Origin: Aphrocallistes beatrix
Taxonomy: Eukaryota; Porifera; Hexactinellida; Sceptrulophora; Aphrocallistidae
Length of the DNA stretch: 64,000 nt
Assembly (NCBI GenBank): GCA_963281255.1
Contig: OY725502.1
Location: forward strand, 3,224,001 to 3,288,000
Direction of reading: 5' to 3'
A program made the position numbers and the translations under genes. Below, piece by piece: positions 1-64,000 of the stretch. The notes beneath the pieces were generated by a model. That model had not been told where the DNA came from and did no database searches. It saw only the letters and a program-made list of their open reading frames with translations. Position 1 is the stretch's first letter. Each line of letters starts with the position of its first letter.

Positions 1-396
1 TGAAGCAGGGGTGTGTCATGTTTTGAAAGGATATCTCCTTGGAAACTTGCTTTTACACGAATAGAAATTACTTTCAATGTTCTCTACGTTAAGCTAAATT
101 TGACTATATTTGGAAGAAAATGGTTCAGAGGGGAATTACTAATATTTAAATTCAATGTATTTTTGACACCTTCCTCTAAAACAATGTTAGATATGATTTA
201 GATTTGTGGATTTTATCAGTAATATTGTTTAATTAATCTATTCACAATCTAAAATTTAATACGTCATTGGGTTATAACTTTTGAACGGATTTGGAAAATA
301 TTTTCTTCTATGTATATAGCGAGTATTACTTGATATTTTAATAGCATAGAATATCTATGATTAGTTGATATCACTAATTCTAAGCAATTCCAAATA

Positions 397-971
397 CTTA
401 GGGCGGTCAGAAAGTTCTAATCAGTGCTATCATATACTCTTATTGTACCTTATTGGATCGATATTGAAGCTTGAATTTACTTCTTAACACATTCACAAGT
501 GATACCAATTTACAGAATCAAAATCTAGAGAAAACTCTTTGTATACCACTTCCTATATATTGTGTCGCTTGAGCCACCGTGTAAAATTATGGTCACAAAT
601 CACCCGTTCACCACTCGTCCTTCCCTAAAAAGTAGGCTCCATTATCAGATATTTGAATCTGAGAGAGTATCATTCCCATCAACTTCCTAAGATTGATTTG
701 TATTTGAGCATTCGTATCGCTTAGTAATGCCCTTGTAATGTCGTTACTCTTGAGGGAAGGTCGGGTGGTTTGTGGCCATAATTTTACACGGTGGCTCAAG
801 CGACACAATATATAGGAAGTGGTATACAAAGAGTTTTCTCTAGATTTTGATTTTGTAAATTGGTATCACTTGTGAATGTGTTAAGAAGTAAATTCAAGCT
901 TCAATATCAATCTAATAAGGTACAATAAGAGTGTATGATAACACTGATTAGAACTTTCTGACCGCCCTAAG
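397..971. mobile_element. Mariner-type foldback element, TA-flanked
   Basis: Two inverted arms of about 210 bp (397-610 and 757-971) match with only a handful of mismatches. Termini read CTTAGGGCGGTCAG on both sides and are flanked by TA (395-396 and 972-973). A TA duplication with long terminal inverted repeats fits a non-autonomous Tc1/mariner element. The spacer of about 145 bp holds no convincing coding sequence. The family assignment rests on the TSD and terminus only. Confidence 0.75.
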
Positions 972-1747
972 TAGAATTGTATTAAGAATCGGATTCTGAG
1001 ACATAGGGGGACAAAAAAATGTCTTCGGAAACTTGGACTTTTGAAATGTTTTCAAGGATGCCTTTGACTAGTTTTACTGATATTTTTAGCCTTGCTCGGA
1101 ATTTTTATTGGGTTTCCGTCGATTATTCCTGGACTATTTGAGAAATTTAGCAAATAATATTATCTCTTTCTACGTACTCTTGTTCTGCCATTGTTTTGTA
1201 TTGAAACATGAGTAGAACCATGAGTATTGATTGAAATACTTAACTTCTATTACATTGACCTCACCTTTCAAGAAAAGCTATATTCTAGTACGAAATTTGA
1301 AATCTACAGAGTGGAATAGCCCAGGATTGAAATCTAATTTCAATTATCAGGTAATAGGCATTAGGTTCGAAGCCTTTTTTGGACAAAAAAGTGGTACGAT
1401 TGAAACCATTCAAAGTTGAAATCGGACCAATCGTGCTAGTGGGTTCGGCCCAGATCATTAAATGTAATAGAGCAAAAGGTGTGAAAATAAGATCTTATAA
1501 ACATGATATAGAACTGGATCCAGATACAAATCTCCATATACATAAGTAATATTTGTTCCAAAATGAGTGCAATATGATCCAGTAGATTTCCCAGGAAGGA
1601 GACGGATGTCAACGCCAGTCAACTCCATAAGGAATTTCTTATGGTAGGAATTGCACTAAACATGTCGACCTCCATGTTATAAGGATTTAATAATATTTGT
1701 GAGAGAGTAGAATTCATTATTATAATAAGAATTTGTTATAAATAGAG
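972..1747. other. AT-rich stretch without recognised gene
   Basis: No supported coding region. The last part, about 1700-1756, resembles the left half of the zinc-finger upstream region seen near 62.0 kb, interrupted at 1757 by a large insertion. Positions 1-396 likewise show nothing I can name. Confidence 0.4.
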
Positions 1748-1881
1748 AATTTATTAGGGATTAATCATGCATTACAATTCGTAACACTTAAAATTCGTAA
1801 CCCGACAATTCGTGACACGTACAATTCGTGACCTTACAATTCGTGCGTGATAGGATTATATACAGTCTAACATCGATTTAA

Positions 1882-3795
1882 GGATACCGCCCTCGAAAAA
1901 CATCGCCTGACATTAAAAAAAATGGTGAAATTTTTTATTGTTAATTCCATCGGATTATTGAGAAGTCTACCATCTAATCGTACTTGTTGGACGGTATTTA
2001 ATTTGATATTCTAGAACTGAGCACCTAAAGCTCAGTAGTACTAAAAATCGGATAGTTATTCGTGGTTTTGCGGCGCATTCATCAATTATTTTCCAACTTT
2101 ACTGATATTTTTTCAATTATATGACCCTCAAAATGGTTTTTGCGCCTTTAAATATTATAAAACAGATGAATTTAGAAAAAGAGGCACTTAAAATCCAATC
2201 AAAAATATCTTTATGAGGGACTTCATTTCAAAAATGCTCGGGAAATGGCCGTTGTGATATTAGCTATTGTGTATAGAAAAGAATTCTGAGCATTTTTTTA
2301 AAAAAATTGTTAAAATCCGAGTTATAGTATATTGTAGGTAAAGTTCGGACATCAGACCTCTCTATGGCCCCGAAAGTGCTCAATGTCAATGCTTAAAAAC
2401 TATTGATGATATATAATCTATTATAATCTTAAATGAAAGGATATATATGATAATATATAGGTTCCTCAAACATCTCTTTGTCAAAAAGTAAATATTTCTT
2501 GACTTATCATCGATTTTATTGTAATACAGATTCTATGGAGAACTTTGAATATATTAGAAAATGGCGAATCTTGTCATGAAATAAGTTCCCAAAAGTAGCT
2601 ATTATACTCAAAAAACAATACAATAGTCACTAGCAATGTATACATAAATTTTGAAGCACTCAACATGATTATTTTGGGAGTTCAAAGCATTTATCTCCAA
2701 AATTCGATCAAAGCCCCCCATTTATGGTCCAAAAACATATTCCTCCATATCTCGGGAAATATACACCCAAATTCTTAGCTCTCAATTCCTAATATACTTT
2801 TCAAGACGGTATATATCTGATTCTTAAATAATAAGTGTATTACATGGAATGGAATGCTAAGTTTCAAATTTTTATAACGTGATGACGTAGCATTTTTCGA
2901 AAATCCTAACTTGAAAACTAAAATTCGTAGACTCTCGCTCTAACTTCCTAATATACTTTTTAGAAGCTCTTTATTCATTCTAAACCGATGAATTTTACTT
3001 TGTAGTGCTAGGAATATGAATTATATTCCCTAATTGGTTCAAAATATTCGGGGTTAGAGGCCTCAAGGTAATTTCTTGAATTTTCAGTATAATTTTGCTA
3101 TTTTCACCAAAATCTGTTGGAATACATCTAATTCATTAGTATACATGCGATTAAATGTCCATGGATGCTTTTATTTATCGTTAATAGCTCATTTTACATC
3201 GTTCTTAACATCAAAACTTCAAATCCCTATATCTCGAGACTATAAAATTCCAAAATTGACCGAAATTGAAAATTTTAACTCAAAATTGCCTTGAGATAGA
3301 GGTTTGAAAATTTCAGGAGTTTTTCCATATCATTAGGCGATGAGCGTAGGACCACTCGATTTTCGATATCTTATAAATTTGTGATTTTATTGCTGATTTC
3401 CAAAGAAAATAGGGCTTTTTTCGCCGTTTTTTGGCCCTTTTTATTCGGACACCGACAAAATTTACAATTTTTCTAATTTTAACTTTCTTCTGGTCCTATG
3501 AAGTGGCAAATATGATAGACTATCTATGAATAAATTTTCGAAGCATTTGATCCAAACATGTGCTTTAAAAAATCACGGAGTGGAGGAGGGCTTACCATTA
3601 AGATGTGCTAGGGAAAAACGGAAAAAAACGACTTTGAGACGCTGTAACTCAAAAACTGGAAATGCGAGCCAAAAACCGTTTGGCATGTCTCAATATTTTG
3701 TAATTGCACTACCTGCCCACGCTTAACATCTTATATATCTCTATTCTTGATATATGCTGTAAGCCAAACCTATGGATTTTTCACGGGCGGTATCC
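1882..3795. mobile_element. TTAA-flanked non-autonomous element nested in the 5 kb foldback
   Basis: Termini GGATACCGCCC at 1882 and its exact reverse complement ending at 3795 are flanked by TTAA at 1878-1881 and 3796-3799. TTAA duplication is the signature of piggyBac or Kolobok-type elements; no transposase ORF is present in its 1.9 kb. The sequence on either side of it belongs to the same arm of the surrounding foldback, which supports a clean insertion. Confidence 0.7.
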
Positions 3796-4318
3796 TTAAT
3801 AAGGTTGACGGGATGCCATGAATTATTACTAAATCGATTGTTTATACTAGGTGTGGTACCCGGTTCTCCATTAATACTGCAACGTATTATAAATTAAACA
3901 AATGATATATTTTTGAAATTTAAAAAGGTATCCGACGGATTTTGAATGTCCATAACCTGTCAATCAAATTCTGTTGTCACTGTTATTATATCATCAAGAG
4001 ATATATTTCAAAAGTCTATAGAATTAGGATATTGGTTGGTATAAAATACTATAATTATTTAATTAATGTCTATATACGTTTATCTTAAAGACTAAAATTA
4101 TCATGTTTTCTGGGTAAGGTTTATACACAGCATTCTATACACTAAGACAATGGCACTCCCTAATTTCTTTGGACCAGGGATTGGTTAGTATATTCAGACT
4201 TATTCACATCACACACATAATTGATCCTCCTTTGCAAGATCATTGAAATTTAATACTGGCATATACTCGTATAAACAATATATACAAGTGCTTAAATCAG
4301 TTATCAAAATGTGCATAG

Positions 4319-5081
4319 TCCTTACTACGCACGTATTAAAACTTGATTAATATTTATTCGTGTATATGCATGATATATATATATCTGTAACGAATTGATT
4401 GAAGAAACTGCCGGGCGCACATAGCTGATTTTTGGCATATGTCTTTTGGCTTTAGCTCTACTAATTTCTGACCTAAGACGAGAATGTCGACTCATCATGG
4501 AATTATGACATTATTGTCACCTTTTTCAGGATTAAAAATTTCAATTCTTCGACTATAACTCAGCCATTTTACACATTCTATTAAAATTTCAGCCTTCTAT
4601 CACCTAAAATGGCTGAGTTATAGTCGAAAAACTGAAATTTCTAATTATAGAAAAGGTGACAATGGCGTCATAATTCCATGATGAGTCGACATTTTTGTCT
4701 GAGCTCACTGGAGCCATAGCCAAAAGACTCCCACATGCCAAAAATCAGCTTTCTGTGCCTGGCAGTTTCTTCAATCAATTCGTTACAGAGATACTATATA
4801 TATACGTATATATACTTAAGTATATATATAAACAAACAAACAAACATTAATCGAGTTTTAATAGTAAGGATGTATGTTAATATATCTCAAATATGATGCA
4901 ACTATCATCAAAACTCATCACTCTGCGATTCTTCGAGTAATATCAATTATAACAACAAGACAGACGTATTTAGAGTTGTTGTCTAGCTTATAATTAAATG
5001 ATGTGACCCTAGGCGCCCAAAGGGCGGCTCCGGCGGACAGATAATCTCCGCCAGCCGAACAAGCAAATGAAGCGCGCTTGT
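4319..5081. repeat. Helitron-like repeat, head-out inverted copy plus 3' half
   Basis: Starts TCCTTACTAC, continues with a TA-rich spacer and a conserved body (AACGAATTGATTGAAGAAAC), then meets the same body in inverse orientation and ends as the complement at 4870. A forward 3' half follows, with GC-rich hairpins and the terminal AAGCGCGCTTG. Members of this family also occur at 7.5, 9.1, 16.4, 31.1, 56.0, 56.5, 57.4 and 59.0 kb. Confidence 0.6.
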
Positions 5082-5440
5082 CATTACATATTGTTTTACA
5101 GTTATGGGCCAATATGTCATTTTGTATTAGCAAAATATATTGACTCATAACTATAAAACTACATTATTTTGGTGAATAAGTTATACAAGTATTAATGAAG
5201 GTCCCTATTACCTTACAATATAACATCATTTAATAGCGTCTAGCACTTATTGTTATCGAGATATAGCCCAAGTTAGTCAGATTACGTTTCCCTGGCAACA
5301 CAGGAATGTGTGTACTTTCCAATGAAAATTTCCACATATTTTTCAACTGGTCCAAAGTGAGATTTCTTACGCTGAATAAACATTAATACTGTTATTATGA
5401 TGCACAAAGTATGCATTAGTCGTATTTATAACTTGTTGTG

Positions 5441-6296
5441 GGGCATGCCTAATTTACGGGACGGGGCGGCATCCCGTCCCGTAAATGGGGGAGTTGCATA
5501 TGTCCGAATTTTGAAGTCATTTGTCCGAAAGAGCAGGACCTTCACTTGTCCGAAACGTATTTTCAGTGTGTTGTCACTTGTCCGAAACGTATTTTCAGCA
5601 TGTTGTCACTTGTCCGAAACGTTTTTCAGCATGTTGTCACTTGTCCGAAACGTTTTTCAGTATGTTGTCACTTGTCCGAAACGTTTTTCAGTATGTTGTC
5701 ACTTGTCAGAATGGTTTTTAGGACTGCTGTCACTTGTCAGAATGTTTTTTTGGGAAACATGAAGTTGAATAGAATTGGTAGGAAAGTGAGAGTGGGCATT
5801 TTGAGTTTGAAATAATATAAAGTGGCACGCGTGAGTGTTTTTTTAATTTCGTGGGGGGGTGATTGTCATTTATTATTTGGTAGAATGAATGGGAGAATGA
5901 AAGTAGTGATTCTTTAATTTCATTCAAAGAAATATCAGTGAAGAAACATCCGCCATTCCTTAAAAAACATTCTGACAAGTGACAGCAGTCCTAAAAATCA
6001 TTCTGACAAGTGACAGCATTTCTAAAAACCATTCTGACAAGTGACAGCAGTCCTAAAAACCATTCTGACAAGTGACAGCATTCCTAAAAACCATTCTGAC
6101 AAGTGACAGCAATCCTAAAAACGTTTCGGACAAGTGACAACATACTGAAAATACGTTTCGGACAAGTGACAACATGCTGAAAAACGTTTCGGACAAGTGA
6201 AGGTCCTGCTCTTTCGGACAAATGACACCCCCCGTAAATTAGGTACCTAGATTTTCCGGGATGGTCCCGTCCCGTCCCGTAAATTAGGCATGCCCC
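5441..6296. mobile_element. hAT-like foldback carrying inverted 31-bp tandem arrays
   Basis: Flanked by TTGTTGTG on both sides (5433-5440, 6297-6304), an exact 8-bp TSD. Termini GGGCATGCCTAATTTACGGG form an inverted repeat. The left arm holds about five units of the type GTCACTTGTCCGAAAC followed by two of GTCACTTGTCAGAATG; the right arm holds five of the second type and then three to four of the first, inverted. Type order is therefore mirror-symmetric while copy number is not. The spacer (about 5760-5945) has no supported gene. An 8-bp TSD fits the hAT superfamily. Confidence 0.75.
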
Positions 6297-6867
6297 TTGT
6301 TGTGCAATATAATGATGATTACTCACATTTGATAAGTGATTTAAGCACTTGTAAATATTGTTTATATATGCCAGTAATAAATTTCAATGATCTTGCACAG
6401 GAGGATAAATTTTGTGAGTTATGAGAATAAGTCTGAATATACTAACCAATCCCTGGTCCAAAAATTTAGGGAGTGGCATTGTCTTAGTGTATAGATTGCT
6501 ATTGTTTATGCTTTCAACGAAACAAGGGTATCGGACATTTTGGAACCGAGTATTCCCTATGTATTTGAGAACCAAGTTTCACCTCTACTGTATAACATCG
6601 ATTTAGTAATAATTCATGGCATCCCGTCAACATTACAAGTGTTAAGTCGATGTTGGCCTGCATATACGTAGTCAGTCCTGTCACGAATTGTAAGTGTCAC
6701 AAATGATCGGGTCACGAATTGTATGTACTTGTATCTCAATTTATCACAATTTCGTTGTGAAGTCATGATCCCATATTTTTGCTTCAAAAACTTAATTCAC
6801 TACCAAATGAACTCCTTAAATTAATTTATGTCCATACTTCAGTTATCTTTGATCGTTGGCTATTAAT

Positions 6868-7306
6868 TTGAGGAGCATAAGCAGTTAGAAGTTAAACAGT
6901 TGACTGAAACGATTCAAACACAAGTATGAATCAGCTCAAGATGAATTAGAATCTTTTAGTGCAATGGACACTATTCCGAATGCAAAAAGAGCTAAACTCA
7001 TTGAATGTCCTGTTTGTTCAAAATCAATCACAAGTTCACATCTGAAAGGACATTTGGTGATCCATACTGGTGAGAAGCCGTATAAATATCATACAATGTT
7101 TAAAGTCGTTTTCTCAAGCTTTATACTTAGGACTGCATTATCGTACACATACTGGAGAGAAGTCATATACATGTATTACCTGTTCTAAATCATTTTCTCT
7201 TTCTTCACACTTACATGACATAATTCATATACTTGTACATGCTGGATAGAAGCCATATAAATGCCGTACTTGTTCTACACCGTTTTCTCATTCTGTTTTC
7301 CAGCTC
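6868..7306 (+). pseudogene. Decayed C2H2 zinc-finger gene
   Basis: The translation carries the family's N-terminal module in pieces (EEHKQLEV, then a frameshift, YESAQDELESFSAMDTIPNA) and a first finger CPVCSKSITSSHLKGHLVIH with linker HTGEKPYK. Later fingers are recognisable only by switching frames and have lost cysteines (YKYHT in place of YKCHT). The upstream leader resembles that of the damaged gene at 61.3-61.9 kb, so the two form a subfamily. The 5 kb foldback ends about 130 bp upstream. It cannot encode a working multi-finger protein as it stands. Confidence 0.8.
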
Positions 7307-7621
7307 AACATGATGTGCTGCAGTCCATCTCCTTGGCTGAGACACTGAAATAAATACCTCTACTTGATATTCTCTGATGACAGCGAGTTCGAGTTGGATA
7401 AATAGGTGTTTAAAATGGAAGCCCATCCTTTTCAACTAATCCTTAGTTTGAGAATTTTACCGTCTAAATGAATGGTAAATTCCTATCTTGAATGTTTGTT
7501 AATTAATTATTTAATGCTTTTAATTAGTACAAGCGCGCTTCGCTTGCTTGCGCTGTGTCCACCGGAGGCGCCCCATGGGCGCCTGAGGTCACACTGATTA
7601 ATTATAAGGGAGATAACGGAG

Positions 7622-7770
7622 CGCCTGCATTTGTCCGACTCTGTATGTTGGCATTTGTCCGACGACTTTTTCTCTGTGTTGGCATTTGTCCGACTACTTT
7701 TTCTCCTATGTTGGCATTTATCCGACTACTTTGTCTCTATGTTGGCACTTGTCCGACGACTTCTTAGTTC
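7622..7770. repeat. Short 31/32-bp tandem array (GGCATTTGTCCGAC units)
   Basis: Five units begin GGCATTTGTCCGAC or a close variant, spaced 31-32 bp apart. The core matches the arrays at 5.5-6.2, 53.0-53.9 and 62.6-62.9 kb. The short overlapping reading frames here are products of the repeat, not genes. Confidence 0.8.
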
Positions 7771-8150
7771 TTTCCTATCATACCTTCTGCCCAGTCGCTG
7801 GAAAAGGCCTAATTTGAAGTAAGAATAATACCTAAAATGCCACACATCCCCCAATTTTTTATGTGATGAGTCAGCATTTTTTGAAGATAGTTACATCATA
7901 TGTGAGGTATATTAATATACAGATTCTATTAAAATTTCAGCCTTCTATAACCTAAAATGGCCGAGTTATAGTCGAAAAACTGAAATTTCTAATTATTAAA
8001 AAGGTGACAATGACGTCATAATTCCATGATGAGTCGACATTTTGGTCTGAGGTAAGAATTTACTGGAGCCATAGCCAAAAGACTCCCACATGCCAAAAAT
8101 CAGTTTTCTGTGACTGGCAGTTTCTTCAATCAATTCGTTACAGATATATA

Positions 8151-8338
8151 CAGTCGACTCCGCTTAATAGGGTCACATCGGTCAGAGGACATTTTGACCC
8201 GATTAAGCGGAGCACCCTATTACCCGAAAATATTTTGTATTAGCTTCAATGTGTGAGAGCTATTCTGGTCCTGCCAAAAGTGACCCGATTAAGCGGTTGA
8301 CCCGATTAAACAGTGACCCTATTAAGCGGAGTCGACTA
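8151..8338. mobile_element. Pogo/Tigger-type MITE
   Basis: Termini CAGTCGACTCCGCTTAATAG, inverted at the other end, with flanking TA. A second copy lies in opposite orientation at 8409-8575. CAGT... termini with TA duplication are typical of pogo/Tigger non-autonomous elements. Non-coding. Confidence 0.75.
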
Positions 8339-8408
8339 TATATATATATATATACGTATATACACATATATAAACATTAATCGAGTTTTAATAGTAAGGA
8401 TATATATA

Positions 8409-8575
8409 CAGTCGACTCCGCTTAATAGGGTCACTGTTTAATCGGGTCACTTTTGGTAGGACCGGAATAGCTCTCACACAAGCTAATACAAAATATTTTC
8501 GGGTAATAGGGTTCTCCGCTTAATCGAGGCAAAATGTCCTCTGACCGATGTGACCCTATTAAGCGGAGTCGACTG
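8409..8575. mobile_element. Pogo/Tigger-type MITE, inverted second copy
   Basis: Near reverse-complement of the 8151-8338 element, TA-flanked, ending GAGTCGACTG. A degenerate relative is seen at about 19845-19992, where phrases such as TTAATCGGGTCA persist. Confidence 0.75.
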
Positions 8576-8597
8576 TATATATATATATATATATATA

Positions 8598-9075
8598 CAC
8601 TACCCGGACAAAAGTATTCGACCACCACGAAAACCTCCATACAAATAGTATTAAAGTGGATCTATTCATAATGGAATATGTAATCAAACAGAAGAGGTAT
8701 TCTATTTTTGATTTCAGATTCGTAAACTACACATCCGAATTACTAATTTTTGAAACTTTCAATACAAATACTAATTCTCATGTAGAAAATTATTAACCTC
8801 TGCCACTTTGTGTCACTAATCGCCATCATATATAATGGCTGTGACTCGGGACAAGTAGCATCAAGTATCAAAGGTAGATATTTATAATTTTGGGAGTTAC
8901 TAATTGAGTTGAGGATCTCAATTATGAGTAATTAGAATGTGTAGATTAGGAATTAGAAATCAAAAATAGAGTATTTCTAACAGTTTGAGTACATATTCCT
9001 TTATGTACAGATCCACTTTAATATTATTTGTATGGAGGTTTTCTGTGGTGGTCGAATACTTTTGTCCGGGTACTG
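8598..9075. mobile_element. Tc1/mariner-type MITE (CCGGACAAAAGTATTCGACC termini)
   Basis: Long inverted ends start CACTACCCGGACAAAAG on the left and CAGTACCCGGACAAAAG on the right, flanked by TA. A second copy of about 480 bp lies in the intron of the SDR gene at 47.28-47.76 kb. The terminus resembles known Tc1-family ends. No transposase ORF. Confidence 0.75.
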
Positions 9076-9077
9076 TA

Positions 9078-9975
9078 TATATATATCTGTAACGAATTGA
9101 TTGAAGATACTGTCAGACCCAGAAAGCTGGTTTTTGGCATGTGGGATTTTTTTGGCTATGGCTCCAGTAAGTTCTGAGCCCAGACGAAAATGTGATTCAT
9201 CATCAGGGGTGTAATGTAGGGGGAGCGGGGGGGAGCAGCGCTCCCCCACTTTAACTTGACGATTGTTATTACCTATATAATCGTTTGGCAAGAATGGATT
9301 GCGGAGTCGACTGTTTTATAATGTACTGAAAGCATATATGACAACCTCTGCATGCAAAATACCGGGACATAAGTAGTACTTTTAGCGGGGCATTGAGTTA
9401 TATCGTGGGACATCGTATATTTGTATTATACCTGTAGGCTGAAAAAGCGGGACAATTACACTTTTTGCAACGTTTTCGCGCGACATAGCTCTCTAAGCCT
9501 CTCTTCATATGTCCGAAAAAGCGAAAAAAAATTTTGGGGAGCGCTTATAAAAGAATATATTATATTCTTTTATAAGCGCTCCCCCAGAAGAAATTTGAGC
9601 ACTACACCCCTGCTCATCATGGAATTATGACGTCATTGTCACATTTTTAAAAGTTAAGCAATACAGTTATTCGAGCATAACTCAGCCATTATAGGAGATA
9701 GACGGATGGAATTTTAATAGAATCTGTATACTAACATACCTCACATATGATACAACTATCATCAAAAGATGATGGCTCATCACTTTGTTATGACGTCATC
9801 ATTACTCATCAAAAATTTTAAAAATTGATAAATCTGGTGATTTTTCGTGCGATATCGATTCTAAGAGTAGGACAGACGTATTTAGAGATGTTATCTCCCT
9901 TATAATTAATCAATGTGATCCCAGGCGACCGAAGGGAGCCTCCGGCTGACACAAAGTGTCCGCCAGCCGCGCGCT

Positions 9976-9977
<2 letters not shown>
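9078..9977 (+). repeat. Helitron-like repeat, plus-strand copy with an insertion
   Basis: The conserved body begins at AACGAATTGATTGAAG and ends with the GC hairpins and GCGCGCTTG. At about 9203-9612 it is split by an element with CAGGGGTGTA termini on both ends; I could not read a clean TSD. The insertion contains a perfect 49-bp palindrome at 9537-9585. A (TA)n run and an inverse 5' end of the same family follow to 10057. Confidence 0.55.
9203..9612. mobile_element. MITE with CAGGGGTGTA inverted termini
   Basis: Left end CAGGGGTGTAATG and right end CACTACACCCCTG are inverted repeats. The internal ends repeat GGGGGAGC. The termini look hAT-like, but the flanks do not show a convincing 8-bp duplication. 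Confidence 0.5.
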
Positions 9978-10021
<44 letters not shown>

Positions 10022-10089
10022 TATAAATAAATATTAATCGAGTTTTAATAGTAAGGATGACTGTCTACTGTATAATATTCCAGTTTCCA

Positions 10090-10721
10090 TATCACTTATT
10101 TTATTTGAGTACATGCTGGAGGGAATTTGTTTACTTTATGAACCTATTGTAAACAAATGTCAACAAATGATTTATCATACAGATCTGAAAATACGATATT
10201 CGAAATATACACCAAAAAATCCCATGTCACCGTTGAAAGCTAGTTTCGAACATATTTTTGAGTATTGTTTACTTTATGTATATACTGTTAACAAAAGTAA
10301 ACTAGAATTTATCATATTGACCCGAAAATATTATATTCGAAATCTACACCCCTAAAAAACCCATGTCAACCGTTGGAAGCTGTCACTAGCATATTTTTCA
10401 AAGTTATTGCATTGAAGTATTATTAACAATGACAGTGAATTGTAGTGTCTTACAATGGTTTCGACTGTTAGTGTGAAGCCATATACGTAGATTGTATAGA
10501 AATGGTGTGAAAAATTGTTTTATAATTTTTTTGTAGAGGTGGGAAAATTTCGCTTAGCTCTTCGATCTTAATCGTAGACTCATCATTTGACGCCTACATG
10601 CCAATTTTCGTATCTCTACGACTTGCCAATTTTTCAATCAATTCTGACAAAAGAACTAAAAGAAACATCGGACAAAAGAACAAAAATTATATTATAGTTG
10701 CGAAATGTCACGAGGATATCT
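10090..10721. repeat. Dispersed repeat shared with 56.6-57.25 kb
   Basis: Phrases such as TTCGAAATCTACACCCCTAA, CCGTTGGAAGCT and GACTCATCATTTGACGCC recur at 56.6-57.25 kb, where the same sequence is the body of a Helitron-like repeat. No coding sequence is supported. Confidence 0.55.
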
Positions 10722-11408
10722 CAGGGTTGCCGTGGGAATGGCAATCCCCATGGGATGGGAATGACTTTTTGCTCCGTGGGGATTCCCATAGGATTCCTAT
10801 GGGGATCCCCATAAGGATTCCCACAGGGTCCTATGGGGATTCCCATAGGGTTCCTATGGCATACTTACCAACCCTCCAGGGATCCCTGGATTATCCAGGG
10901 AAATGACTTATGATCCAGGGATTTAATGAAAAATCCAGGGATTTTGAGCTTTCAACTAACCTAGAATAATTTCCATTAATGGATTATAGTTTATGGAATT
11001 TATTGTAATTTTATGTTACTCATTATTTAGCATGTCTTCAAGGATCCTGGAAAATTTCCTGGACTCACGAATTTCGAACGCGTAAGATAACATTATATAC
11101 GATGTACCTTTCTTTAAATAGTTTACTTGTCCTTTTCGAAATATTTAATTACATATATTCGGCCTTTATTTAAAATCCAGGAAATTCCCTGGATCGCGAA
11201 TTTCGAAATTTAACCTGTCTATTGATTCATGCTAATTTAGTCATTAAAATTAAAAATATGATAACATCCAGGGATCTACCATTGAAATCCATGGATTTCA
11301 CTCCCAAATCCAGGTAAATTTTCAAGAGGAGTTTGTAGTATGCTATGGGGATTCCCACAGGAATTCTATGGGAATGGGAATTGAAATTTCATTCCCACGG
11401 CAACCCTG
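10722..11408. mobile_element. hAT-type MITE (CAGGGTTGCCGTGGG) with nested element
   Basis: Termini CAGGGTTGCCGTGGGAATG are inverted at both ends. Flanks are GGATATCT (10714-10721) and GGATATCA (11409-11416), a 7/8 TSD. A second element with CATACTTACCAACCCTCC ends lies inside (about 10858-11342); an inverted relative of it is at about 16100-16310. Confidence 0.7.
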
Positions 11409-11469
11409 GGATATCAATATCTCCATTTTTAGAGGCAGTGAGTTGACTGCGTTGATTATACTTCCCCCC

Positions 11470-11844
11470 TTCCAATTGACCAGAAGGAATTATGTTGACA
11501 TTTGGAATGTAATATTGAGTGTCTACTGAAATCCGACACGTAAACATTATCTCTATAGATAGCTATACCGCAAGGATCCTCCAGTTGTTCATGTGAGGAA
11601 AGATTCAGGAACTCACTGATTCGTGAGAAGATTTACACGCGTGCACAATTATATCCACCTCCCGTGACATAAATTTCGTGGTGTTAGAATCTATAGCGAC
11701 ACCTCTAGGACAGAATATATCCCCAGCTTCTCGTCCTCTCTTCCCCACAGCAAATAGGTGTTCCATTTGTTGACAGTGTGACAGTGCTGATACCTCCTCA
11801 ATAGTCTCCACTGTATCTACAATGTCCTTAAATCGAATAGTCAT
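11470..11844 (-). pseudogene. NHL-repeat protein pseudogene
   Basis: The opening MTIRFKDIVDTVET and HLFAVGKRGREAGD followed by GVAIDSN align with the start of the intact 44.4-45.3 kb NHL protein (HLIAVGTQG, GLAIDTD). After SNTTKF the frame shifts, a stop follows, and the next repeat continues in another frame (SHEQLEDPCGIAIYRDNVYV). Homology then ends, leaving only the first one or two propeller repeats. The hAT MITE at 10.7-11.4 kb begins just beyond. Confidence 0.8.
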
Positions 11845-12338
11845 TTATCTTATATGAATTAGTCTGAAAGAAGATTGTTACTGTACGTATAGGAGAGTGA
11901 TTAGGGTAGAATAGGCTGTGGATAAGTGGTGTAACTATTCGTATGTAAAAGTGGCACGTAAAGAGTTTATGCCGATTCTCCAGACGCAATGGACCGTATC
12001 GACATTCCTTTAGACAAAACACGTTATCTGGTTGTCTACTAAGCAACATCACAATGGTGTCAGTCTATCATTGATGAATAACATATCAAGTAACCAATAT
12101 CTTATTATTATCCTTTTTATCCTAACTAGGATAAGGAAGGAGTACAACATATATTATCTCATACATGAAAGCAACATTTGGGGTGTAAAAGTCTAATCTC
12201 ATGTAGCTAATACGATATCACTCTTTCTCATTGTCGTTATCATTCCTTCTCAGGAAAGTTTCACTTTATGCGAGTGTAATTCCATTAATTTGACACTCTA
12301 CCCTCAGTATGATGTTTCTTCGTTAAATAAATGTCACT
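11845..12338. other. No recognised feature
   Basis: AT-rich sequence between an NHL pseudogene and a hAT element. I see no supported ORF or repeat. Confidence 0.3.
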
Positions 12339-12346
12339 ATGCCACT

Positions 12347-13149
12347 TAGTGTTTGGAATCCGGATAGTAATATCCGGATATTATCCGGATAGCAAAGCTA
12401 CTACAATTATCCGGTATCAGGATAGTAAATAGTCGGATACCGGATATTTAGGATATTTCGATATCTTGGTTGCAATTGGTAATTAGTCAAGGATTCAGAG
12501 AGCCAGTGTCATTATATTATTCACAACTTCATTGATATCGATGTGTATCAATTTTCAGGGATATTTGTTTATGATACTCGCCTTAAAACCCATAATAAGT
12601 AAAATACTTATTGTGGAAGCCTAACTGTGGGGATATTCAATAAGAATGATATCAGTTATGATTCTTTAAAATATGGCAAAGAGGATTAAAAAGTCGGAAG
12701 TTTGGGATCATTTTTCTCGAGGCGGCGAAAGCAAGCTGCAACGCTTGTGATGCAGAAATTTATTGTCAAGGTAGTTGTACAAGTGCAATGCGAAACCAAT
12801 GCCGTTCATAGCATATTATGTGTACATAATTTGTAACTAAAATAAGAAGTACGCGTAGGTTGGGTGATGATACATTAGATGGCTTATGTTTTCTAAGAAG
12901 TCACTTTAGGAAACCAAAGGACTAATTACTATACCTTAGCTCGTTTAGATATCTACTGTATATCCTATTCAGATCCTCGATAAACATGTTTATTAAATGA
13001 TCTATACTACATGCATAATTGGGTCAAATATGAAATTGGGCTAAATTCAAATAGACAGGCTGTTAAACGGATATCCGGATATCCGGATACCTGGCTAAAA
13101 AATATCCGGTATCCGGATATTTGTGAATGGCGAATACTTCCAAACACTA
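12347..13149. mobile_element. hAT element remnant with exact 8-bp TSD
   Basis: Termini TAGTGTTTGGAA, inverted at the right end, are flanked by ATGCCACT at 12339-12346 and 13150-13157. Subterminal regions are rich in ATCCGGATA-like motifs on both ends. A BED-finger fragment inside (12673-12805) supports descent from an autonomous hAT element, here about 800 bp and inactive. Confidence 0.85.
12673..12805 (+). pseudogene. BED zinc-finger fragment of a hAT transposase
   Basis: The frame opens ATG and reads KKSEVWDHFSR, the aromatic start of a BED finger. A stop then interrupts, but the next frame continues ASCNACDAEIYCQGS, carrying the CxxC pair. BED fingers are the usual N-terminal DNA-binding domain of hAT transposases. 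The remaining catalytic part is absent. The frame change means it is not functional. Confidence 0.7.
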
Positions 13150-13331
13150 ATGCCACTATTTTAAATATGCTGCTTCTACATAATAATAAAGTCATGAGTG
13201 CTTAGTTCCATTATTTATACCTAATAGGCATTACTCCATTGTGTCATATAAAGGTGCAGATTTCAAAGCATTTAGTATTCAAACCTTACTTTTCTTTACA
13301 AGTGACATTTCCTATTTTCTACGAACCTGAA

Positions 13332-14279
13332 ATGGCACAGCAATTCCCTAAAGAGCCACAAGATCTAAATAACGCAAATTTCGCGGATGAGTGGCAGGTA
13401 GATCATTCCAGCTACTCTTTAATGCAGTATTTAGTAACAACTGGAACAAATGAATTAAATATAAATGGTTGTTGGTATGAAGGTATAACAATCGAAACAG
13501 AAACCAACCAAATTTTTGTCATAGAGTACTCGTTTGGCAGTCCATACGTCTCAATCTTCTCAGAGACTGGTAATTTCATCAACAGATTCTCACATGAAAG
13601 GATGGGAGCCCCATACGGTATAGCGACCTATAGAGGCAATGTCTACACTACTGACACTATCGGTCATAATGTTTTACAGTTCAAACTATCAGCAGATCCC
13701 TATCTCGTTGGGAAGCTAGGCGAGAAAGGATCTGAAATTGCACAGTTTAATGATCCTAAACAACTCACTGTCTCTACGGACGGAGAGGTGTACGTTACGG
13801 ATTCCTATAACCATCGAATTCAAATCCTGGATTGTAACCTGAAATATCAAAGACAGATATCACATGATCAGATGATTTATCCGATTGATGTCAAACTCAC
13901 ACAGAAATCAATGTACGTTCTCAATGCCTGCCTTAAAAGGTTTTCTGACAGATCAAACACCCCATGTGTACACGTGTTTACTCTCGCCGGTGAAATACTA
14001 CAGTCCTTAATCACAAGTGGTAGAGCGTTTTCCCAGGTTCGCGAGTCCCAATTCTTCTGCTTGGATGAAAATAAAAATATAATTTTTAGTGGTGGTCGTC
14101 ACTATTACCCCATTAAGATATTCTCAAAAGAAGGGGAACCTCTCGAGGTGTTAGATGTACCAGATTATGGAACAACAAGGTTTTGTAGAGCAAGCGGGAT
14201 AGCTCTAGCAAACAATGGCAAACTAGTGCTGGCTGTCAGTAATGTCAAAAATGGTATTAAAATATTTTCTTGCTGGTGA
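13332..14279 (+). CDS. NHL-repeat beta-propeller protein
   Basis: Protein of 315 aa from ATG 13332 (MAQQFPKEPQD); the longer frame upstream lacks an ATG. Repeats show the NHL pattern, for example ETNQIFVIEY, RGNVYTTDTIGHNVLQF and DGEVYVTDSYNHRIQIL, giving about five to six blades. No RING, B-box, coiled coil, signal peptide or membrane segment is seen. NHL propellers bind RNA or protein partners, usually within TRIM-NHL ubiquitin ligases; this one is a stand-alone propeller, so its biochemical role is unknown. A polypyrimidine tract ending CTTTACAAG lies 30-45 bp upstream and could be a 5' UTR splice acceptor. Four intact relatives lie in this window. Confidence 0.85.
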   Translation: MAQQFPKEPQDLNNANFADEWQVDHSSYSLMQYLVTTGTNELNINGCWYEGITIETETNQIFVIEYSFGSPYVSIFSETGNFINRFSHERMGAPYGIATYRGNVYTTDTIGHNVLQFKLSADPYLVGKLGEKGSEIAQFNDPKQLTVSTDGEVYVTDSYNHRIQILDCNLKYQRQISHDQMIYPIDVKLTQKSMYVLNACLKRFSDRSNTPCVHVFTLAGEILQSLITSGRAFSQVRESQFFCLDENKNIIFSGGRHYYPIKIFSKEGEPLEVLDVPDYGTTRFCRASGIALANNGKLVLAVSNVKNGIKIFSCW

Positions 14280-15240
14280 ATATTTATGATCAAGTAATCT
14301 TATGGATCTGATAACAACGTAATTTGTTTTTATCAATAACCGAAAATGACTAAGTGCAACGATCATAAGAATTCGAAATTGATCTTGCCTTCTGAAATTC
14401 CGCGGAATACCTTCAAAAAATACGAATTTGAAGCTCAAAATTCCAAGTGAGCTTCATTTATCGAAAGGTCCACAGTCTATTAGGGTCTTTTCTGAATACG
14501 TATATCATTAGAAGTAAAATAATAATTCGAAACAAAAATCCTAGCGTTTTAATATATAAGATTATCATAGTCAAATCAATCAAGTAAAATTTATTGTTGC
14601 AGAACTTTTGTATCACCCTGTAATTGCAAAATGCAGATTTGGGGAGTTGGGCGGGCAACCTAAAATATAATTTCATGTGAGGTGCCTCAAATTACTCCTC
14701 ACAAGCAAATGGGGGGAGGAAACACACATTGGATCGATTCTTCCATCATTTGATTTTCTACAATATTAAAAAAGGTACGTATAATAAAGAATTAGAAAAG
14801 GAATCTATTTTATATCAAAGAATTCCTTTATTCGTTAATAAGCTTCGGACCCACGGTTTTAGAAGTGGTCCAGTTAAAACCGCACCAGTGGCGCTGGCAC
14901 TGCATACTACCCACATGACTGTTCTAACGTTCCCACCATGTAATAGGGGAGATCGTTTGTAGATCTGTGAACATGAATTGCTTGAATGGGTTACTAGGCT
15001 CACAAGCGGAGAGATTGAGGACATATTATTAGTATGACTTGACCAAACATAGTATATCCTATATATAACAGATTGAAGTTATTATTAGGTGTCATTAACA
15101 CATCTGTGTAATCTTCTCAGAAGCCATCACACTTTTATTAGCGAAGCTTCAAATAAGAAACATTGAACAAATGTATAAAAGGAGAATATAGTTCTAATAT
15201 ATTCAAAAGTCAGTATTTCTATTTTTATTTGCATTAGTAA
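14280..15240. other. AT-rich intergenic with repeat fragments
   Basis: Around 14525-14575 is an AATCCTAGCG...TATATAAGA end like the 5' terminus of the second Helitron-like subfamily at 57.29 kb. Around 14860-14910 sequence resembling 35.89-35.95 kb (GGTCCAGTTAAAACC) occurs, possibly an old transposon end. Neither supports a gene. Confidence 0.35.
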
Positions 15241-15249
15241 CAAAGAATT

Positions 15250-15770
15250 CTTTTTTTCCTCCAGAGGCAATGACCAGATCAAATCTCTTATCGATTTTGT
15301 GAAAAGGTCAGAAAATTCGGATCAAACGTTTTCCATTGCGATTCCATCGTTTCTACTTTTTGTAGTGATAAACATTATTCGTTGGTTTAGTATTCTCCGT
15401 ACTTTTCAGTAGGAGGATTCAGATCGGAGCTATTAGGAGGCCAATCTATGCATCTAACCCTTTGAAAGCACATGAAAATTAGATTTGTGGATACTCGAGT
15501 TATCCTCTTGCAATTTCCAGGCATCAGGATATAACGTTTTCGCTGTCTGAAACAAAAACTAATTTAAAGCATCGCAGTAATGTTCTGAATTGAGATTTTG
15601 CATGAATATTTTGGCCGAGGTGGCATCTTGAAGGCTGAAAATCTTCCTCCAACGTGTACTTTTGGTGTATGACGTGGAATATCGAGGATTGGACACTCAC
15701 CCTTGCTCCACGTTTCCAAATTGAACATTGATCTGTGAATATTATTTTATGACAATGAATGTCCTTGTTT
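15250..15770 (-). pseudogene. Tc1/mariner transposase remnant
   Basis: Reading the minus strand across frames gives pieces typical of Tc1 DDE transposases in the right order: HVGGRFSAFK, then PDAWKLQEDNSSIHKS (around the second catalytic Asp), then WPPNSSDLNP (the block before the third acidic residue). Stops and frame changes separate the blocks, so the gene is dead. I could not define the inverted repeats of the parent element. Confidence 0.7.
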
Positions 15771-16099
15771 ATCTTGGCCCAATCAACGCGTGTTTTAGCT
15801 CACCTCATAGTATAGAAGATGCCCTATATTATGATCGGCGTGCGACGTCCGTCTGAGATACAGATATGGGATTAGAACCTTTTGAATGCCCTAATATTAT
15901 GCAAATACCCTACAAGTCAAGAGTTACTTAATGGAGCTGCACTATCAGTTTGTCGATTGATATTTTTTCATTCTGGGAAATAATTCCAGGTCCTCTAATC
16001 GGAGTTTAGAAAACCTCATACTCCTTATTGTCCTACGTACACACTCTCTCGAGAAAGTTACACCCCTACTCTCGGGGTCCGAATAAACGGGTCCCCCCG

Positions 16100-16310
16100 A
16101 TTATTAATTTCTATGAAATTTTCCTGGATTCCTGAAGACTTGCTAAATAATGAGGAAATATGAAATTATTCGATAAATTCTGTAAACATTGTAACAATAA
16201 TGGAAATTATTTTAGGCTAGTTAAACGCTCAAAATCCCTGGATCCCTGGATCATAAGTCACTTTCCCTGGATAATCCAGGTATCCTTGGAGGGTTGGTAA
16301 GTATGTAACT
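16100..16310. repeat. Repeat fragment related to the 10.86-11.34 kb nested element
   Basis: In inverse orientation it reads CATACTTACCAACCCTCC and CAGGGATCCAGGGATTTTGA-like phrases. Only one end is clear. Confidence 0.5.
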
Positions 16311-16364
16311 TGCTATGCTGCATTTTGAAAAGAATTTGAATAAGGAAATTCGTTACAGATATTA

Positions 16365-16698
16365 TATATATGTACATATTTGTGACGAATTGATTGAAGA
16401 AAGTGTCAATCATAGGGAGCTAATTTTTGGCATGTGGCAGTCTTTTGGATATGGGTCCACACAAGTTCTGACCTCAGGCGAAAATATCAACTCATCATGG
16501 AATTATGACGTCATTGTCATCTTTTTTATAATTAGAAATTTCAGTTTTTCGACTAGAACTCAGCCATTTTAGGCGATAGAAGGCTGAAATTTTAAAAGAC
16601 TATAAATATTGTTTATATATGATACAACAATCATCTAAAAATGATGACTCATCACACTGTTATAACGTCATCATTACGGATCGAAATTTAAAATTTGA
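16365..16698 (+). repeat. Helitron-like repeat, 5' body
   Basis: Conserved body ACGAATTGATTGAAGAAAG followed by the usual TGACGTCATTGTCA segment. It is separated from its probable 3' part (17735-17816, GC hairpins) by a foldback element, so the foldback apparently inserted into it. Confidence 0.55.
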
Positions 16699-16700
16699 CC

Positions 16701-17705
16701 ATAGCCTACTGTATATAAGGCCTCACAGTAACTTGCATATTTGGTACTAGGGATGCGGTAGAAGATGGTTGAAATAATTAATGGGCTAAAAATACGTCCA
16801 GGAATGTTGAAGTGAAAGTGAAAGTTAATTGAAAGTAAACTGAAAATGAAAATTAAAGCTGGGTCATTTCTATTTATACCTTTGACCCCAAGTATTTATT
16901 ATAAGGACACTTCTAATTGTTTTTATTATACATTTTTTCGCATAGAACTGAGATGTGAATGGGTTAAATACGAAAAATTTGGTTTTTTTCATGGAAAGTT
17001 GCTACATTTTTTTCATGGAATGTTGCTACATTCCAAGGTTTCTATGAAAACGTGCTTTGGTCAGTTGGGGTTATATCTTGAAAACCGCAAGAGCCAGACA
17101 TTCAAATGTAATTCCATTCGATAGCAAATAGACTACTTCCTATTAAGCGATAATATAATTTTCGACTTCTAAATTCAAAGGTTTTACGAGATATTCGTAA
17201 AATCACCAAATGTGACCAATATGATAATTGTCTAATAACTCGTAATCCATTGAATTTAGACAGATAAATTATACTATCACTTAATATGAAATAGTCTATT
17301 CGCTATCAAATGGACTTACAACTGAATGTCTAGCTCTTGCGGTTTTCAAGATATGACCCAACTACAAAGCACGTTGCCATAGCAACACTGGAATGTAGCA
17401 ACATTCCATGAAAAAAAATCCAAATTTTTCGTAATATCCCATTCACATCTCAGTTCTATGCAGAAAATGTTATGATAAAAACACTTAGAATGCCCTTAAA
17501 CGACCTCTGAAAATCAATAAATTTGTCACAAATATGACCTATTGCGCAACCGTATGGTGACTATTCTAAATTTTAACAACGGATATGGGTACTTTGCCAC
17601 CATATTTATATATGCTGGTAATACATTCCTAAGCTCCTTTGTGCTTTGTTAATGATTTTAGGCAGCCCATTAATTATCTCAACCATCTTCTACCGCATTC
17701 CTAGT
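16701..17705. mobile_element. CATAGCC-family foldback element, right end lost
   Basis: Starts CATAGCCTACTGTATATAAG and has inverted arms (GGGATGCGGTAGAAGATGG at the left, CCATCTTCTACCGCATTCC at the right). The right terminus GGCTATG is missing. Full-length relatives are at 27.1-28.0, 32.0-33.0 and 52.9-54.7 kb. Short ORFs inside are by-products. Confidence 0.75.
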
Positions 17706-17734
17706 CCCAAATCTGTTTTTATAATTTATAATTG

Positions 17735-17816
17735 TGTGCCTAGGCATCCGAAGGGAGCCTCTGTCGGACACTTTGTGTCCGCCAGCCGCGCAGCTCAAGC
17801 AAGCGAAGTGCGCTTG
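17735..17816 (+). repeat. Helitron-like repeat, 3' hairpin end
   Basis: Contains the hairpin GGACACTTTGTGTCC and ends AGCGAAGTGCGCTTG. Probably the 3' end of the body at 16365-16698. Confidence 0.55.
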
Positions 17817-18175
17817 TTACTAATAAGTTTTGCTCAAATGAGTTTCGTATTTAATTGTCAGGAGAACTAATTTATGTGGGTGAACCTATCTACAATAGCA
17901 ATTATTTCTTTTGTTCAAAAATTGGTTAATGCAGTATTTGAGTGTAATTGTGAACAATCAATAGTGAAGAATTACATGATCTATATAAAATATCCAAATG
18001 ACCTCAGCAGAATGATCTTCAAATGTTGCAAAGATGAATAAATAAGAATCCATAATCAAATTAATACGCTTCTGGAACAAAAGGAATGATGCATATGCAG
18101 AATTAAGCAGAAGACTTGCTATCAAATTCCACAAGTCATACATTTCTTCATTCACCTCCGCCACTCACACTAAGA

Positions 18176-18366
18176 TAAGGAATTATCTAGGAGCGTATGA
18201 CGCTCTTTTAGGCGCATGATTCTGAATGAGAATCTATTTAGGAGCGCAAATATTGGCAATATTCCCCGATTTCCACCATACCATAACGATATAATGCAAA
18301 TTAGGCGTATGAAAAATTAAGAGCTTAAATTAGAAGCGTACCTCTGGAGAGTTGTATAATACCCTG
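18176..18366. mobile_element. 190-bp MITE family, copy 1
   Basis: Same family as 38724-38915, 44041-44233 and 55792-55979: one end AAGGxATTATCTAGGAGCG, the other TATAATACCCTG in this orientation. No TSD is readable at this copy. Confidence 0.65.
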
Positions 18367-18677
18367 ATTGAGATATATTTTAAACTTTGGATTCGCCAGT
18401 GCTCAAGAGGGGAAAGCACAGAACAAACGGTGTTGAATATATGTGTTCAATTCATTTTCCCTATATCCTTCCATTTTTTGTATTAACGTGGAGTTTAGCA
18501 GGAATTCCACCGGTTTGGGAGTTTCTACAGTATTCTAAAGGGAAAAAATTCACACATCACTTTTCATATAATTCGATTGTAAGTATTTTATTAGATTTTT
18601 ACATTTATTCGAAAAAGCAAACCTGTAGCATAATAATTAGCATAAATTTACCAAATTGTATTGTTTGTAGTATGAGG

Positions 18678-19433
18678 TTAGTTGAATACGAATTTTATAC
18701 AGCAGATCTTGACACTAGAGTTTTTGGTCTTGTTTGGGTAGAATACATGTTCCATTCCTGAGTACTTACATATCACAACTAAGAGGAAGAAGCTTACGCT
18801 GATGAATATGAAAAGAAAAGAAAAAATCCAAGAATACATCTTCTTCAAATAAAGTTGTATAAACCTGCTAGATAGTGAGTATCTTTTTATTTCAGACATT
18901 TCCCTGTTAATAGTACCTTCTTTTGATCCTCTGGGTGATTGAGAAATCAGAGAAACTGACTCATCACTATTCTGAACATCATCTATCCTTTCTTGGGAAG
19001 TTTTCATTATTTTTGCGCACAATATGTAATACAGAATAGCCAAAAGAGTAACAAGCGCTTTTCCCATTTTCCCTGCAATGACTCCAATCCAATACCCCTT
19101 AACTCCCCATCTGTTGCGGGTGAGCACTAGGGAGATTGGTAAAGCCACAATCAATGAGATCGCTATCTGTACTAGTATCACCCACTGCTTCCCATAGCCA
19201 CTTAGCACACCACTGAGTGTGTAAACGAATGCCATTAGCAGAGATGAAGGGATAAGATAGAGAGGAGCAAAATTAAAAATCAAATGGCTGCAAGAATTGG
19301 TAACTAAGTTAGGCCAGATGAGGCTACCAATACATAGTGTCTCTTCCAATAACCAATGATTCCGAAAACGATTGAAAAGTTTTTTAATACGTAGTTTGAT
19401 TGTAAGACATGATGGGAAATAATCAAATTGCAA
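18678..19433 (-). CDS. MATE-family transporter, C-terminal part
   Basis: About 250 codons. The stretch SGVLSGYGKQW matches the conserved GVLRGxGRQ turn of eukaryotic MATE (SLC47) antiporters, followed by a glycine-proline-rich helix pair and GVKGYWIGVIAG, then further membrane helices and a final one near residues 205-222 after a charged loop. Full MATE proteins have 12-13 helices and around 550 residues, so the N-terminal two thirds is missing. The open frame begins without an ATG, so this is probably a last exon or a truncated copy. Family role: proton-coupled export of organic cations at the plasma membrane. Confidence 0.55.
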   Translation of the reverse strand: MQFDYFPSCLTIKLRIKKLFNRFRNHWLLEETLCIGSLIWPNLVTNSCSHLIFNFAPLYLIPSSLLMAFVYTLSGVLSGYGKQWVILVQIAISLIVALPISLVLTRNRWGVKGYWIGVIAGKMGKALVTLLAILYYILCAKIMKTSQERIDDVQNSDESVSLISQSPRGSKEGTINREMSEIKRYSLSSRFIQLYLKKMYSWIFSFLFIFISVSFFLLVVICKYSGMEHVFYPNKTKNSSVKICCIKFVFN

Positions 19434-20211
19434 TTATAACTGTGTTTATATACTTCAAATTATATAGGCAGATATATAAAGATGAAATATATGCCTTTGT
19501 TGTGAAGAATATACAGTTAAGTCACGTTGAACTACAAATAGAATTGAACTGTAAATATAACAAAACGAAGAGCATAAAGGGTTGCACGCCATTTGAATAG
19601 TATACTAAAATGCAGCTATAGCAAAACACCCTAGGTATGGAATGAAAAATACGTATAATTATATGTTAAAATATTCACATTTTGGATTTTTATGATGAGT
19701 CATCCTCATTTAGCCACATATATATATTTATTAAAGGTGTCAAGATATATGATGAGCATTTATCTGTTGAAACTTTGTTTCTATCACTTTTAAAAGCTAA
19801 TTGATTACTTAATTTCTGCAGGAGTTAATGAAAGAGTCCTTGGATACTCGGCTCAATTGCTTATTGGGTCACTTTTGGGAGGCCCGAAATAGTTATCACA
19901 CATAGAGATTAGTGTTAATTACATATGTTAATAATATTTGGGAACTCTGCTTAATCGGGTCAATATATCGATGACCTGATTAATCAAGGCAACTGTAGCA
20001 AGGCACTGTATTAATTTTAAGGGAAATATGGTATTCTTGATCATATCATTGCATTAGATGCAGAAAGTTATCTAGTGTAGTATTTGGTTAATAGTAAAAA
20101 ATTTGAAGATAGAAGAGTGGAAAGTAGGGTCTCTTTGAAAGTAATACATAAACGTCTGATGCCTCTAAAACTTATGACTATCGTCGCACAACTTAAATCT
20201 ATTATCTTAGA
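19434..20211. other. Intergenic with degenerate pogo-type MITE
   Basis: About 19845-19992 resembles the MITEs at 8.15-8.58 kb (TTATTGGGTCACTTTTGG, TTAATCGGGTCA). Nothing else is recognised. Confidence 0.4.
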
Positions 20212-20586
20212 ATGACTAGTGAAGTTTTAAAATCAATTCTAACTATTTTTGAAAAAAAGTGTGTGGAATTATGTGTCGAGACTAGACTATGCGAGACCGT
20301 TTCACAGCAGCTCATCAAGTCTCACGCAGGTTCAGAAGAAGGGAGATTTAATGTCAATCTGTCAGGTCGTGGCGCTAAAGGCGCCAGAATAAATGATGAT
20401 GTCATAATCTCTTTATGTGAATGCTGGGATGTAGCTAGGCTCACTCATCTTGATCTCTCATACAATTCTATTGAAAATGTCGGACTTGAAAATTTGTCAG
20501 AAAAAGTCAAACAAGACAAGTTCATTATTAGTTTCGGGAGAGTGACCACTACCGGACGGACGGATCATCAGCACTTATTTCAATAG
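20212..20586 (+). CDS. Short leucine-rich-repeat protein or first exon
   Basis: ORF of 124 aa from an ATG. A central segment LTHLDLSYNSIENVGLENL is a ribonuclease-inhibitor-type leucine-rich repeat, preceded by a less regular repeat (FNVNLSGRGAKGARINDD). Proteins with this repeat type usually have many copies, so one to two repeats suggest a truncated gene or an exon spliced to something I cannot identify. No catalytic domain is seen. Confidence 0.45.
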   Translation: MTSEVLKSILTIFEKKCVELCVETRLCETVSQQLIKSHAGSEEGRFNVNLSGRGAKGARINDDVIISLCECWDVARLTHLDLSYNSIENVGLENLSEKVKQDKFIISFGRVTTTGRTDHQHLFQ

Positions 20587-21200
20587 TGTCCCTCCTATGC
20601 AAGTATTCTAGCTTCACCACGATACTAATTGTGCAGGAAGCACACTGAAAACAATTTAAGAAGAGTATACTTATTTTCGGTACTAGAGCATGATTGATAA
20701 ACTCTTTGTAGATATTATGAAATCTCACTAGTAAATATACATTGTGATTATTTACCAGTCATTCTTAACTTTCTAGCTAGACTTTACAACTTAAATGACC
20801 CAAGAGAATTTATGAGAGATGTTCGCTTCAATTTGTTCTAATGAAAGAACACCTTGCTATGGTCGTGATTTCCTCTCACAATGACTCCCTCCTCTGTAAT
20901 AATGAGCCATGTTGGTCTCCCAGAGATAAACCAGTGCTGGAAGACCTTCCCCTTGGGTGTGCTAATAAGGATTTCTCTGTTTTTCATATCCGACACTGCA
21001 ATATTATTCATTTGATCCAGGCAAATAAACAAGGCTCTGCAGCCATGTTTCAGGTTGATAAGACTTTTTAATAGATCTCCTGACTTACTGAAGATGTGAA
21101 TATTGAGCTCATCATTGTTTTCAGCAACAAATACTTGCTTCAAGTGAATCTTAACATCTCGCGGTGCAATTAGTTTATCCTTCCCAATAGTCCTAGTGTG

Positions 21201-21385
21201 TGTACCGAGATAAATCGTATTAGGACACACAAAGGATATAATTGTGGGCTAGATTAATAAAGAAATACAAATAAGTAAGGAAATGCACTTAACCACTATA
21301 GCTGTGAGGTATAAATAACTAAGAGGCTATACGCCTACTATTGACTAGATCTAGACCCCCCATATCTAACACCGTATTCGTGACA
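21201..21385 (-). repeat. 3' LTR of the gypsy element
   Basis: 185 bp, begins TGTACCGAGA and ends TCGTGACA on the plus strand. On the element's strand a purine-rich tract (AAGGGGGAGTGA, 21386-21397) sits just upstream and is the likely polypurine tract for plus-strand priming. Confidence 0.9.
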
Positions 21386-21395
21386 TCACTCCCCC

Positions 21396-21989
21396 TTAAG
21401 AAGTTTTGAGATCATTCCTAGGGCTCTTCTTCCCTGCTTCTTCTGGAGTTCGAGCTCCGATATCAACGATATAATCTTCGTATGCTTTGGGCTTCCTTTC
21501 TCGAAGTGGGTATCTTCTTTGAGGTAGTTGACTCCTTTCTTCTGACCCTTCGGTGCCGCGTATCTCTGCTCTGGTGATCTCTTCGGTGCCCTCTTGTCCT
21601 ACTTCGCCTTCTATTTGATTTTCCATAATATCTGGCTCCTCTGTCGCTGGGAGCTCTGCTCCCAATGCAGGGGAACCTGGGATAATAACCATATCAGTCC
21701 CACCCCCCTCGTACAATTTACAACGATCGGCATGAACCCACTTTGGGCCACTCCTTCTCTGGATCCTAAGTTTGGCACCCTGGTGCTCCAACACTCGATA
21801 AGGTCCGTTAAACTTCTGATCGAGAGAGTCGACTCGTACCTCGTTGCGCTCGAGTATATGATCACCAGGCTTAATCGTGGAAGGTTTAGCATTCACATTG
21901 TATCTATCCCGCATTCGCTTCTTGCTAACCTCGTCCCTCTCACGAGCCAAAGGTCTCCAGCTCCTGCTTTGTTCTCCTGAGATCTGCAA
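21396..21989 (-). pseudogene. Gypsy integrase C-terminal domain and tail
   Basis: Contains the GPY-type motif (KFNGPYRVL) and a basic C-terminal region of integrase, followed by an acidic, proline- and arginine-rich tail ending near RKPKAYEDYIVD. It is in a different frame from the catalytic core just upstream, with the two ORFs overlapping by about 50 bp, so a frameshift separates them. No chromodomain is recognisable. Role in an intact element: target-DNA binding during integration. Confidence 0.8.
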
Positions 21990-22524
21990 CGTGCTGTTGT
22001 GGTGCCTTCATCTCTCCTACTCTGTCCCTAGTCAGGACTGCGTCAACCGGCGATAGCGGTTGCCTACCTGTCATCAAGAGTTGTGCTGAGAAACCCGTGG
22101 ATGAACTCTCTATGTTATTATAGTAAAACGATATCTCCGGCAAAATACTGGGCCATGCGTCCTTCCTCAATTGTCTTCCGAGCATCAGACACCGAGCTAC
22201 CTGTTTCACAAGCCCGATGCTTCTTTCCACCAGACCATCCGCCTGTGGGTGGTATGGGGAGGAGTGTCTTTTGCTGATTCCCAACCTATCACAAAGTCCC
22301 CTGACTTCGGTTCCATCGATGTTCGGTGCCTGATCGGTAAGGAGTCCCTTCGGCACTCCATGCCCGCGGAAGATCCAACCTCTTTCGAACTCTTCCACCA
22401 ATGAAATCGCTCTCTGATCTTTCAAAGGGACCAGCTCTATGTAGCGTGTGAATACGTCAACTATGCAAATAAAATACCTGTACCCTTCATCTTCCCAAGG
22501 TAAAGTAGCTACGTCCATCGCCAC
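21940..22524 (-). pseudogene. Gypsy integrase catalytic core
   Basis: The core shows the DDE arrangement: Asp in AMDVATLPW, Asp in LLTDQAPN, and Glu in QADGLVERSIGLVKQ. It lies one frame away from the reverse-transcriptase ORF. The break coincides with a 5-bp tandem duplication (CAGGC at 22613-22617 and 22618-22622) inside the zinc-binding part of integrase. Confidence 0.85.
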
Positions 22525-24461
22525 GAGATCTCCTGGTCCAATTCCCGTGGAAACGAACTCTTCGAGTGGCTCGCGAGGTCTATTTGAAGCCTTTTCCTTT
22601 TGACAAGCAAGGCAGGCCAGGCCCTACAAAACTCTTTCGTATCTCGAGCCATCTTGCACCAGAAGTAACTCCGCCTCAGTAGTTGCAGCATTCTTCGCTG
22701 CCCAAAATGTCCCGCGGCGTGCACTTTACACATTACTTGCTTAATTGCCGATCTTGGCACTACCACCCTATCATCGAAGCAGAGCAACCCATCCCTCTCC
22801 ACCAAGTGGCTTGTCACCTTCTTAAGTTGCCCTGTTCCGACTTTCCCTTCGCGCCTCAACTGCAACCGCGCTCGGCTTATGACTGGGTCTTCGCTCTGCA
22901 AACGGATGAAGTCAAATCCCTGCTCTCCTTGCGACTCCGCGATGAATATCTTGTCTTCGAATACTCCGTCATCCTGTACCTCCACATCAACAGATTGCTC
23001 TGGTACCCGTGAGAGGTAATCGGGAACCACGTTCAATTTCCCCGGCCTATATGTGACCCGATAATCGAACTCCTCCAACTCCAATATCCACCTCGCGAAT
23101 GTATGGCGCGGGTCCTTCTGCTCCCGTAACAACTTCAATGGGTTATGATCTGTAATTAGTTCTACGCTGCCCGAAGCCCTCAGATAGATAGCCCACTTCC
23201 GACAGGCCGCTACCAACGCCCAGGCCTCCAGCTGTCCCGCCGCGTAATTCTTTTGTGCCGGGCTTAGCGCTGAAGAAAAGTAGTCAATTGGCCGCAAATC
23301 CCCCGTGCAGTCGTCCCGTTGAGAAAGTACAGCTGCGACCGCTGCAGCGCTGGCGTCGGCCTCAATTACAAAATCTTTGTTCCAGTCCGGATGCGCCAAT
23401 AAAACTGGTTGACATACCAACGCCTTTCGCAGCTCTTTGAATGCCCTTTCGCACGAATTGGTCCAGTCCCACCTGCTACCCTTCTTGGTCAGTTCGTAAA
23501 GCGGGTTGGCCACCTGTGAGATCCTTGGGATATATGACCGATAGAAATTAATACTTCCCAGAAAACGCTGCAATTCGGTTACCGACTGGGGTCTGGGAAA
23601 CTTAGCCAACTTCTCGATCATAGTAGGCAGAGGTCTCTTTCCCATTCCTGACACTAAATGGCCTAAGAATTCCACTTCCCTCCTAGCAAATTGACACTTC
23701 CGTAGCTTTACATGTAGATTCGCAGCTCGGAGCCGCTCCAACACCTCTCCAAGGTCCTTCAGATGACTCTCGAAATTCCGAGAGAAAACGATGCAGTCGT
23801 CCACATACGATTCAGTGTTCACTACGTCCTGTAGTATCTTGTCCATTAGGCGTTGAAAGGAAGCCTGCGCGTTCACTAACCCAAAGGGCATAACGGTCAC
23901 TTCATAAAGACCCCTTGGTGTGTTGAAGGTGGTCTTTTCTATATCGCCCTCCCTGACCGGCACACACCAATAGGCCGAGGCGATATCTAGCACGGAAAAA
24001 TAATTGTACCCATTCAGCTTATCCAGGATCGTTTGGATCTGAGGTATGCCGTATGTATCTTTTTTCGTTACCGAATTTAATCGTCTATAGTCGATAGCGA
24101 ACCGCTTGCGTCCATCCTTCTTAGTCACTAAGACAACGTTGCTTGCCCAGGGGGATGCCGAAGGCCTGCAAAGTCGTTGGTCCAAGAGCTCGTCTAACTG
24201 CTGGTTAATTTCTTCTTCCCATTTAGGGGGAAGACGTCGCGGTCTACTCTTTGCAGGCACAGCATTCCCTGTGTCAATTGCGTGCTCGCATTCATCTGTT
24301 CTTCCAGGCCTCTCACTAAATACTGTACTATATTCCTCCAACAAGCATCTTATCCGTTTTCGTTCCTCCTCCGTTAGCCCGCCGTCTAACACAGAGTCCA
24401 TTATCTCTTCGTCATCGACCTCGCTCGATCTACTGGTCGCCCTCCGGTTACTGTTTCGCAA
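22509..24461 (-). CDS. Gypsy reverse transcriptase-RNase H-integrase N-terminus
   Basis: 650-codon frame. Reverse transcriptase fingers and palm lie at about residues 70-260 with the YVDD active site. RNase H follows at about 350-470 (acidic residue in VIEADASAA, then LITDHNPLKLL). The integrase HHCC zinc-binding segment starts near residue 590 (HAAGHFGQRRM). The second CxxC pair is lost because of the 5-bp duplication. Function in an intact element: synthesis of cDNA from the element RNA. Confidence 0.9.
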   Translation of the reverse strand: MRNSNRRATSRSSEVDDEEIMDSVLDGGLTEEERKRIRCLLEEYSTVFSERPGRTDECEHAIDTGNAVPAKSRPRRLPPKWEEEINQQLDELLDQRLCRPSASPWASNVVLVTKKDGRKRFAIDYRRLNSVTKKDTYGIPQIQTILDKLNGYNYFSVLDIASAYWCVPVREGDIEKTTFNTPRGLYEVTVMPFGLVNAQASFQRLMDKILQDVVNTESYVDDCIVFSRNFESHLKDLGEVLERLRAANLHVKLRKCQFARREVEFLGHLVSGMGKRPLPTMIEKLAKFPRPQSVTELQRFLGSINFYRSYIPRISQVANPLYELTKKGSRWDWTNSCERAFKELRKALVCQPVLLAHPDWNKDFVIEADASAAAVAAVLSQRDDCTGDLRPIDYFSSALSPAQKNYAAGQLEAWALVAACRKWAIYLRASGSVELITDHNPLKLLREQKDPRHTFARWILELEEFDYRVTYRPGKLNVVPDYLSRVPEQSVDVEVQDDGVFEDKIFIAESQGEQGFDFIRLQSEDPVISRARLQLRREGKVGTGQLKKVTSHLVERDGLLCFDDRVVVPRSAIKQVMCKVHAAGHFGQRRMLQLLRRSYFWCKMARDTKEFCRAWPALLVKRKRLQIDLASHSKSSFPRELDQEISWRWT

Positions 24462-25294
24462 ATAATGGCGCGTGACTTCCCTATCTCGATCACTCCATTA
24501 TCCCAATCGAAAACAATTCGGCCAAAGCCCTCCATGAACTGACGTCCTAAGAGTAATGCTTGTTCCTCGCCGTCCAAGACCTGTATTTCCTCCTTGCGAG
24601 CCTTCTCTCCTGGGATCTTTATTGAGACATTCACATAACCAACGACCTGAACTGGGGTACTGCAAACGCCGTATACCTGGCCTCCTGTTCGTATCAGTTT
24701 AACGTCCAATCCCATCCTGAAAAGGGTCTCTTTATCCATTACATTGACTCGTACCCCTGTGTCAAGTAGGGCGCATGTCCTTTTCCCCTCCACTTGCACT
24801 ACAATGGTTGCCGCTTTTTCGCTCCATCGGTCTCCGTTGGTCACCATTGCGACCCTGTTTCTCCCCTTGCCGCGATCCACCCGTGTCCTACTGTTTACAC
24901 ACTGCCTGGCATCGTGCCCCTGCTTTCGACAGATATCGCAAATTCTCTCTGGGCAGGTCCTGTACCCATGTCCCTTCTTCCCGCAGGTGAAGCAAATCGT
25001 TTCGCTATAGCGGGGCCGAGCCTCTCTCCAGCCGGTTCTGCCGGACTCCCTCCCAGGTGGGTACACTCTATATACTTCTGGTTCACCCGGCTCGGCCGTA
25101 TCGCGCCCTACGTCTTCCGCTTGACTTTCATTAACCACCGCGCACCGCATTCCACTGGTAAGAGGCGTATGCGCTCCGTGATCTAATGCTATACCCTTGG
25201 CGCAACGTTGTCTGAACAAGCTTGAGGAACTCCCGCATCTCCTTATCAGACACTGGATTCTCAGAGTGACTGCTAATCCACGCCTTCGCAGCAC
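24401..25294 (-). CDS. Gypsy nucleocapsid zinc knuckles and aspartic protease
   Basis: Two CCHC knuckles (CFTCGKKGHGYRTC and CDICRKQGHDARQC) lie at about residues 98-130 and bind the element RNA in Gag. A retropepsin domain follows with the catalytic LLDTG motif at about 170-180; the residues after it read VRV where AS/AT is usual. It overlaps the RT frame by about 60 bp in a different frame, so normal expression would need frameshifting or this is a lesion. Confidence 0.85.
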   Translation of the reverse strand: MLRRRGLAVTLRIQCLIRRCGSSSSLFRQRCAKGIALDHGAHTPLTSGMRCAVVNESQAEDVGRDTAEPGEPEVYRVYPPGRESGRTGWREARPRYSETICFTCGKKGHGYRTCPERICDICRKQGHDARQCVNSRTRVDRGKGRNRVAMVTNGDRWSEKAATIVVQVEGKRTCALLDTGVRVNVMDKETLFRMGLDVKLIRTGGQVYGVCSTPVQVVGYVNVSIKIPGEKARKEEIQVLDGEEQALLLGRQFMEGFGRIVFDWDNGVIEIGKSRAIICETVTGGRPVDRARSMTKR

Positions 25295-25701
25295 CGTGAG
25301 CTTCCTCGGGGATTTGCGTAGTTAGCACTACACAAACATGCCTGTTTGGGAGCGATGCTCGTTTGCCCTCTGTCCAGAGTTGCGTGAAAAACACTTCCAC
25401 TCTTATTCCCCTTGCCCATGTCAATCCGCGAAACCTGGAGGTGGCCTCGTATTCATCGATGGAGGCGTCGAGGCTTGAATGTAATATCTTGAAAGCCGCT
25501 TCTATCGTCGCCTCTTTGACTGCTTCCAATGCGGTTGCGCTCGAACGCATCCCTGCAGACCAGTGAGGGTAAAATTTGTACTGCCGCTTTCTCCCCTGCT
25601 GTTGCGACAAGGGTACTGGTTGCCGCAACAAACAAAGGTTGCCAATCCTCTATTCGTTGTCCTTCGATGAGGGGCGGAATACCAATATTTGGGATGGCCA
25701 T
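25131..25701 (-). pseudogene. Gypsy gag, frame-broken
   Basis: Gag starts at the ATG at 25701 (MAIPNIGIPPLIEGQRIEDW) 22 bp inside the 5' LTR and continues as a helical capsid-like region. The frame changes at about 25560-25580 and again before the zinc-knuckle ORF. In intact elements gag is a single frame, so this copy is damaged. Confidence 0.7.
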
Positions 25702-25710
25702 TTCTGGGAA

Positions 25711-25724
25711 ACTTATTTGTATTT
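25711..25724 (-). promoter_or_regulatory. Candidate self-priming primer-binding site
   Basis: Read on the element strand, the 14 bases AAATACAAATAAGT one base inside the 5' LTR are the exact complement of a segment in the LTR (25788-25801; also 21263-21276 in the other LTR). That segment lies about 34 bp downstream of a TATTTATA box, near the expected RNA 5' end. I see no obvious tRNA 3'-end complement here. This matches the Tf1/sushi mechanism, in which the RNA 5' end folds back to prime. Confidence 0.55.
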
Positions 25725-25725
25725 A

Positions 25726-25902
25726 TGTACCGAGATCAATCGTATTAGGACACACAAAGGATATAATTGTGGGCTAGATTAATAAAGAAATACAAATAAG
25801 TAAGGAAATGCACTTAACCACTATAGCTGTGAGGTATAAATAACTAAGAGACTATACTAGACTAGATCTAGACCCCCCATATCTAACACCGTATTCGTGA
25901 CA
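25726..25902 (-). repeat. 5' LTR of the gypsy element
   Basis: 177 bp, TG...CA bounded. On the element strand it has a TATTTATA box about mid-way, consistent with a promoter. It lacks 8 bp present in the other LTR. Confidence 0.9.
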
Positions 25903-26359
25903 TGTGTTTAAATTCATTATCAAAAATAACAACTACGTTTTGATGGCTATCAGCTACGTACACCTCGGAGTTATCATCGATTGTGAGATCCGCAGGCTTC
26001 TTGACACTTCCGCGAAAACTCTGTGTTATCTTATCATTTTCGAATCGCACTACTTTTCTCATAGAAACTTACAGCGACGCAACTATTATGGACAGCTATA
26101 GCAAATGGCAACTTTAAGATCCCTTCACCGAATGTGGTAATAAACTGTCTGCTAAAGCTAAACACTTGAATTCTTGAGTTGCCTGAGTCGACTATATAAA
26201 TATTGAGTAAATATTGAGATACTCATCTTTTGAAATACCCCCTATCAACATGAACTCACCCTTCCTTGTTCCTTTCACTCCCAGGCTCGAAGTAGAATCA
26301 TTTTTATTGGAATAAAGCTTCTGAATATGTGTTGGGTTCTTATCAAAAAGTTTCGACAT

Positions 26360-26971
26360 TTGAGCTAGATTTAGTCAGAAGATCTATAAATCTATACATA
26401 ATCTAAAACTCGATTTTTAAGCCCTTTACATTGTTTGATTTGACCAAGCGTCTGCAGAGTACATGTGACTCATGCGGACACCAAGTGTTCCGAGATGCGC
26501 AGTACTCAAAGCGGGATTGTCTATTGGTAATATTTTCAGGATATGAAGCATAAGTTTCACCGAAATTGGTAGAGATAAACTTTTGAAAAGTGGAAGGAGC
26601 TGCCACACTACTTGTGATTCCTTAGTAGTGGGGGCCCCTCCTACTTTGCCCAAGTTTGTGCATATGGCTATATGTCAAGTATTAAAAGTATATTTTAAGT
26701 GGGTGTGGGAGACCATAAACGAAATTAGCCACAGTAAATATCATAGCAAACTAAAGTATGAAACAAGGTCAAAAGTCGACCTTAATTAAGGGATACGGAC
26801 AGTTCGGTATGCGGACAATTCGGTACAGACATTTCGGTACGGACAATTCGGTACATTTTGTAATATTGATTATATCTCTTTAATATATATATTGTCCGTA
26901 GTAATGTGAAATATTGAATTAAGAAATATCATGATAAACTCAAACAGAAAGATGCCACGTATTAATTCAAT
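26360..26971. other. Intergenic with short tandem repeats
   Basis: At about 26798-26855 a motif like CGGACAATTCGGTA recurs four times. It recalls the ACAATTCGTGAC repeats at the ends of the 5 kb foldback. Two overlapping minus-strand frames at 26403-26653 show no recognisable domain. Confidence 0.4.
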
Positions 26972-26979
26972 TGGCTTAG

Positions 26980-28217
26980 CAGCGGTGGCAACCTGGGGCC
27001 CGCGAGACTATATTTGATTGCCCGCCACTCTTTTCAAACACTCTATTATGGGACCCGCGTGTTAGTGGTTATAATACAAAATAGGCCCGCCCATAGCCTA
27101 CTATAATAAGGCCTCAGAGTAACTTGCGAATTTGGCACTAGGGATGCAGTAGAAGATGGTTGAAGAAATACATGAGCTGCCTTAAATCATTAACAAAGCA
27201 CAATAGAGCTTAGGAATATATTACCAGCATATATAAATATGGTGTCAAAGCACCCATATCCGTTGTTAAAATTTAGATTAGTCATCAAATGATTGTGCAA
27301 CAGGTTATATTTGGGTCAAATTTAGTGGTTTTCAGAGGTCGTTTAAGGGCACTTCAAAGTGTTTTTATTATAAAGTTTTTCGCATAGAACTGAGAAGTGA
27401 ATGTGTTAATACGAAAAATTTGGAATTTTTTGATGGAATGTTCTTACATTCCAGTGTTGCTATGGAAACGTGTTTTGGTCAGTTGGGGCTATATCTTGAA
27501 AACAGCATTATAGCTAAATAGGAAGTAACCTATTTGCTATCAAATGGAATTATATTTGAATGTCTAGCTATCGCTGTTTTCAAGATATAGCCCCAACTGA
27601 CCAAAACACGTTTCCATAGCAACACTGGAATGTAAGAACATTCCATGAAAAAATTTCAAATTTTTAGTATTAACACATTCACTTCTCAGTTCTATGCGAA
27701 AAACCTTATAATAAAAACACTTAGAAGTGCCCTTAAACGGCCTCTGAAAATCACTAAATTTGACCCAAATATAACCTGTTGCACAATCATTTGATGACTA
27801 ATCTAAATTTTAACAACGGATATGGGTACTTTGACACCATATTTATATATGCTGGTAATACATTCCTAAGCTCTATTGTGCTTTGTTATTGATTTAAGGC
27901 AGCTTATGTATTTCTTCATCCATCTTCTACCGCATCCCTGGTTAAGTTACTCTTAGGCCTTATATATAGTAGGCTATGGCCCGCCTAATTTTGGTGTGAA
28001 ATTGGTGCTGAATATCAATATATCTTCTATAATTATTATATAATGATTCAATTTATTTACTTTGTTATTTTTGCTTTTAGAAGTATAATTTTAGTTATTA
28101 CGTTGCTTCCATCTTGGTTTCTAATGTCAGTTCTTGCTATGGCCATGGTGATGTGACTGTTACAAGAATTGACAGATTTGGGGCCCACTTAAGGATTAAG
28201 GTTGCCCACCACTGCTG
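26980..28217. mobile_element. hAT-like element interrupted by a CATAGCC foldback
   Basis: The left end CAGCGGTGGCAACCTGGGGC and right end ...GCCCACCACTGCTG resemble classic hAT termini (CAGCGGTGGGCAACC). I could not read an 8-bp TSD. The foldback at 27092-27978 is inserted inside. Confidence 0.55.
27092..27978. mobile_element. CATAGCC-family foldback element, 7-bp TSD
   Basis: Termini CATAGCCTACTATA and its inverted form, with arms of roughly 400 bp. Exact 7-bp TSD GCCCGCC at 27085-27091 and 27979-27985. Non-coding. Confidence 0.85.
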
Positions 28218-29098
28218 TATAGGTATCCAAGAATTAGATTTTTAAGACCTTCCTCATTAACTTTGTCTACCTTTCGCTTCGAAGGCTTTTCTCCAGCAAT
28301 ATATTTAGCTTGTTTGAGTTCTACAAGGTCCTGTTCTTGCTTCAAAGACAGCTAACTATTTCAGAGACTGCTAAATATTTGGATGGTAACATCCGACAGT
28401 CGCATTACGGAGTGTCAAGAAATGATTGAAAACCCGATGTCAACTGTAGTAAGGATATATTTTCTTCGTAAAGTACGGATTCCTACTGGTGCAGCAATTT
28501 TACTAAGAGAGAGATACTACCAATGTTATGAATTTTGATTTTCTTTCCCATTCCTTTTCCTTTTACAGGTATTGAAGATCTCCCCGGATATGAGGATATA
28601 TTGATGACAGTGTAGTCACTAACGAGTGTTACAACCAACAATTAATTAGTCATTATTTCTAATACAAGTAATATCGAAAATAAGTATGCATGATATACAT
28701 TCGGAAAACTAATTAAAAGTATTCCCTATATTTTTTCCCTAATTAACAGTGAATGTTAAGTAACAGCCAATAATAAACATAACATTATTCTTAGAATGAA
28801 CATTTCTCGAATGCCTGAAAATAAAGTTGATATGCTACTGATAAACTAGTAGAGATATTTCGAATAAATAAAAAAAATTGCAAATTATTAGAATGCAAAC
28901 GTTCCCTTACATAGTTTGTAGCCAGACTAGATAGAACAATTTCTTATAATTCAAGTTAAACGTAATCCGATACAGTTATACTCTACACCACCTATCAAAT
29001 AGTTATAAAAGCTACCAATGAATCCAATTCATAATATTTAATATTTACAAACATATCTCTCATTCTTGTAAATATTTTAATCTTTCTTTTAAGGGGAA
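28218..29098. other. Intergenic, 5' flank of NHL gene
   Basis: No repeats or ORFs recognised. A pyrimidine tract ending TTTCTTTTAAG lies 5 bp before the ATG of the NHL gene and could be a splice acceptor for a 5' UTR exon or leader. Confidence 0.35.
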
Positions 29099-30001
29099 AT
29101 GGCTGTTCGATTTCCGGAGGGATCACAAATTTCAAGCACCGAAGATGAATGCAGGGACTACTTATTCACCCACATGACAGCTGTGATGACAAGAGGCAAA
29201 TCAACTGAGGAATTATGGAAACCTCGTGCTATTGCTATTGATTCTAACACCGGTGAAATCTATGTTGCAGAAGGGAATTCACGTGTTACTATTTTCTCTG
29301 AGACGTTGGAGTTTCTGAAGACATTCACGCACAAGAATATGAAGAGTCCATGGGGAATAGTGATCCATAATGACAGTTTGTACATGACTGACATACTACG
29401 GCATTCTGTATTCTATTTCAAAGTGACAGGAGCCTCCCCAAGTGTCAGAAGCTTCCCCCTAATCAATGAAGAAGGAGGAATTGGTTCTGACACGAACAAT
29501 TATAATGAACCAAGACAACTCGCTGTCTTCATCACAAACGGATATATCTATGTTTCAGATTATTATAATCATCGGATTAAAATCCTTGATGAAGACCTAC
29601 ACTACATTCGGCATATTTCACATACATCAATGACAACCCCTAGTGATGTTAAACTGACTCCTGATGCAGTGTACGTACTCAGTGATTCAGATGCTTACTG
29701 CATTCATGTTTTCTCTCACGCTGGAGGAAAAATACAGTCACTAATTCCCTGTGGATATGGTCCTGGGGGACAGGTTGAATACCCTTACTTCTTCTGCCTG
29801 GACAGTAGAGGCAATTTCGTTATTAGTGATTGTGTTCTCTGTCAAATTCGAATATTTTCAAAGGAAGGTAAACTCATTTACAAGTTAATACACGATCAAT
29901 GGAGAACTAGTTCAAAATTCGGAGTAGCTCAGACAGCCAATGAGAAGCTACTTACAGTCTCCCAGGATGGATATAGGTTAGTAAACATGTTCTCTTTGTA
30001 G
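29099..30001 (+). CDS. NHL-repeat beta-propeller protein
   Basis: 300 aa, single exon, start MAVRFPEGSQISSTEDEC. Blades follow the family pattern: AIDSNTGEIYVAEG, NDSLYMTDILRHSVFYF, NGYIYVSDYYNHRIKIL, DAVYVLSDSDAYCIHVF and GNFVISDCVLCQIRIF. No RING, B-box, coiled coil, signal or membrane segment. A decayed tandem copy starts 490 bp downstream. It shares blade spacing with the 13.3 and 44.4 kb proteins; its partner is unknown. Confidence 0.87.
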   Translation: MAVRFPEGSQISSTEDECRDYLFTHMTAVMTRGKSTEELWKPRAIAIDSNTGEIYVAEGNSRVTIFSETLEFLKTFTHKNMKSPWGIVIHNDSLYMTDILRHSVFYFKVTGASPSVRSFPLINEEGGIGSDTNNYNEPRQLAVFITNGYIYVSDYYNHRIKILDEDLHYIRHISHTSMTTPSDVKLTPDAVYVLSDSDAYCIHVFSHAGGKIQSLIPCGYGPGGQVEYPYFFCLDSRGNFVISDCVLCQIRIFSKEGKLIYKLIHDQWRTSSKFGVAQTANEKLLTVSQDGYRLVNMFSL

Positions 30002-30487
30002 AAAAATTTTTTAAAAATAATTTTCTTCTTTATATTGCGCATGAGAATGAATCAAGTTAGCCATACGCATTAAACATGATTTTTTCTTCGTTTGAATTCG
30101 CTGGGTTATTAATTGGAATATGGTTCTTCTCTGTATCATATGGACTTGTGTCAATTTATGAAATATAATATTTAACTTTAGACTTCGAGAGGCTCGATTC
30201 AGATTCTTAACAACAATCGTCTACAAATTGAGTTCATGTAGTAAAGTTTATTGACTCAGAGCTAACACTCAATATTTAAAATATTATATTCACATTTTAT
30301 CTCTCATGGGTAACAAATTAATAGCCATCCTCTTACGCAGAATTGAAATTGATAATCAATTTTGTGTACTTATACTAGAAATTTTAATTTTTGAGTTAGT
30401 AGTTAAATCAAATCCTTTCTAGAATGAGAGGTATAGTGATACCTCTCATTCTAGAAAGGATTTGATTTAGCTTTTAAGACAAAATGA

Positions 30488-30920
30488 ATGAATGTTCGAT
30501 TTCGGGATGGATCAGAACTTGCGGGCGCCGATGAAGAATGCAGAGTACTTATTCGAACAGCTGTGGCAACTAGAGGCAGAGCAGTCAGCGAGGCAACTTA
30601 CGGAGTCATCGTGCTATTGCTATTGATTCTAACACCGGAAAATCTATGTTGCAGAAGGTTTTCACGTGTTACCATTTTCTCGTTGGACGTTGGAGTTTCT
30701 GAAGACATTCACGCATAAGAAGTATCCTTGAGGAATAGTGATCCATAATGACAGTATATATGTGACTGACATACTACGGCATTCTGTGTTCAATTTCAAA
30801 GTGGCAGGAGATTCTCCCGTTCTCATCAATGAGGAAGGAAGGTTCTGACAATAATTATCCATTAAATGAATCAAGACAACTCGCTCTCTTCATCAACGGA
30901 TAATCTAGTATGTTTCAGGC
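30488..30920 (+). pseudogene. Decayed tandem copy of the upstream NHL gene
   Basis: The DNA tracks the 29.1 kb gene closely from the start (NVRFRDGSELAGADEEC) through the first three blades, for example the shared phrase GGAATAGTGATCCATAATGA. Several small indels break the frame, a stop appears after about 76 codons, and homology ends near 30920 with a stop in the sequence for INGYIYVSD. It is therefore a partial tandem duplicate. Confidence 0.9.
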
Positions 30921-31136
30921 CTTGTCTTAGTTTCCCATGAAGTTAGGTATTTCTATGAACCATTCAATCTGTCGTTTGGTTCAAGTAAACTATAGCCAGT
31001 CGCATAGTCTATTAGACTATCAATAAGGATAAAAGCCTACTAACTAAATTCTACATAGAGGAATGAAGGAGCATACTGTAACTATGGATACTAAGACAAC
31101 TATACTGTATTCTGATCGATCGAATATCAGCAATTA

Positions 31137-31794
31137 CAAGCGCGCTTCGCTTGCTTGCGTTGCGCGGCTGGCGGACACTTCGTGTCCGCCGGAAGCGCCC
31201 TTTGGGCGCCTGGAGTCACATTGATTAATTATAAGGGAGATAACATCTCTAAATATGCCTGTCCTACTATTATAATCGATATATATCGAACGAAAAATCA
31301 CCGAATTTGTCAATTTTCAAAATGTGTAATGATGACGTCATCACAGAGTGATTTTTTGCTATAATTTCAGCCTTCTATCACTTAAAATGGCTGAGTTATG
31401 GTCAAAAAACTGAAATTTCTAATAATAAAAAAGGTGACAACGAAGTCATAATTCCATAATGAGTCGACATTTTGGTCTGAACTCAGAACTTACTGGGGCC
31501 ATAGCCAAAAGACTCCCACATGCCAAAAATCAGCTTTGACCCCAGACGAAAATGATGACTAATCATGGAATTATGACGTCATTGTCACCTTTTTTTATAG
31601 TTAGAAAATTCAGTTTTTTGACTGTAACCCAGTCATTTTGGTGATAGAAGGCTGAAATTTTAATAGAATGTGTATATTAATATAGTTCATATATGATACA
31701 ACTATAATCAAAAAATGATTACTCTAGGTGCACGAAGGGTGCCTCTGGCGGACACAAAGCGTCAGCCAGCCTCGCAGTGCAAGCAAGCGGGTTG
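31137..31794. repeat. Helitron-like repeat, tail-out inverted copy
   Basis: Starts with the 3' hairpin end in inverse orientation (CAAGCGCGCTTCGCTTGC), runs into the body, flips near 31535 and returns to a 3' hairpin end. This is the reverse arrangement of the copy at 4.3-4.9 kb. Hairpins include GGCGGACACTTCGTGTCCGCC and GCGCCCTTTGGGCGC. Confidence 0.6.
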
Positions 31795-32025
31795 TATATA
31801 TTAAAACTCATAGAATAATCTAATAAAAACTGGAAGTGATAAGATTTCTAGAAAAATATTGGCGGTGCACACCTACACCAAAAAGAGATCCTGAATACAA
31901 AATTGGGAATTGCGGACAGAAGTAGAACGCCGTCCATACCATAGGACATCTGTCTACAGGAGCTACACTAAAAAGATGTATGTAATTAAGTGCTAATTAT
32001 CAGATCAAATATAATAATCCTAAAC

Positions 32026-33019
32026 CATAGCCTACTATAATAAGGCCTCAGAGTAACTTGCGAATTTGGCACTAGGGATGCGGTAGAAGATGGTTGAAGA
32101 AATACATGAGCTGCCTTAAATCATTAACAAAGCACAATAGAGCTTAGGAATGTATTACCAGCATATATAAATATGGTGTCAAGATACCCATATCCGTTGT
32201 TAAAATTTTGATTAGTCACCATATGGTTGCGCAATAGGGTATATTTGTGACCAATTTGGTGATTTTCAGAGGCCGTTTATGGGCACTTCTAAGTGTTTAT
32301 ATTATAAAATTTTTCGCATTGAACTGAGATGTGAATGAGTTAATACGAAAAATTTTGGAATTTTGCTACATTCCAGTGTTGCTATGGAAACGTGTTTTGG
32401 TCAGTTGGGGTTATATCTTGAAAACTGCAACAGCTACACATTCAAATGTAATTCCATTTGATAGCGAATATACTACTTCCTATTAAGCTATCATACAATT
32501 TCTATGTCTAAATTCAATAATTTACGAGTTATTAGACAATTTATAATATTGGTCACATTTGGTAATTTGTCGAATATCTCGTAAACCATTGAATTTAGAC
32601 ATATAAATTGTATTATAGCTTAATAGGAAGTAGTCTATTTGCTATCAAATGGGATTACATTTGAAAGTCTACCTATCGCTGTTTTCAAGATATAATCCCA
32701 ACTGACCAAAACACGTTTCCATAGCAACACTGGAATGTAAGAACATTATATGAAAAATTCAACATTTTTCGTATTACCACATTCACCTCTCAGTTCTATG
32801 CGAAAAACTTTATAATAAAAACACTTAGAATTTGATGACTAATCCAAATTTTAACAATGGATATGGGTACTTTGACACCATATTTATATAAGCTGGTAAT
32901 ACATTCCTAAGCTCTATTGTGCTTTGTTAATGATTTAAGGGAGCTCATGTATTTCTTAAACCATCTTCTACCGCATCCCTGGTTAAGTTACTCTTAGGCC
33001 TTATATATAGTAGGCTATG
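32026..33019. mobile_element. CATAGCC-family foldback element, 7-bp TSD
   Basis: Same termini and arm sequence as the 27.1 kb element. Exact 7-bp TSD CCTAAAC at 32019-32025 and 33020-33026. Inserted about 150 bp beyond the end of the zinc-finger gene. Confidence 0.88.
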
Positions 33020-33170
33020 CCTAAACTAATTAAATAATCAATCAGCAGTTGTAATTAATCCTGATAAACACTACTAAAACTAGAAGTCTAATCTCGATCT
33101 CGCTCAATCAAGATGTACAAGTGGATTGTATTTGATAATCCTCAAACTTTGAAATGCTTACAGGAGAACA

Positions 33171-34037
33171 TCAGGTAGAACAGTTATACGACTCTCCAGT
33201 ATGTTTACGGCGATGCAGTGCTAGATTTGAAGATTTAGTAAATGACTTTGGGCATGCAAGGCATTTATACGGTTTCTCTCCAGTGTGTGTAAGATTATGT
33301 TGTTTTAAGTTAAAAGATTGAGTAAACGATTTTGAACAGGTAAGGCATTTATACGGCTTCTCTCCTGTATGTGTAAAATGATGTCGTTTTAAGTTAATAG
33401 AATGAGAAAACGATTTTGAACAGTTAAGGCATCTATAGGGCTTCTCTCCAGTGTGTGTACGATTATGCATTTGTAAGTCTGAAGCTGCAGAAAACGACTT
33501 TGAACATGATACACATTGATATGGCTTCTCTCCAGTATGTGTACGATAATGTCGTGCTAAGTTAGTGGATTTAGAAAACGATTTTGAACAGGCAAGACAT
33601 TTATATGGCTTTTCTCCAGTGTGTGTACGATTATGCATCGTTAGGTCTGAAGCTATAGAAAACGACTTTGAACATGCAATGCATTGATACGGCTTCTCTC
33701 CAGTATGTGTACGATAATGCCGTTTTAAGTCTGAAGTTTGAGAAAAAAACTTTGAGCACGTTATGCATTTATATGGCTTCTCCCCAGTATGTATACGATT
33801 ATGTCGTATTAACTTTGAAGGATGAGGAAAAGACTTTAAACATGTATGGCATTTATATGGTCTCTCTCCAGTATGGATCATCTGGTGTCTTTTTGAACAT
33901 GAACAATAAGTGACTGATTTATAACAAACGGGACATACAGTGAGTTTAGCTTTTCTTGAATTCGGAATAGTGTCCACTGCACTAAAATATTCTAATTCCT
34001 CTTGAGCTGATTCATAGTTTGAATCCGATTCAGTCAT
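33171..34037 (-). CDS. C2H2 zinc-finger protein, nine fingers
   Basis: 288 aa. Residues 1-35 are an acidic module ([20 protein letters not shown]) shared by all members here. Nine C2H2 fingers follow, the first divergent (CPVCYKSVTYCSCSKRHQMIH), the others with TGEKPY linkers and the CSKSF pattern; the tail is YNCST. Tandem fingers of this kind bind DNA in the nucleus. Paralogues start 12 codons further upstream ([13 protein letters not shown]); here that ATG is replaced by AAA, so translation probably begins at the next Met. No KRAB, SCAN or BTB domain is seen. Confidence 0.9.
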   Translation of the reverse strand: MTESDSNYESAQEELEYFSAVDTIPNSRKAKLTVCPVCYKSVTYCSCSKRHQMIHTGERPYKCHTCLKSFPHPSKLIRHNRIHTGEKPYKCITCSKFFSQTSDLKRHYRTHTGEKPYQCIACSKSFSIASDLTMHNRTHTGEKPYKCLACSKSFSKSTNLARHYRTHTGEKPYQCVSCSKSFSAASDLQMHNRTHTGEKPYRCLNCSKSFSHSINLKRHHFTHTGEKPYKCLTCSKSFTQSFNLKQHNLTHTGEKPYKCLACPKSFTKSSNLALHRRKHTGESYNCST

Positions 34038-34700
34038 CTGTTCAATTTCTAGCTGCTTATATTCCTCAGTTTTCTAACTGTTATATATCAGGATACCTTT
34101 AGCAACTTAACAGTTTTCAGTTCATATAGAGTTCATTTAGTACATACAAATCTCTAAATTTGTAAGATGGTAATATTGTGCGCATCTGTTTCTTTACTTC
34201 GTTTAATTAATCCTAAAGTAGCCAAACTTTATTTTCAAAATTTAGAAATTATCTATACGTACTATTATATAGATGATTGTTTGTTTAGAAGTCATTAGAA
34301 AGAAATATGTCGTGGAAACCTGAGCATTTGTATATGGAAAGGAGAATTTTACACGCCGACAAGCGTCAACGATCAATTGGTTCAGAAAAATATGGGATCA
34401 TGAGGTCACAACGAAATTCGTGAAATAAATTCTCTATTTTAACAATTTCACTATGAAACTCTCTGAGTAAGGGGACTACGTATTTATAATCAAGGAGAAC
34501 ATAGGTAAATTTAGATCTAACCGTAAACTCATGTACTAATACAATATTTTGTTTGTCAAAATTTAAGGTATGTAGATCCAGAATCAGGCAGGTGCTACTG
34601 TGGCACCATTGGGGAATTTAAAAAATTCAATGAAAACTTGGTTTCCGCGAAAAATCGCCGGTATAATTGGGATCAATGTTTTCGTTTAGAAACGTGCTTT
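34038..34700. other. Duplicated zinc-finger upstream flank
   Basis: Contains ATATCAGGATACC near 34087, the leader motif shared with two other zinc-finger loci. Segments at 34155-34260, 34380-34420 and 34570-34700 resemble 60.54-60.6, 62.0 and 62.19-62.3 kb, so the gene family was copied with flanking DNA. Confidence 0.5.
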
Positions 34701-34884
34701 TATTGTGTTGATGTGCATTATTCGCAATAATATTGAAAATTTAACAAAGCGAAGCTAAATGAAAGAAAGAGAAAAATAATTTGTGATGATAGTAATGTTT
34801 TGGGTTTGTTTGTAACTACTACGAAATATGACAAGCAAATGTCGGTATTTTCTGAATTTGAATTTGAATAGATAGGATAGATAT

Positions 34885-35240
34885 TTCCTACCTTAAAGTT
34901 TTTGTAATAAACCGGGTTTTTAGCCGTATCGCTAAGGTAGAGAACTCTAAATGGAGGTTGCCAATTTCCGCGAGTATTGAAGAGCCCCCTGCCCAACCCC
35001 AGCAGCTGTGTTGACAAGCGAGAATGGAATCCCAAATGCAGAGATGAATGCTGGTAACAACGGATCTGCTACTTTTTGTGTCTTGTCTAAGAAGAGTGTC
35101 CTGTGTCAGAGCGTACGTTGATAGAAATCCGCCGACGCAATGGATGTTTATCGCAAATAAGGACAGATCTGCGGAGACTTTGAGGTCGAGCTGGGACTCT
35201 CAATCACGACTCGTTTCTCATCTCCATCATCCTTAACGTG
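34885..35240 (-). pseudogene. Possible decayed coding region, family unknown
   Basis: The minus strand reads a hydrophobic, gene-like stretch including FGIPFSLVNTAAGVGQG, with stops and frame changes on either side. Base composition is less AT-rich than the surroundings. I do not recognise the family. Confidence 0.25.
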
Positions 35241-35959
35241 TCCAGAGTCTCAAATAACGTCAAGCCGATCTAAGTATTTGAATATGATAATATTTTTTAG
35301 TTCATTAAATTTCAATGAATGGTAGAACTTTGGTTCCCTAAATTTTTGTCCCAGGAATTTTCTTCCCCTGAATGACCTGTCACAAATAATTGGGACCTCC
35401 TACAATTGTTCCCCTGGTCCTTATATTCCGAAATATTTGGACCCCATTGAACCAGGGGAATTCCATGTCAATTCACCCAGTCACTTCACCAACATTAACC
35501 GATTTTGCCTGAAAGTTAGTGAAACACAAGCTCTTAACTAGTCACTGAATATGTGAAGTTTCAAATCGTATAGTCCAGCCGTTTAGAAATTATGATCTAA
35601 AATTGACATTTCGGACTCTCATTCAGTGTTTCTGTGAAATTCTAAACTCACCAAAACACTTCCAACCTATATAGATTTGTCATTTTAAGCACGATTGATG
35701 CAACAATTACCATGTCGGTAGTTTAGAATGTGCAGAGCTCAAAAAACGTGGTCCCAATTTGAAATGAATGCATTTTCGATCTCAAAAATGGACTGAAACT
35801 AACACTTGAAGTCAAACCTGAACTATGAGATAGCATTCGAGAGGATATTTTGGAAACCTAAATTTGTGATTAACAGGACCAACCTAGAGCCACTTTTGAA
35901 ATGTGGTCCGTTTAAAACCACAACAAGCGGACCCGTGGCGCCGGCCCTGCTATCAGCTA

Positions 35960-36055
35960 TGGTTTCGAGGTCGTTTCCTTTTCAACACTCTGTTAATTGT
36001 TGCCAGGGAGATTCTAAATTTAGTTGCAACAGCTCTCTGGCTAAGTCGCTCCTTA
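35960..36055 (-). pseudogene. Tc1/mariner-type helix-turn-helix fragment
   Basis: The minus strand reads LSQRAVATKFRISLATINRV, a helix-turn-helix like the N-terminal DNA-binding domain of Tc1 transposases. No DDE region follows. Sequence just beyond (about 35890-35945) is shared with 14.86-14.91 kb. Confidence 0.5.
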
Positions 36056-36250
36056 AATTCTGCGCGCGAATGAACTATTTATAAATATTTAAATAATATT
36101 AATCAAAGAATTCCTTTATTAAACACAAATTAAGACAAAATAGATTAGAATACATGCAGCTTATACTTAGTACCATGAGAAGAACAGACAATCTTGTTAG
36201 TCAGAGTGACAATAATTCCTTGAGGTTTTATTTCCTTATCTTTATCCTGG

Positions 36251-37387
36251 CTACCTACCTCCTAGTGTGTGTAGGAAAACACCGGCTGGAGAGAATACCT
36301 TGATACATTTAGCTGTGTAGTCACCGATAAGGATATTGTTCTGTTTATCAAAACAGAAACAATGTCCTTCTTCTACTTTATAATTACTTCCCTCCCCACG
36401 AGTAATGAACGAACGGAGTTTGTCACCAGATTTAAGGAATACGTGGAGACACGGGTTATCTTGTAAGCTCAGCGCATATATTTCATCATTTAGTGTCTTC
36501 ACGTCACACGGTTCAGTCATAGTAGAGTGTTGAATGGAATCTTTAAACCGGAGTTCACAATCCAAAACAACAACTCTGTTGTTACCAGTATCAGCTACAT
36601 ACACATCTCCGTTACTCGAGACAGAGATGCGTAGAGGATCAGAGAATTCGTTCTCTCCAGATCCCTCCTTACCTACTCTAGACACTAAACAGAAGTCTGG
36701 TAGCTTGTAACGCAAAATGGTGCACTTTAAGGTGTCGCTAACATATATATTATCCCCACTGATAGCTACTCCCACTGGATCAACTAATTCTCCTTGAACG
36801 AATGAGTGAATGTATTCTCCTTCCTCAGAGAATACACAGACTCTACCTGACTTAAAACAAACATCCGCTACATAAATGAGATGACTAGTCTCATTATATG
36901 CTATTTCATTTGGCAAACTGAGTTGTCCAGGTCCTGTGCCTTTCTCACAGACAGAGATGAGTGGTAGTGAGAGTGCGGGGTTGTTGGGAGTGGGGAGGAT
37001 CTGTTTCTGGATCAGCTGTCCCAGTTGGGAGATGGTCTCCTCCAGCTCTCGTGTCTCGCAGTGGAATGACAGCTCTATTGGTCGATCAGTCACCTCCAGA
37101 TCTCTCATCTTAGTCTCGATCTCCTCAGTCAACCTCTCTTTCAGAGAGTGGAGCATATTATCAGCCATTTTATCGTGGAGGTGTTCTTTGGATTCGAGGA
37201 GCTGCTGTCTCGTCTTGTTGAAGCCTGTCTCCCTTGATAGCATCTCGTCCCTCCTTTCTCGGTACTCGAGGAGGAGCTCTACGCGTCGCTTATTCACTGT
37301 ATGCACCAGCTCATCAAAGCGTGAGTTGATTTGTACCTCCACTGGGTCCATCACGACGGCTGCTGGTTCAGGGAATCTCTCTGCCAT
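36251..37387 (-). CDS. TRIM-like coiled-coil NHL protein without RING
   Basis: 378 aa from ATG 37387 (MAERFPEPAAV). Residues about 15-130 are charged and helical (RFDELVHTVNKRRVELLLEY) and probably form a dimerising coiled coil; residues about 140-378 hold NHL blades (ETSHLIYVADV, GDNIYVSDTLKCTIL, NGDVYVADTGNNRVVVL). This is the C-terminal half of the TRIM-NHL layout with RING and B-boxes absent, so ligase activity is not expected from this chain. It is more GC-rich than the other NHL genes. A RING-like fragment lies at 63.5 kb but is unconnected. Confidence 0.88.
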   Translation of the reverse strand: MAERFPEPAAVVMDPVEVQINSRFDELVHTVNKRRVELLLEYRERRDEMLSRETGFNKTRQQLLESKEHLHDKMADNMLHSLKERLTEEIETKMRDLEVTDRPIELSFHCETRELEETISQLGQLIQKQILPTPNNPALSLPLISVCEKGTGPGQLSLPNEIAYNETSHLIYVADVCFKSGRVCVFSEEGEYIHSFVQGELVDPVGVAISGDNIYVSDTLKCTILRYKLPDFCLVSRVGKEGSGENEFSDPLRISVSSNGDVYVADTGNNRVVVLDCELRFKDSIQHSTMTEPCDVKTLNDEIYALSLQDNPCLHVFLKSGDKLRSFITRGEGSNYKVEEGHCFCFDKQNNILIGDYTAKCIKVFSPAGVFLHTLGGR

Positions 37388-38715
37388 TCTGTTTGCTTGT
37401 ATTAGTTGGCTGTATCAGTTGAAATGGCGTATCAGGATTGAGTGCATATTTATAGGAGTGGCTACTGCTCCCGCTAGAGAGTGTAACCACATCTCGTGGA
37501 TTGTGTCTAGATGGCTGCACTAAAAGAGGATGTGGAGTGGTGGCTCAATCTCTGAGAGGAAGTAACTCTTGCATTAAGACTCATATTTCCTTTCAATGGA
37601 TAATTTAACTTGAGACATAATAACACCCATTCACTTTCAAGATTGAGTTGTTCTTTCTATAACAAAGTTATTTTCTGAGTACGTATTATAGCTTGTGTTT
37701 CTTATAGCTGTAGTTGGGATAAGTAGAATGGAATTATTTATGCAGATCGTTTTTCTTTTAGTTTTATCATAGAATTCTATATACTAAGGCAATAGCAGTC
37801 ATCAAAAAATTAGTACCATGGATTTGTTAAATACTTCAAAACCAATAATTTTAATATTGTAGATATTTCAATTTTCCATTAATTTAGGCATTCACCCACC
37901 CTGACAAACTAATTATTATGTCAGAACAATTGAAATGAGATATATTATTTGGTTTTTAATGCACATAGTCGAATTAATTAAATACTTAATACTACATACA
38001 AAATATCAAAAGAATAGTTAATTACAATATTGAGATTTGAGAGACAGACTTGACTTAGCTTGAGGGACAGACTTGACATAGTAGCTGGAGAGATAGACTT
38101 GACTTGACTTGAGACTTGAGGCATCATAAGGAAACAATATACTTCTACAAGTAATAAGGAACAATCACACTCTGGCCTTTCAATAGGATATAGTCACACA
38201 TTCCGGACTTCTACAGCTTGTGAAGTCGACTAAATAAACAAAGAATATATTAAATTAGTTCTTGAATTTAGCCAGTTTACCATTCTCTTGTTTCAACACT
38301 AGTGCGTTATATATTAGTCTTAACTGTATTAGAAGTGTGCAATGTTCTAGTTCCATAGTAGCACATGCCAAATGCCATTGCCTTAGTATATAGAATGTTA
38401 TGATTCAACATTGATCACTATTTATAGTACTTTCCGCTATGTAAATATCCAATAATTGCTATATTCCTAAGTTCAGCCAATCAAATCGCTGAAAACTACC
38501 TATTCTTCTTGTCACATATTTAAGACGAGTTATTATTCATTTCGTTTTTGAAGAAAAATTGTTGATTAGCAAAAGTGAAAATTGCGACTTGACCAATTAA
38601 ACATACGTAATATACAGCATATATTGGATATTTTATATTGGAAATAGTGATCATTTTGTTGGGTTTGAAATGCCCCAGTCAATGCTATTCCATACTTTAT
38701 TTGATATAGTGATAT
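37388..38715. other. Intergenic, no gene recognised
   Basis: Contains a short run of GAGACTTGACTT-like repeats at about 38040-38115. Nothing else is supported. Confidence 0.35.
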
Positions 38716-38723
38716 ATTGGATA

Positions 38724-38915
38724 CAGGGTATTATACAACTCTCCAGAGATACGCTCCTAATCTCAAACCCCTAGATTTACATACGCCTAAATCGATAAAT
38801 AACACTATAATATAGAGTAAATTGGATATTATTCTGGATTTTCACGCTCCTAAACACTTTGAGTCTTAAAATCATACGCCTAAAGGACCGTCTCGCGCTC
38901 CTAGATAATCCCTTG
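38724..38915. mobile_element. 190-bp MITE family, copy 2 with 8-bp TSD
   Basis: Termini CAGGGTATTATAC and CAAGGGATTATC (inverted), exact TSD ATTGGATA (38716-38723 and 38916-38923). The 8-bp TSD places the family with hAT-type elements. Confidence 0.85.
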
Positions 38916-38923
38916 ATTGGATA

Positions 38924-40408
38924 CAGTGATAATTTGACCAAAAATTCCCTGTTCGCGGAACTATCACTATATCCAATATCTACTGTATATGCTACCGTTA
39001 AAGCATCAAATCAGTTATTATGTAAAATACCCGAAAACTAATTGAAAATGCCAGGAATTTCCAGGAATTATACTAATAACTAAAATTTCCTTGCAGTTAT
39101 TTTACTTCATAATTGATTTGAAGTTTTAACTGTAACATACAACTATATTAACTAAAGAATGTTTAATTAATTGAAATAATCTGTCAAATGCGACACAATC
39201 AATGATCTATTTTAAGAATTCTGATATAATATTCCATTCTTAAGATTAGGTCCACTGATTGAGATTTGTACAGCGACACGATCGAAATGCGCCATCGTAT
39301 CGGAAACAGGGATTTCTTGGTTGATTTGTTCCATTTCCGGAGAATTTGTTCTTTATATGGACTATTTCCTGCCATTTTGAATTTTGATAATCCAACAAAT
39401 GGCACAGTTATTTATAACATTAGAATCTATCAGATTAGCTCGAGTATATTCTACTGATATTATATCTAGGAAGATCTTAACTCGTATTAAAAAGATGCAA
39501 TTAAAATAATGGTAATAATGGATGATTGATGGATGACTATACCCATGTGATATCTTGCAAACCATGTCCCATAATAGTTTATTGTATGGACGTATTCATT
39601 AATTCCTCCTTCAATCCCAGTCAAATGTGCAGCTATCTCGAGGCAGAATTTTTCGGATTCTAACATTGTTATACATGGTAATGAGTGTGTAAGGTATAGA
39701 TAACAACTGAAAGTTAGTTTTTTAGTGTGCTTCCTATATTATTCTATTGGATCTATGATCCAATATAATAATATAGTAGCACAGTACTAAAATGAGTGCT
39801 CGTGTCCGGCCGGCCGTAAGTGGTGCACAGACCAGAGTTTAAAATGTATCGCCCTGAAATCTTTTGTGAAGCTGCAGACATATATGTAGATGTGCACCTA
39901 CTCATACGATTTTCAATATATGCTAAATCATCATAATTACGTAGCATTTTGTGATTTCATTCTTTTGCTTATTGCACAAAAACTAGAAGAGCTAGAAACT
40001 TGAGATTGGTAACACTGATAAAGATCCATCAGATATAGGACCTCTGAGCAATTTGCGGTTAAAAATTTTGTCGCGTCATCATCGCCTAATTTTAATGATA
40101 AATGCATATTAGAGCTCAAATTTTAATAGTTTGAGATAAACAATTATTCAATAAAGTATTCAATATATGTAGATGTCTCAACAAAATTATCTTAATTAAT
40201 TATGCTTACGTCATCATGATGACACAGCAATAATGATGAGTGGTTAATAGAAATACAATGATAAGAGATACAAATAAACATATATTGTGTAAAGTGTTCA
40301 GAATAGATGACTCTACAAAATTATGCTAATTAAGCATTCTGACGTCATCATGATGACACAGCCAAAATTTACACCCACAATTTTAATCCTACAAACTTTA
40401 ATTGATGT
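38924..40408. other. Intergenic, no gene recognised
   Basis: AT-rich. Two 40.2-40.35 kb phrases (GACGTCATCATGATGACACAG) repeat about 120 bp apart. No coding region is supported. Confidence 0.35.
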
Positions 40409-40530
40409 AAGAAAAGCCCCTCACAGATGGGCTAGAAGTGTGCTTCCAAATTCCTTGGATGACATGTATTGTGTCATCATCCAAGGAATGTGGAAGCACA
40501 CTTCTAGCCCGTCTGTGAGGGGCTTTTCTT
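40409..40530. repeat. Near-perfect 57-bp-arm hairpin
   Basis: Arms 40409-40465 and 40473-40530 pair with two mismatches and one 3-nt bulge around a 7-nt loop. It could be a snapback MITE or a small-RNA hairpin precursor. I see no second copy in the window. Confidence 0.7.
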
Positions 40531-41038
40531 ATTATTCCCACATTTGTGGATAAGAACTTAGTAATTGAGATATTGCCCTCATACTCATGAAGATAATAAC
40601 CAACGCCGATGTTTACGTATCTGTTCCAAATAAGCTTGCGAAGTGTCCGGATTTGGTTTCCCTCTAACGTTCGGTACTCGACTCCTGTCAGGTGTACATC
40701 GATTTCATTTTACCATAAAATTCTCAATTGTTCTGCTTATGAGTTAAATGTTCTGATACAAATCTGCTCTTATTTTTGTTGTGATTTCCCTTTCTATTCG
40801 TTCTAAATTAGTTCTACGTATATCTATAATTTTCTTGAAGACAATTGGTGACTTCCATATGCACTAACCACAATATCAACCAAATATAACAAGTAAAGAA
40901 TACTTCACTGAACAACGAGAACACACACAAAGGCAGCACTGGTACTTTGAAGCTGGACAGTAAGGAATCGATTTACATCCACAACCAAACCTTTCAATCC
41001 ACAATTCTCGAATTCAATCAAAACCTCCCACAACCACA

Positions 41039-41304
41039 CAAGGCCGTAGCAACCGGTACGGCTGGTACGGCCTTACATCTTAATGATTTTGTATTCAATA
41101 AGTGAACCTAAATACCTAATAGTACTATTTACAAAAATGAACTATTGTTGCTTGATAAGAACTGCTGATATCGATATTTGAGCCTATAAGGTTCAAAATA
41201 TTTGTGGCGGGCAAGCCCGCAAGACCTCATATGATTGCTCGCTACGATCGGTCTGATCCACCAAGAATGGCCGTACCACTTTCCATGAGCTTGCTACGGC
41301 CCTG
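41039..41304. mobile_element. hAT-type MITE, 8-bp TSD
   Basis: Termini CAAGGCCGTAGC and CAGGGCCGTAGC (inverted), exact TSD CAACCACA (41031-41038, 41305-41312). It lies about 450 bp upstream of an NHL gene. Confidence 0.87.
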
Positions 41305-41750
41305 CAACCACAGAAACTAAACCAACTTAGTACATCGACACCTGTGCATAATTATCCCAGAAACGCCTTTGTCTATTCTACCACCACTCCACACATCAAA
41401 CCAAACAAGCTGACTCACAGGTTCCACCAGCCGTAATACTATATAAACTCAGCACTATCCAGAGTCCTACTCACCAACGCTTGATTGCCATTGTCTACAA
41501 TCCTCTGACTAACACCTCCCAACCCCAAGCTTCACAGAATCTCAACTCATAGACATTATCAATACCACGTGACTTATTCCTATTGACTTAATAATCCCAT
41601 TTCAGCAGTGTTGAGCATTGTATGTAGTATCCATGTTCTATACTATCTTAAGCAGTTATACATGTACATATTTTCATATATAATTGCTAGTTCTTTAGTA
41701 GAATCAATTGACTACACCAGTTCCATTCTCTTAGCTTGATTAATTCAATA

Positions 41751-42668
41751 ATGGCAACTGCTGGTATTAGTGTAGAGTTTGATGGGACTGAGTTTGGTCT
41801 AGCTGAGGAGCCAGGCAGAATCGTGGTTACGGAGTCTACTGCTGGAGTGTCTAGTCTGCCTATACTTGCTCACAATAGTGGAATGACTCCTGTAGTGAGG
41901 GTTGGAGGGAAACAGAGTTTTGAAGAAGGAATGTTTTACTGGCCTTGTGATGTAGCAGTGGACTATCAAACTGGAAACATTTATGTGTCAGAATATTACA
42001 GCAATAGAGTCCAAGTGTTTGATAGCAAAGGAGAGTATTTGTTCAAGTTTGAAGATAAGATGGATACTCCTGGTTCTATTGCTATTTCTGAAAATAGAGT
42101 GTTTGTAAGTCAGTTTGACTTTAATTGTGTGTTAGTTCATGATTTGAACGGAACTCTTATCACACAGTTCCAACCGATTGAAATTGAAGAGTCCCAATTT
42201 ACTCAATCAAATGCCGCATTCATTGAAATAAATAAAGACATTTATGTGTGTGATCAAAATAATAATAGAATACAAATGTTTTGCAAAGATTTACCGTTCA
42301 AATCTCAGTTCGGGCATGGAATACTGGAAGTACCACCATTTGACATCAAACTAACTAACGAGTTTATTTATGTACTTTGCTCCCAAAAACCTTTCCTATA
42401 CTCTTTCACTTTTGACTTCACTCAAAGACACAGCACTATTATCAGTTCTATTTCCAAACACTTGAAAGGGCCTCATGCATTCTGCATAGATGGATCTGGC
42501 CACTTTATTATATCGGATTACGGTCAAGATGCTATTGTTATTTTCAATAAACAAGGTGAATTGATGCGCACAATTACTGATAGTGTATCTGGACCGTGTG
42601 GAGTTACACTGGATTCAAAAGGAAGAATCTTAGTTGTCGGTATGAACCACTCCCTTCTCATTTTCTGA
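41751..42668 (+). CDS. NHL-repeat beta-propeller protein
   Basis: 305 aa from ATG 41751 (MATAGISVEFDGTEFGL). The N-terminal 45 residues are not propeller-like. Blades then follow: TGNIYVSEYYSNRVQVF, ENRVFVSQFDFNCVLVH, KDIYVCDQNNNRIQMF and GHFIISDYGQDAIVIF. No RING, B-box or coiled coil. A pyrimidine tract ending CATTCTCTTAG lies about 15-20 bp upstream of the ATG. A partial, deleted duplicate of this gene and its 3' flank is at 45.9-46.55 kb. Confidence 0.87.
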   Translation: MATAGISVEFDGTEFGLAEEPGRIVVTESTAGVSSLPILAHNSGMTPVVRVGGKQSFEEGMFYWPCDVAVDYQTGNIYVSEYYSNRVQVFDSKGEYLFKFEDKMDTPGSIAISENRVFVSQFDFNCVLVHDLNGTLITQFQPIEIEESQFTQSNAAFIEINKDIYVCDQNNNRIQMFCKDLPFKSQFGHGILEVPPFDIKLTNEFIYVLCSQKPFLYSFTFDFTQRHSTIISSISKHLKGPHAFCIDGSGHFIISDYGQDAIVIFNKQGELMRTITDSVSGPCGVTLDSKGRILVVGMNHSLLIF

Positions 42669-43289
42669 TTTCTTCTTTTTCTTCAACATTCCCTCAGTCA
42701 TTGCTTAACATTTATTTTAATTATTTTGCATCTTTTCTATTTCTTTTCTTTCTAATTGTTTTTATTTGTTTTCCAATATGTGTACGGTTCCTATATTTAT
42801 CTATTATCGACTATTTGCTTTATTTCATTAAATCATATCAATAATGCGTGCGTAATACCTCTAATCCATTTGTGTCGTATTAACATGTTCCTTTAAATTG
42901 ATTTTTGTACTACATTTGAAACTTTTGAGCTTGAGTAGTGAGGGTATCTTGTTAGTTCTATAGTAGTGCGGTATAATCAGCTGAATGAGTCCGTTCTCAT
43001 AAAAAGCCCTGGTTACACCTAATTATCTCAGCATGCAATATCCAAAGAATCCTGTATGTGACTAGAATGGTGAGATTAATAATGTTGAAGTGCTTACTTA
43101 TTATTACACAAGCAACCCTCTGAATACATACCTCAGCCTTACATTTTCAAGGATGGAGATATCTTCCTACTGCATTAAGATTCGACTGTTCAGTTATAAC
43201 AAGACTGTCTCATTTATAAATTGGAGTCGAACTCTAAATTTTCATATTACAATTCTCCATTGACTATCTTCTGAGACTAGAACTAATTA
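42669..43289. other. 3' flank of NHL gene, duplicated at 46.33-46.55 kb
   Basis: About 43035-43265 is nearly identical to 46330-46555 (for example AGAATGGTGAGATTAATAAT). No ORF is supported. Confidence 0.6.
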
Positions 43290-43433
43290 CAGTGGAATTT
43301 TCTCTTATTAACAACTCGAGTTTTGCTCATAAGATGGTTGCTAATAATGGAAAATTATTAACACAAAGTCTTTACCTAGAACCTGATGATTGGTTGCTAA
43401 ATGAGCAATATTGCTAATAAGCGAATTCTACTG
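43290..43433. mobile_element. Pogo/Tigger-type MITE
   Basis: Termini CAGTGGAATTTTCTCTTATT and CAGTAGAATTCGCTTATTAG (inverted), flanked by TA at 43288-43289 and 43434-43435. Confidence 0.7.
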
Positions 43434-43540
43434 TATTAGTACTTGTATATTGAATTTCGATTTCATGAACAATCTACTTACAAGCTAATTGATTGGTGAA
43501 GTTACAGAGGGTGTCCAATCTTTCTGAAACGGAATTAGCG

Positions 43541-43975
43541 ATGGAGTCGATCGGGAATTTGTTCTCCAAGAAGTCCCTCGCGGACAAGATCTCTCTCTCG
43601 CGTGGAGGCCACCCCCCCCGAGACAACTGCCGCCAACAGGGGATGGTGGCGGGGAGGAGAGGAGGAGGAGTCTGATTGGCTGCCTACTCTGGGCAGGAAA
43701 GAGCGGTTGTTCGGTTTCCTCGTGTGTCTGAGGGTAGGTGTCACATTCTTCGTGTTGTCAGGGCTACTCCTGCCACTTATTGTCCGCGCGGCGGTTCGCT
43801 CTTCTCTTCACACTGAGTTCCATCTGCACCCTGGGCAGCTTCTCTTTCGTGTGAGGACCCTGTTCACACCTCACACACATTGTGTCCTTGCAGCGTCTGC
43901 CATTCTCTTTCCTACATCGCCACTCTGTCGCTCACTCTCTATGCGGCTGTCTCTCTGCATTCCACTCCGCTAACG
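43541..43975 (+). pseudogene. SFT2-domain vesicle transport protein, processed pseudogene
   Basis: Opens MESIGNLFSKKSLADKISLS, then changes frame to SDWLPTLGRKERLFGFLVCL and the first membrane helix, then again to RRFALLFTLSSICTLGSFSF and finally IATLSLTLYAAVSL. These follow the order of an SFT2 domain (four helices; endosome-to-Golgi vesicle fusion). At least three frame changes and one stop break it. There are no introns and a run of A follows (44013-44020), suggesting retroposition. It is far more GC-rich than its surroundings. Confidence 0.75.
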
Positions 43976-44040
43976 CTAGTGTTCGGCCTAGTTCCTCAAT
44001 GAATTCGCACAATAAAAAAATGGCGTCTGAATATATAAGA

Positions 44041-44233
44041 CAAGGTATTATACAGCCCTCTAGAGATACGCTCCTAATTTCGAACCCCTAAATTTTCATT
44101 AGGCTAAATTGATAAATAGCATTATAATATAGAGTAAATTCGGTACAGTTCTGGATTTTCACGTTCTTAAACACTTTGAGGCTTAAAATCATACGCATAA
44201 AGGAGCGTATCGCGCTCCTAGATAATTACTTTG
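44041..44233. mobile_element. 190-bp MITE family, copy 3 with 8-bp TSD
   Basis: Termini CAAGGTATTATAC and CAAAGTAATTATC (inverted), exact TSD ATATAAGA (44033-44040, 44234-44241). Confidence 0.85.
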
Positions 44234-44364
44234 ATATAAGATATTCCAAGAGGATTATTCTATTGACTAACAAGTGTTTGACTCTCCTCATCCATTGTAG
44301 TATTCAGTGATCAATCCTTAAAAAAGGGATAACGTAGTATTATAATCAACACAATGAATAGTCA

Positions 44365-45252
44365 CTAATAAGAAAATATTTGTAATCGATAAGTAGCATA
44401 AGACAAGACGACTAATTTAGAGCTGTTAATCAGAGCTATCCCTTGTGGTGCAGGAAAAACTCCCACATCATCATGATACTCCCCTAACGTGTGGAGAAGT
44501 GTGCCTTCTTTTGTGAATATTTTGATCTTATGATCTGTCCAATCGCTAATAACCAAATTCTCGCTAGCGTCCAGACAGAAAAAGAGTGCAGAATCAACTT
44601 GCATTCCGTTTCCACGCGAGATCAAGGAACGTATTTTCTCGCCGGAGTGAGAAAATACGTGAACGCAACGAGAATCCACGCAGCTAAGCACATAGACCTC
44701 ATTCGCTGTCAGCTTAACGTCACAGGGTCTCCTCAGGGAGTGGTGTGACATGGAGCGCAGATAACCCAGCTCCACATCCAATACTTGCACACGGTGGTTT
44801 TCGCAATCAGCAACGTAGACTTCCGTGAATGAAGCAGCGAGTTGTCTCGGCTCACGGAACTCTCCAAAACCTGAACCTTCCCCGCCCATTCTACCGACAA
44901 ACCGGATATCTGGCGCCTTTTTGAAACGGAATGTGCAATGCTCCTCAATGTCCGTGACGTAGACATTGTCCTTCTGTATCGCTACTCCCCACGGTACACT
45001 CATGCCCTCATGCGAGAATGCGTCTAGGAACTCTCCCTGCTCTGAGAAGATGGATACGCGGAAGTGATGGAACCATCCTTCTGTGATGAAAATGTTATTA
45101 GTGTCCGTATCGATCGCCAGACCACTAGGACCATTGAGATGTCCCGGGGCTTGTCCTTGAGTCCCTACAGCTATCAAGTGTTCCAAATGGAAATACACGC
45201 ATGCTTCTCCCAGTTCTAAAAGTTCATTCGCTTGCGGGTATTGAATGGTCAT
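44365..45252 (-). CDS. NHL-repeat beta-propeller protein
   Basis: 295 aa from ATG 45252 (MTIQYPQANELLELGEAC); the longer open frame upstream has no ATG. Blades: TNNIFITEGWFHHFRVSIF, KDNVYVTDIEEHCTFRF, FTEVYVADCENHRVQVL, ANEVYVLSCVDSRCVHVF and SENLVISDWTDHKIKIF. No RING, B-box or coiled coil. It is the closest intact relative of the 11.5 kb pseudogene. The gene is less AT-rich than its flanks. Confidence 0.87.
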   Translation of the reverse strand: MTIQYPQANELLELGEACVYFHLEHLIAVGTQGQAPGHLNGPSGLAIDTDTNNIFITEGWFHHFRVSIFSEQGEFLDAFSHEGMSVPWGVAIQKDNVYVTDIEEHCTFRFKKAPDIRFVGRMGGEGSGFGEFREPRQLAASFTEVYVADCENHRVQVLDVELGYLRSMSHHSLRRPCDVKLTANEVYVLSCVDSRCVHVFSHSGEKIRSLISRGNGMQVDSALFFCLDASENLVISDWTDHKIKIFTKEGTLLHTLGEYHDDVGVFPAPQGIALINSSKLVVLSYATYRLQIFSY

Positions 45253-45567
45253 TTTTAATATAGGATTAAAGGATATAGTAACTAGTTTCGGGATAATTAT
45301 AGTCTCGTGTCTTTTTAAGCTGATATTTTGCACCAGGGATGAAGTAGTGTACGATATTATTATAACGTGGATCTACTTGTATAATCTATAGTTTTAATAT
45401 CAATCAACAAATGCAACCAATAATTACTACGATAATATCTATCAAATCTCAAATAATCTCTAGTAATCCTATACTACTTAATAGTTAACTTTGGTTACTT
45501 AACAAAGCTCTGAACTAACATCTTATTATATATCTCCTTCCTCAAGAATTACGAACTCGCCCTCGAG

Positions 45568-45840
45568 TTAATCTACAACATAATCTCCTAAGTATTTAGG
45601 TAACCTCAGAACATGTTGCGAACGGCACACAGGACTCTTCAATGGTGTGGACAATCCTCTGTTGAACGTTTCGTTCCATTTCCCTGGGCTACTAATAATC
45701 GGGTTCGGGGATTCCATATAAAAACTAGTATCTTCCCCCATACTATGAGACAAAATTTCAAATTCTCTAGAAGAACTATCGACTGAATTGTCCAAGGCTT
45801 CTTGTATGCTCCCTTCGTATTCTCTTCCAAAGTGTTTTCA
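45568..45840 (-). pseudogene. Possible retrotransposon polyprotein C-terminus
   Basis: An open stretch rich in Ser and Glu ends SQHVLRLPKYLGDYVVD, which recalls the basic-then-acidic LxDYV tail of gypsy-type polyproteins (the complete element here ends similarly). No enzymatic domain is present. It is probably an old fragment, but a cellular exon is not excluded. Confidence 0.3.
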
Positions 45841-45879
45841 TAACTTCCCTCAGTTACCCTGGGTATGCTTCCCCTCCTA

Positions 45880-46555
45880 ACTTCTGAGTGTCTAGTCTGC
45901 TGTAGTAGCTCACAAGAGTGGAAAGACTCCTGTAGTGAGGGTTGGAGGAAAACCGAGTAATGAAGAAGGAATGTTCAACTGGCCTTATGGTGTAGCAGTG
46001 GACTTTCAAATTGGAAACATTTATGTGTCAGAGACTTCAAACCAAAGGGTTCAAGTGTTTGATAGTAATGGAAGGTATTTGTACAAGTATCGAGAAAAGA
46101 TGAATAGACCTCGTTCTATTGCTATTTCAGAAAATAGAGTGTTTGTATGTTAGTATAACTCTAATTGTGTGTCAGTTCATTTTTTGAACGGGACTCTCAT
46201 CACACAGTTAGGAAATATTGGAGAATCCCAATTGCATCATCCAATTGGTATCACAATCATTGAAATAAATGGAGAAATCTAAGTGTGTGATTCTGTTAAT
46301 TTTGGAATAAAAATGTTTTGCGATTCCAAAGAATCGTGGATGAGACTAGAATGGTGAGATTAATAATGTTGAAGTGCTTACTTATTATCACACAAGCAAC
46401 CCTCTGAATACATACCTCAGCCTTACATTTTCAAGGATGGAGATATCTTCCTACTGCATTGAGACTCCACTGTTCAGTTCTAATGAGACTCTCATTTATA
46501 AATTAGAGTTGAAATTCTAAATTGTCACATTTCAATTGTCCATTGCCATTGAGAG
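45880..46555 (+). pseudogene. Deleted duplicate of the 41.75 kb NHL gene and its 3' flank
   Basis: Frame VRVGGKPSNEEGMFNWPYGV and GNIYVSETSNQRVQVF matches the 41.75 kb gene. A stop follows RVFVC, and frameshifts and another stop occur later. At about 46330 the sequence jumps straight into DNA matching 43035-43265, so the second half of the gene and about 0.4 kb of its 3' flank are missing. It is a partial segmental duplicate. Confidence 0.88.
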
Positions 46556-46591
46556 AACTTGAAATATCAATGATATATAATAATACATATA

Positions 46592-46775
46592 CAGTCGAAA
46601 CCGGTTTTTTCTTACTATTTCTTTACAGGTTCGAACGGTAAGAAAAATCCGATAGTAAGAAAAAACCGATGGAAATTAATATAGATTTTTTACATTTTTT
46701 ACCTCAATTCTGAAATAGTAAGAAAAAACCGATAAGTAAGGATAAACCGGAGTGAGAAAAAAACGGTTTCGACTG
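46592..46775. mobile_element. Pogo/Tigger-type MITE with GTAAGAAAAAACCGA repeats
   Basis: Termini CAGTCGAAACCGG, inverted at the right end, TA-flanked. The motif TAGTAAGAAAAAACCGAT recurs internally. Confidence 0.75.
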
Positions 46776-47034
46776 TATATAATTAGGGTGAGTGATGGTA
46801 AGAGGTATCTTAGGGAGCCTACTCCACCAGAATTTTTTAAATCATAGACAAAGAGTGAGAACTATCCAGGTCCTGAAGGGTGGGGAGGGTCACTCCTCCA
46901 TTAATAATTTTAATGTTGAGCATATATATTGGAACTCGGTTAGTACGTACTCGAAGATACGAAGTACTAACTATGAAAAATATGTTGTAATTAATTCTCG
47001 ACAAAATGTACAATAGAACTAAAACGGAGCCTAA

Positions 47035-48872
47035 CTACTGGTGCTCTTCTAGTCCGACCATCTGCGTACTCAGCTCCCATAGCCTCTCAGCAGCCTGGTC
47101 GTCCATGGCCTCTGCCAACTTGAGTTTCTTCACTTTGCAATCTTCCAAGTACTCCCCACTCACCCCCTCCATCTCCGAACTCACTGCACAGTAGATGGAG
47201 GTCTGGGCGCCTTCCATTGGAGTCTTACAGAAGAGATAGATGATTGGGTACAGGACTACTCTCTAGAATAACATATACATATGTATACCCGGACAAAAGT
47301 ATTCGACCACCATAGAAACCGCCATACAAATAGTATTAAAGTGGGTCTATTCATAAAGGAACATGTCCTTAAACAGTAGAAAATACTCTATTTTTTAGTT
47401 CAAATTCGTAAACTACACACATCCTAATTACTCATAATTGATAGCCTCAGCTCACTTACTAACTCCCAAGTTAATAAATATCAACATTTGATACTTGATG
47501 CTACTTGTCCCAAGTCACAGCCATTATATATGATGGCGTTTAGTGACACAAAGTGGCATAGGTTGATAATTTTCGACATAAGAATAAGTAATTGAGTTGA
47601 AACTATTATGAGTAATTAGAAGGTGTAGATTACGAATTTGAACTAAAAAAATAGAGTATTTTCTACTGTTTAAGGACATGTTCCTTTTTTAAAAGAACTA
47701 ATTTAATACTATTTGTATGGAAGTTTTCGTGGTGGTTGAATACTTTTGTCCGGGTACTGTATATCGTTCTCATAACACACGTACGTTATAATACAACTCA
47801 TGGATTAGGCCACTGCAGAGTTGCACATAGGCCGGCAGGGCCCGCCTGCGGGCCGAGGACTCCCCGCGATGACAACCGAGACGATGTTTTTAATTGTCAC
47901 GAGGTACCAATTAAGGAATACTTACGTAAATGGAACTTTGTTAGTTTCCACTTATTTGTGTTTGCAGAAACTCACTCCCATAAAAGGATTACCTAAGTGT
48001 CTCTCGTTAGTAACTTACAAAGCGGGCCAAAAGTATTTATGTGGGCTTCTGTAGAGGTAGCAGAAATAAATGTGAATGTTACTAAGGAGGCTTACAAATA
48101 TCCAGACATTGCGCGGGATCTCAGTATTCACAGCTCCAGGATGGAGTGCATTTACAAAAACGTCCGTTCCCTCCAAGCGTTTGGCGAGGGCTTTTGTGAA
48201 GAGAATATTAGCCAGTTTGCTCTGGCAGTAAGCGAAGAAACTGTTATAAGGTCTGTGCTTCCAATTGAGGTCTTCAAAATCCATGTTTCTATACTTGTAT
48301 CCCGCGGAGGAGACATTTACAATTCGGGCAGGTGAGGACTCTTTGATTCTATCGAGGAGCAAGTTGGTCAGGAGGAAGTGACCCAAATGATTCACTCCGA
48401 ACTGCATCTCGAAGCCATCTTGTGTCAGAGTGTATGGACACATAAAGATTCCTGCGTTGTTAATGAGAATGTCGATCCTTGGTTCTTCTTTAAGAATCAG
48501 AGCTACGAACTGGAGTATTGATGCGAATGAGGCAAGGTCTAGTTGTCGGAACACCACATTATCATTTCCGCTTTCTCGTCGAATGTCAAGCATAGCTTTC
48601 TCCCCTTTCTCCACATTGCGACAAGCCAGAATGATCCGAGCATTCCTCTTGGCGAGGTCTATGGCTGTTGCTTTTCCAATGCCTGTGTTACTCCCCGTGA
48701 TGATGACAGTTCTTCGAGTCAATGAGGCTTTAGAATAGCAGACACCTCCAGCAAGGAATCGCCGTATAAAGTAGAATCCGAGTACAACCGCTAACAGCAC
48801 AACTATGACGTTGCAAGGGAATGAAGTGACAGTAGTGAGAGCACTCAGTGCATACTCTTGCATCGACTTCAT
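47035..48872 (-). CDS. Retinol-dehydrogenase-like short-chain dehydrogenase, two exons
   Basis: Exon 1 is 48872-48096 and exon 2 is 47262-47035, joined in phase 0 (donor GTAAGC after VWIF, acceptor TTCTAG); total 334 aa. An N-terminal membrane helix (NVIVVLLAVVLGFYFI) precedes the Rossmann fold: TGSNTGIG cofactor site, NNAG, catalytic Ser in VNVSSAGY and YCQSK. Exon 2 supplies the family's C-terminus (KTPMEGAQTSIYCA, GEYLEDCK). Expected reaction: NADP(H)-dependent oxidation or reduction of retinoids or other hydrophobic alcohols/aldehydes at the ER membrane. The intron (833 bp) holds a Tc1-type MITE and a hAT-type MITE fragment. Confidence 0.88.
47282..47759. mobile_element. Tc1/mariner-type MITE in SDR intron
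   Basis: Same family as 8598-9075 (CCCGGACAAAAGTATTCGAC ends). The right end is intact next to TA; the left end is slightly diverged. Confidence 0.75.
47816..48055. mobile_element. Truncated hAT-type MITE related to 63.03-63.38 kb
   Basis: Left terminus CAGAGTTGCACATAGGCC and a shared body (GTGAGTTTCTGCAAACAC in inverse form); the right terminus is missing. Confidence 0.65.
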
Positions 48873-50469
48873 TACGACGTGAATAAGCTGAATATGAACC
48901 TAACTAGAAGGAAACAAGATATGAACTCGAACCAACGATTGTACTGAGAGGAGAAAACCCTACGCCAATGTTTCGGACTCGTTCACCTACACAATGAAAG
49001 ATATCTTGCCCATACTCACATCCTTTCTATATAAAATATTGAAATATAAACATATTTATATATTCTAAACAAATTTTGGATAATATTATATTTACATTCA
49101 AAATTGAATTTAATCACTAAGTCAATATTTTGCTCAAATCTAAAAATATTTTTTATTTATAAAATATATGACAAGTTAGTATGAGTTGAAATTCCTTGCA
49201 AAATATGGAGATTTGTGGTAGGCTGTGATTCAGAAACAGATCACGAGAATATTAGCTACTTTAAAGTGGAGGCAATGACTTGCTCATTAAGATAAGTGTT
49301 TCTGTCCTTGAAAAGTCTGGCCTCTTTCTCTCTACTCTTCAGATGTAGGTAGAATCTCCGTGAGTAGATAATGTAGGTGATAATGTCAACAAGGCATGCC
49401 AGTGCCCTCAGAATATATTGGAGTACTAAAATCTCGTTAACGTATGTAATATGAAGGATCAAAATAAATAATAAAAAAATAATACAATTCTCACAATGAT
49501 GTAGTCATGTAGACGCTCCATCTCATCATTGTGTACCTGTAAGGGCAATTGAAGTAGGTTAACAAGAGCACTTTCAGTAACAGACAAGGAATAGCAATGT
49601 GACTGTAATCTGATCATGCTGGTTATGAATGGGAATGCTGGTCAGACAAGCATTTGGCTGATCACTTGGGATGTATGATAACCATTTTCGATTTCTTGTG
49701 TGTAGAGACAGTTGACATGTCAATCTTTTCAATAATATAACCATTTTAGATATATGTCGACTTTTATCGAAAATTATTTTCATTTTCTTAAAGAAAGCAC
49801 CAAACCAACTACTTTGCTCACAATTTAATGTTTACGACATATCAACTGCCCTGGTAACGGTCAGTGCGTTAGGAATTGGACTAGAAGTTGTGAGGTTTTC
49901 ATACTTCGATATATAGAATGTTTTCTGTTTAATTCTGTGAAGATGAAGTGAAAATGTGAAGCCATTTTAATGAAATATGTGCTTGGATAATAAGAAGGAA
50001 GGCAATATTCTCTTTCTGTACAGATTAGGTATATTGACACATATCGTCCCAGAAATTAAGTAACTAGATTTTCCGGAATGACCCCGCTCCGAAATTCAGG
50101 CACGCCCAATTAATTTCAATACAATTTCTAGTTTCTAGAAGACCAAAGTAAATCACTATAGGTGGGCAATGATATACACATAGCATATTTTATTACTTAA
50201 TTAATTGAAGCGCGTTGACGAAGCCTGGAAGCGAGATTAGAAAGATGAAGTTACTCTCCAAGATATCGGAGACAAGCAGTCCACTCTGACTTATTAAAAG
50301 CCCCTTAAAATAACTCATGATAATTTGATTGAATTGGAAAAGCATTTCGACAACTCAACACATTTCGAATAGAAACACATTCTGAGTTTCTGACTGCAAT
50401 TATTATTCGGTCATCCACGATGGGGTTAGATGGCTGAGTGCATCTGATACTAGGGTTAGCAGTCCGATA
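48873..50469. other. Intergenic, no gene recognised
   Basis: AT-rich. About 50045-50105 resembles the end of the 5.44-6.30 kb foldback (CTAGATTTTCCGG), a likely decayed fragment. Confidence 0.35.
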
Positions 50470-50683
50470 CAGTGGCGGCATGAGGGTGAGGGCCAGATGG
50501 CAGCATGATTTAAAAGCAAATTGAAATGTGCAGCCATCATCTCCTTTTTTGCTGCAGTACGAAACTACCATCTAAAATCTACCATAAGAAAGACAACGCT
50601 ATTAAAAATATATATATTAAAAAATGTGTACCTCACTTTAAATAGGCCGTGCCCCCAGTAGCGCTGAGGTAGCGCCACCGCTG
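50470..50683. mobile_element. hAT-type MITE, imperfect 8-bp TSD
   Basis: Termini CAGTGGCGGC and CAGCGGTGGCGC (inverted); flanks GTCCGATA and ATCCGAAA agree at six of eight positions. Confidence 0.5.
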
Positions 50684-50879
50684 ATCCGAAATAATACAAT
50701 TTTTTGTATAATCAAGGGTGGACACTATATAATGTGTTTCATGGTCTGGATCATGGGCGACGCAAGTATAGCACTTCTGTCGTGGCACAGGTAGGGCACA
50801 GATTTCTTTATTTTTTTGATAGCTATTATCAATAATGCTAAAACGTAAATATTTAAAATAGAACAAATCATCTCGATCT

Positions 50880-51060
50880 CGCTGTTGAAGCTGTACGAGT
50901 TGAATTGGAGCTAAATAACAATTATGGTGAATACTTTAAAATAGTCACAGGCGTACTTTAAGATGTAGTGAACGATTCAGAATTAGTAGTACACACATAC
51001 AGATTTCTTCCAGTCTGACTACGGAGGTGTAGTTTAAGCTATGGTATGCTATAGAATGAT
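50880..51060 (-). repeat. Conserved zinc-finger 3' flank
   Basis: Shares AAGCTGTACGAGTTGAATTG and ACAGATTTCTTCCAGTCTGA-like phrases with 55.27 and 61.05-61.2 kb. Probably the copied 3' UTR or flank of the zinc-finger family. Confidence 0.55.
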
Positions 51061-51065
51061 TTTGA

Positions 51066-51800
51066 TTAGGTAGAAGAGTTACACGAAGTCCCTCCATTGT
51101 GTATGCGATAATGTCGTTTCAAGTTTGAAGAACGATCAAACGATTTTGAGCAGGTACTGCATTTATACGGCGTCTCTCCGGTATGCGTACGATGATGTTG
51201 TCTTAAGCTAGTAGAGTGAGAAAACGATTTTGAACAGATGAGACATTTATACGGCTTCTCTCCACTATGTATACGATAATGTCTCGCTAGACTTGAAGCA
51301 TCAGAAAACGATTTTGAACATGTTACGCATTTATACGGCTTCTCACCAGTATGTATACGATAATGTCTCGCCAGACTTGAAACATCAGAAAACGATTTTG
51401 AACATGTTACGCATTTATACGGCTTCTCTCCAGTATGTGTTCGCTTATGTATTGCTAAGTGTGAAGATTGAGAAAATGATTTCGAACAGGCTAGGCGTTT
51501 ATACGGTTTCTCTCCAGTATGTGTTCGCTTATGTTTTGTTAAGTCTGAAGTTTCAGAAAATGACTTAAAACAGGCTAAACATTTATATGGTTTCTCTCCT
51601 GTATGGATCATCAAGTGTCTTTTTAAATGTGAATATGTGATTGGTTTATAACAAACAGGACATTCAGTGCGTTTAGTTTTTCCTGCATTCGGAATAGTAT
51701 CCATTACACTGAAATATTCTAAATCCTCTTGAGCTGATTCATAGTTTGAATCGGATTCAATCATCTGTTCAACTTCTAACTGCTTATGCTCCTCAGTCAT
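51066..51800 (-). CDS. C2H2 zinc-finger protein, seven fingers, one defective
   Basis: 244 aa, start [13 protein letters not shown], followed by the acidic module ([16 protein letters not shown]). Seven finger units; the first (CPVCYKPITYSHLKRHLMIH) has a short loop. The third has lost its first zinc cysteine (YKRLACSKSF, one TGC-to-CGC change), so six are likely to fold. Fingers 4 and 5 are near duplicates, a recent 84-bp expansion. The tail is CNSST. Predicted nuclear DNA-binding protein. Leader motif ATATCAGGATACC lies just upstream, then a pogo-type MITE. Confidence 0.9.
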   Translation of the reverse strand: MTEEHKQLEVEQMIESDSNYESAQEDLEYFSVMDTIPNAGKTKRTECPVCYKPITYSHLKRHLMIHTGEKPYKCLACFKSFSETSDLTKHKRTHTGEKPYKRLACSKSFSQSSHLAIHKRTHTGEKPYKCVTCSKSFSDVSSLARHYRIHTGEKPYKCVTCSKSFSDASSLARHYRIHSGEKPYKCLICSKSFSHSTSLRQHHRTHTGETPYKCSTCSKSFDRSSNLKRHYRIHNGGTSCNSST

Positions 51801-51841
51801 TAACTGTGATATATCAGGATACCTTTTGCAACTAACTAATA

Positions 51842-52002
51842 CAGTAGAACTCGGTTAGTACTCGGGATACAACGTACTTCGGCTTAGTACATACTCGTTT
51901 CTCTCAACCAGAATTCATTTATTACATATATATAGACTCCTATGTAATATCAACTCGGTTTATTACGACTTACGGATAGTACGTACTATCCGAGTTCTAC
52001 TG
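51842..52002. mobile_element. Pogo/Tigger-type MITE upstream of zinc-finger gene
   Basis: Termini CAGTAGAACTCGG, inverted at the right end, TA-flanked, 40 bp upstream of the start codon. A partial relative is at about 46930-46970. Confidence 0.75.
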
Positions 52003-52938
52003 TAATAAAGGATAATTAAAGTATTTAAAACAACTATTTTAGATGATATAATTATTATAAGAATTATTTTTAAGATTATTTAAAAAATGCATTAGGGGAA
52101 TACAAACTCTCTAATATTGCAAGGTGGTTTAATTGTGCGCTTCTGTTACCTTAGTCCACTTAATTCTAAAAGTAAACCATATTTTTCAAATGTACATTTT
52201 ATCTAGTACATTATTAAAACAGAATTTATGCTTGTCTGTTGAGAATGAATTGGAGAGGCCATACATCGTAGATAGCTGAACCAGGGCTGGGGATTATTAA
52301 CCTGTTAACCGATGTCAATATTTATTGGTTGATATATAGATATATAGTTTTTGACTAATATTTCAACAGATATGAAAAAATCGATCATTTTCAGCGGTCT
52401 AGAAATTTACAATTTTATTAGAATATAGAAATTATATTGTATAATCAATTTTTAGGAGTGAATATTCATAAATCTCCGTCGAAAAACAATGGAATTAGTT
52501 TAAATATTTAAAAAATAATGCAGATCGGCTAGCGATCTAAGAATTTCTTAACTACTAACCGAGATTGACGGTGGTTAGCCGGTTAACCGGTTAACCCAGT
52601 GGTTCCCGACGGGGGCTCTACCGCCCCCCAGGGGGTGTTTGCTTGCCTCAGGGGGCGCTGGAGAGGAAATGGGCGTTTGAGTTGCTCAATTACAAGTTGC
52701 CCACAATAATATTATTCATCAATCATAATATATCCAATGTATTATGTCTCAGTTTTGGATCGACAGTTACAGATGGCTTCTTAGCAAGGAATTATAAAAG
52801 GGATTAGACAATGTCATTTCAATAATAATACCCTGAAAAGTAGACACGTTTAAATTATGTATCTTTGACCACCTATAATGTTGCTTGCATACATCGCAGT
52901 ATCTATAGCCATAGCCTACTGTACATAAGGCCTCACAG

Positions 52939-52988
52939 CATAGGCGTAGCCAGCCTCTAGTCCAGGGGGGCAACTCCCTACGCCCATG
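52939..52988. mobile_element. 50-bp hAT remnant
   Basis: Ends CATAGGCGTAGCCAG and CATGGGCGTAGGGAG (inverted); flanked by CCTCACAG (52931-52938) and TCTCACAG (52989-52996), a 7/8 TSD. Almost all internal sequence is deleted. Confidence 0.6.
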
Positions 52989-52995
52989 TCTCACA

Positions 52996-53962
52996 GGGGG
53001 TGCCTTCATTAGTTAGAATTTCAAGGTTGTCACAAGTTAGAATTTTATCAACTGTCACAAGTTAGAATCGTTTATAGCTCGATTGTCACAAGTTAGAATT
53101 GTTTTTAACTTGATTGTCACAAGTTAGAATTGTTTTTGACTTGATTGTCACAAGTTAGAATTGTTTTTAGCTCGATTGTCACAAGTTAGAATTGTTTTTA
53201 GCTCGATTGTCACAAGTTAGAATTGTTTTTAGCTCGATTGTCACAAGTTAGAATCGTTTTTAACTTGATTGTCACAAGTTAGAATTGTTTTTGACTTGAT
53301 TGTCACAAGTTAGAATTGTTTTTAGCTCGATTGTCACAAGTTAGAATTGTTTTTAGCTCGATTGTCACAAGTTAGAATTGTTTTTAGCTCGATTGTCACA
53401 AGTTAGAATCGTTTTTAACTTGATTGTCACAAGTTAGAATTGTTTTTGACTTGATTGTCACAAGTTAGAATCGTTTTTAACTTGATTGTCACAAGTTAGA
53501 ATTGTTTTTGACTTGATTGTCACAAGTTAGAATCGTTTTTAGCTCGATTGTCACAAGTTAGAATCTTTTCATTGTTCCACTAATTTTATTTATCATTTTC
53601 ATTGTTCTACTTCTTTTATTTATTAGTTTATTTGCTTTCACATTTTATTTTAAATGTCCTTTCTTAAAAAACGATTCTAACTTGTGACAATCAAGTCAAA
53701 AACAATTCTAACTTGTGACAATCAAGTCAAAAACAATTCTAACTTGTGACAATCGAGCTAAAAACAATTCTAACTTGTGACAATCGAACTAAAAACAATT
53801 CTAACTTGTGACAATCAAGTCAAAAACAATTCTAACTTGTGACAATCGAGCTAAAAACGATTCTAACTTGTGACAATCGGGCTAAAAACGATTCTAACTT
53901 GTGACAGTTGATAAAATTCCAACTTGTGACAACCTTAAAATTCTAACTAATGCAGCGCCCCC
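52996..53962. mobile_element. hAT-like foldback made of 31-bp tandem arrays, 8-bp TSD
   Basis: Exact TSD GTCTCACA (52988-52995, 53963-53970). The left arm has 18 units of the type GTCACAAGTTAGAATT at 31-bp spacing and the right arm 9 inverted units, around a spacer of about 90 bp. The outer ends share CATTAGTTAGAATTT. Left-arm variants (AAC, GAC, AGC, AGC, AGC at one position) repeat in order as a 155-bp higher-order unit. Confidence 0.88.
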
Positions 53963-55239
53963 GTCTCACAGTAACTTGACTAGGGATGCGGTAGAAGATG
54001 GTTGAACTAATACATGAGCTGCCTTAAATCATTAACAAAGCACAATAGAGCTTAGGAATGTATTACCAGCGTATATAAATATGGTGTCAAAGTACCCATA
54101 TCCGTTGAGATATTCGACAAATGACCAAATGTGGCTAATATGATAAATTGTCTAATAACTCGTAAACCATTGAATTTAGAGTCGAAATTATATTACCACT
54201 TAATAGGAAATAGTATATTGGCTATCAAATGGAATTATGTCCAGCTATCGCGGTTTTCAAGATATAACCCCAACTGACCAAAACACGTTTCCATAGCAAC
54301 ACTGGAATGTAGCAACATTCCATGAAAAAGTTTCAAATTTTTCGTATCAACCCATTCACATATCAGTTCTATGCGGAAAACTTCTAATAAAAACACGTAG
54401 ACAACTAATAAAAACACGTAGAAGTGCCCTTAAACGACCTCTGAAAATCACAAATATATCCTATTGCGTAACCATATGGTGACTAATCTAAATTTTAAAA
54501 ACGGATATGGGTACTTTGACACCATATTTATATATGCTGGTAATACATTCCTAAGCTCTATTGTGTTTTGTTAATGATTTAAGGCAGCTCATGTATTAGT
54601 TCAACCATCTTCTACCGCATCCCTAGTCGTAGAAGTTACTGTGAGGCCTTATATACAGTAGGCTATGCTATAGCCCAATAACAACGAGCTCTGTGCCGTA
54701 CATCGTCAGCATTTGGTCGCCAAGCACTTAACAGCTGATCCTTACCAGTCAACAGTTCCAACTTAGACTAATACTTAGAATTCCAGATGAACATATGGTA
54801 GAGCCATCATATCGTCATTTTATTATATTCTGACTTAATAAATAATGAAGTATGGGGGGCTTCTAAAAGTTTCAAGCACTTTAGGGGGCGTTACAAAGAG
54901 AAAGGATGGGAAACACTGGGTTAACCGAATCCAGCCTTGGCTAAATATTTATTTACAGTAAGGATAATTTAAGAACATTTTAAAGCGTCATTACTATATG
55001 ATTTAAAATGTGATTAAAATAGGTCAGAATATCGTCAAAATTTATTTTATTATCTTAAATTTGAGAAAACAGGTGTAAAAACCACATTATTCACATTGCA
55101 CACATAGTTGAGGGAAGCAACATGACCAATGGACTCCAAATAACGACTCCTATTTAACAATTATCCACAACGGACCCAAGTTCCAGGACCCGAGATTGAA
55201 CACCTAGTCCTTACTTAAAAGAGTATACTGAAACGTAAA

Positions 55240-55500
55240 CCTAACTAGAACATATTATCTCGATCTCACAGTTCAAGCTGTACGATTTGGATTTTAGCGA
55301 ATACATAAAAACATGGAATACTACTTCAAGATGTGCCAGTGCCAACGTAGTGGACAATTTAGAATATGCAGTACAGGTATGTGGATTTCAAACAGGACTT
55401 TTATTGAATTTATCATTACTTACGCTCGGAATAGTGTCGATTGCACCAAACTATTCTAATTCCTCTTTAGCTGATTCATAGTTTGAATCCGAACTTTTCA
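55240..55500 (-). pseudogene. Zinc-finger pseudogene lacking all fingers
   Basis: The minus strand reads [13 protein letters not shown], a stop, then AIDTIPS, the family N-terminus. It then runs into sequence matching the family's 3' flank (55.24-55.36 kb against 61.03-61.14 kb). The finger region has been deleted. Confidence 0.8.
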
Positions 55501-55734
55501 GTTTTTTCTGTGCCAAAAATCCCGATTTGTACTGTTATCTGTTACGAAAAAGTTTGTTTCGGATTAGACGTCTATGATATATGTATCGTTTGAAACATGC
55601 ACTTTTCGGACGTCTCTCGATTTTTCGGCATGTTTTTACACATTAGCAAATGTTTGGTTCTATCTATTTATTGTTAAATCATTCTTGAAGCATAGATATC
55701 GTTAATAATAGATAATCCTTACTATTAAAATTCG

Positions 55735-55739
<5 letters not shown>

Positions 55740-55786
<47 letters not shown>
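55740..55786. repeat. (TA)n microsatellite
   Basis: About 45 bp of pure AT repeat, next to a TCCTTACTATTAAAATTCGA end of the Helitron-like family at about 55715. Similar runs lie at 8573-8597, 9978-10010 and 57291-57318. Confidence 0.9.
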
Positions 55787-55788
<2 letters not shown>

Positions 55789-55791
55789 TAC

Positions 55792-55979
55792 CAAGGGATT
55801 ATCTAGGAGCGCGAGACGCTCCTATAGACGTATGATTTTAAGCCCGAAAGTGTTTAGGAGCGTGAAAATTTAGAATATCACCCAATTTACCTCATATTAT
55901 ATTATTTATCGATTTAGGCGTATGAAAATGTATGGGTTTGAGACTGGAGCGTATTTCCGTAGGGCTGTATAATACCCTG
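55792..55979. mobile_element. 190-bp MITE family, copy 4, inverted
   Basis: Starts CAAGGGATTATCTAGGAGCG and ends TATAATACCCTG. The flanks are AT repeats, so no TSD can be read. Confidence 0.75.
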
Positions 55980-55997
55980 TATGTATATATATATATA

Positions 55998-56487
55998 CAA
56001 GCGCGCTTCGCTTGCTTTCGCTGCGCGGCTGGCGGACACTTTGTGTCCGCTGGAGGCTTCTTTCGGTCGCCTGTGGTCACCATTGATTAATTATATGGGA
56101 GATAACATCTCTAAATACGTCTCTCCTACTATTATAATCGATATCGCACGAAAAAGCACCGAATTTGTCAATTTTAAAAACATTTTGATGTGTAATGATG
56201 ACGTCATCACAGAGTGATGAGTCATCACTTTTTGATGATAGTCGCATCATATGTTAGTATACATATTCTATTAAAATTTAAGCCTTCTATCTCCTATAAT
56301 GGCTGAGTTATGGTCGAATAAAAGTATTGCTTAACTTTTAAAAATGTGACAATGACGTCATAATTCCACGATGAGTCGACATTTTGCTCTGAGCTCAGAA
56401 CTTACTGGAGCCATAGCCAAAAGACTCCCACATGCCAAAAATTAGCTTTCTGTGCCCGGCAGTTTCTTCAATCAATTCGTTACAGAT
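55998..56487 (-). repeat. Helitron-like repeat, minus-strand copy without 5' end
   Basis: Begins with the GC hairpin end (CAAGCGCGCTTCGCTTGC) and runs to the AATCAATTCGTTACAG body end. Confidence 0.6.
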
Positions 56488-56516
56488 ATATATATAGATA
56501 TATAGATATATATATA

Positions 56517-57287
56517 CAAGCGCGCTTAGCTTGCTTGCGCTGCGCGGCTTGCGGACACTGCGTGTCCGCAGAGTCGCCCTGCGGGCGCCTGGAGTTACTC
56601 AAACTATTTTTGTAATTTGTTTACTTTATGTATTTATGTTATTGTAAACAAAAGTAAATAAATAATTTATCATATTGATCTGAAAATATGATATTCGAAA
56701 TCTACACCCCTAAAACCTTTTGTCAATCGTTGGAAGCTAGTTTCTAGCCTATTTTTGTAATTTGTTTACTTTATGTATCAATTGTGAACAAAAGTAAACA
56801 AATAATTTATCACATCGATCTGAAAATATGATATTCGAAATCTACACCCCTAAAAACCCCTTGTCAACCGTTGGAAGCTAGTTTCTAGCATAATTTTCAA
56901 AATTCGTCAAATCGTGTGAAAATATGTATATAAAGGTGTGAAAATATACAAATGACCTTTTTAACTGCCATACACTATAATATATAATTGGGACATTCAT
57001 AAAACTTATTGCTTTGAAGTATTAATTACAATTACTGCCTACAATATTGTCGTATAATGATTTCTATTGTGAGAGTGAAGCCGTACATAGTATTGTATAG
57101 AAAAGGTGTGAAAAATTTTTTTCCATTTTTTTGCAGAGGTGTGAAAATTTCCCTTAGATCTTAGAACTTAATCGTAGATTCATCATTTGACACCTACATG
57201 CCAATTTTCACATCTCTACGACTTACCAATTCTTCAATCAATTCGAACAAACAAACAAACAAACAAATCCTAGCATTTTAATATATA

Positions 57288-57290
<3 letters not shown>
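56517..57290 (-). repeat. Second Helitron-like subfamily, full length
   Basis: On the minus strand it starts TCTTATATATTAAAATGCTA and ends with the same GC hairpins and CGCGCTTG as the first subfamily, but its 5' end and body differ. A shared 3' end with unrelated 5' portions is known for non-autonomous Helitrons. Confidence 0.55.
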
Positions 57291-57324
<34 letters not shown>

Positions 57325-57356
57325 GAGTTTTAATAGTAAAGATATATATATATATA

Positions 57357-57748
57357 TGTAATGAATTGATTGAAGAAACTACCAGGCACAGAAAGCTGAT
57401 TTTTAGCATGTGAGGGTCTTTTGGCTATGGCTCCAGTTCAAACGAAAATGTCGAGCCATCATGGAATTATGACGTCATTGTTACCTTTTTAGAATTAGAA
57501 ATTTCAGTTTTTCGACCAAAATGGTGACTCATCCCTCTGTTATGACGTCATTTTACGCACCAAAAATTGACAAAATGACAAATTTAGTGATTTCTCTTGC
57601 GATATCGATTATAAGAGTATGACATACGTATTTAGAGATGTTCTCTCTCATATAATTAATCAATAGTGATCACAGGCGCCCTTTGGGCGCCTCCGGCGGA
57701 CACAAAGTGTCCGCCAGCCCCACAGCGCAAGCAAGCGAAGCGCGCTTG
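57357..57748 (+). repeat. Helitron-like repeat, plus-strand copy
   Basis: Body AATGAATTGATTGAAGAAAC to AGCGAAGCGCGCTTG, with hairpins GGCGGACACAAAGTGTCCGCC and GCGCCCTTTGGGCGC at 57680-57720. Confidence 0.6.
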
Positions 57749-58091
57749 TATTATTGAAATATGGTGATAACACAAATTCTTTAAGCATGTTCTCCAATAA
57801 ATCATATCTATTCCGTACTCTGTAACTGTCATTTAATACACCTTAGCTTAGCTTAAGAAAATGATTATTTCAGTACATATTACGTCACTTATTGAAGAGC
57901 CTAATGGCATCTCCCTTCAGGAGCTGCACCAAAAAGATCTAATTAAGTGATGATGATGAAATCGAATAAAATAATCCTAAATAAATTCAATAATAAATTA
58001 ATAGCTGCAATAAATCGTGATAAGTAATCTAAAACTAGAAAAATCATCTCGATCCCTTAAAATTAACAAGTTGGATTGCATATGATAATTC

Positions 58092-58790
58092 TCAAACTTC
58101 TGGATGCTTACTGATCAGCTGCACACTTTCCTTAGTAGAACAGTTATACAACAACTTCCCTCCAGAATGTTTACAACGACGATGTAGTGATAGACTTGAA
58201 GATTGAGTATATGACTTTGAGCAGGCAAGACATTTATACGGTCTCTCTCCAGTATGTGTACGATTATGTTTTGTTAGATTTGATAAATGAGAAAATGACT
58301 TTGAACAGATAAGGCATTCATACGGCTTCTCTCCAGTGTGTATATGATTATGTTCTATTAGATTTGATGCTTGAGAAAATGATTTCGAACAGGCAAGGCA
58401 TTTATACGGCTTCTCTCCAGTATGTGTTCGCTTATGTCTTGATAAGTGTGAAGATTGAGAAAATGATTTCGAACAGGCTAGGCATTTAAATGGTTTCTCT
58501 CCAGTATGTGTACGATTATGTTTTGTTAAGTCTGAAGTTTCAGAAAATGACTTAAAACAGGCTAAACATTTATATGGCTTCTCTCCTGTATGGATCATCA
58601 AGTGTCTTTTTAAATTTGAATATGTGATTGATTTTGAACAAACAGGACATTCAGTGAGTTTACCTTTTCTCGCATTTGGAAAATTGTCCATTACACTGAA
58701 ATATTCTAAATCCTCTTGAGCTGATTCATAGTTTGAATCGGATTCAGTCATCTGTTCAACTTCTGACCGCTTATTATATCCCTCAGTCAT
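58092..58790 (-). CDS. C2H2 zinc-finger protein, six fingers
   Basis: 232 aa, start MTEGYNKRSEVEQM, then the acidic module ([17 protein letters not shown]). Six C2H2 fingers with CSKSF patterns and TGEKPY linkers; the last (CLACSKSYTQSSSLSLHRRC) has one extra residue between its histidines. The C-terminus is longer than in paralogues (NCSTKESVQLISKHPEV). Leader motif ATATATCAGGATACC lies about 10-25 bp upstream of the ATG. Predicted nuclear DNA-binding protein. Confidence 0.9.
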   Translation of the reverse strand: MTEGYNKRSEVEQMTESDSNYESAQEDLEYFSVMDNFPNARKGKLTECPVCSKSITYSNLKRHLMIHTGEKPYKCLACFKSFSETSDLTKHNRTHTGEKPFKCLACSKSFSQSSHLSRHKRTHTGEKPYKCLACSKSFSQASNLIEHNHIHTGEKPYECLICSKSFSHLSNLTKHNRTHTGERPYKCLACSKSYTQSSSLSLHRRCKHSGGKLLYNCSTKESVQLISKHPEV

Positions 58791-59046
58791 TTATAGTGAT
58801 ATATATCAGGATACCGTTCGCAACTTACTGTCAACAATCCGAGAACTACTAAAAAGATAATTAATGAAGTATTATTTATTTAGAGGTAAACAGGTAAACT
58901 AAGAGCAGTTCTTGACACCCTAAACTCAACTAAAAAACAATAGTGGAGCAGGTTGTGGATTATAGATCCATGTGTATACTATTTGTTTGGACCTAAGATA
59001 TGTAGGCAATGAAGGAAGTTCCTAACAATTCTACCTAACTAGAATA

Positions 59047-59513
59047 TCCTTACTACGTACAAGTATTAAAACTCGATTAATGTGGATGTGCGTATGTGTG
59101 TATATATAACGAATTGATTGAAGAAACTGTCAGGAACAGAAATCTGATTTTCGGTATGTGGGAGTCTTTTGGCTATGGGTTAACTAATTTCTGACCACAA
59201 ACGACATGTCGACTCATCATGGATTATCAATTGAAAATTGACAAATTTTGTTATTTTGATATTGATTATAACAGTAAGAAGGACTTAAGACGTATTAGAG
59301 ATGTTTTCTACCTCATTATTGATCGATATGAGTCTATGCGCCCTTTGGACGCCTCTGGCAGACACGAAGTGTCCGTCAGCCGCACAGCGTAAACAAGCGA
59401 AGCGCGCTTCTACTTTAAAATTAATCAATGATGAGCCTACGCGCCCAAAAGGCGCCTCATGCAGACACAAAGTGTTTGCCGACCGCGCAGCACAAGGAAG
59501 CGAAGCTCGCTTG
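59047..59513 (+). repeat. Helitron-like repeat with duplicated 3' end
   Basis: Starts TCCTTACTACGTAC, shortened body, first 3' hairpin end at 59410, then a second 3' end (AGCGAAGCTCGCTTG) at 59513. Confidence 0.6.
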
Positions 59514-61236
59514 TATAATAAATATTCAGAATTAATTCGGTGCATAGCATAATAAAGGACATAGCCATGCGTTTGCCAGACAGTGTCGCATATCGGAGGT
59601 AATTTTATATAGGAAAAAATAATCGGAATTCACTTAATAGCAGTATTTCGGAGGTGCCAATTTGAGAGATTGCCGGACTGAAACGAAGTTACTGGAATCT
59701 CCTGCAGTTCGCGGGGGTTACGTTCTTGAGAATTGACGGGTGCGGAAAATCCGTGAACTGCGAGACTAAAGGTTAACGAAAATCCTTGGGTTAATATTCT
59801 AGTAGATTCATTAAGTAACCATCCATAATATCCTAAATGAAAGCGTTCGGACAAATAAAGCTACGGACGATAAAATTATGTTTAATACATGTATGTATGG
59901 ATTAGGAGAACGATGCCTTAGTTGATGATTATTATGATTAAGGATGCCGCACGCAAAAATCCTTCGATTTCACTAACAACATATGTTAAAAAGAGATATA
60001 TAAGATATTAAGCGTCTGCACGTAGTCGAATTGAGAGACAATCCAGACCGTTTTTTGATTCTCATGTTAGAGTCATGTACAATTTTTGAGATACTGCATC
60101 TCAAAACGGGTTTTCCCTTTTTCGCTAACACATCCAGATAGTAAACCCCTGCGCACTCGTTATAAGGTTTTGAACATATCATTGGAACAAATGCTCCAAA
60201 AATTGAATCGTAGATAGTTTGCCATTTTAAATACCGGAAAAGACCAGAAAGTAAAATAAAAATATCATAAAGATACCTAAGCTTGCCTCCATATTTATCA
60301 TGCAGTCGCTATTCAGACATCTCACAAATGATTAGGCATTTTAAATTTTTCGATGGGTCATCGTCCCTTGACCAGATATATGATGAACATTTAGTTGAAA
60401 GTTTCCTTCTCTCATTTGTCATTACAAAGTGATTAAATTTTAACCATCTGTATAATTGTATCATTATACACATACAGGGGCGGTCCCAGGGAGGGATCAT
60501 CCGGGGCTCAAAATAATTATTGAGGATTATCTAATTTTATAAGATGGTAAAATCTTGCGCTTCTGAAACTTTACTTTAAATCACTCAAACCAGAGATAAG
60601 TGGGAAAGGATGGGCGCTGAGCAGTTCTACTCGATTTTTTGAGAGTAGACATTCAACATTTTTGGTCATGCGCCAGAGGATGAAATAGGACACTACTGTC
60701 TCTGGGCGCAGTAGGAACACGTACTCATTCAGACGGTTGGCTTCGCTTATTGACCCCCGTTGAAGTAGAAAGCTTCACTTCGTATCGGAACGGATATAAC
60801 TCTCATGACAAGTGCTAGTCAACTCTTTTAATTGAAATACTCTGCTCGGGTTTATGATGGTTCATTTTTGGAATCAAGTGCAAAACCCTGAAATTCTTTC
60901 AGGGTTTGTAGAATTGAGGATAAACATTATTTAACTGTTTTAATAGAAAGGATGTTATGAACTGATTGGGAATTTCAAACTTTATTAATCACAATTGAAA
61001 CTAATACTGAAACGTAAATACTAAAATAGAACGAATCATCTCGATCTCTGTTCAAGCTGTACGAGTTGAATTGTAGCCAATACATAAAAACTTAGAATAC
61101 TCACAGGTGCACTTTAAGATGAGTCAGTGCCAACCTAGTGAACGAGTTATATTAATTAGTACATGCATACGGATTTCTTCCAATCTGAGTATAGGAGGTA
61201 CAGTTTAAGGTCTGATATGCTATAGAATAATTTTGA
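59514..61236. other. Intergenic with zinc-finger flank homology
   Basis: A CAGGGGCGGTCCCAGG hAT-like end is at about 60475, without a visible partner. From about 61020 the sequence matches the conserved 3' flank of the zinc-finger genes. No ORF is supported. Confidence 0.4.
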
Positions 61237-61892
61237 TCAGGTAGAAGTGTTATGTGACTTCTTTCCAGTATGTTTAGAATTATGTCGTGTTAAGTACGAA
61301 GAATGGCAAAAAGATTAGAACAGACAACACATGTATATGGCTTCCCTCTAGTATGTATACGAGTGTGCAGTGTTAGGCTTGAAACTTGGGGAAACGACTT
61401 GGAACATGTTAGGGATTTATATAGCTTCTCACCGGTGTGTATACGATTATGTCGCATTAAGCTAGTTGAGTGAGGGAACGATTTTGAACAGGTAACGCAT
61501 TTATATGGCTTCTCTCTAGTATGTGTACGTTTATGCTGTGTTAAGTTAGTAGAATCAGAAAAAGATTTTGAACAGATGGGGCATTTATATCGCTTCTCTC
61601 CAGTATGTGTACGACAATGTTTCGATAGATTTGAAGAATCAGAAAACGATTTTGAACAGGTAGTGCATTTATACGGCTTCTCTCCAGTATGGATGGTTAG
61701 GTGTCTTTTTAAATAGAAATATGTGATTGATTTTAAACAAACAGGACATTCAACGTGTTTTGCTTTTCTTGCATTCGAAATAGTGTCTATTGCACTTAAA
61801 TTTTCTAATTCCTCTTGAGCTGATTCATAGTTTGAATCGGAATCAGTCATCTGTTCAACTTCTAACTGCTTATGCTCCTCAATAGCCCACAA
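61237..61892 (-). pseudogene. C2H2 zinc-finger gene with truncated last finger
   Basis: The frame from 61892 to 61290 gives 200 codons: acidic module ([19 protein letters not shown]), then five finger units and the start of a sixth. The fifth has lost its first zinc Cys ([10 protein letters not shown]). The sixth stops after [13 protein letters not shown], but the next frame continues [17 protein letters not shown] to a family-like end at 61237, consistent with loss of one base. It may still be expressed as a shortened four- to five-finger protein. The leader differs from the other three intact genes but matches the 6.9 kb pseudogene. Confidence 0.8.
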
Positions 61893-62600
61893 TCAAAGAT
61901 AACCAAAGTAAGGATAATCTATTTATTATTATAAAAAATTTAATAAAATGAATTTGAGTTCGTTTGATAGTGAATCAAGTTTTTGAAGCAAAAAATATGG
62001 GACTATGACGTCACAACGAAATTTGTGTAATAAATTCTTTGTTTTCAACAATGTCACCACCGAAATTATATCAGTAAAGAGAACTATTTATAATCAAGGT
62101 GAACTTTGATAAATTTGGGCCTGTAAAGTCGCATACTAAAACGATTTTAAAATTCATTGTCAAGACTAGACAATGTCAAAAGGGTATCTAGATCCAGAAT
62201 CAGGCGGTCGCCACTTGGCACCATTTGGGTTTTTAAATATTCACCAATAAAACTTGGTTTCTGCTAAAAATCGTCGGTATATTGGGAGCCATGGTTTTCA
62301 TTTACAAACAGTTCGAATTAACTTCGAAAGATTCAAGTTTTATTGTGTTGATGTGCATGTACGTACTTGTTACCGGACTAATGAAGATATACTAATACGT
62401 ACTATAAGTCGTGGATAAATAGAAATCTAGTAAAGCATTAGTTAAGATGGAATAAGAAGTAGTTAATATGGAATAAGAAGTAATCTATACCTATTGCTAG
62501 GGAGTTCGCTAACTAAAGGTTAGGTAACAATCAAGTAGGCTATACTAATATCTGCAGCATATTAATGCAATGGTCATGATTACCATGCCAAACCACATGT
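61893..62600. other. Duplicated zinc-finger upstream flank
   Basis: About 61960-62040 matches 6745-6810 in inverse orientation and shows the empty target site of the 5 kb foldback. About 62188-62300 matches 34570-34700. Confidence 0.55.
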
Positions 62601-62629
62601 CGCATTGTCATAATTCAAATTAATTTTCA

Positions 62630-62880
62630 ATGTACTGTCATTAGTTCGAAAGGATTTTCGATGTACTGTCATTAGTTCAAATGGATTTTCAATGTACTGT
62701 CATTTGTTCGAATGGTGTTTCAATGTACTAACTGTTGTTAGTTCGAATGATATTTCAATGTATTGTCATTAGTACGAATGGACTGTCATTAGTTTGAATT
62801 TGGAGGTTGGCATTAGTTCTACGGGAGTTTTGGAGATTTGCCATTAGTCTTACTGGAGTTTTGGGAGTTGTATCAGTTCT
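62630..62880. repeat. 31-bp tandem array, single arm
   Basis: About eight units beginning GTCATTAGTTCGAATG or variants, most at 31-bp spacing, becoming irregular to the right (TGGCATTAGTTCTAC). No inverted partner and no TSD are seen. Confidence 0.8.
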
Positions 62881-63025
62881 AAATGTTCAATTCTTGACAT
62901 AAACTCATTTTTATCCTTCCTAAAATGCCATTCAACCACCCCAATGTATTAAGAACAATAATGAATGGATTTATTAATGATACTGACCAAAAATAATGCA
63001 CTAAGAGCATGAATATATGCATACG

Positions 63026-63380
63026 CAGAGTTGCACGCGGGCCGAAATTTGTAACCGCGGCCCGCACTAAATTATTCGGCCCGCAAGAAGCCCGCATAAA
63101 TATTTTTGGCTCACTTTGTTAGTTACTAACTATAGAGAGACACTTAGGGAATCCTTTTATGGGAGTGAGTTTCTGCAAACACAAATAAGTGGAAACTAAC
63201 AAAGTTCCATTTACGTAAGTATTACTTAATTGGTACCTCGTGACAATTAAAAACATCGTCTCGGTTGTCATCGCGGGGAGTCCTGCCAAGATTTCCGGCC
63301 CGCGGGCCGATAAGAAAAGTCGGCCCGCAGCTGGCGGGTAGGCCACGGGCCTGCGGGCCGGGTCGGCCCGCGTGCAACTG
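63026..63380. mobile_element. hAT-type MITE, 8-bp TSD
   Basis: Termini CAGAGTTGCACGCGGGCCG and CAGTTGCACGCGGGCCG (inverted); exact TSD TGCATACG (63018-63025, 63381-63388). GC-rich GGCCCGC repeats at both ends. A truncated relative sits in the SDR intron. Confidence 0.85.
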
Positions 63381-63509
63381 TGCATACGTATATGAATGCA
63401 TTAATAAGACTAACAAATAGATAATGGATTAAAGAGAAATAAAGCATGAAAGAAAACTGATAAAAGGGATCCATTTAAAATATAATTGATTAATTAGTGA
63501 ATATTTAAA

Positions 63510-63980
63510 TCTGCTCTGTATAGATGAGCGGCAAACAGGGCAAGATTGTCCCAGTTCAGATCGTAGTAATACCTACAATCTGTGCAGCTCGTCATTACCC
63601 ATGTCCTCGTATGAAATAACATAACAGACAGGCTACACAAGTATTTTCCATATTGACATAACTGTCTTCTTCTTCCTCATCAGAGTATTCAGTATCACTA
63701 TTTGCCGAATTATCTTGTTTTAATGTTGTCAATAGTGCAGCTTATTGCTAGAAGAAATTCTCATAGTGAATATACTCCTTCACTTCTGATATCTTTCCTT
63801 TTCCTCGCTCGAGTAATTTCTCTCCCCTGAAATAAACGTCCAATATCATTATCAACATCCTGAATAATCTCATGTAGTGTGGCTATAAAGACCATATTCT
63901 GGGATTACTTCTTATTGAGTCTTCATTATTGAGGAAAGGTTTGAACGATAGCTCTCTGCTGAATTATTTGTAGAGATTGT
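63510..63980 (-). pseudogene. Possible decayed RING-finger gene at window edge
   Basis: Minus-strand pieces in different frames read DTEYSDEEEEDSYVNMENTC, MTSCTDCRYYYDL and GQSCPVCRSSIQ, which resemble the middle and end of a C-terminal RING. A further open stretch (IQDVDNDIGRLFQGREIT) lies upstream. Frame breaks separate the parts; introns cannot be excluded. Confidence 0.3.
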
Positions 63981-64000
63981 AATATCAAAAGCTGAAGGTT

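Follow-up and report, generated by a model that had tools for sequence, protein, structure and literature searches.

Drosophila Foldback (FB) elements carry inverted repeats composed of 10-, 20- and 31-bp units and are flanked by a 9-bp TSD. In Aedes aegypti, subterminal tandem repeats were reported in 10 of 12 long-TIR families of MULEs, and Muta1 was described as a type 2 foldback element that moves in yeast (PMC5225508; this and the other papers are used here in excerpt). The elements of the sponge Aphrocallistes beatrix analyzed in this work resemble Muta1 and the other Aedes MULEs in the MULE transposase, in the 8- or 9-bp TSD, and in the long TIR composed of a short terminal motif followed by subterminal tandem repeats, and also in having non-autonomous copies with variable repeat number (PMC5225508). 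In contrast to the 31-bp units of the sponge, the repeats of Aedes MULEs are 9-15 bp long, Muta1 having nine 12-bp repeats with 3-4-bp spacers, and no 24/25/31 register appears in the excerpt of that paper, the text of which nowhere mentions RING (PMC5225508). Tm1 Mutator/Foldback of root-knot nematodes is likewise a MULE, of the FLYWCH-bearing Phantom subclass, and it has composite TIRs containing variable tandem repeats, MITE-like derivatives and asymmetric terminal motifs, which can be compared with the unequal ends of sponge families A and D; unlike in the sponge elements, its repeat is about 14 bp, its TSD is mostly 9 bp, and RING is mentioned nowhere in the text of the paper (PMC3169594).

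The association of a MULE with a RING-type finger also has parallels, namely the Ghost MULEs and, as one table entry, a MuDR element of Phytophthora that carries a C3HC4 finger (PMC6446971). According to the excerpt, the RING of Ghost is encoded in one element by an ORF of its own, 420 bp long, and no TIR or TSD was found for Ghost (PMC6446971), whereas in the sponge locus L069 it is in the same ORF as the MULE domain. Galileo, a foldback element of the Drosophila P superfamily, is similar in that its long TIRs include tandem repeats in which additional sites for transposase binding are located, but, unlike in the sponge MULEs, its transposase is of P type with a THAP domain; transposase binding to Foldback and Phantom repeats was called still untested in the same source (PMC3688188, excerpt). 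The sponge elements are a variant of an already known kind, represented by Muta1 and Tm1, from which they are set apart by a repeat unit of 31 bp, by the 24/25/31 register, and by a transposase that itself carries a C-terminal RING finger.

Four arrays with a common core in the window

The window, which is the whole 64-kb stretch of DNA analyzed, contained 54 matches to the 14-bp core KKCAYWWGTYHGAM, whereas 20 mononucleotide shuffles gave 0.15 on average. Except for one match at 9504, all of them (53 of 54) were inside four arrays, which confirmed the preliminary description of four loci with 31-bp arrays and one common core. The coordinates of the arrays and of the elements to which they belong were collected in Table 1. 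Elements 1 and 2 were complete, with convergent arms of 9+9 and 19+10 cores (one mismatch permitted), and the exact 8-bp TSDs previously claimed for two pairs of inverted arms were verified in both. The period of 31 bp was found in the inner units, but the two outermost spacings were 24 and 25 bp (21 and 25 bp in the left arm of element 1), and the first array, said to start at 5521, actually had its first core at 5495. In the right arm of element 1, the outermost core seems, by eye, to have been lost or fused.

Table 1. Features of the window; TRF tracts are the period-31 arrays
Feature	Position	Strand	Description	TRF tract	Method
Element 1	5487..6231	.	Complete, non-autonomous, foldback-type, family A; left end GGGGGAGT; exact 8-bp TSD CCGTAAAT at 5479-5486 and 6232-6239		
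Element 1, left array	5495..5749	+	9 cores, spacings 21, 25, 32, 32, 31 x4	5542-5749	TRF and core scan
Element 1, right array	5961..6226	-	9 cores, convergent	5961-6200	TRF and core scan
Element 3	7618..7762	+	Family C left end (GGAGCGCC) and array, spacings 24, 31, 32, 31	7640-7762	
Element 2	52996..53962	.	Complete, non-autonomous, family D; ends GGGGGTGCC and GGGGGCGC; exact 8-bp TSD GTCTCACA at 52988-52995 and 53963-53970		
Element 2, left array	53005..53564	+	19 cores, spacings 24, 25, then 31	53053-53564	TRF and core scan
Element 2, right array	53667..53954	-	10 cores, spacings 24, 25, then 31; a mismatch in one of the cores	53667-53906	
Element 4	62623..62870	+	Degenerate array of E-type units followed by F-type units; a decayed MULE gene to its right	62623-62782, 62799-62870	
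Transposase-gene remnant beside array 4	63504..64000	-	17-residue RING-end match at 63504-63554, MULE part from 63779; runs beyond the window end		

It had also been asked whether all arrays lie inside elements with 8-bp TSDs. Within the window, no right arm was found for the one-armed array at 7.6 kb (element 3, a half element; its relative L075 has both arms) and no intact end for the degenerate array at 62.6 kb (element 4), so TSD-flanked status was established for two of the four window arrays. The decayed MULE gene is located about 0.6 kb from array 4, and its MULE matches reach about 64416 in window numbering. The order array, RING, MULE at this locus was the same as at L067 and L071.

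Register and TSDs genome-wide

The genome assembly searched comprised 100.5 Mb. When elements 1 and 2 were used as DNA queries and the best 40 candidates of each search were scored, at least 40 and at least 35 array clusters were obtained respectively, and the clusters from element 2 included relatives of family D. The spacing of cores was determined in 36 loci (30 of family A and 6 of family D) with one core mismatch permitted, and convergent arms were present in 34 of them; the chains of the other two were still among the 71 arms. The first spacing from the end was 24 bp in 61 of 71 arms and the second was 25 bp in 53 of 70, while the further spacings were 31 bp in 377 and 32 bp in 39 of 435 cases. 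Each arm of families A and D contained 2 to 34 units, and the numbers of left and right units were uncorrelated (rho -0.03, 34 elements). The register is largely fixed, but array length varies freely, as the arms of a single element are unequal and their unit numbers show no correlation. Family C, with a register of 24 then 31 without 25, and L072, with a spacing of 25 almost throughout, indicated that the register is not universal.

On 33 of the 34 convergent pairs of families A and D (L009 was left out), the 8-bp TSD was exact in 27, compared to 5 of 1122 when left flanks were combined with right flanks of other elements, and had at most one mismatch in 30, with L023, L024 and L030 failing. 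Element 1, the TSD of which is exact on direct reading, was scored here with one mismatch, because the range scanned ended one base too early. Flanking sequence was common to L009 and L013 and to L029 and L030, so the independent insertions are somewhat fewer. Unequal ends were found in most copies of family A (GGGGGAGT versus GGGGTGCA) and of family D (GGGGGCGC versus GGGGTGCC).

Coding elements and their transposase

Seven of 121 MULE matches (L069-L072 and L078-L080) were picked for long open frames with arrays disregarded, and five loci (L065-L068 and L073) were picked because arrays were nearby. Tandem arrays were present at all four RING-bearing loci picked for ORFs (L069-L072), and in three cases the motif or the period was a different one. 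Based on TRF or the core, arrays were located at both ends of L069, L071 and L072 and at one end of L070, the second end of which was recognizable only from about 60 bp of inverted matching sequence. The RING-less loci L078-L080 belonged to another clade (100/100), and no mirrored flanking arrays were detected in the 4.5 kb fetched around them, a span which may fall short of the ends; other arrays, of 15 bp, were near L078.

L069 contained an uninterrupted 535-aa frame, arms of 97% identity and an exact 8-bp TSD (GTAGTATT). An exact 8-bp TSD (ATTTAAAC) was also found at L072, in which one stop separated the MULE and RING frames, and no matching TSD was seen by eye at L067 and L071. PF10551 was above the cut-off in L069, L071 and L072, and all 18 homologues examined had the MULE domain at E <= 0.01. 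The transposase of the clade consisted of an N-terminal FLYWCH-like zinc finger, which is a feature of the Phantom/Muta group, an IS256/MULE-type RNase H core with the DDE residues, and a C-terminal C3HC4 RING finger. The elements also had the inverted ends and a TSD within the 8-11 bp of MULEs, and their ends were long, internally repetitive and variable in length as in foldback elements. Two named homologues of the L069 transposase in the glass sponge Oopsacas minuta showed 65% and 62% identity. Among the Foldseek matches, P-element transposase chains (E 3.6e-4 and 5.2e-4) ranked behind ISCth4.

A tree of 26 proteins placed all seven loci that have a GTCA..GT..GA-type core in one clade (99/97); five of the seven were picked for nearby arrays, a choice that alone would not force a single clade, and four were short pieces (24-49% of columns). 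L069 (motif GTAGAACTTTGATCAAA) and L070 (motif GGAATCTGTCCTACGAC) were in other supported clades. One core motif corresponds to one transposase clade, with the other-motif loci outside it, and this match covers three motifs only.

Conservation within the unit

Eight unit consensuses (A1, A2, C, D, E, G, I and element 4) had G1, A4, G8, T9, G12, A13 and T31 in common, and TTTT at positions 19-22, which begins five bases past the 14-bp core, was identical in all of them. The mean pairwise identity was 0.75 for the core and 0.58 for the spacer, with the core exceeding the spacer in 25 of 28 pairs; the search itself favours a high value for the core but not for the T tract, and the eight consensuses are not independent. 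The earlier view that the core is conserved and the rest of the unit differs was correct for the core, which is common to all four arrays, but it has to be amended for the T tract, which is constant as well. In middle units, which were picked by their neighbours and not by their own core, the variability of the core was 0.019 in family A (n=161) and 0.007 in family D (n=120), compared to 0.053 and 0.071 for the spacer, and the spacer variation in family D was mainly at three positions.

These data bear on the possibility that the arrays are neutral by-products, in which an ordinary end piece was multiplied by slippage or unequal exchange, the inner units being without a function of their own. 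The free array length, unequal between two arms, would fit this explanation, as would the slightly higher similarity of units within an arm than between elements (A, 0.943 versus 0.929; D, 0.965 versus 0.946) and the three variable spacer positions in family D, which look as if two unit types alternate. However, the core and T tract agreed across the eight consensuses beyond the rest of the unit, with the reservations given above, and were conserved within families too, in the middle units picked by their neighbours; moreover, arrays accompanied all four RING-bearing MULE loci picked for ORFs, three times with other motifs or periods. Neutral multiplication is considered unlikely. It is still less probable that a host factor binds the arrays and that they serve mainly as promoters, enhancers or insulators. 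Long Mutator TIRs are described as containing promoters in addition to sites for transposase binding (PMC3310237, excerpt), and the TTTT tract is a possible host-factor site, but gene-less elements retain long arrays on both arms, and, across the three motifs, a different transposase clade goes with a different motif, contrary to what would be expected of a host factor.

Assignment to the Mutator superfamily

Family D belongs to the Mutator (MULE) superfamily and not to hAT, to which the preliminary description had tentatively linked the elements. Transposase or RING pieces were located between the arms in four of the six D loci, L035, L038 (overlapping L039), L040 and L050, all six loci having been found through array DNA alone; between the arms of L031, which is the window copy, and of L032 there were no such pieces. 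The coding locus L065 matched the interior of element 2 at 85% over 123 columns. Around 75 array clusters, six pairs with the best 150 of 168 MULE candidates were found within 2.5 kb (0.51 expected) and also within 5 kb (0.96 expected). The corresponding numbers for the best 150 of 672 hAT candidates were one (0.63 expected) and four (1.19 expected), and none of these 150 was within 1.5 kb of a cluster. Merlin (DDE_Tnp_IS1595) was ruled against, because 0 of 20 matches were within 20 kb of the 75 clusters, with no pairs at 2.5 kb (0.08 expected) or 5 kb (0.16 expected).

With a clade-specific transposase query, a locus within 1.5 kb was found for 7 of 35 clusters from the element 2 search (0.11 expected; best 40 candidates, with the weaker matches C2:3830 kb and C2:1156 kb, which are family-A loci, omitted), 3 of 37 from element 4 (0.11 expected), 1 of 40 from element 1 (0.12 expected; best 40 candidates) and 0 of 24 from element 3 (0.07 expected). 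Conversely, at least 10 of 70 clade MULE loci had one of the four array families within 1.5 kb, which is a lower bound as L071 has such arrays yet was absent from the list. RING was scored in some of the 70 kept loci, not in each; ten matches at 27-34% identity were put in another MULE clade by eye, with no tree, and others at 32-36% were kept.

No own transposase was found for families A and C among these clusters (1 of 40 and 0 of 24 near a clade MULE locus); the sole family-A cluster near such a locus was L011, the A element of which has its own exact TSD. Both families are probably tied to the clade through the core and the ends, and family A also through the register. That they represent another superfamily with convergent repeat architecture, for example P/Galileo, appears very unlikely. 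In its favour, no MULE gene is tied to A or C, and foldback structure is known with different transposases (PMC3169594, excerpt), but both share the same core and GGGG-type ends, and A additionally the 8-bp TSD and the 24/25/31 register. The proposal of hAT transposons with amplified subterminal repeats, which 8-bp TSDs fit equally and which the richness of the genome in hAT and the four pairs within 5 kb among the 150 scored candidates might favour, has hardly any probability left and is largely refuted for family D, since none of those candidates was within 1.5 kb of a cluster, the coding pieces inside D arms were MULE or RING, and like ends occur on coding MULE elements with exact TSDs (L069 and L072).

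Discussion

The preliminary description was half right, in that it correctly recognized transposon ends with probable binding-site arrays and was mistaken about the superfamily, which is Mutator. Our preferred explanation, to which a probability of roughly 0.8 is given, is that the arrays are putative amplified transposase-binding sites in the long repetitive inverted ends of a foldback-type MULE clade. On sequence grounds, amplified binding sites would be the best functional reading of the arrays, the fixed layout of which is suggestive of transposase docking sites set in rows. Galileo provides the precedent for repeats as binding sites in foldback-like ends, and Muta1 for the activity of a MULE with subterminal repeats.

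In the proposed mechanism, each 31-bp unit, with its 14-bp core and T tract, would be one transposase-binding site, neighbouring sites would be about three helical turns apart, and the FLYWCH-like finger would read the core. The outer three sites, spaced 24 and 25 bp, may form an end-recognition module adjoining the cleavage point. Inner units would be gained by unequal exchange or slippage, their number would drift, and they could raise avidity. Movement in trans is presumed for the short elements 1 and 2, given their TSDs and the lack of genes. A bolder and rather doubtful extension is that the 24-25-31-31 register, with one core and T tract per three helical turns, might be a ruler for an inward-growing transposase filament, that the C-terminal RING might be a built-in ubiquitin ligase which limits or dismantles this filament, and that transposase-motif pairs might have co-diversified within one genome.

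For now, judged by their sequence, these elements represent a well-resolved variant of a known architecture. The genome offers several transposase/repeat pairs of differing motif (GTCA..GT..GA, GTAGAACTTTGATCAAA and GGAATCTGTCC), and together with the largely fixed register and the 2 to 34 units per arm, this makes the question of repeat binding directly testable. Such a test would also tell why the transposase carries a RING finger.

Predicted coding regions and other inverted repeats

Some ORFs in the window and just beyond it were collected with their coordinates. Judging by their sequences, the five ORFs of the first two rows would encode C2H2 zinc-finger-like proteins, and those listed as NHL-repeat-like and the minus-strand Ty3/Gypsy-like group were presumed from sequence to be NHL-repeat proteins and a retroelement, respectively.

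Predicted ORFs in the window and adjoining sequence
Feature	Position	Strand	Remark
C2H2 zinc-finger-like ORFs (n=4)	33171-34073, 51066-51854, 58092-58790, 61290-61892	-	84-bp tandem units beneath
C2H2 zinc-finger-like ORF (fifth)	L077 2800-3510		just past window
NHL-repeat-like ORFs	13206-14279, 29093-30001, 36251-37414, 41712-42668, 44365-45372		
Ty3/Gypsy-like retroelement ORFs	21396-25649	-	within GC-rich stretch

At 8139-8587, inverted repeats that contain GTGACCCGATTAAGCG units lie nested within one another; their flanks are rich in TA, and they resemble Tc1/mariner-type ends.

Arrays with shorter units

A distinct array type with units of 15-16 bp (GTCACGAATTGTAA) was located at two window sites, 1772-1845 and about 6680-6725, and formed an inverted pair at 3184-3440 of L078, a MULE coding locus without RING. 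Units of 14-16 bp that follow the pattern TACGGACAATTCGG / ACGGACAGTTCGCTAC made up arrays at 26794-26855 of the window and at 4249-4392 of L073, a MULE coding locus picked for nearby arrays.

Surroundings and insertion targets of the 31-bp-array elements

By eye, element 1, the non-autonomous family-A element, is enclosed by a short inverted-repeat element (GGGCATGCC...GGCATGCCC) at 5441-6295, and the latter is flanked by a 9-bp direct repeat, CTTGTTGTG, with copies at 5432-5440 and 6296-6304. A further period-31 array, built of a related unit, CCTAATTTACGGGACGGGACGAGTAAAGATG, occupied 1-108 of locus L076. Due to the N runs within or next to the array arms of L067 (another MULE coding locus with nearby arrays) and L009, the unit counts of these arms are lower bounds.

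A common flanking repeat (CTCATGTATTAGTTCAACC or its complement) surrounded the elements of families A and D at four loci (L015, L018, L028 and L038); a different repeat is thus often their target.
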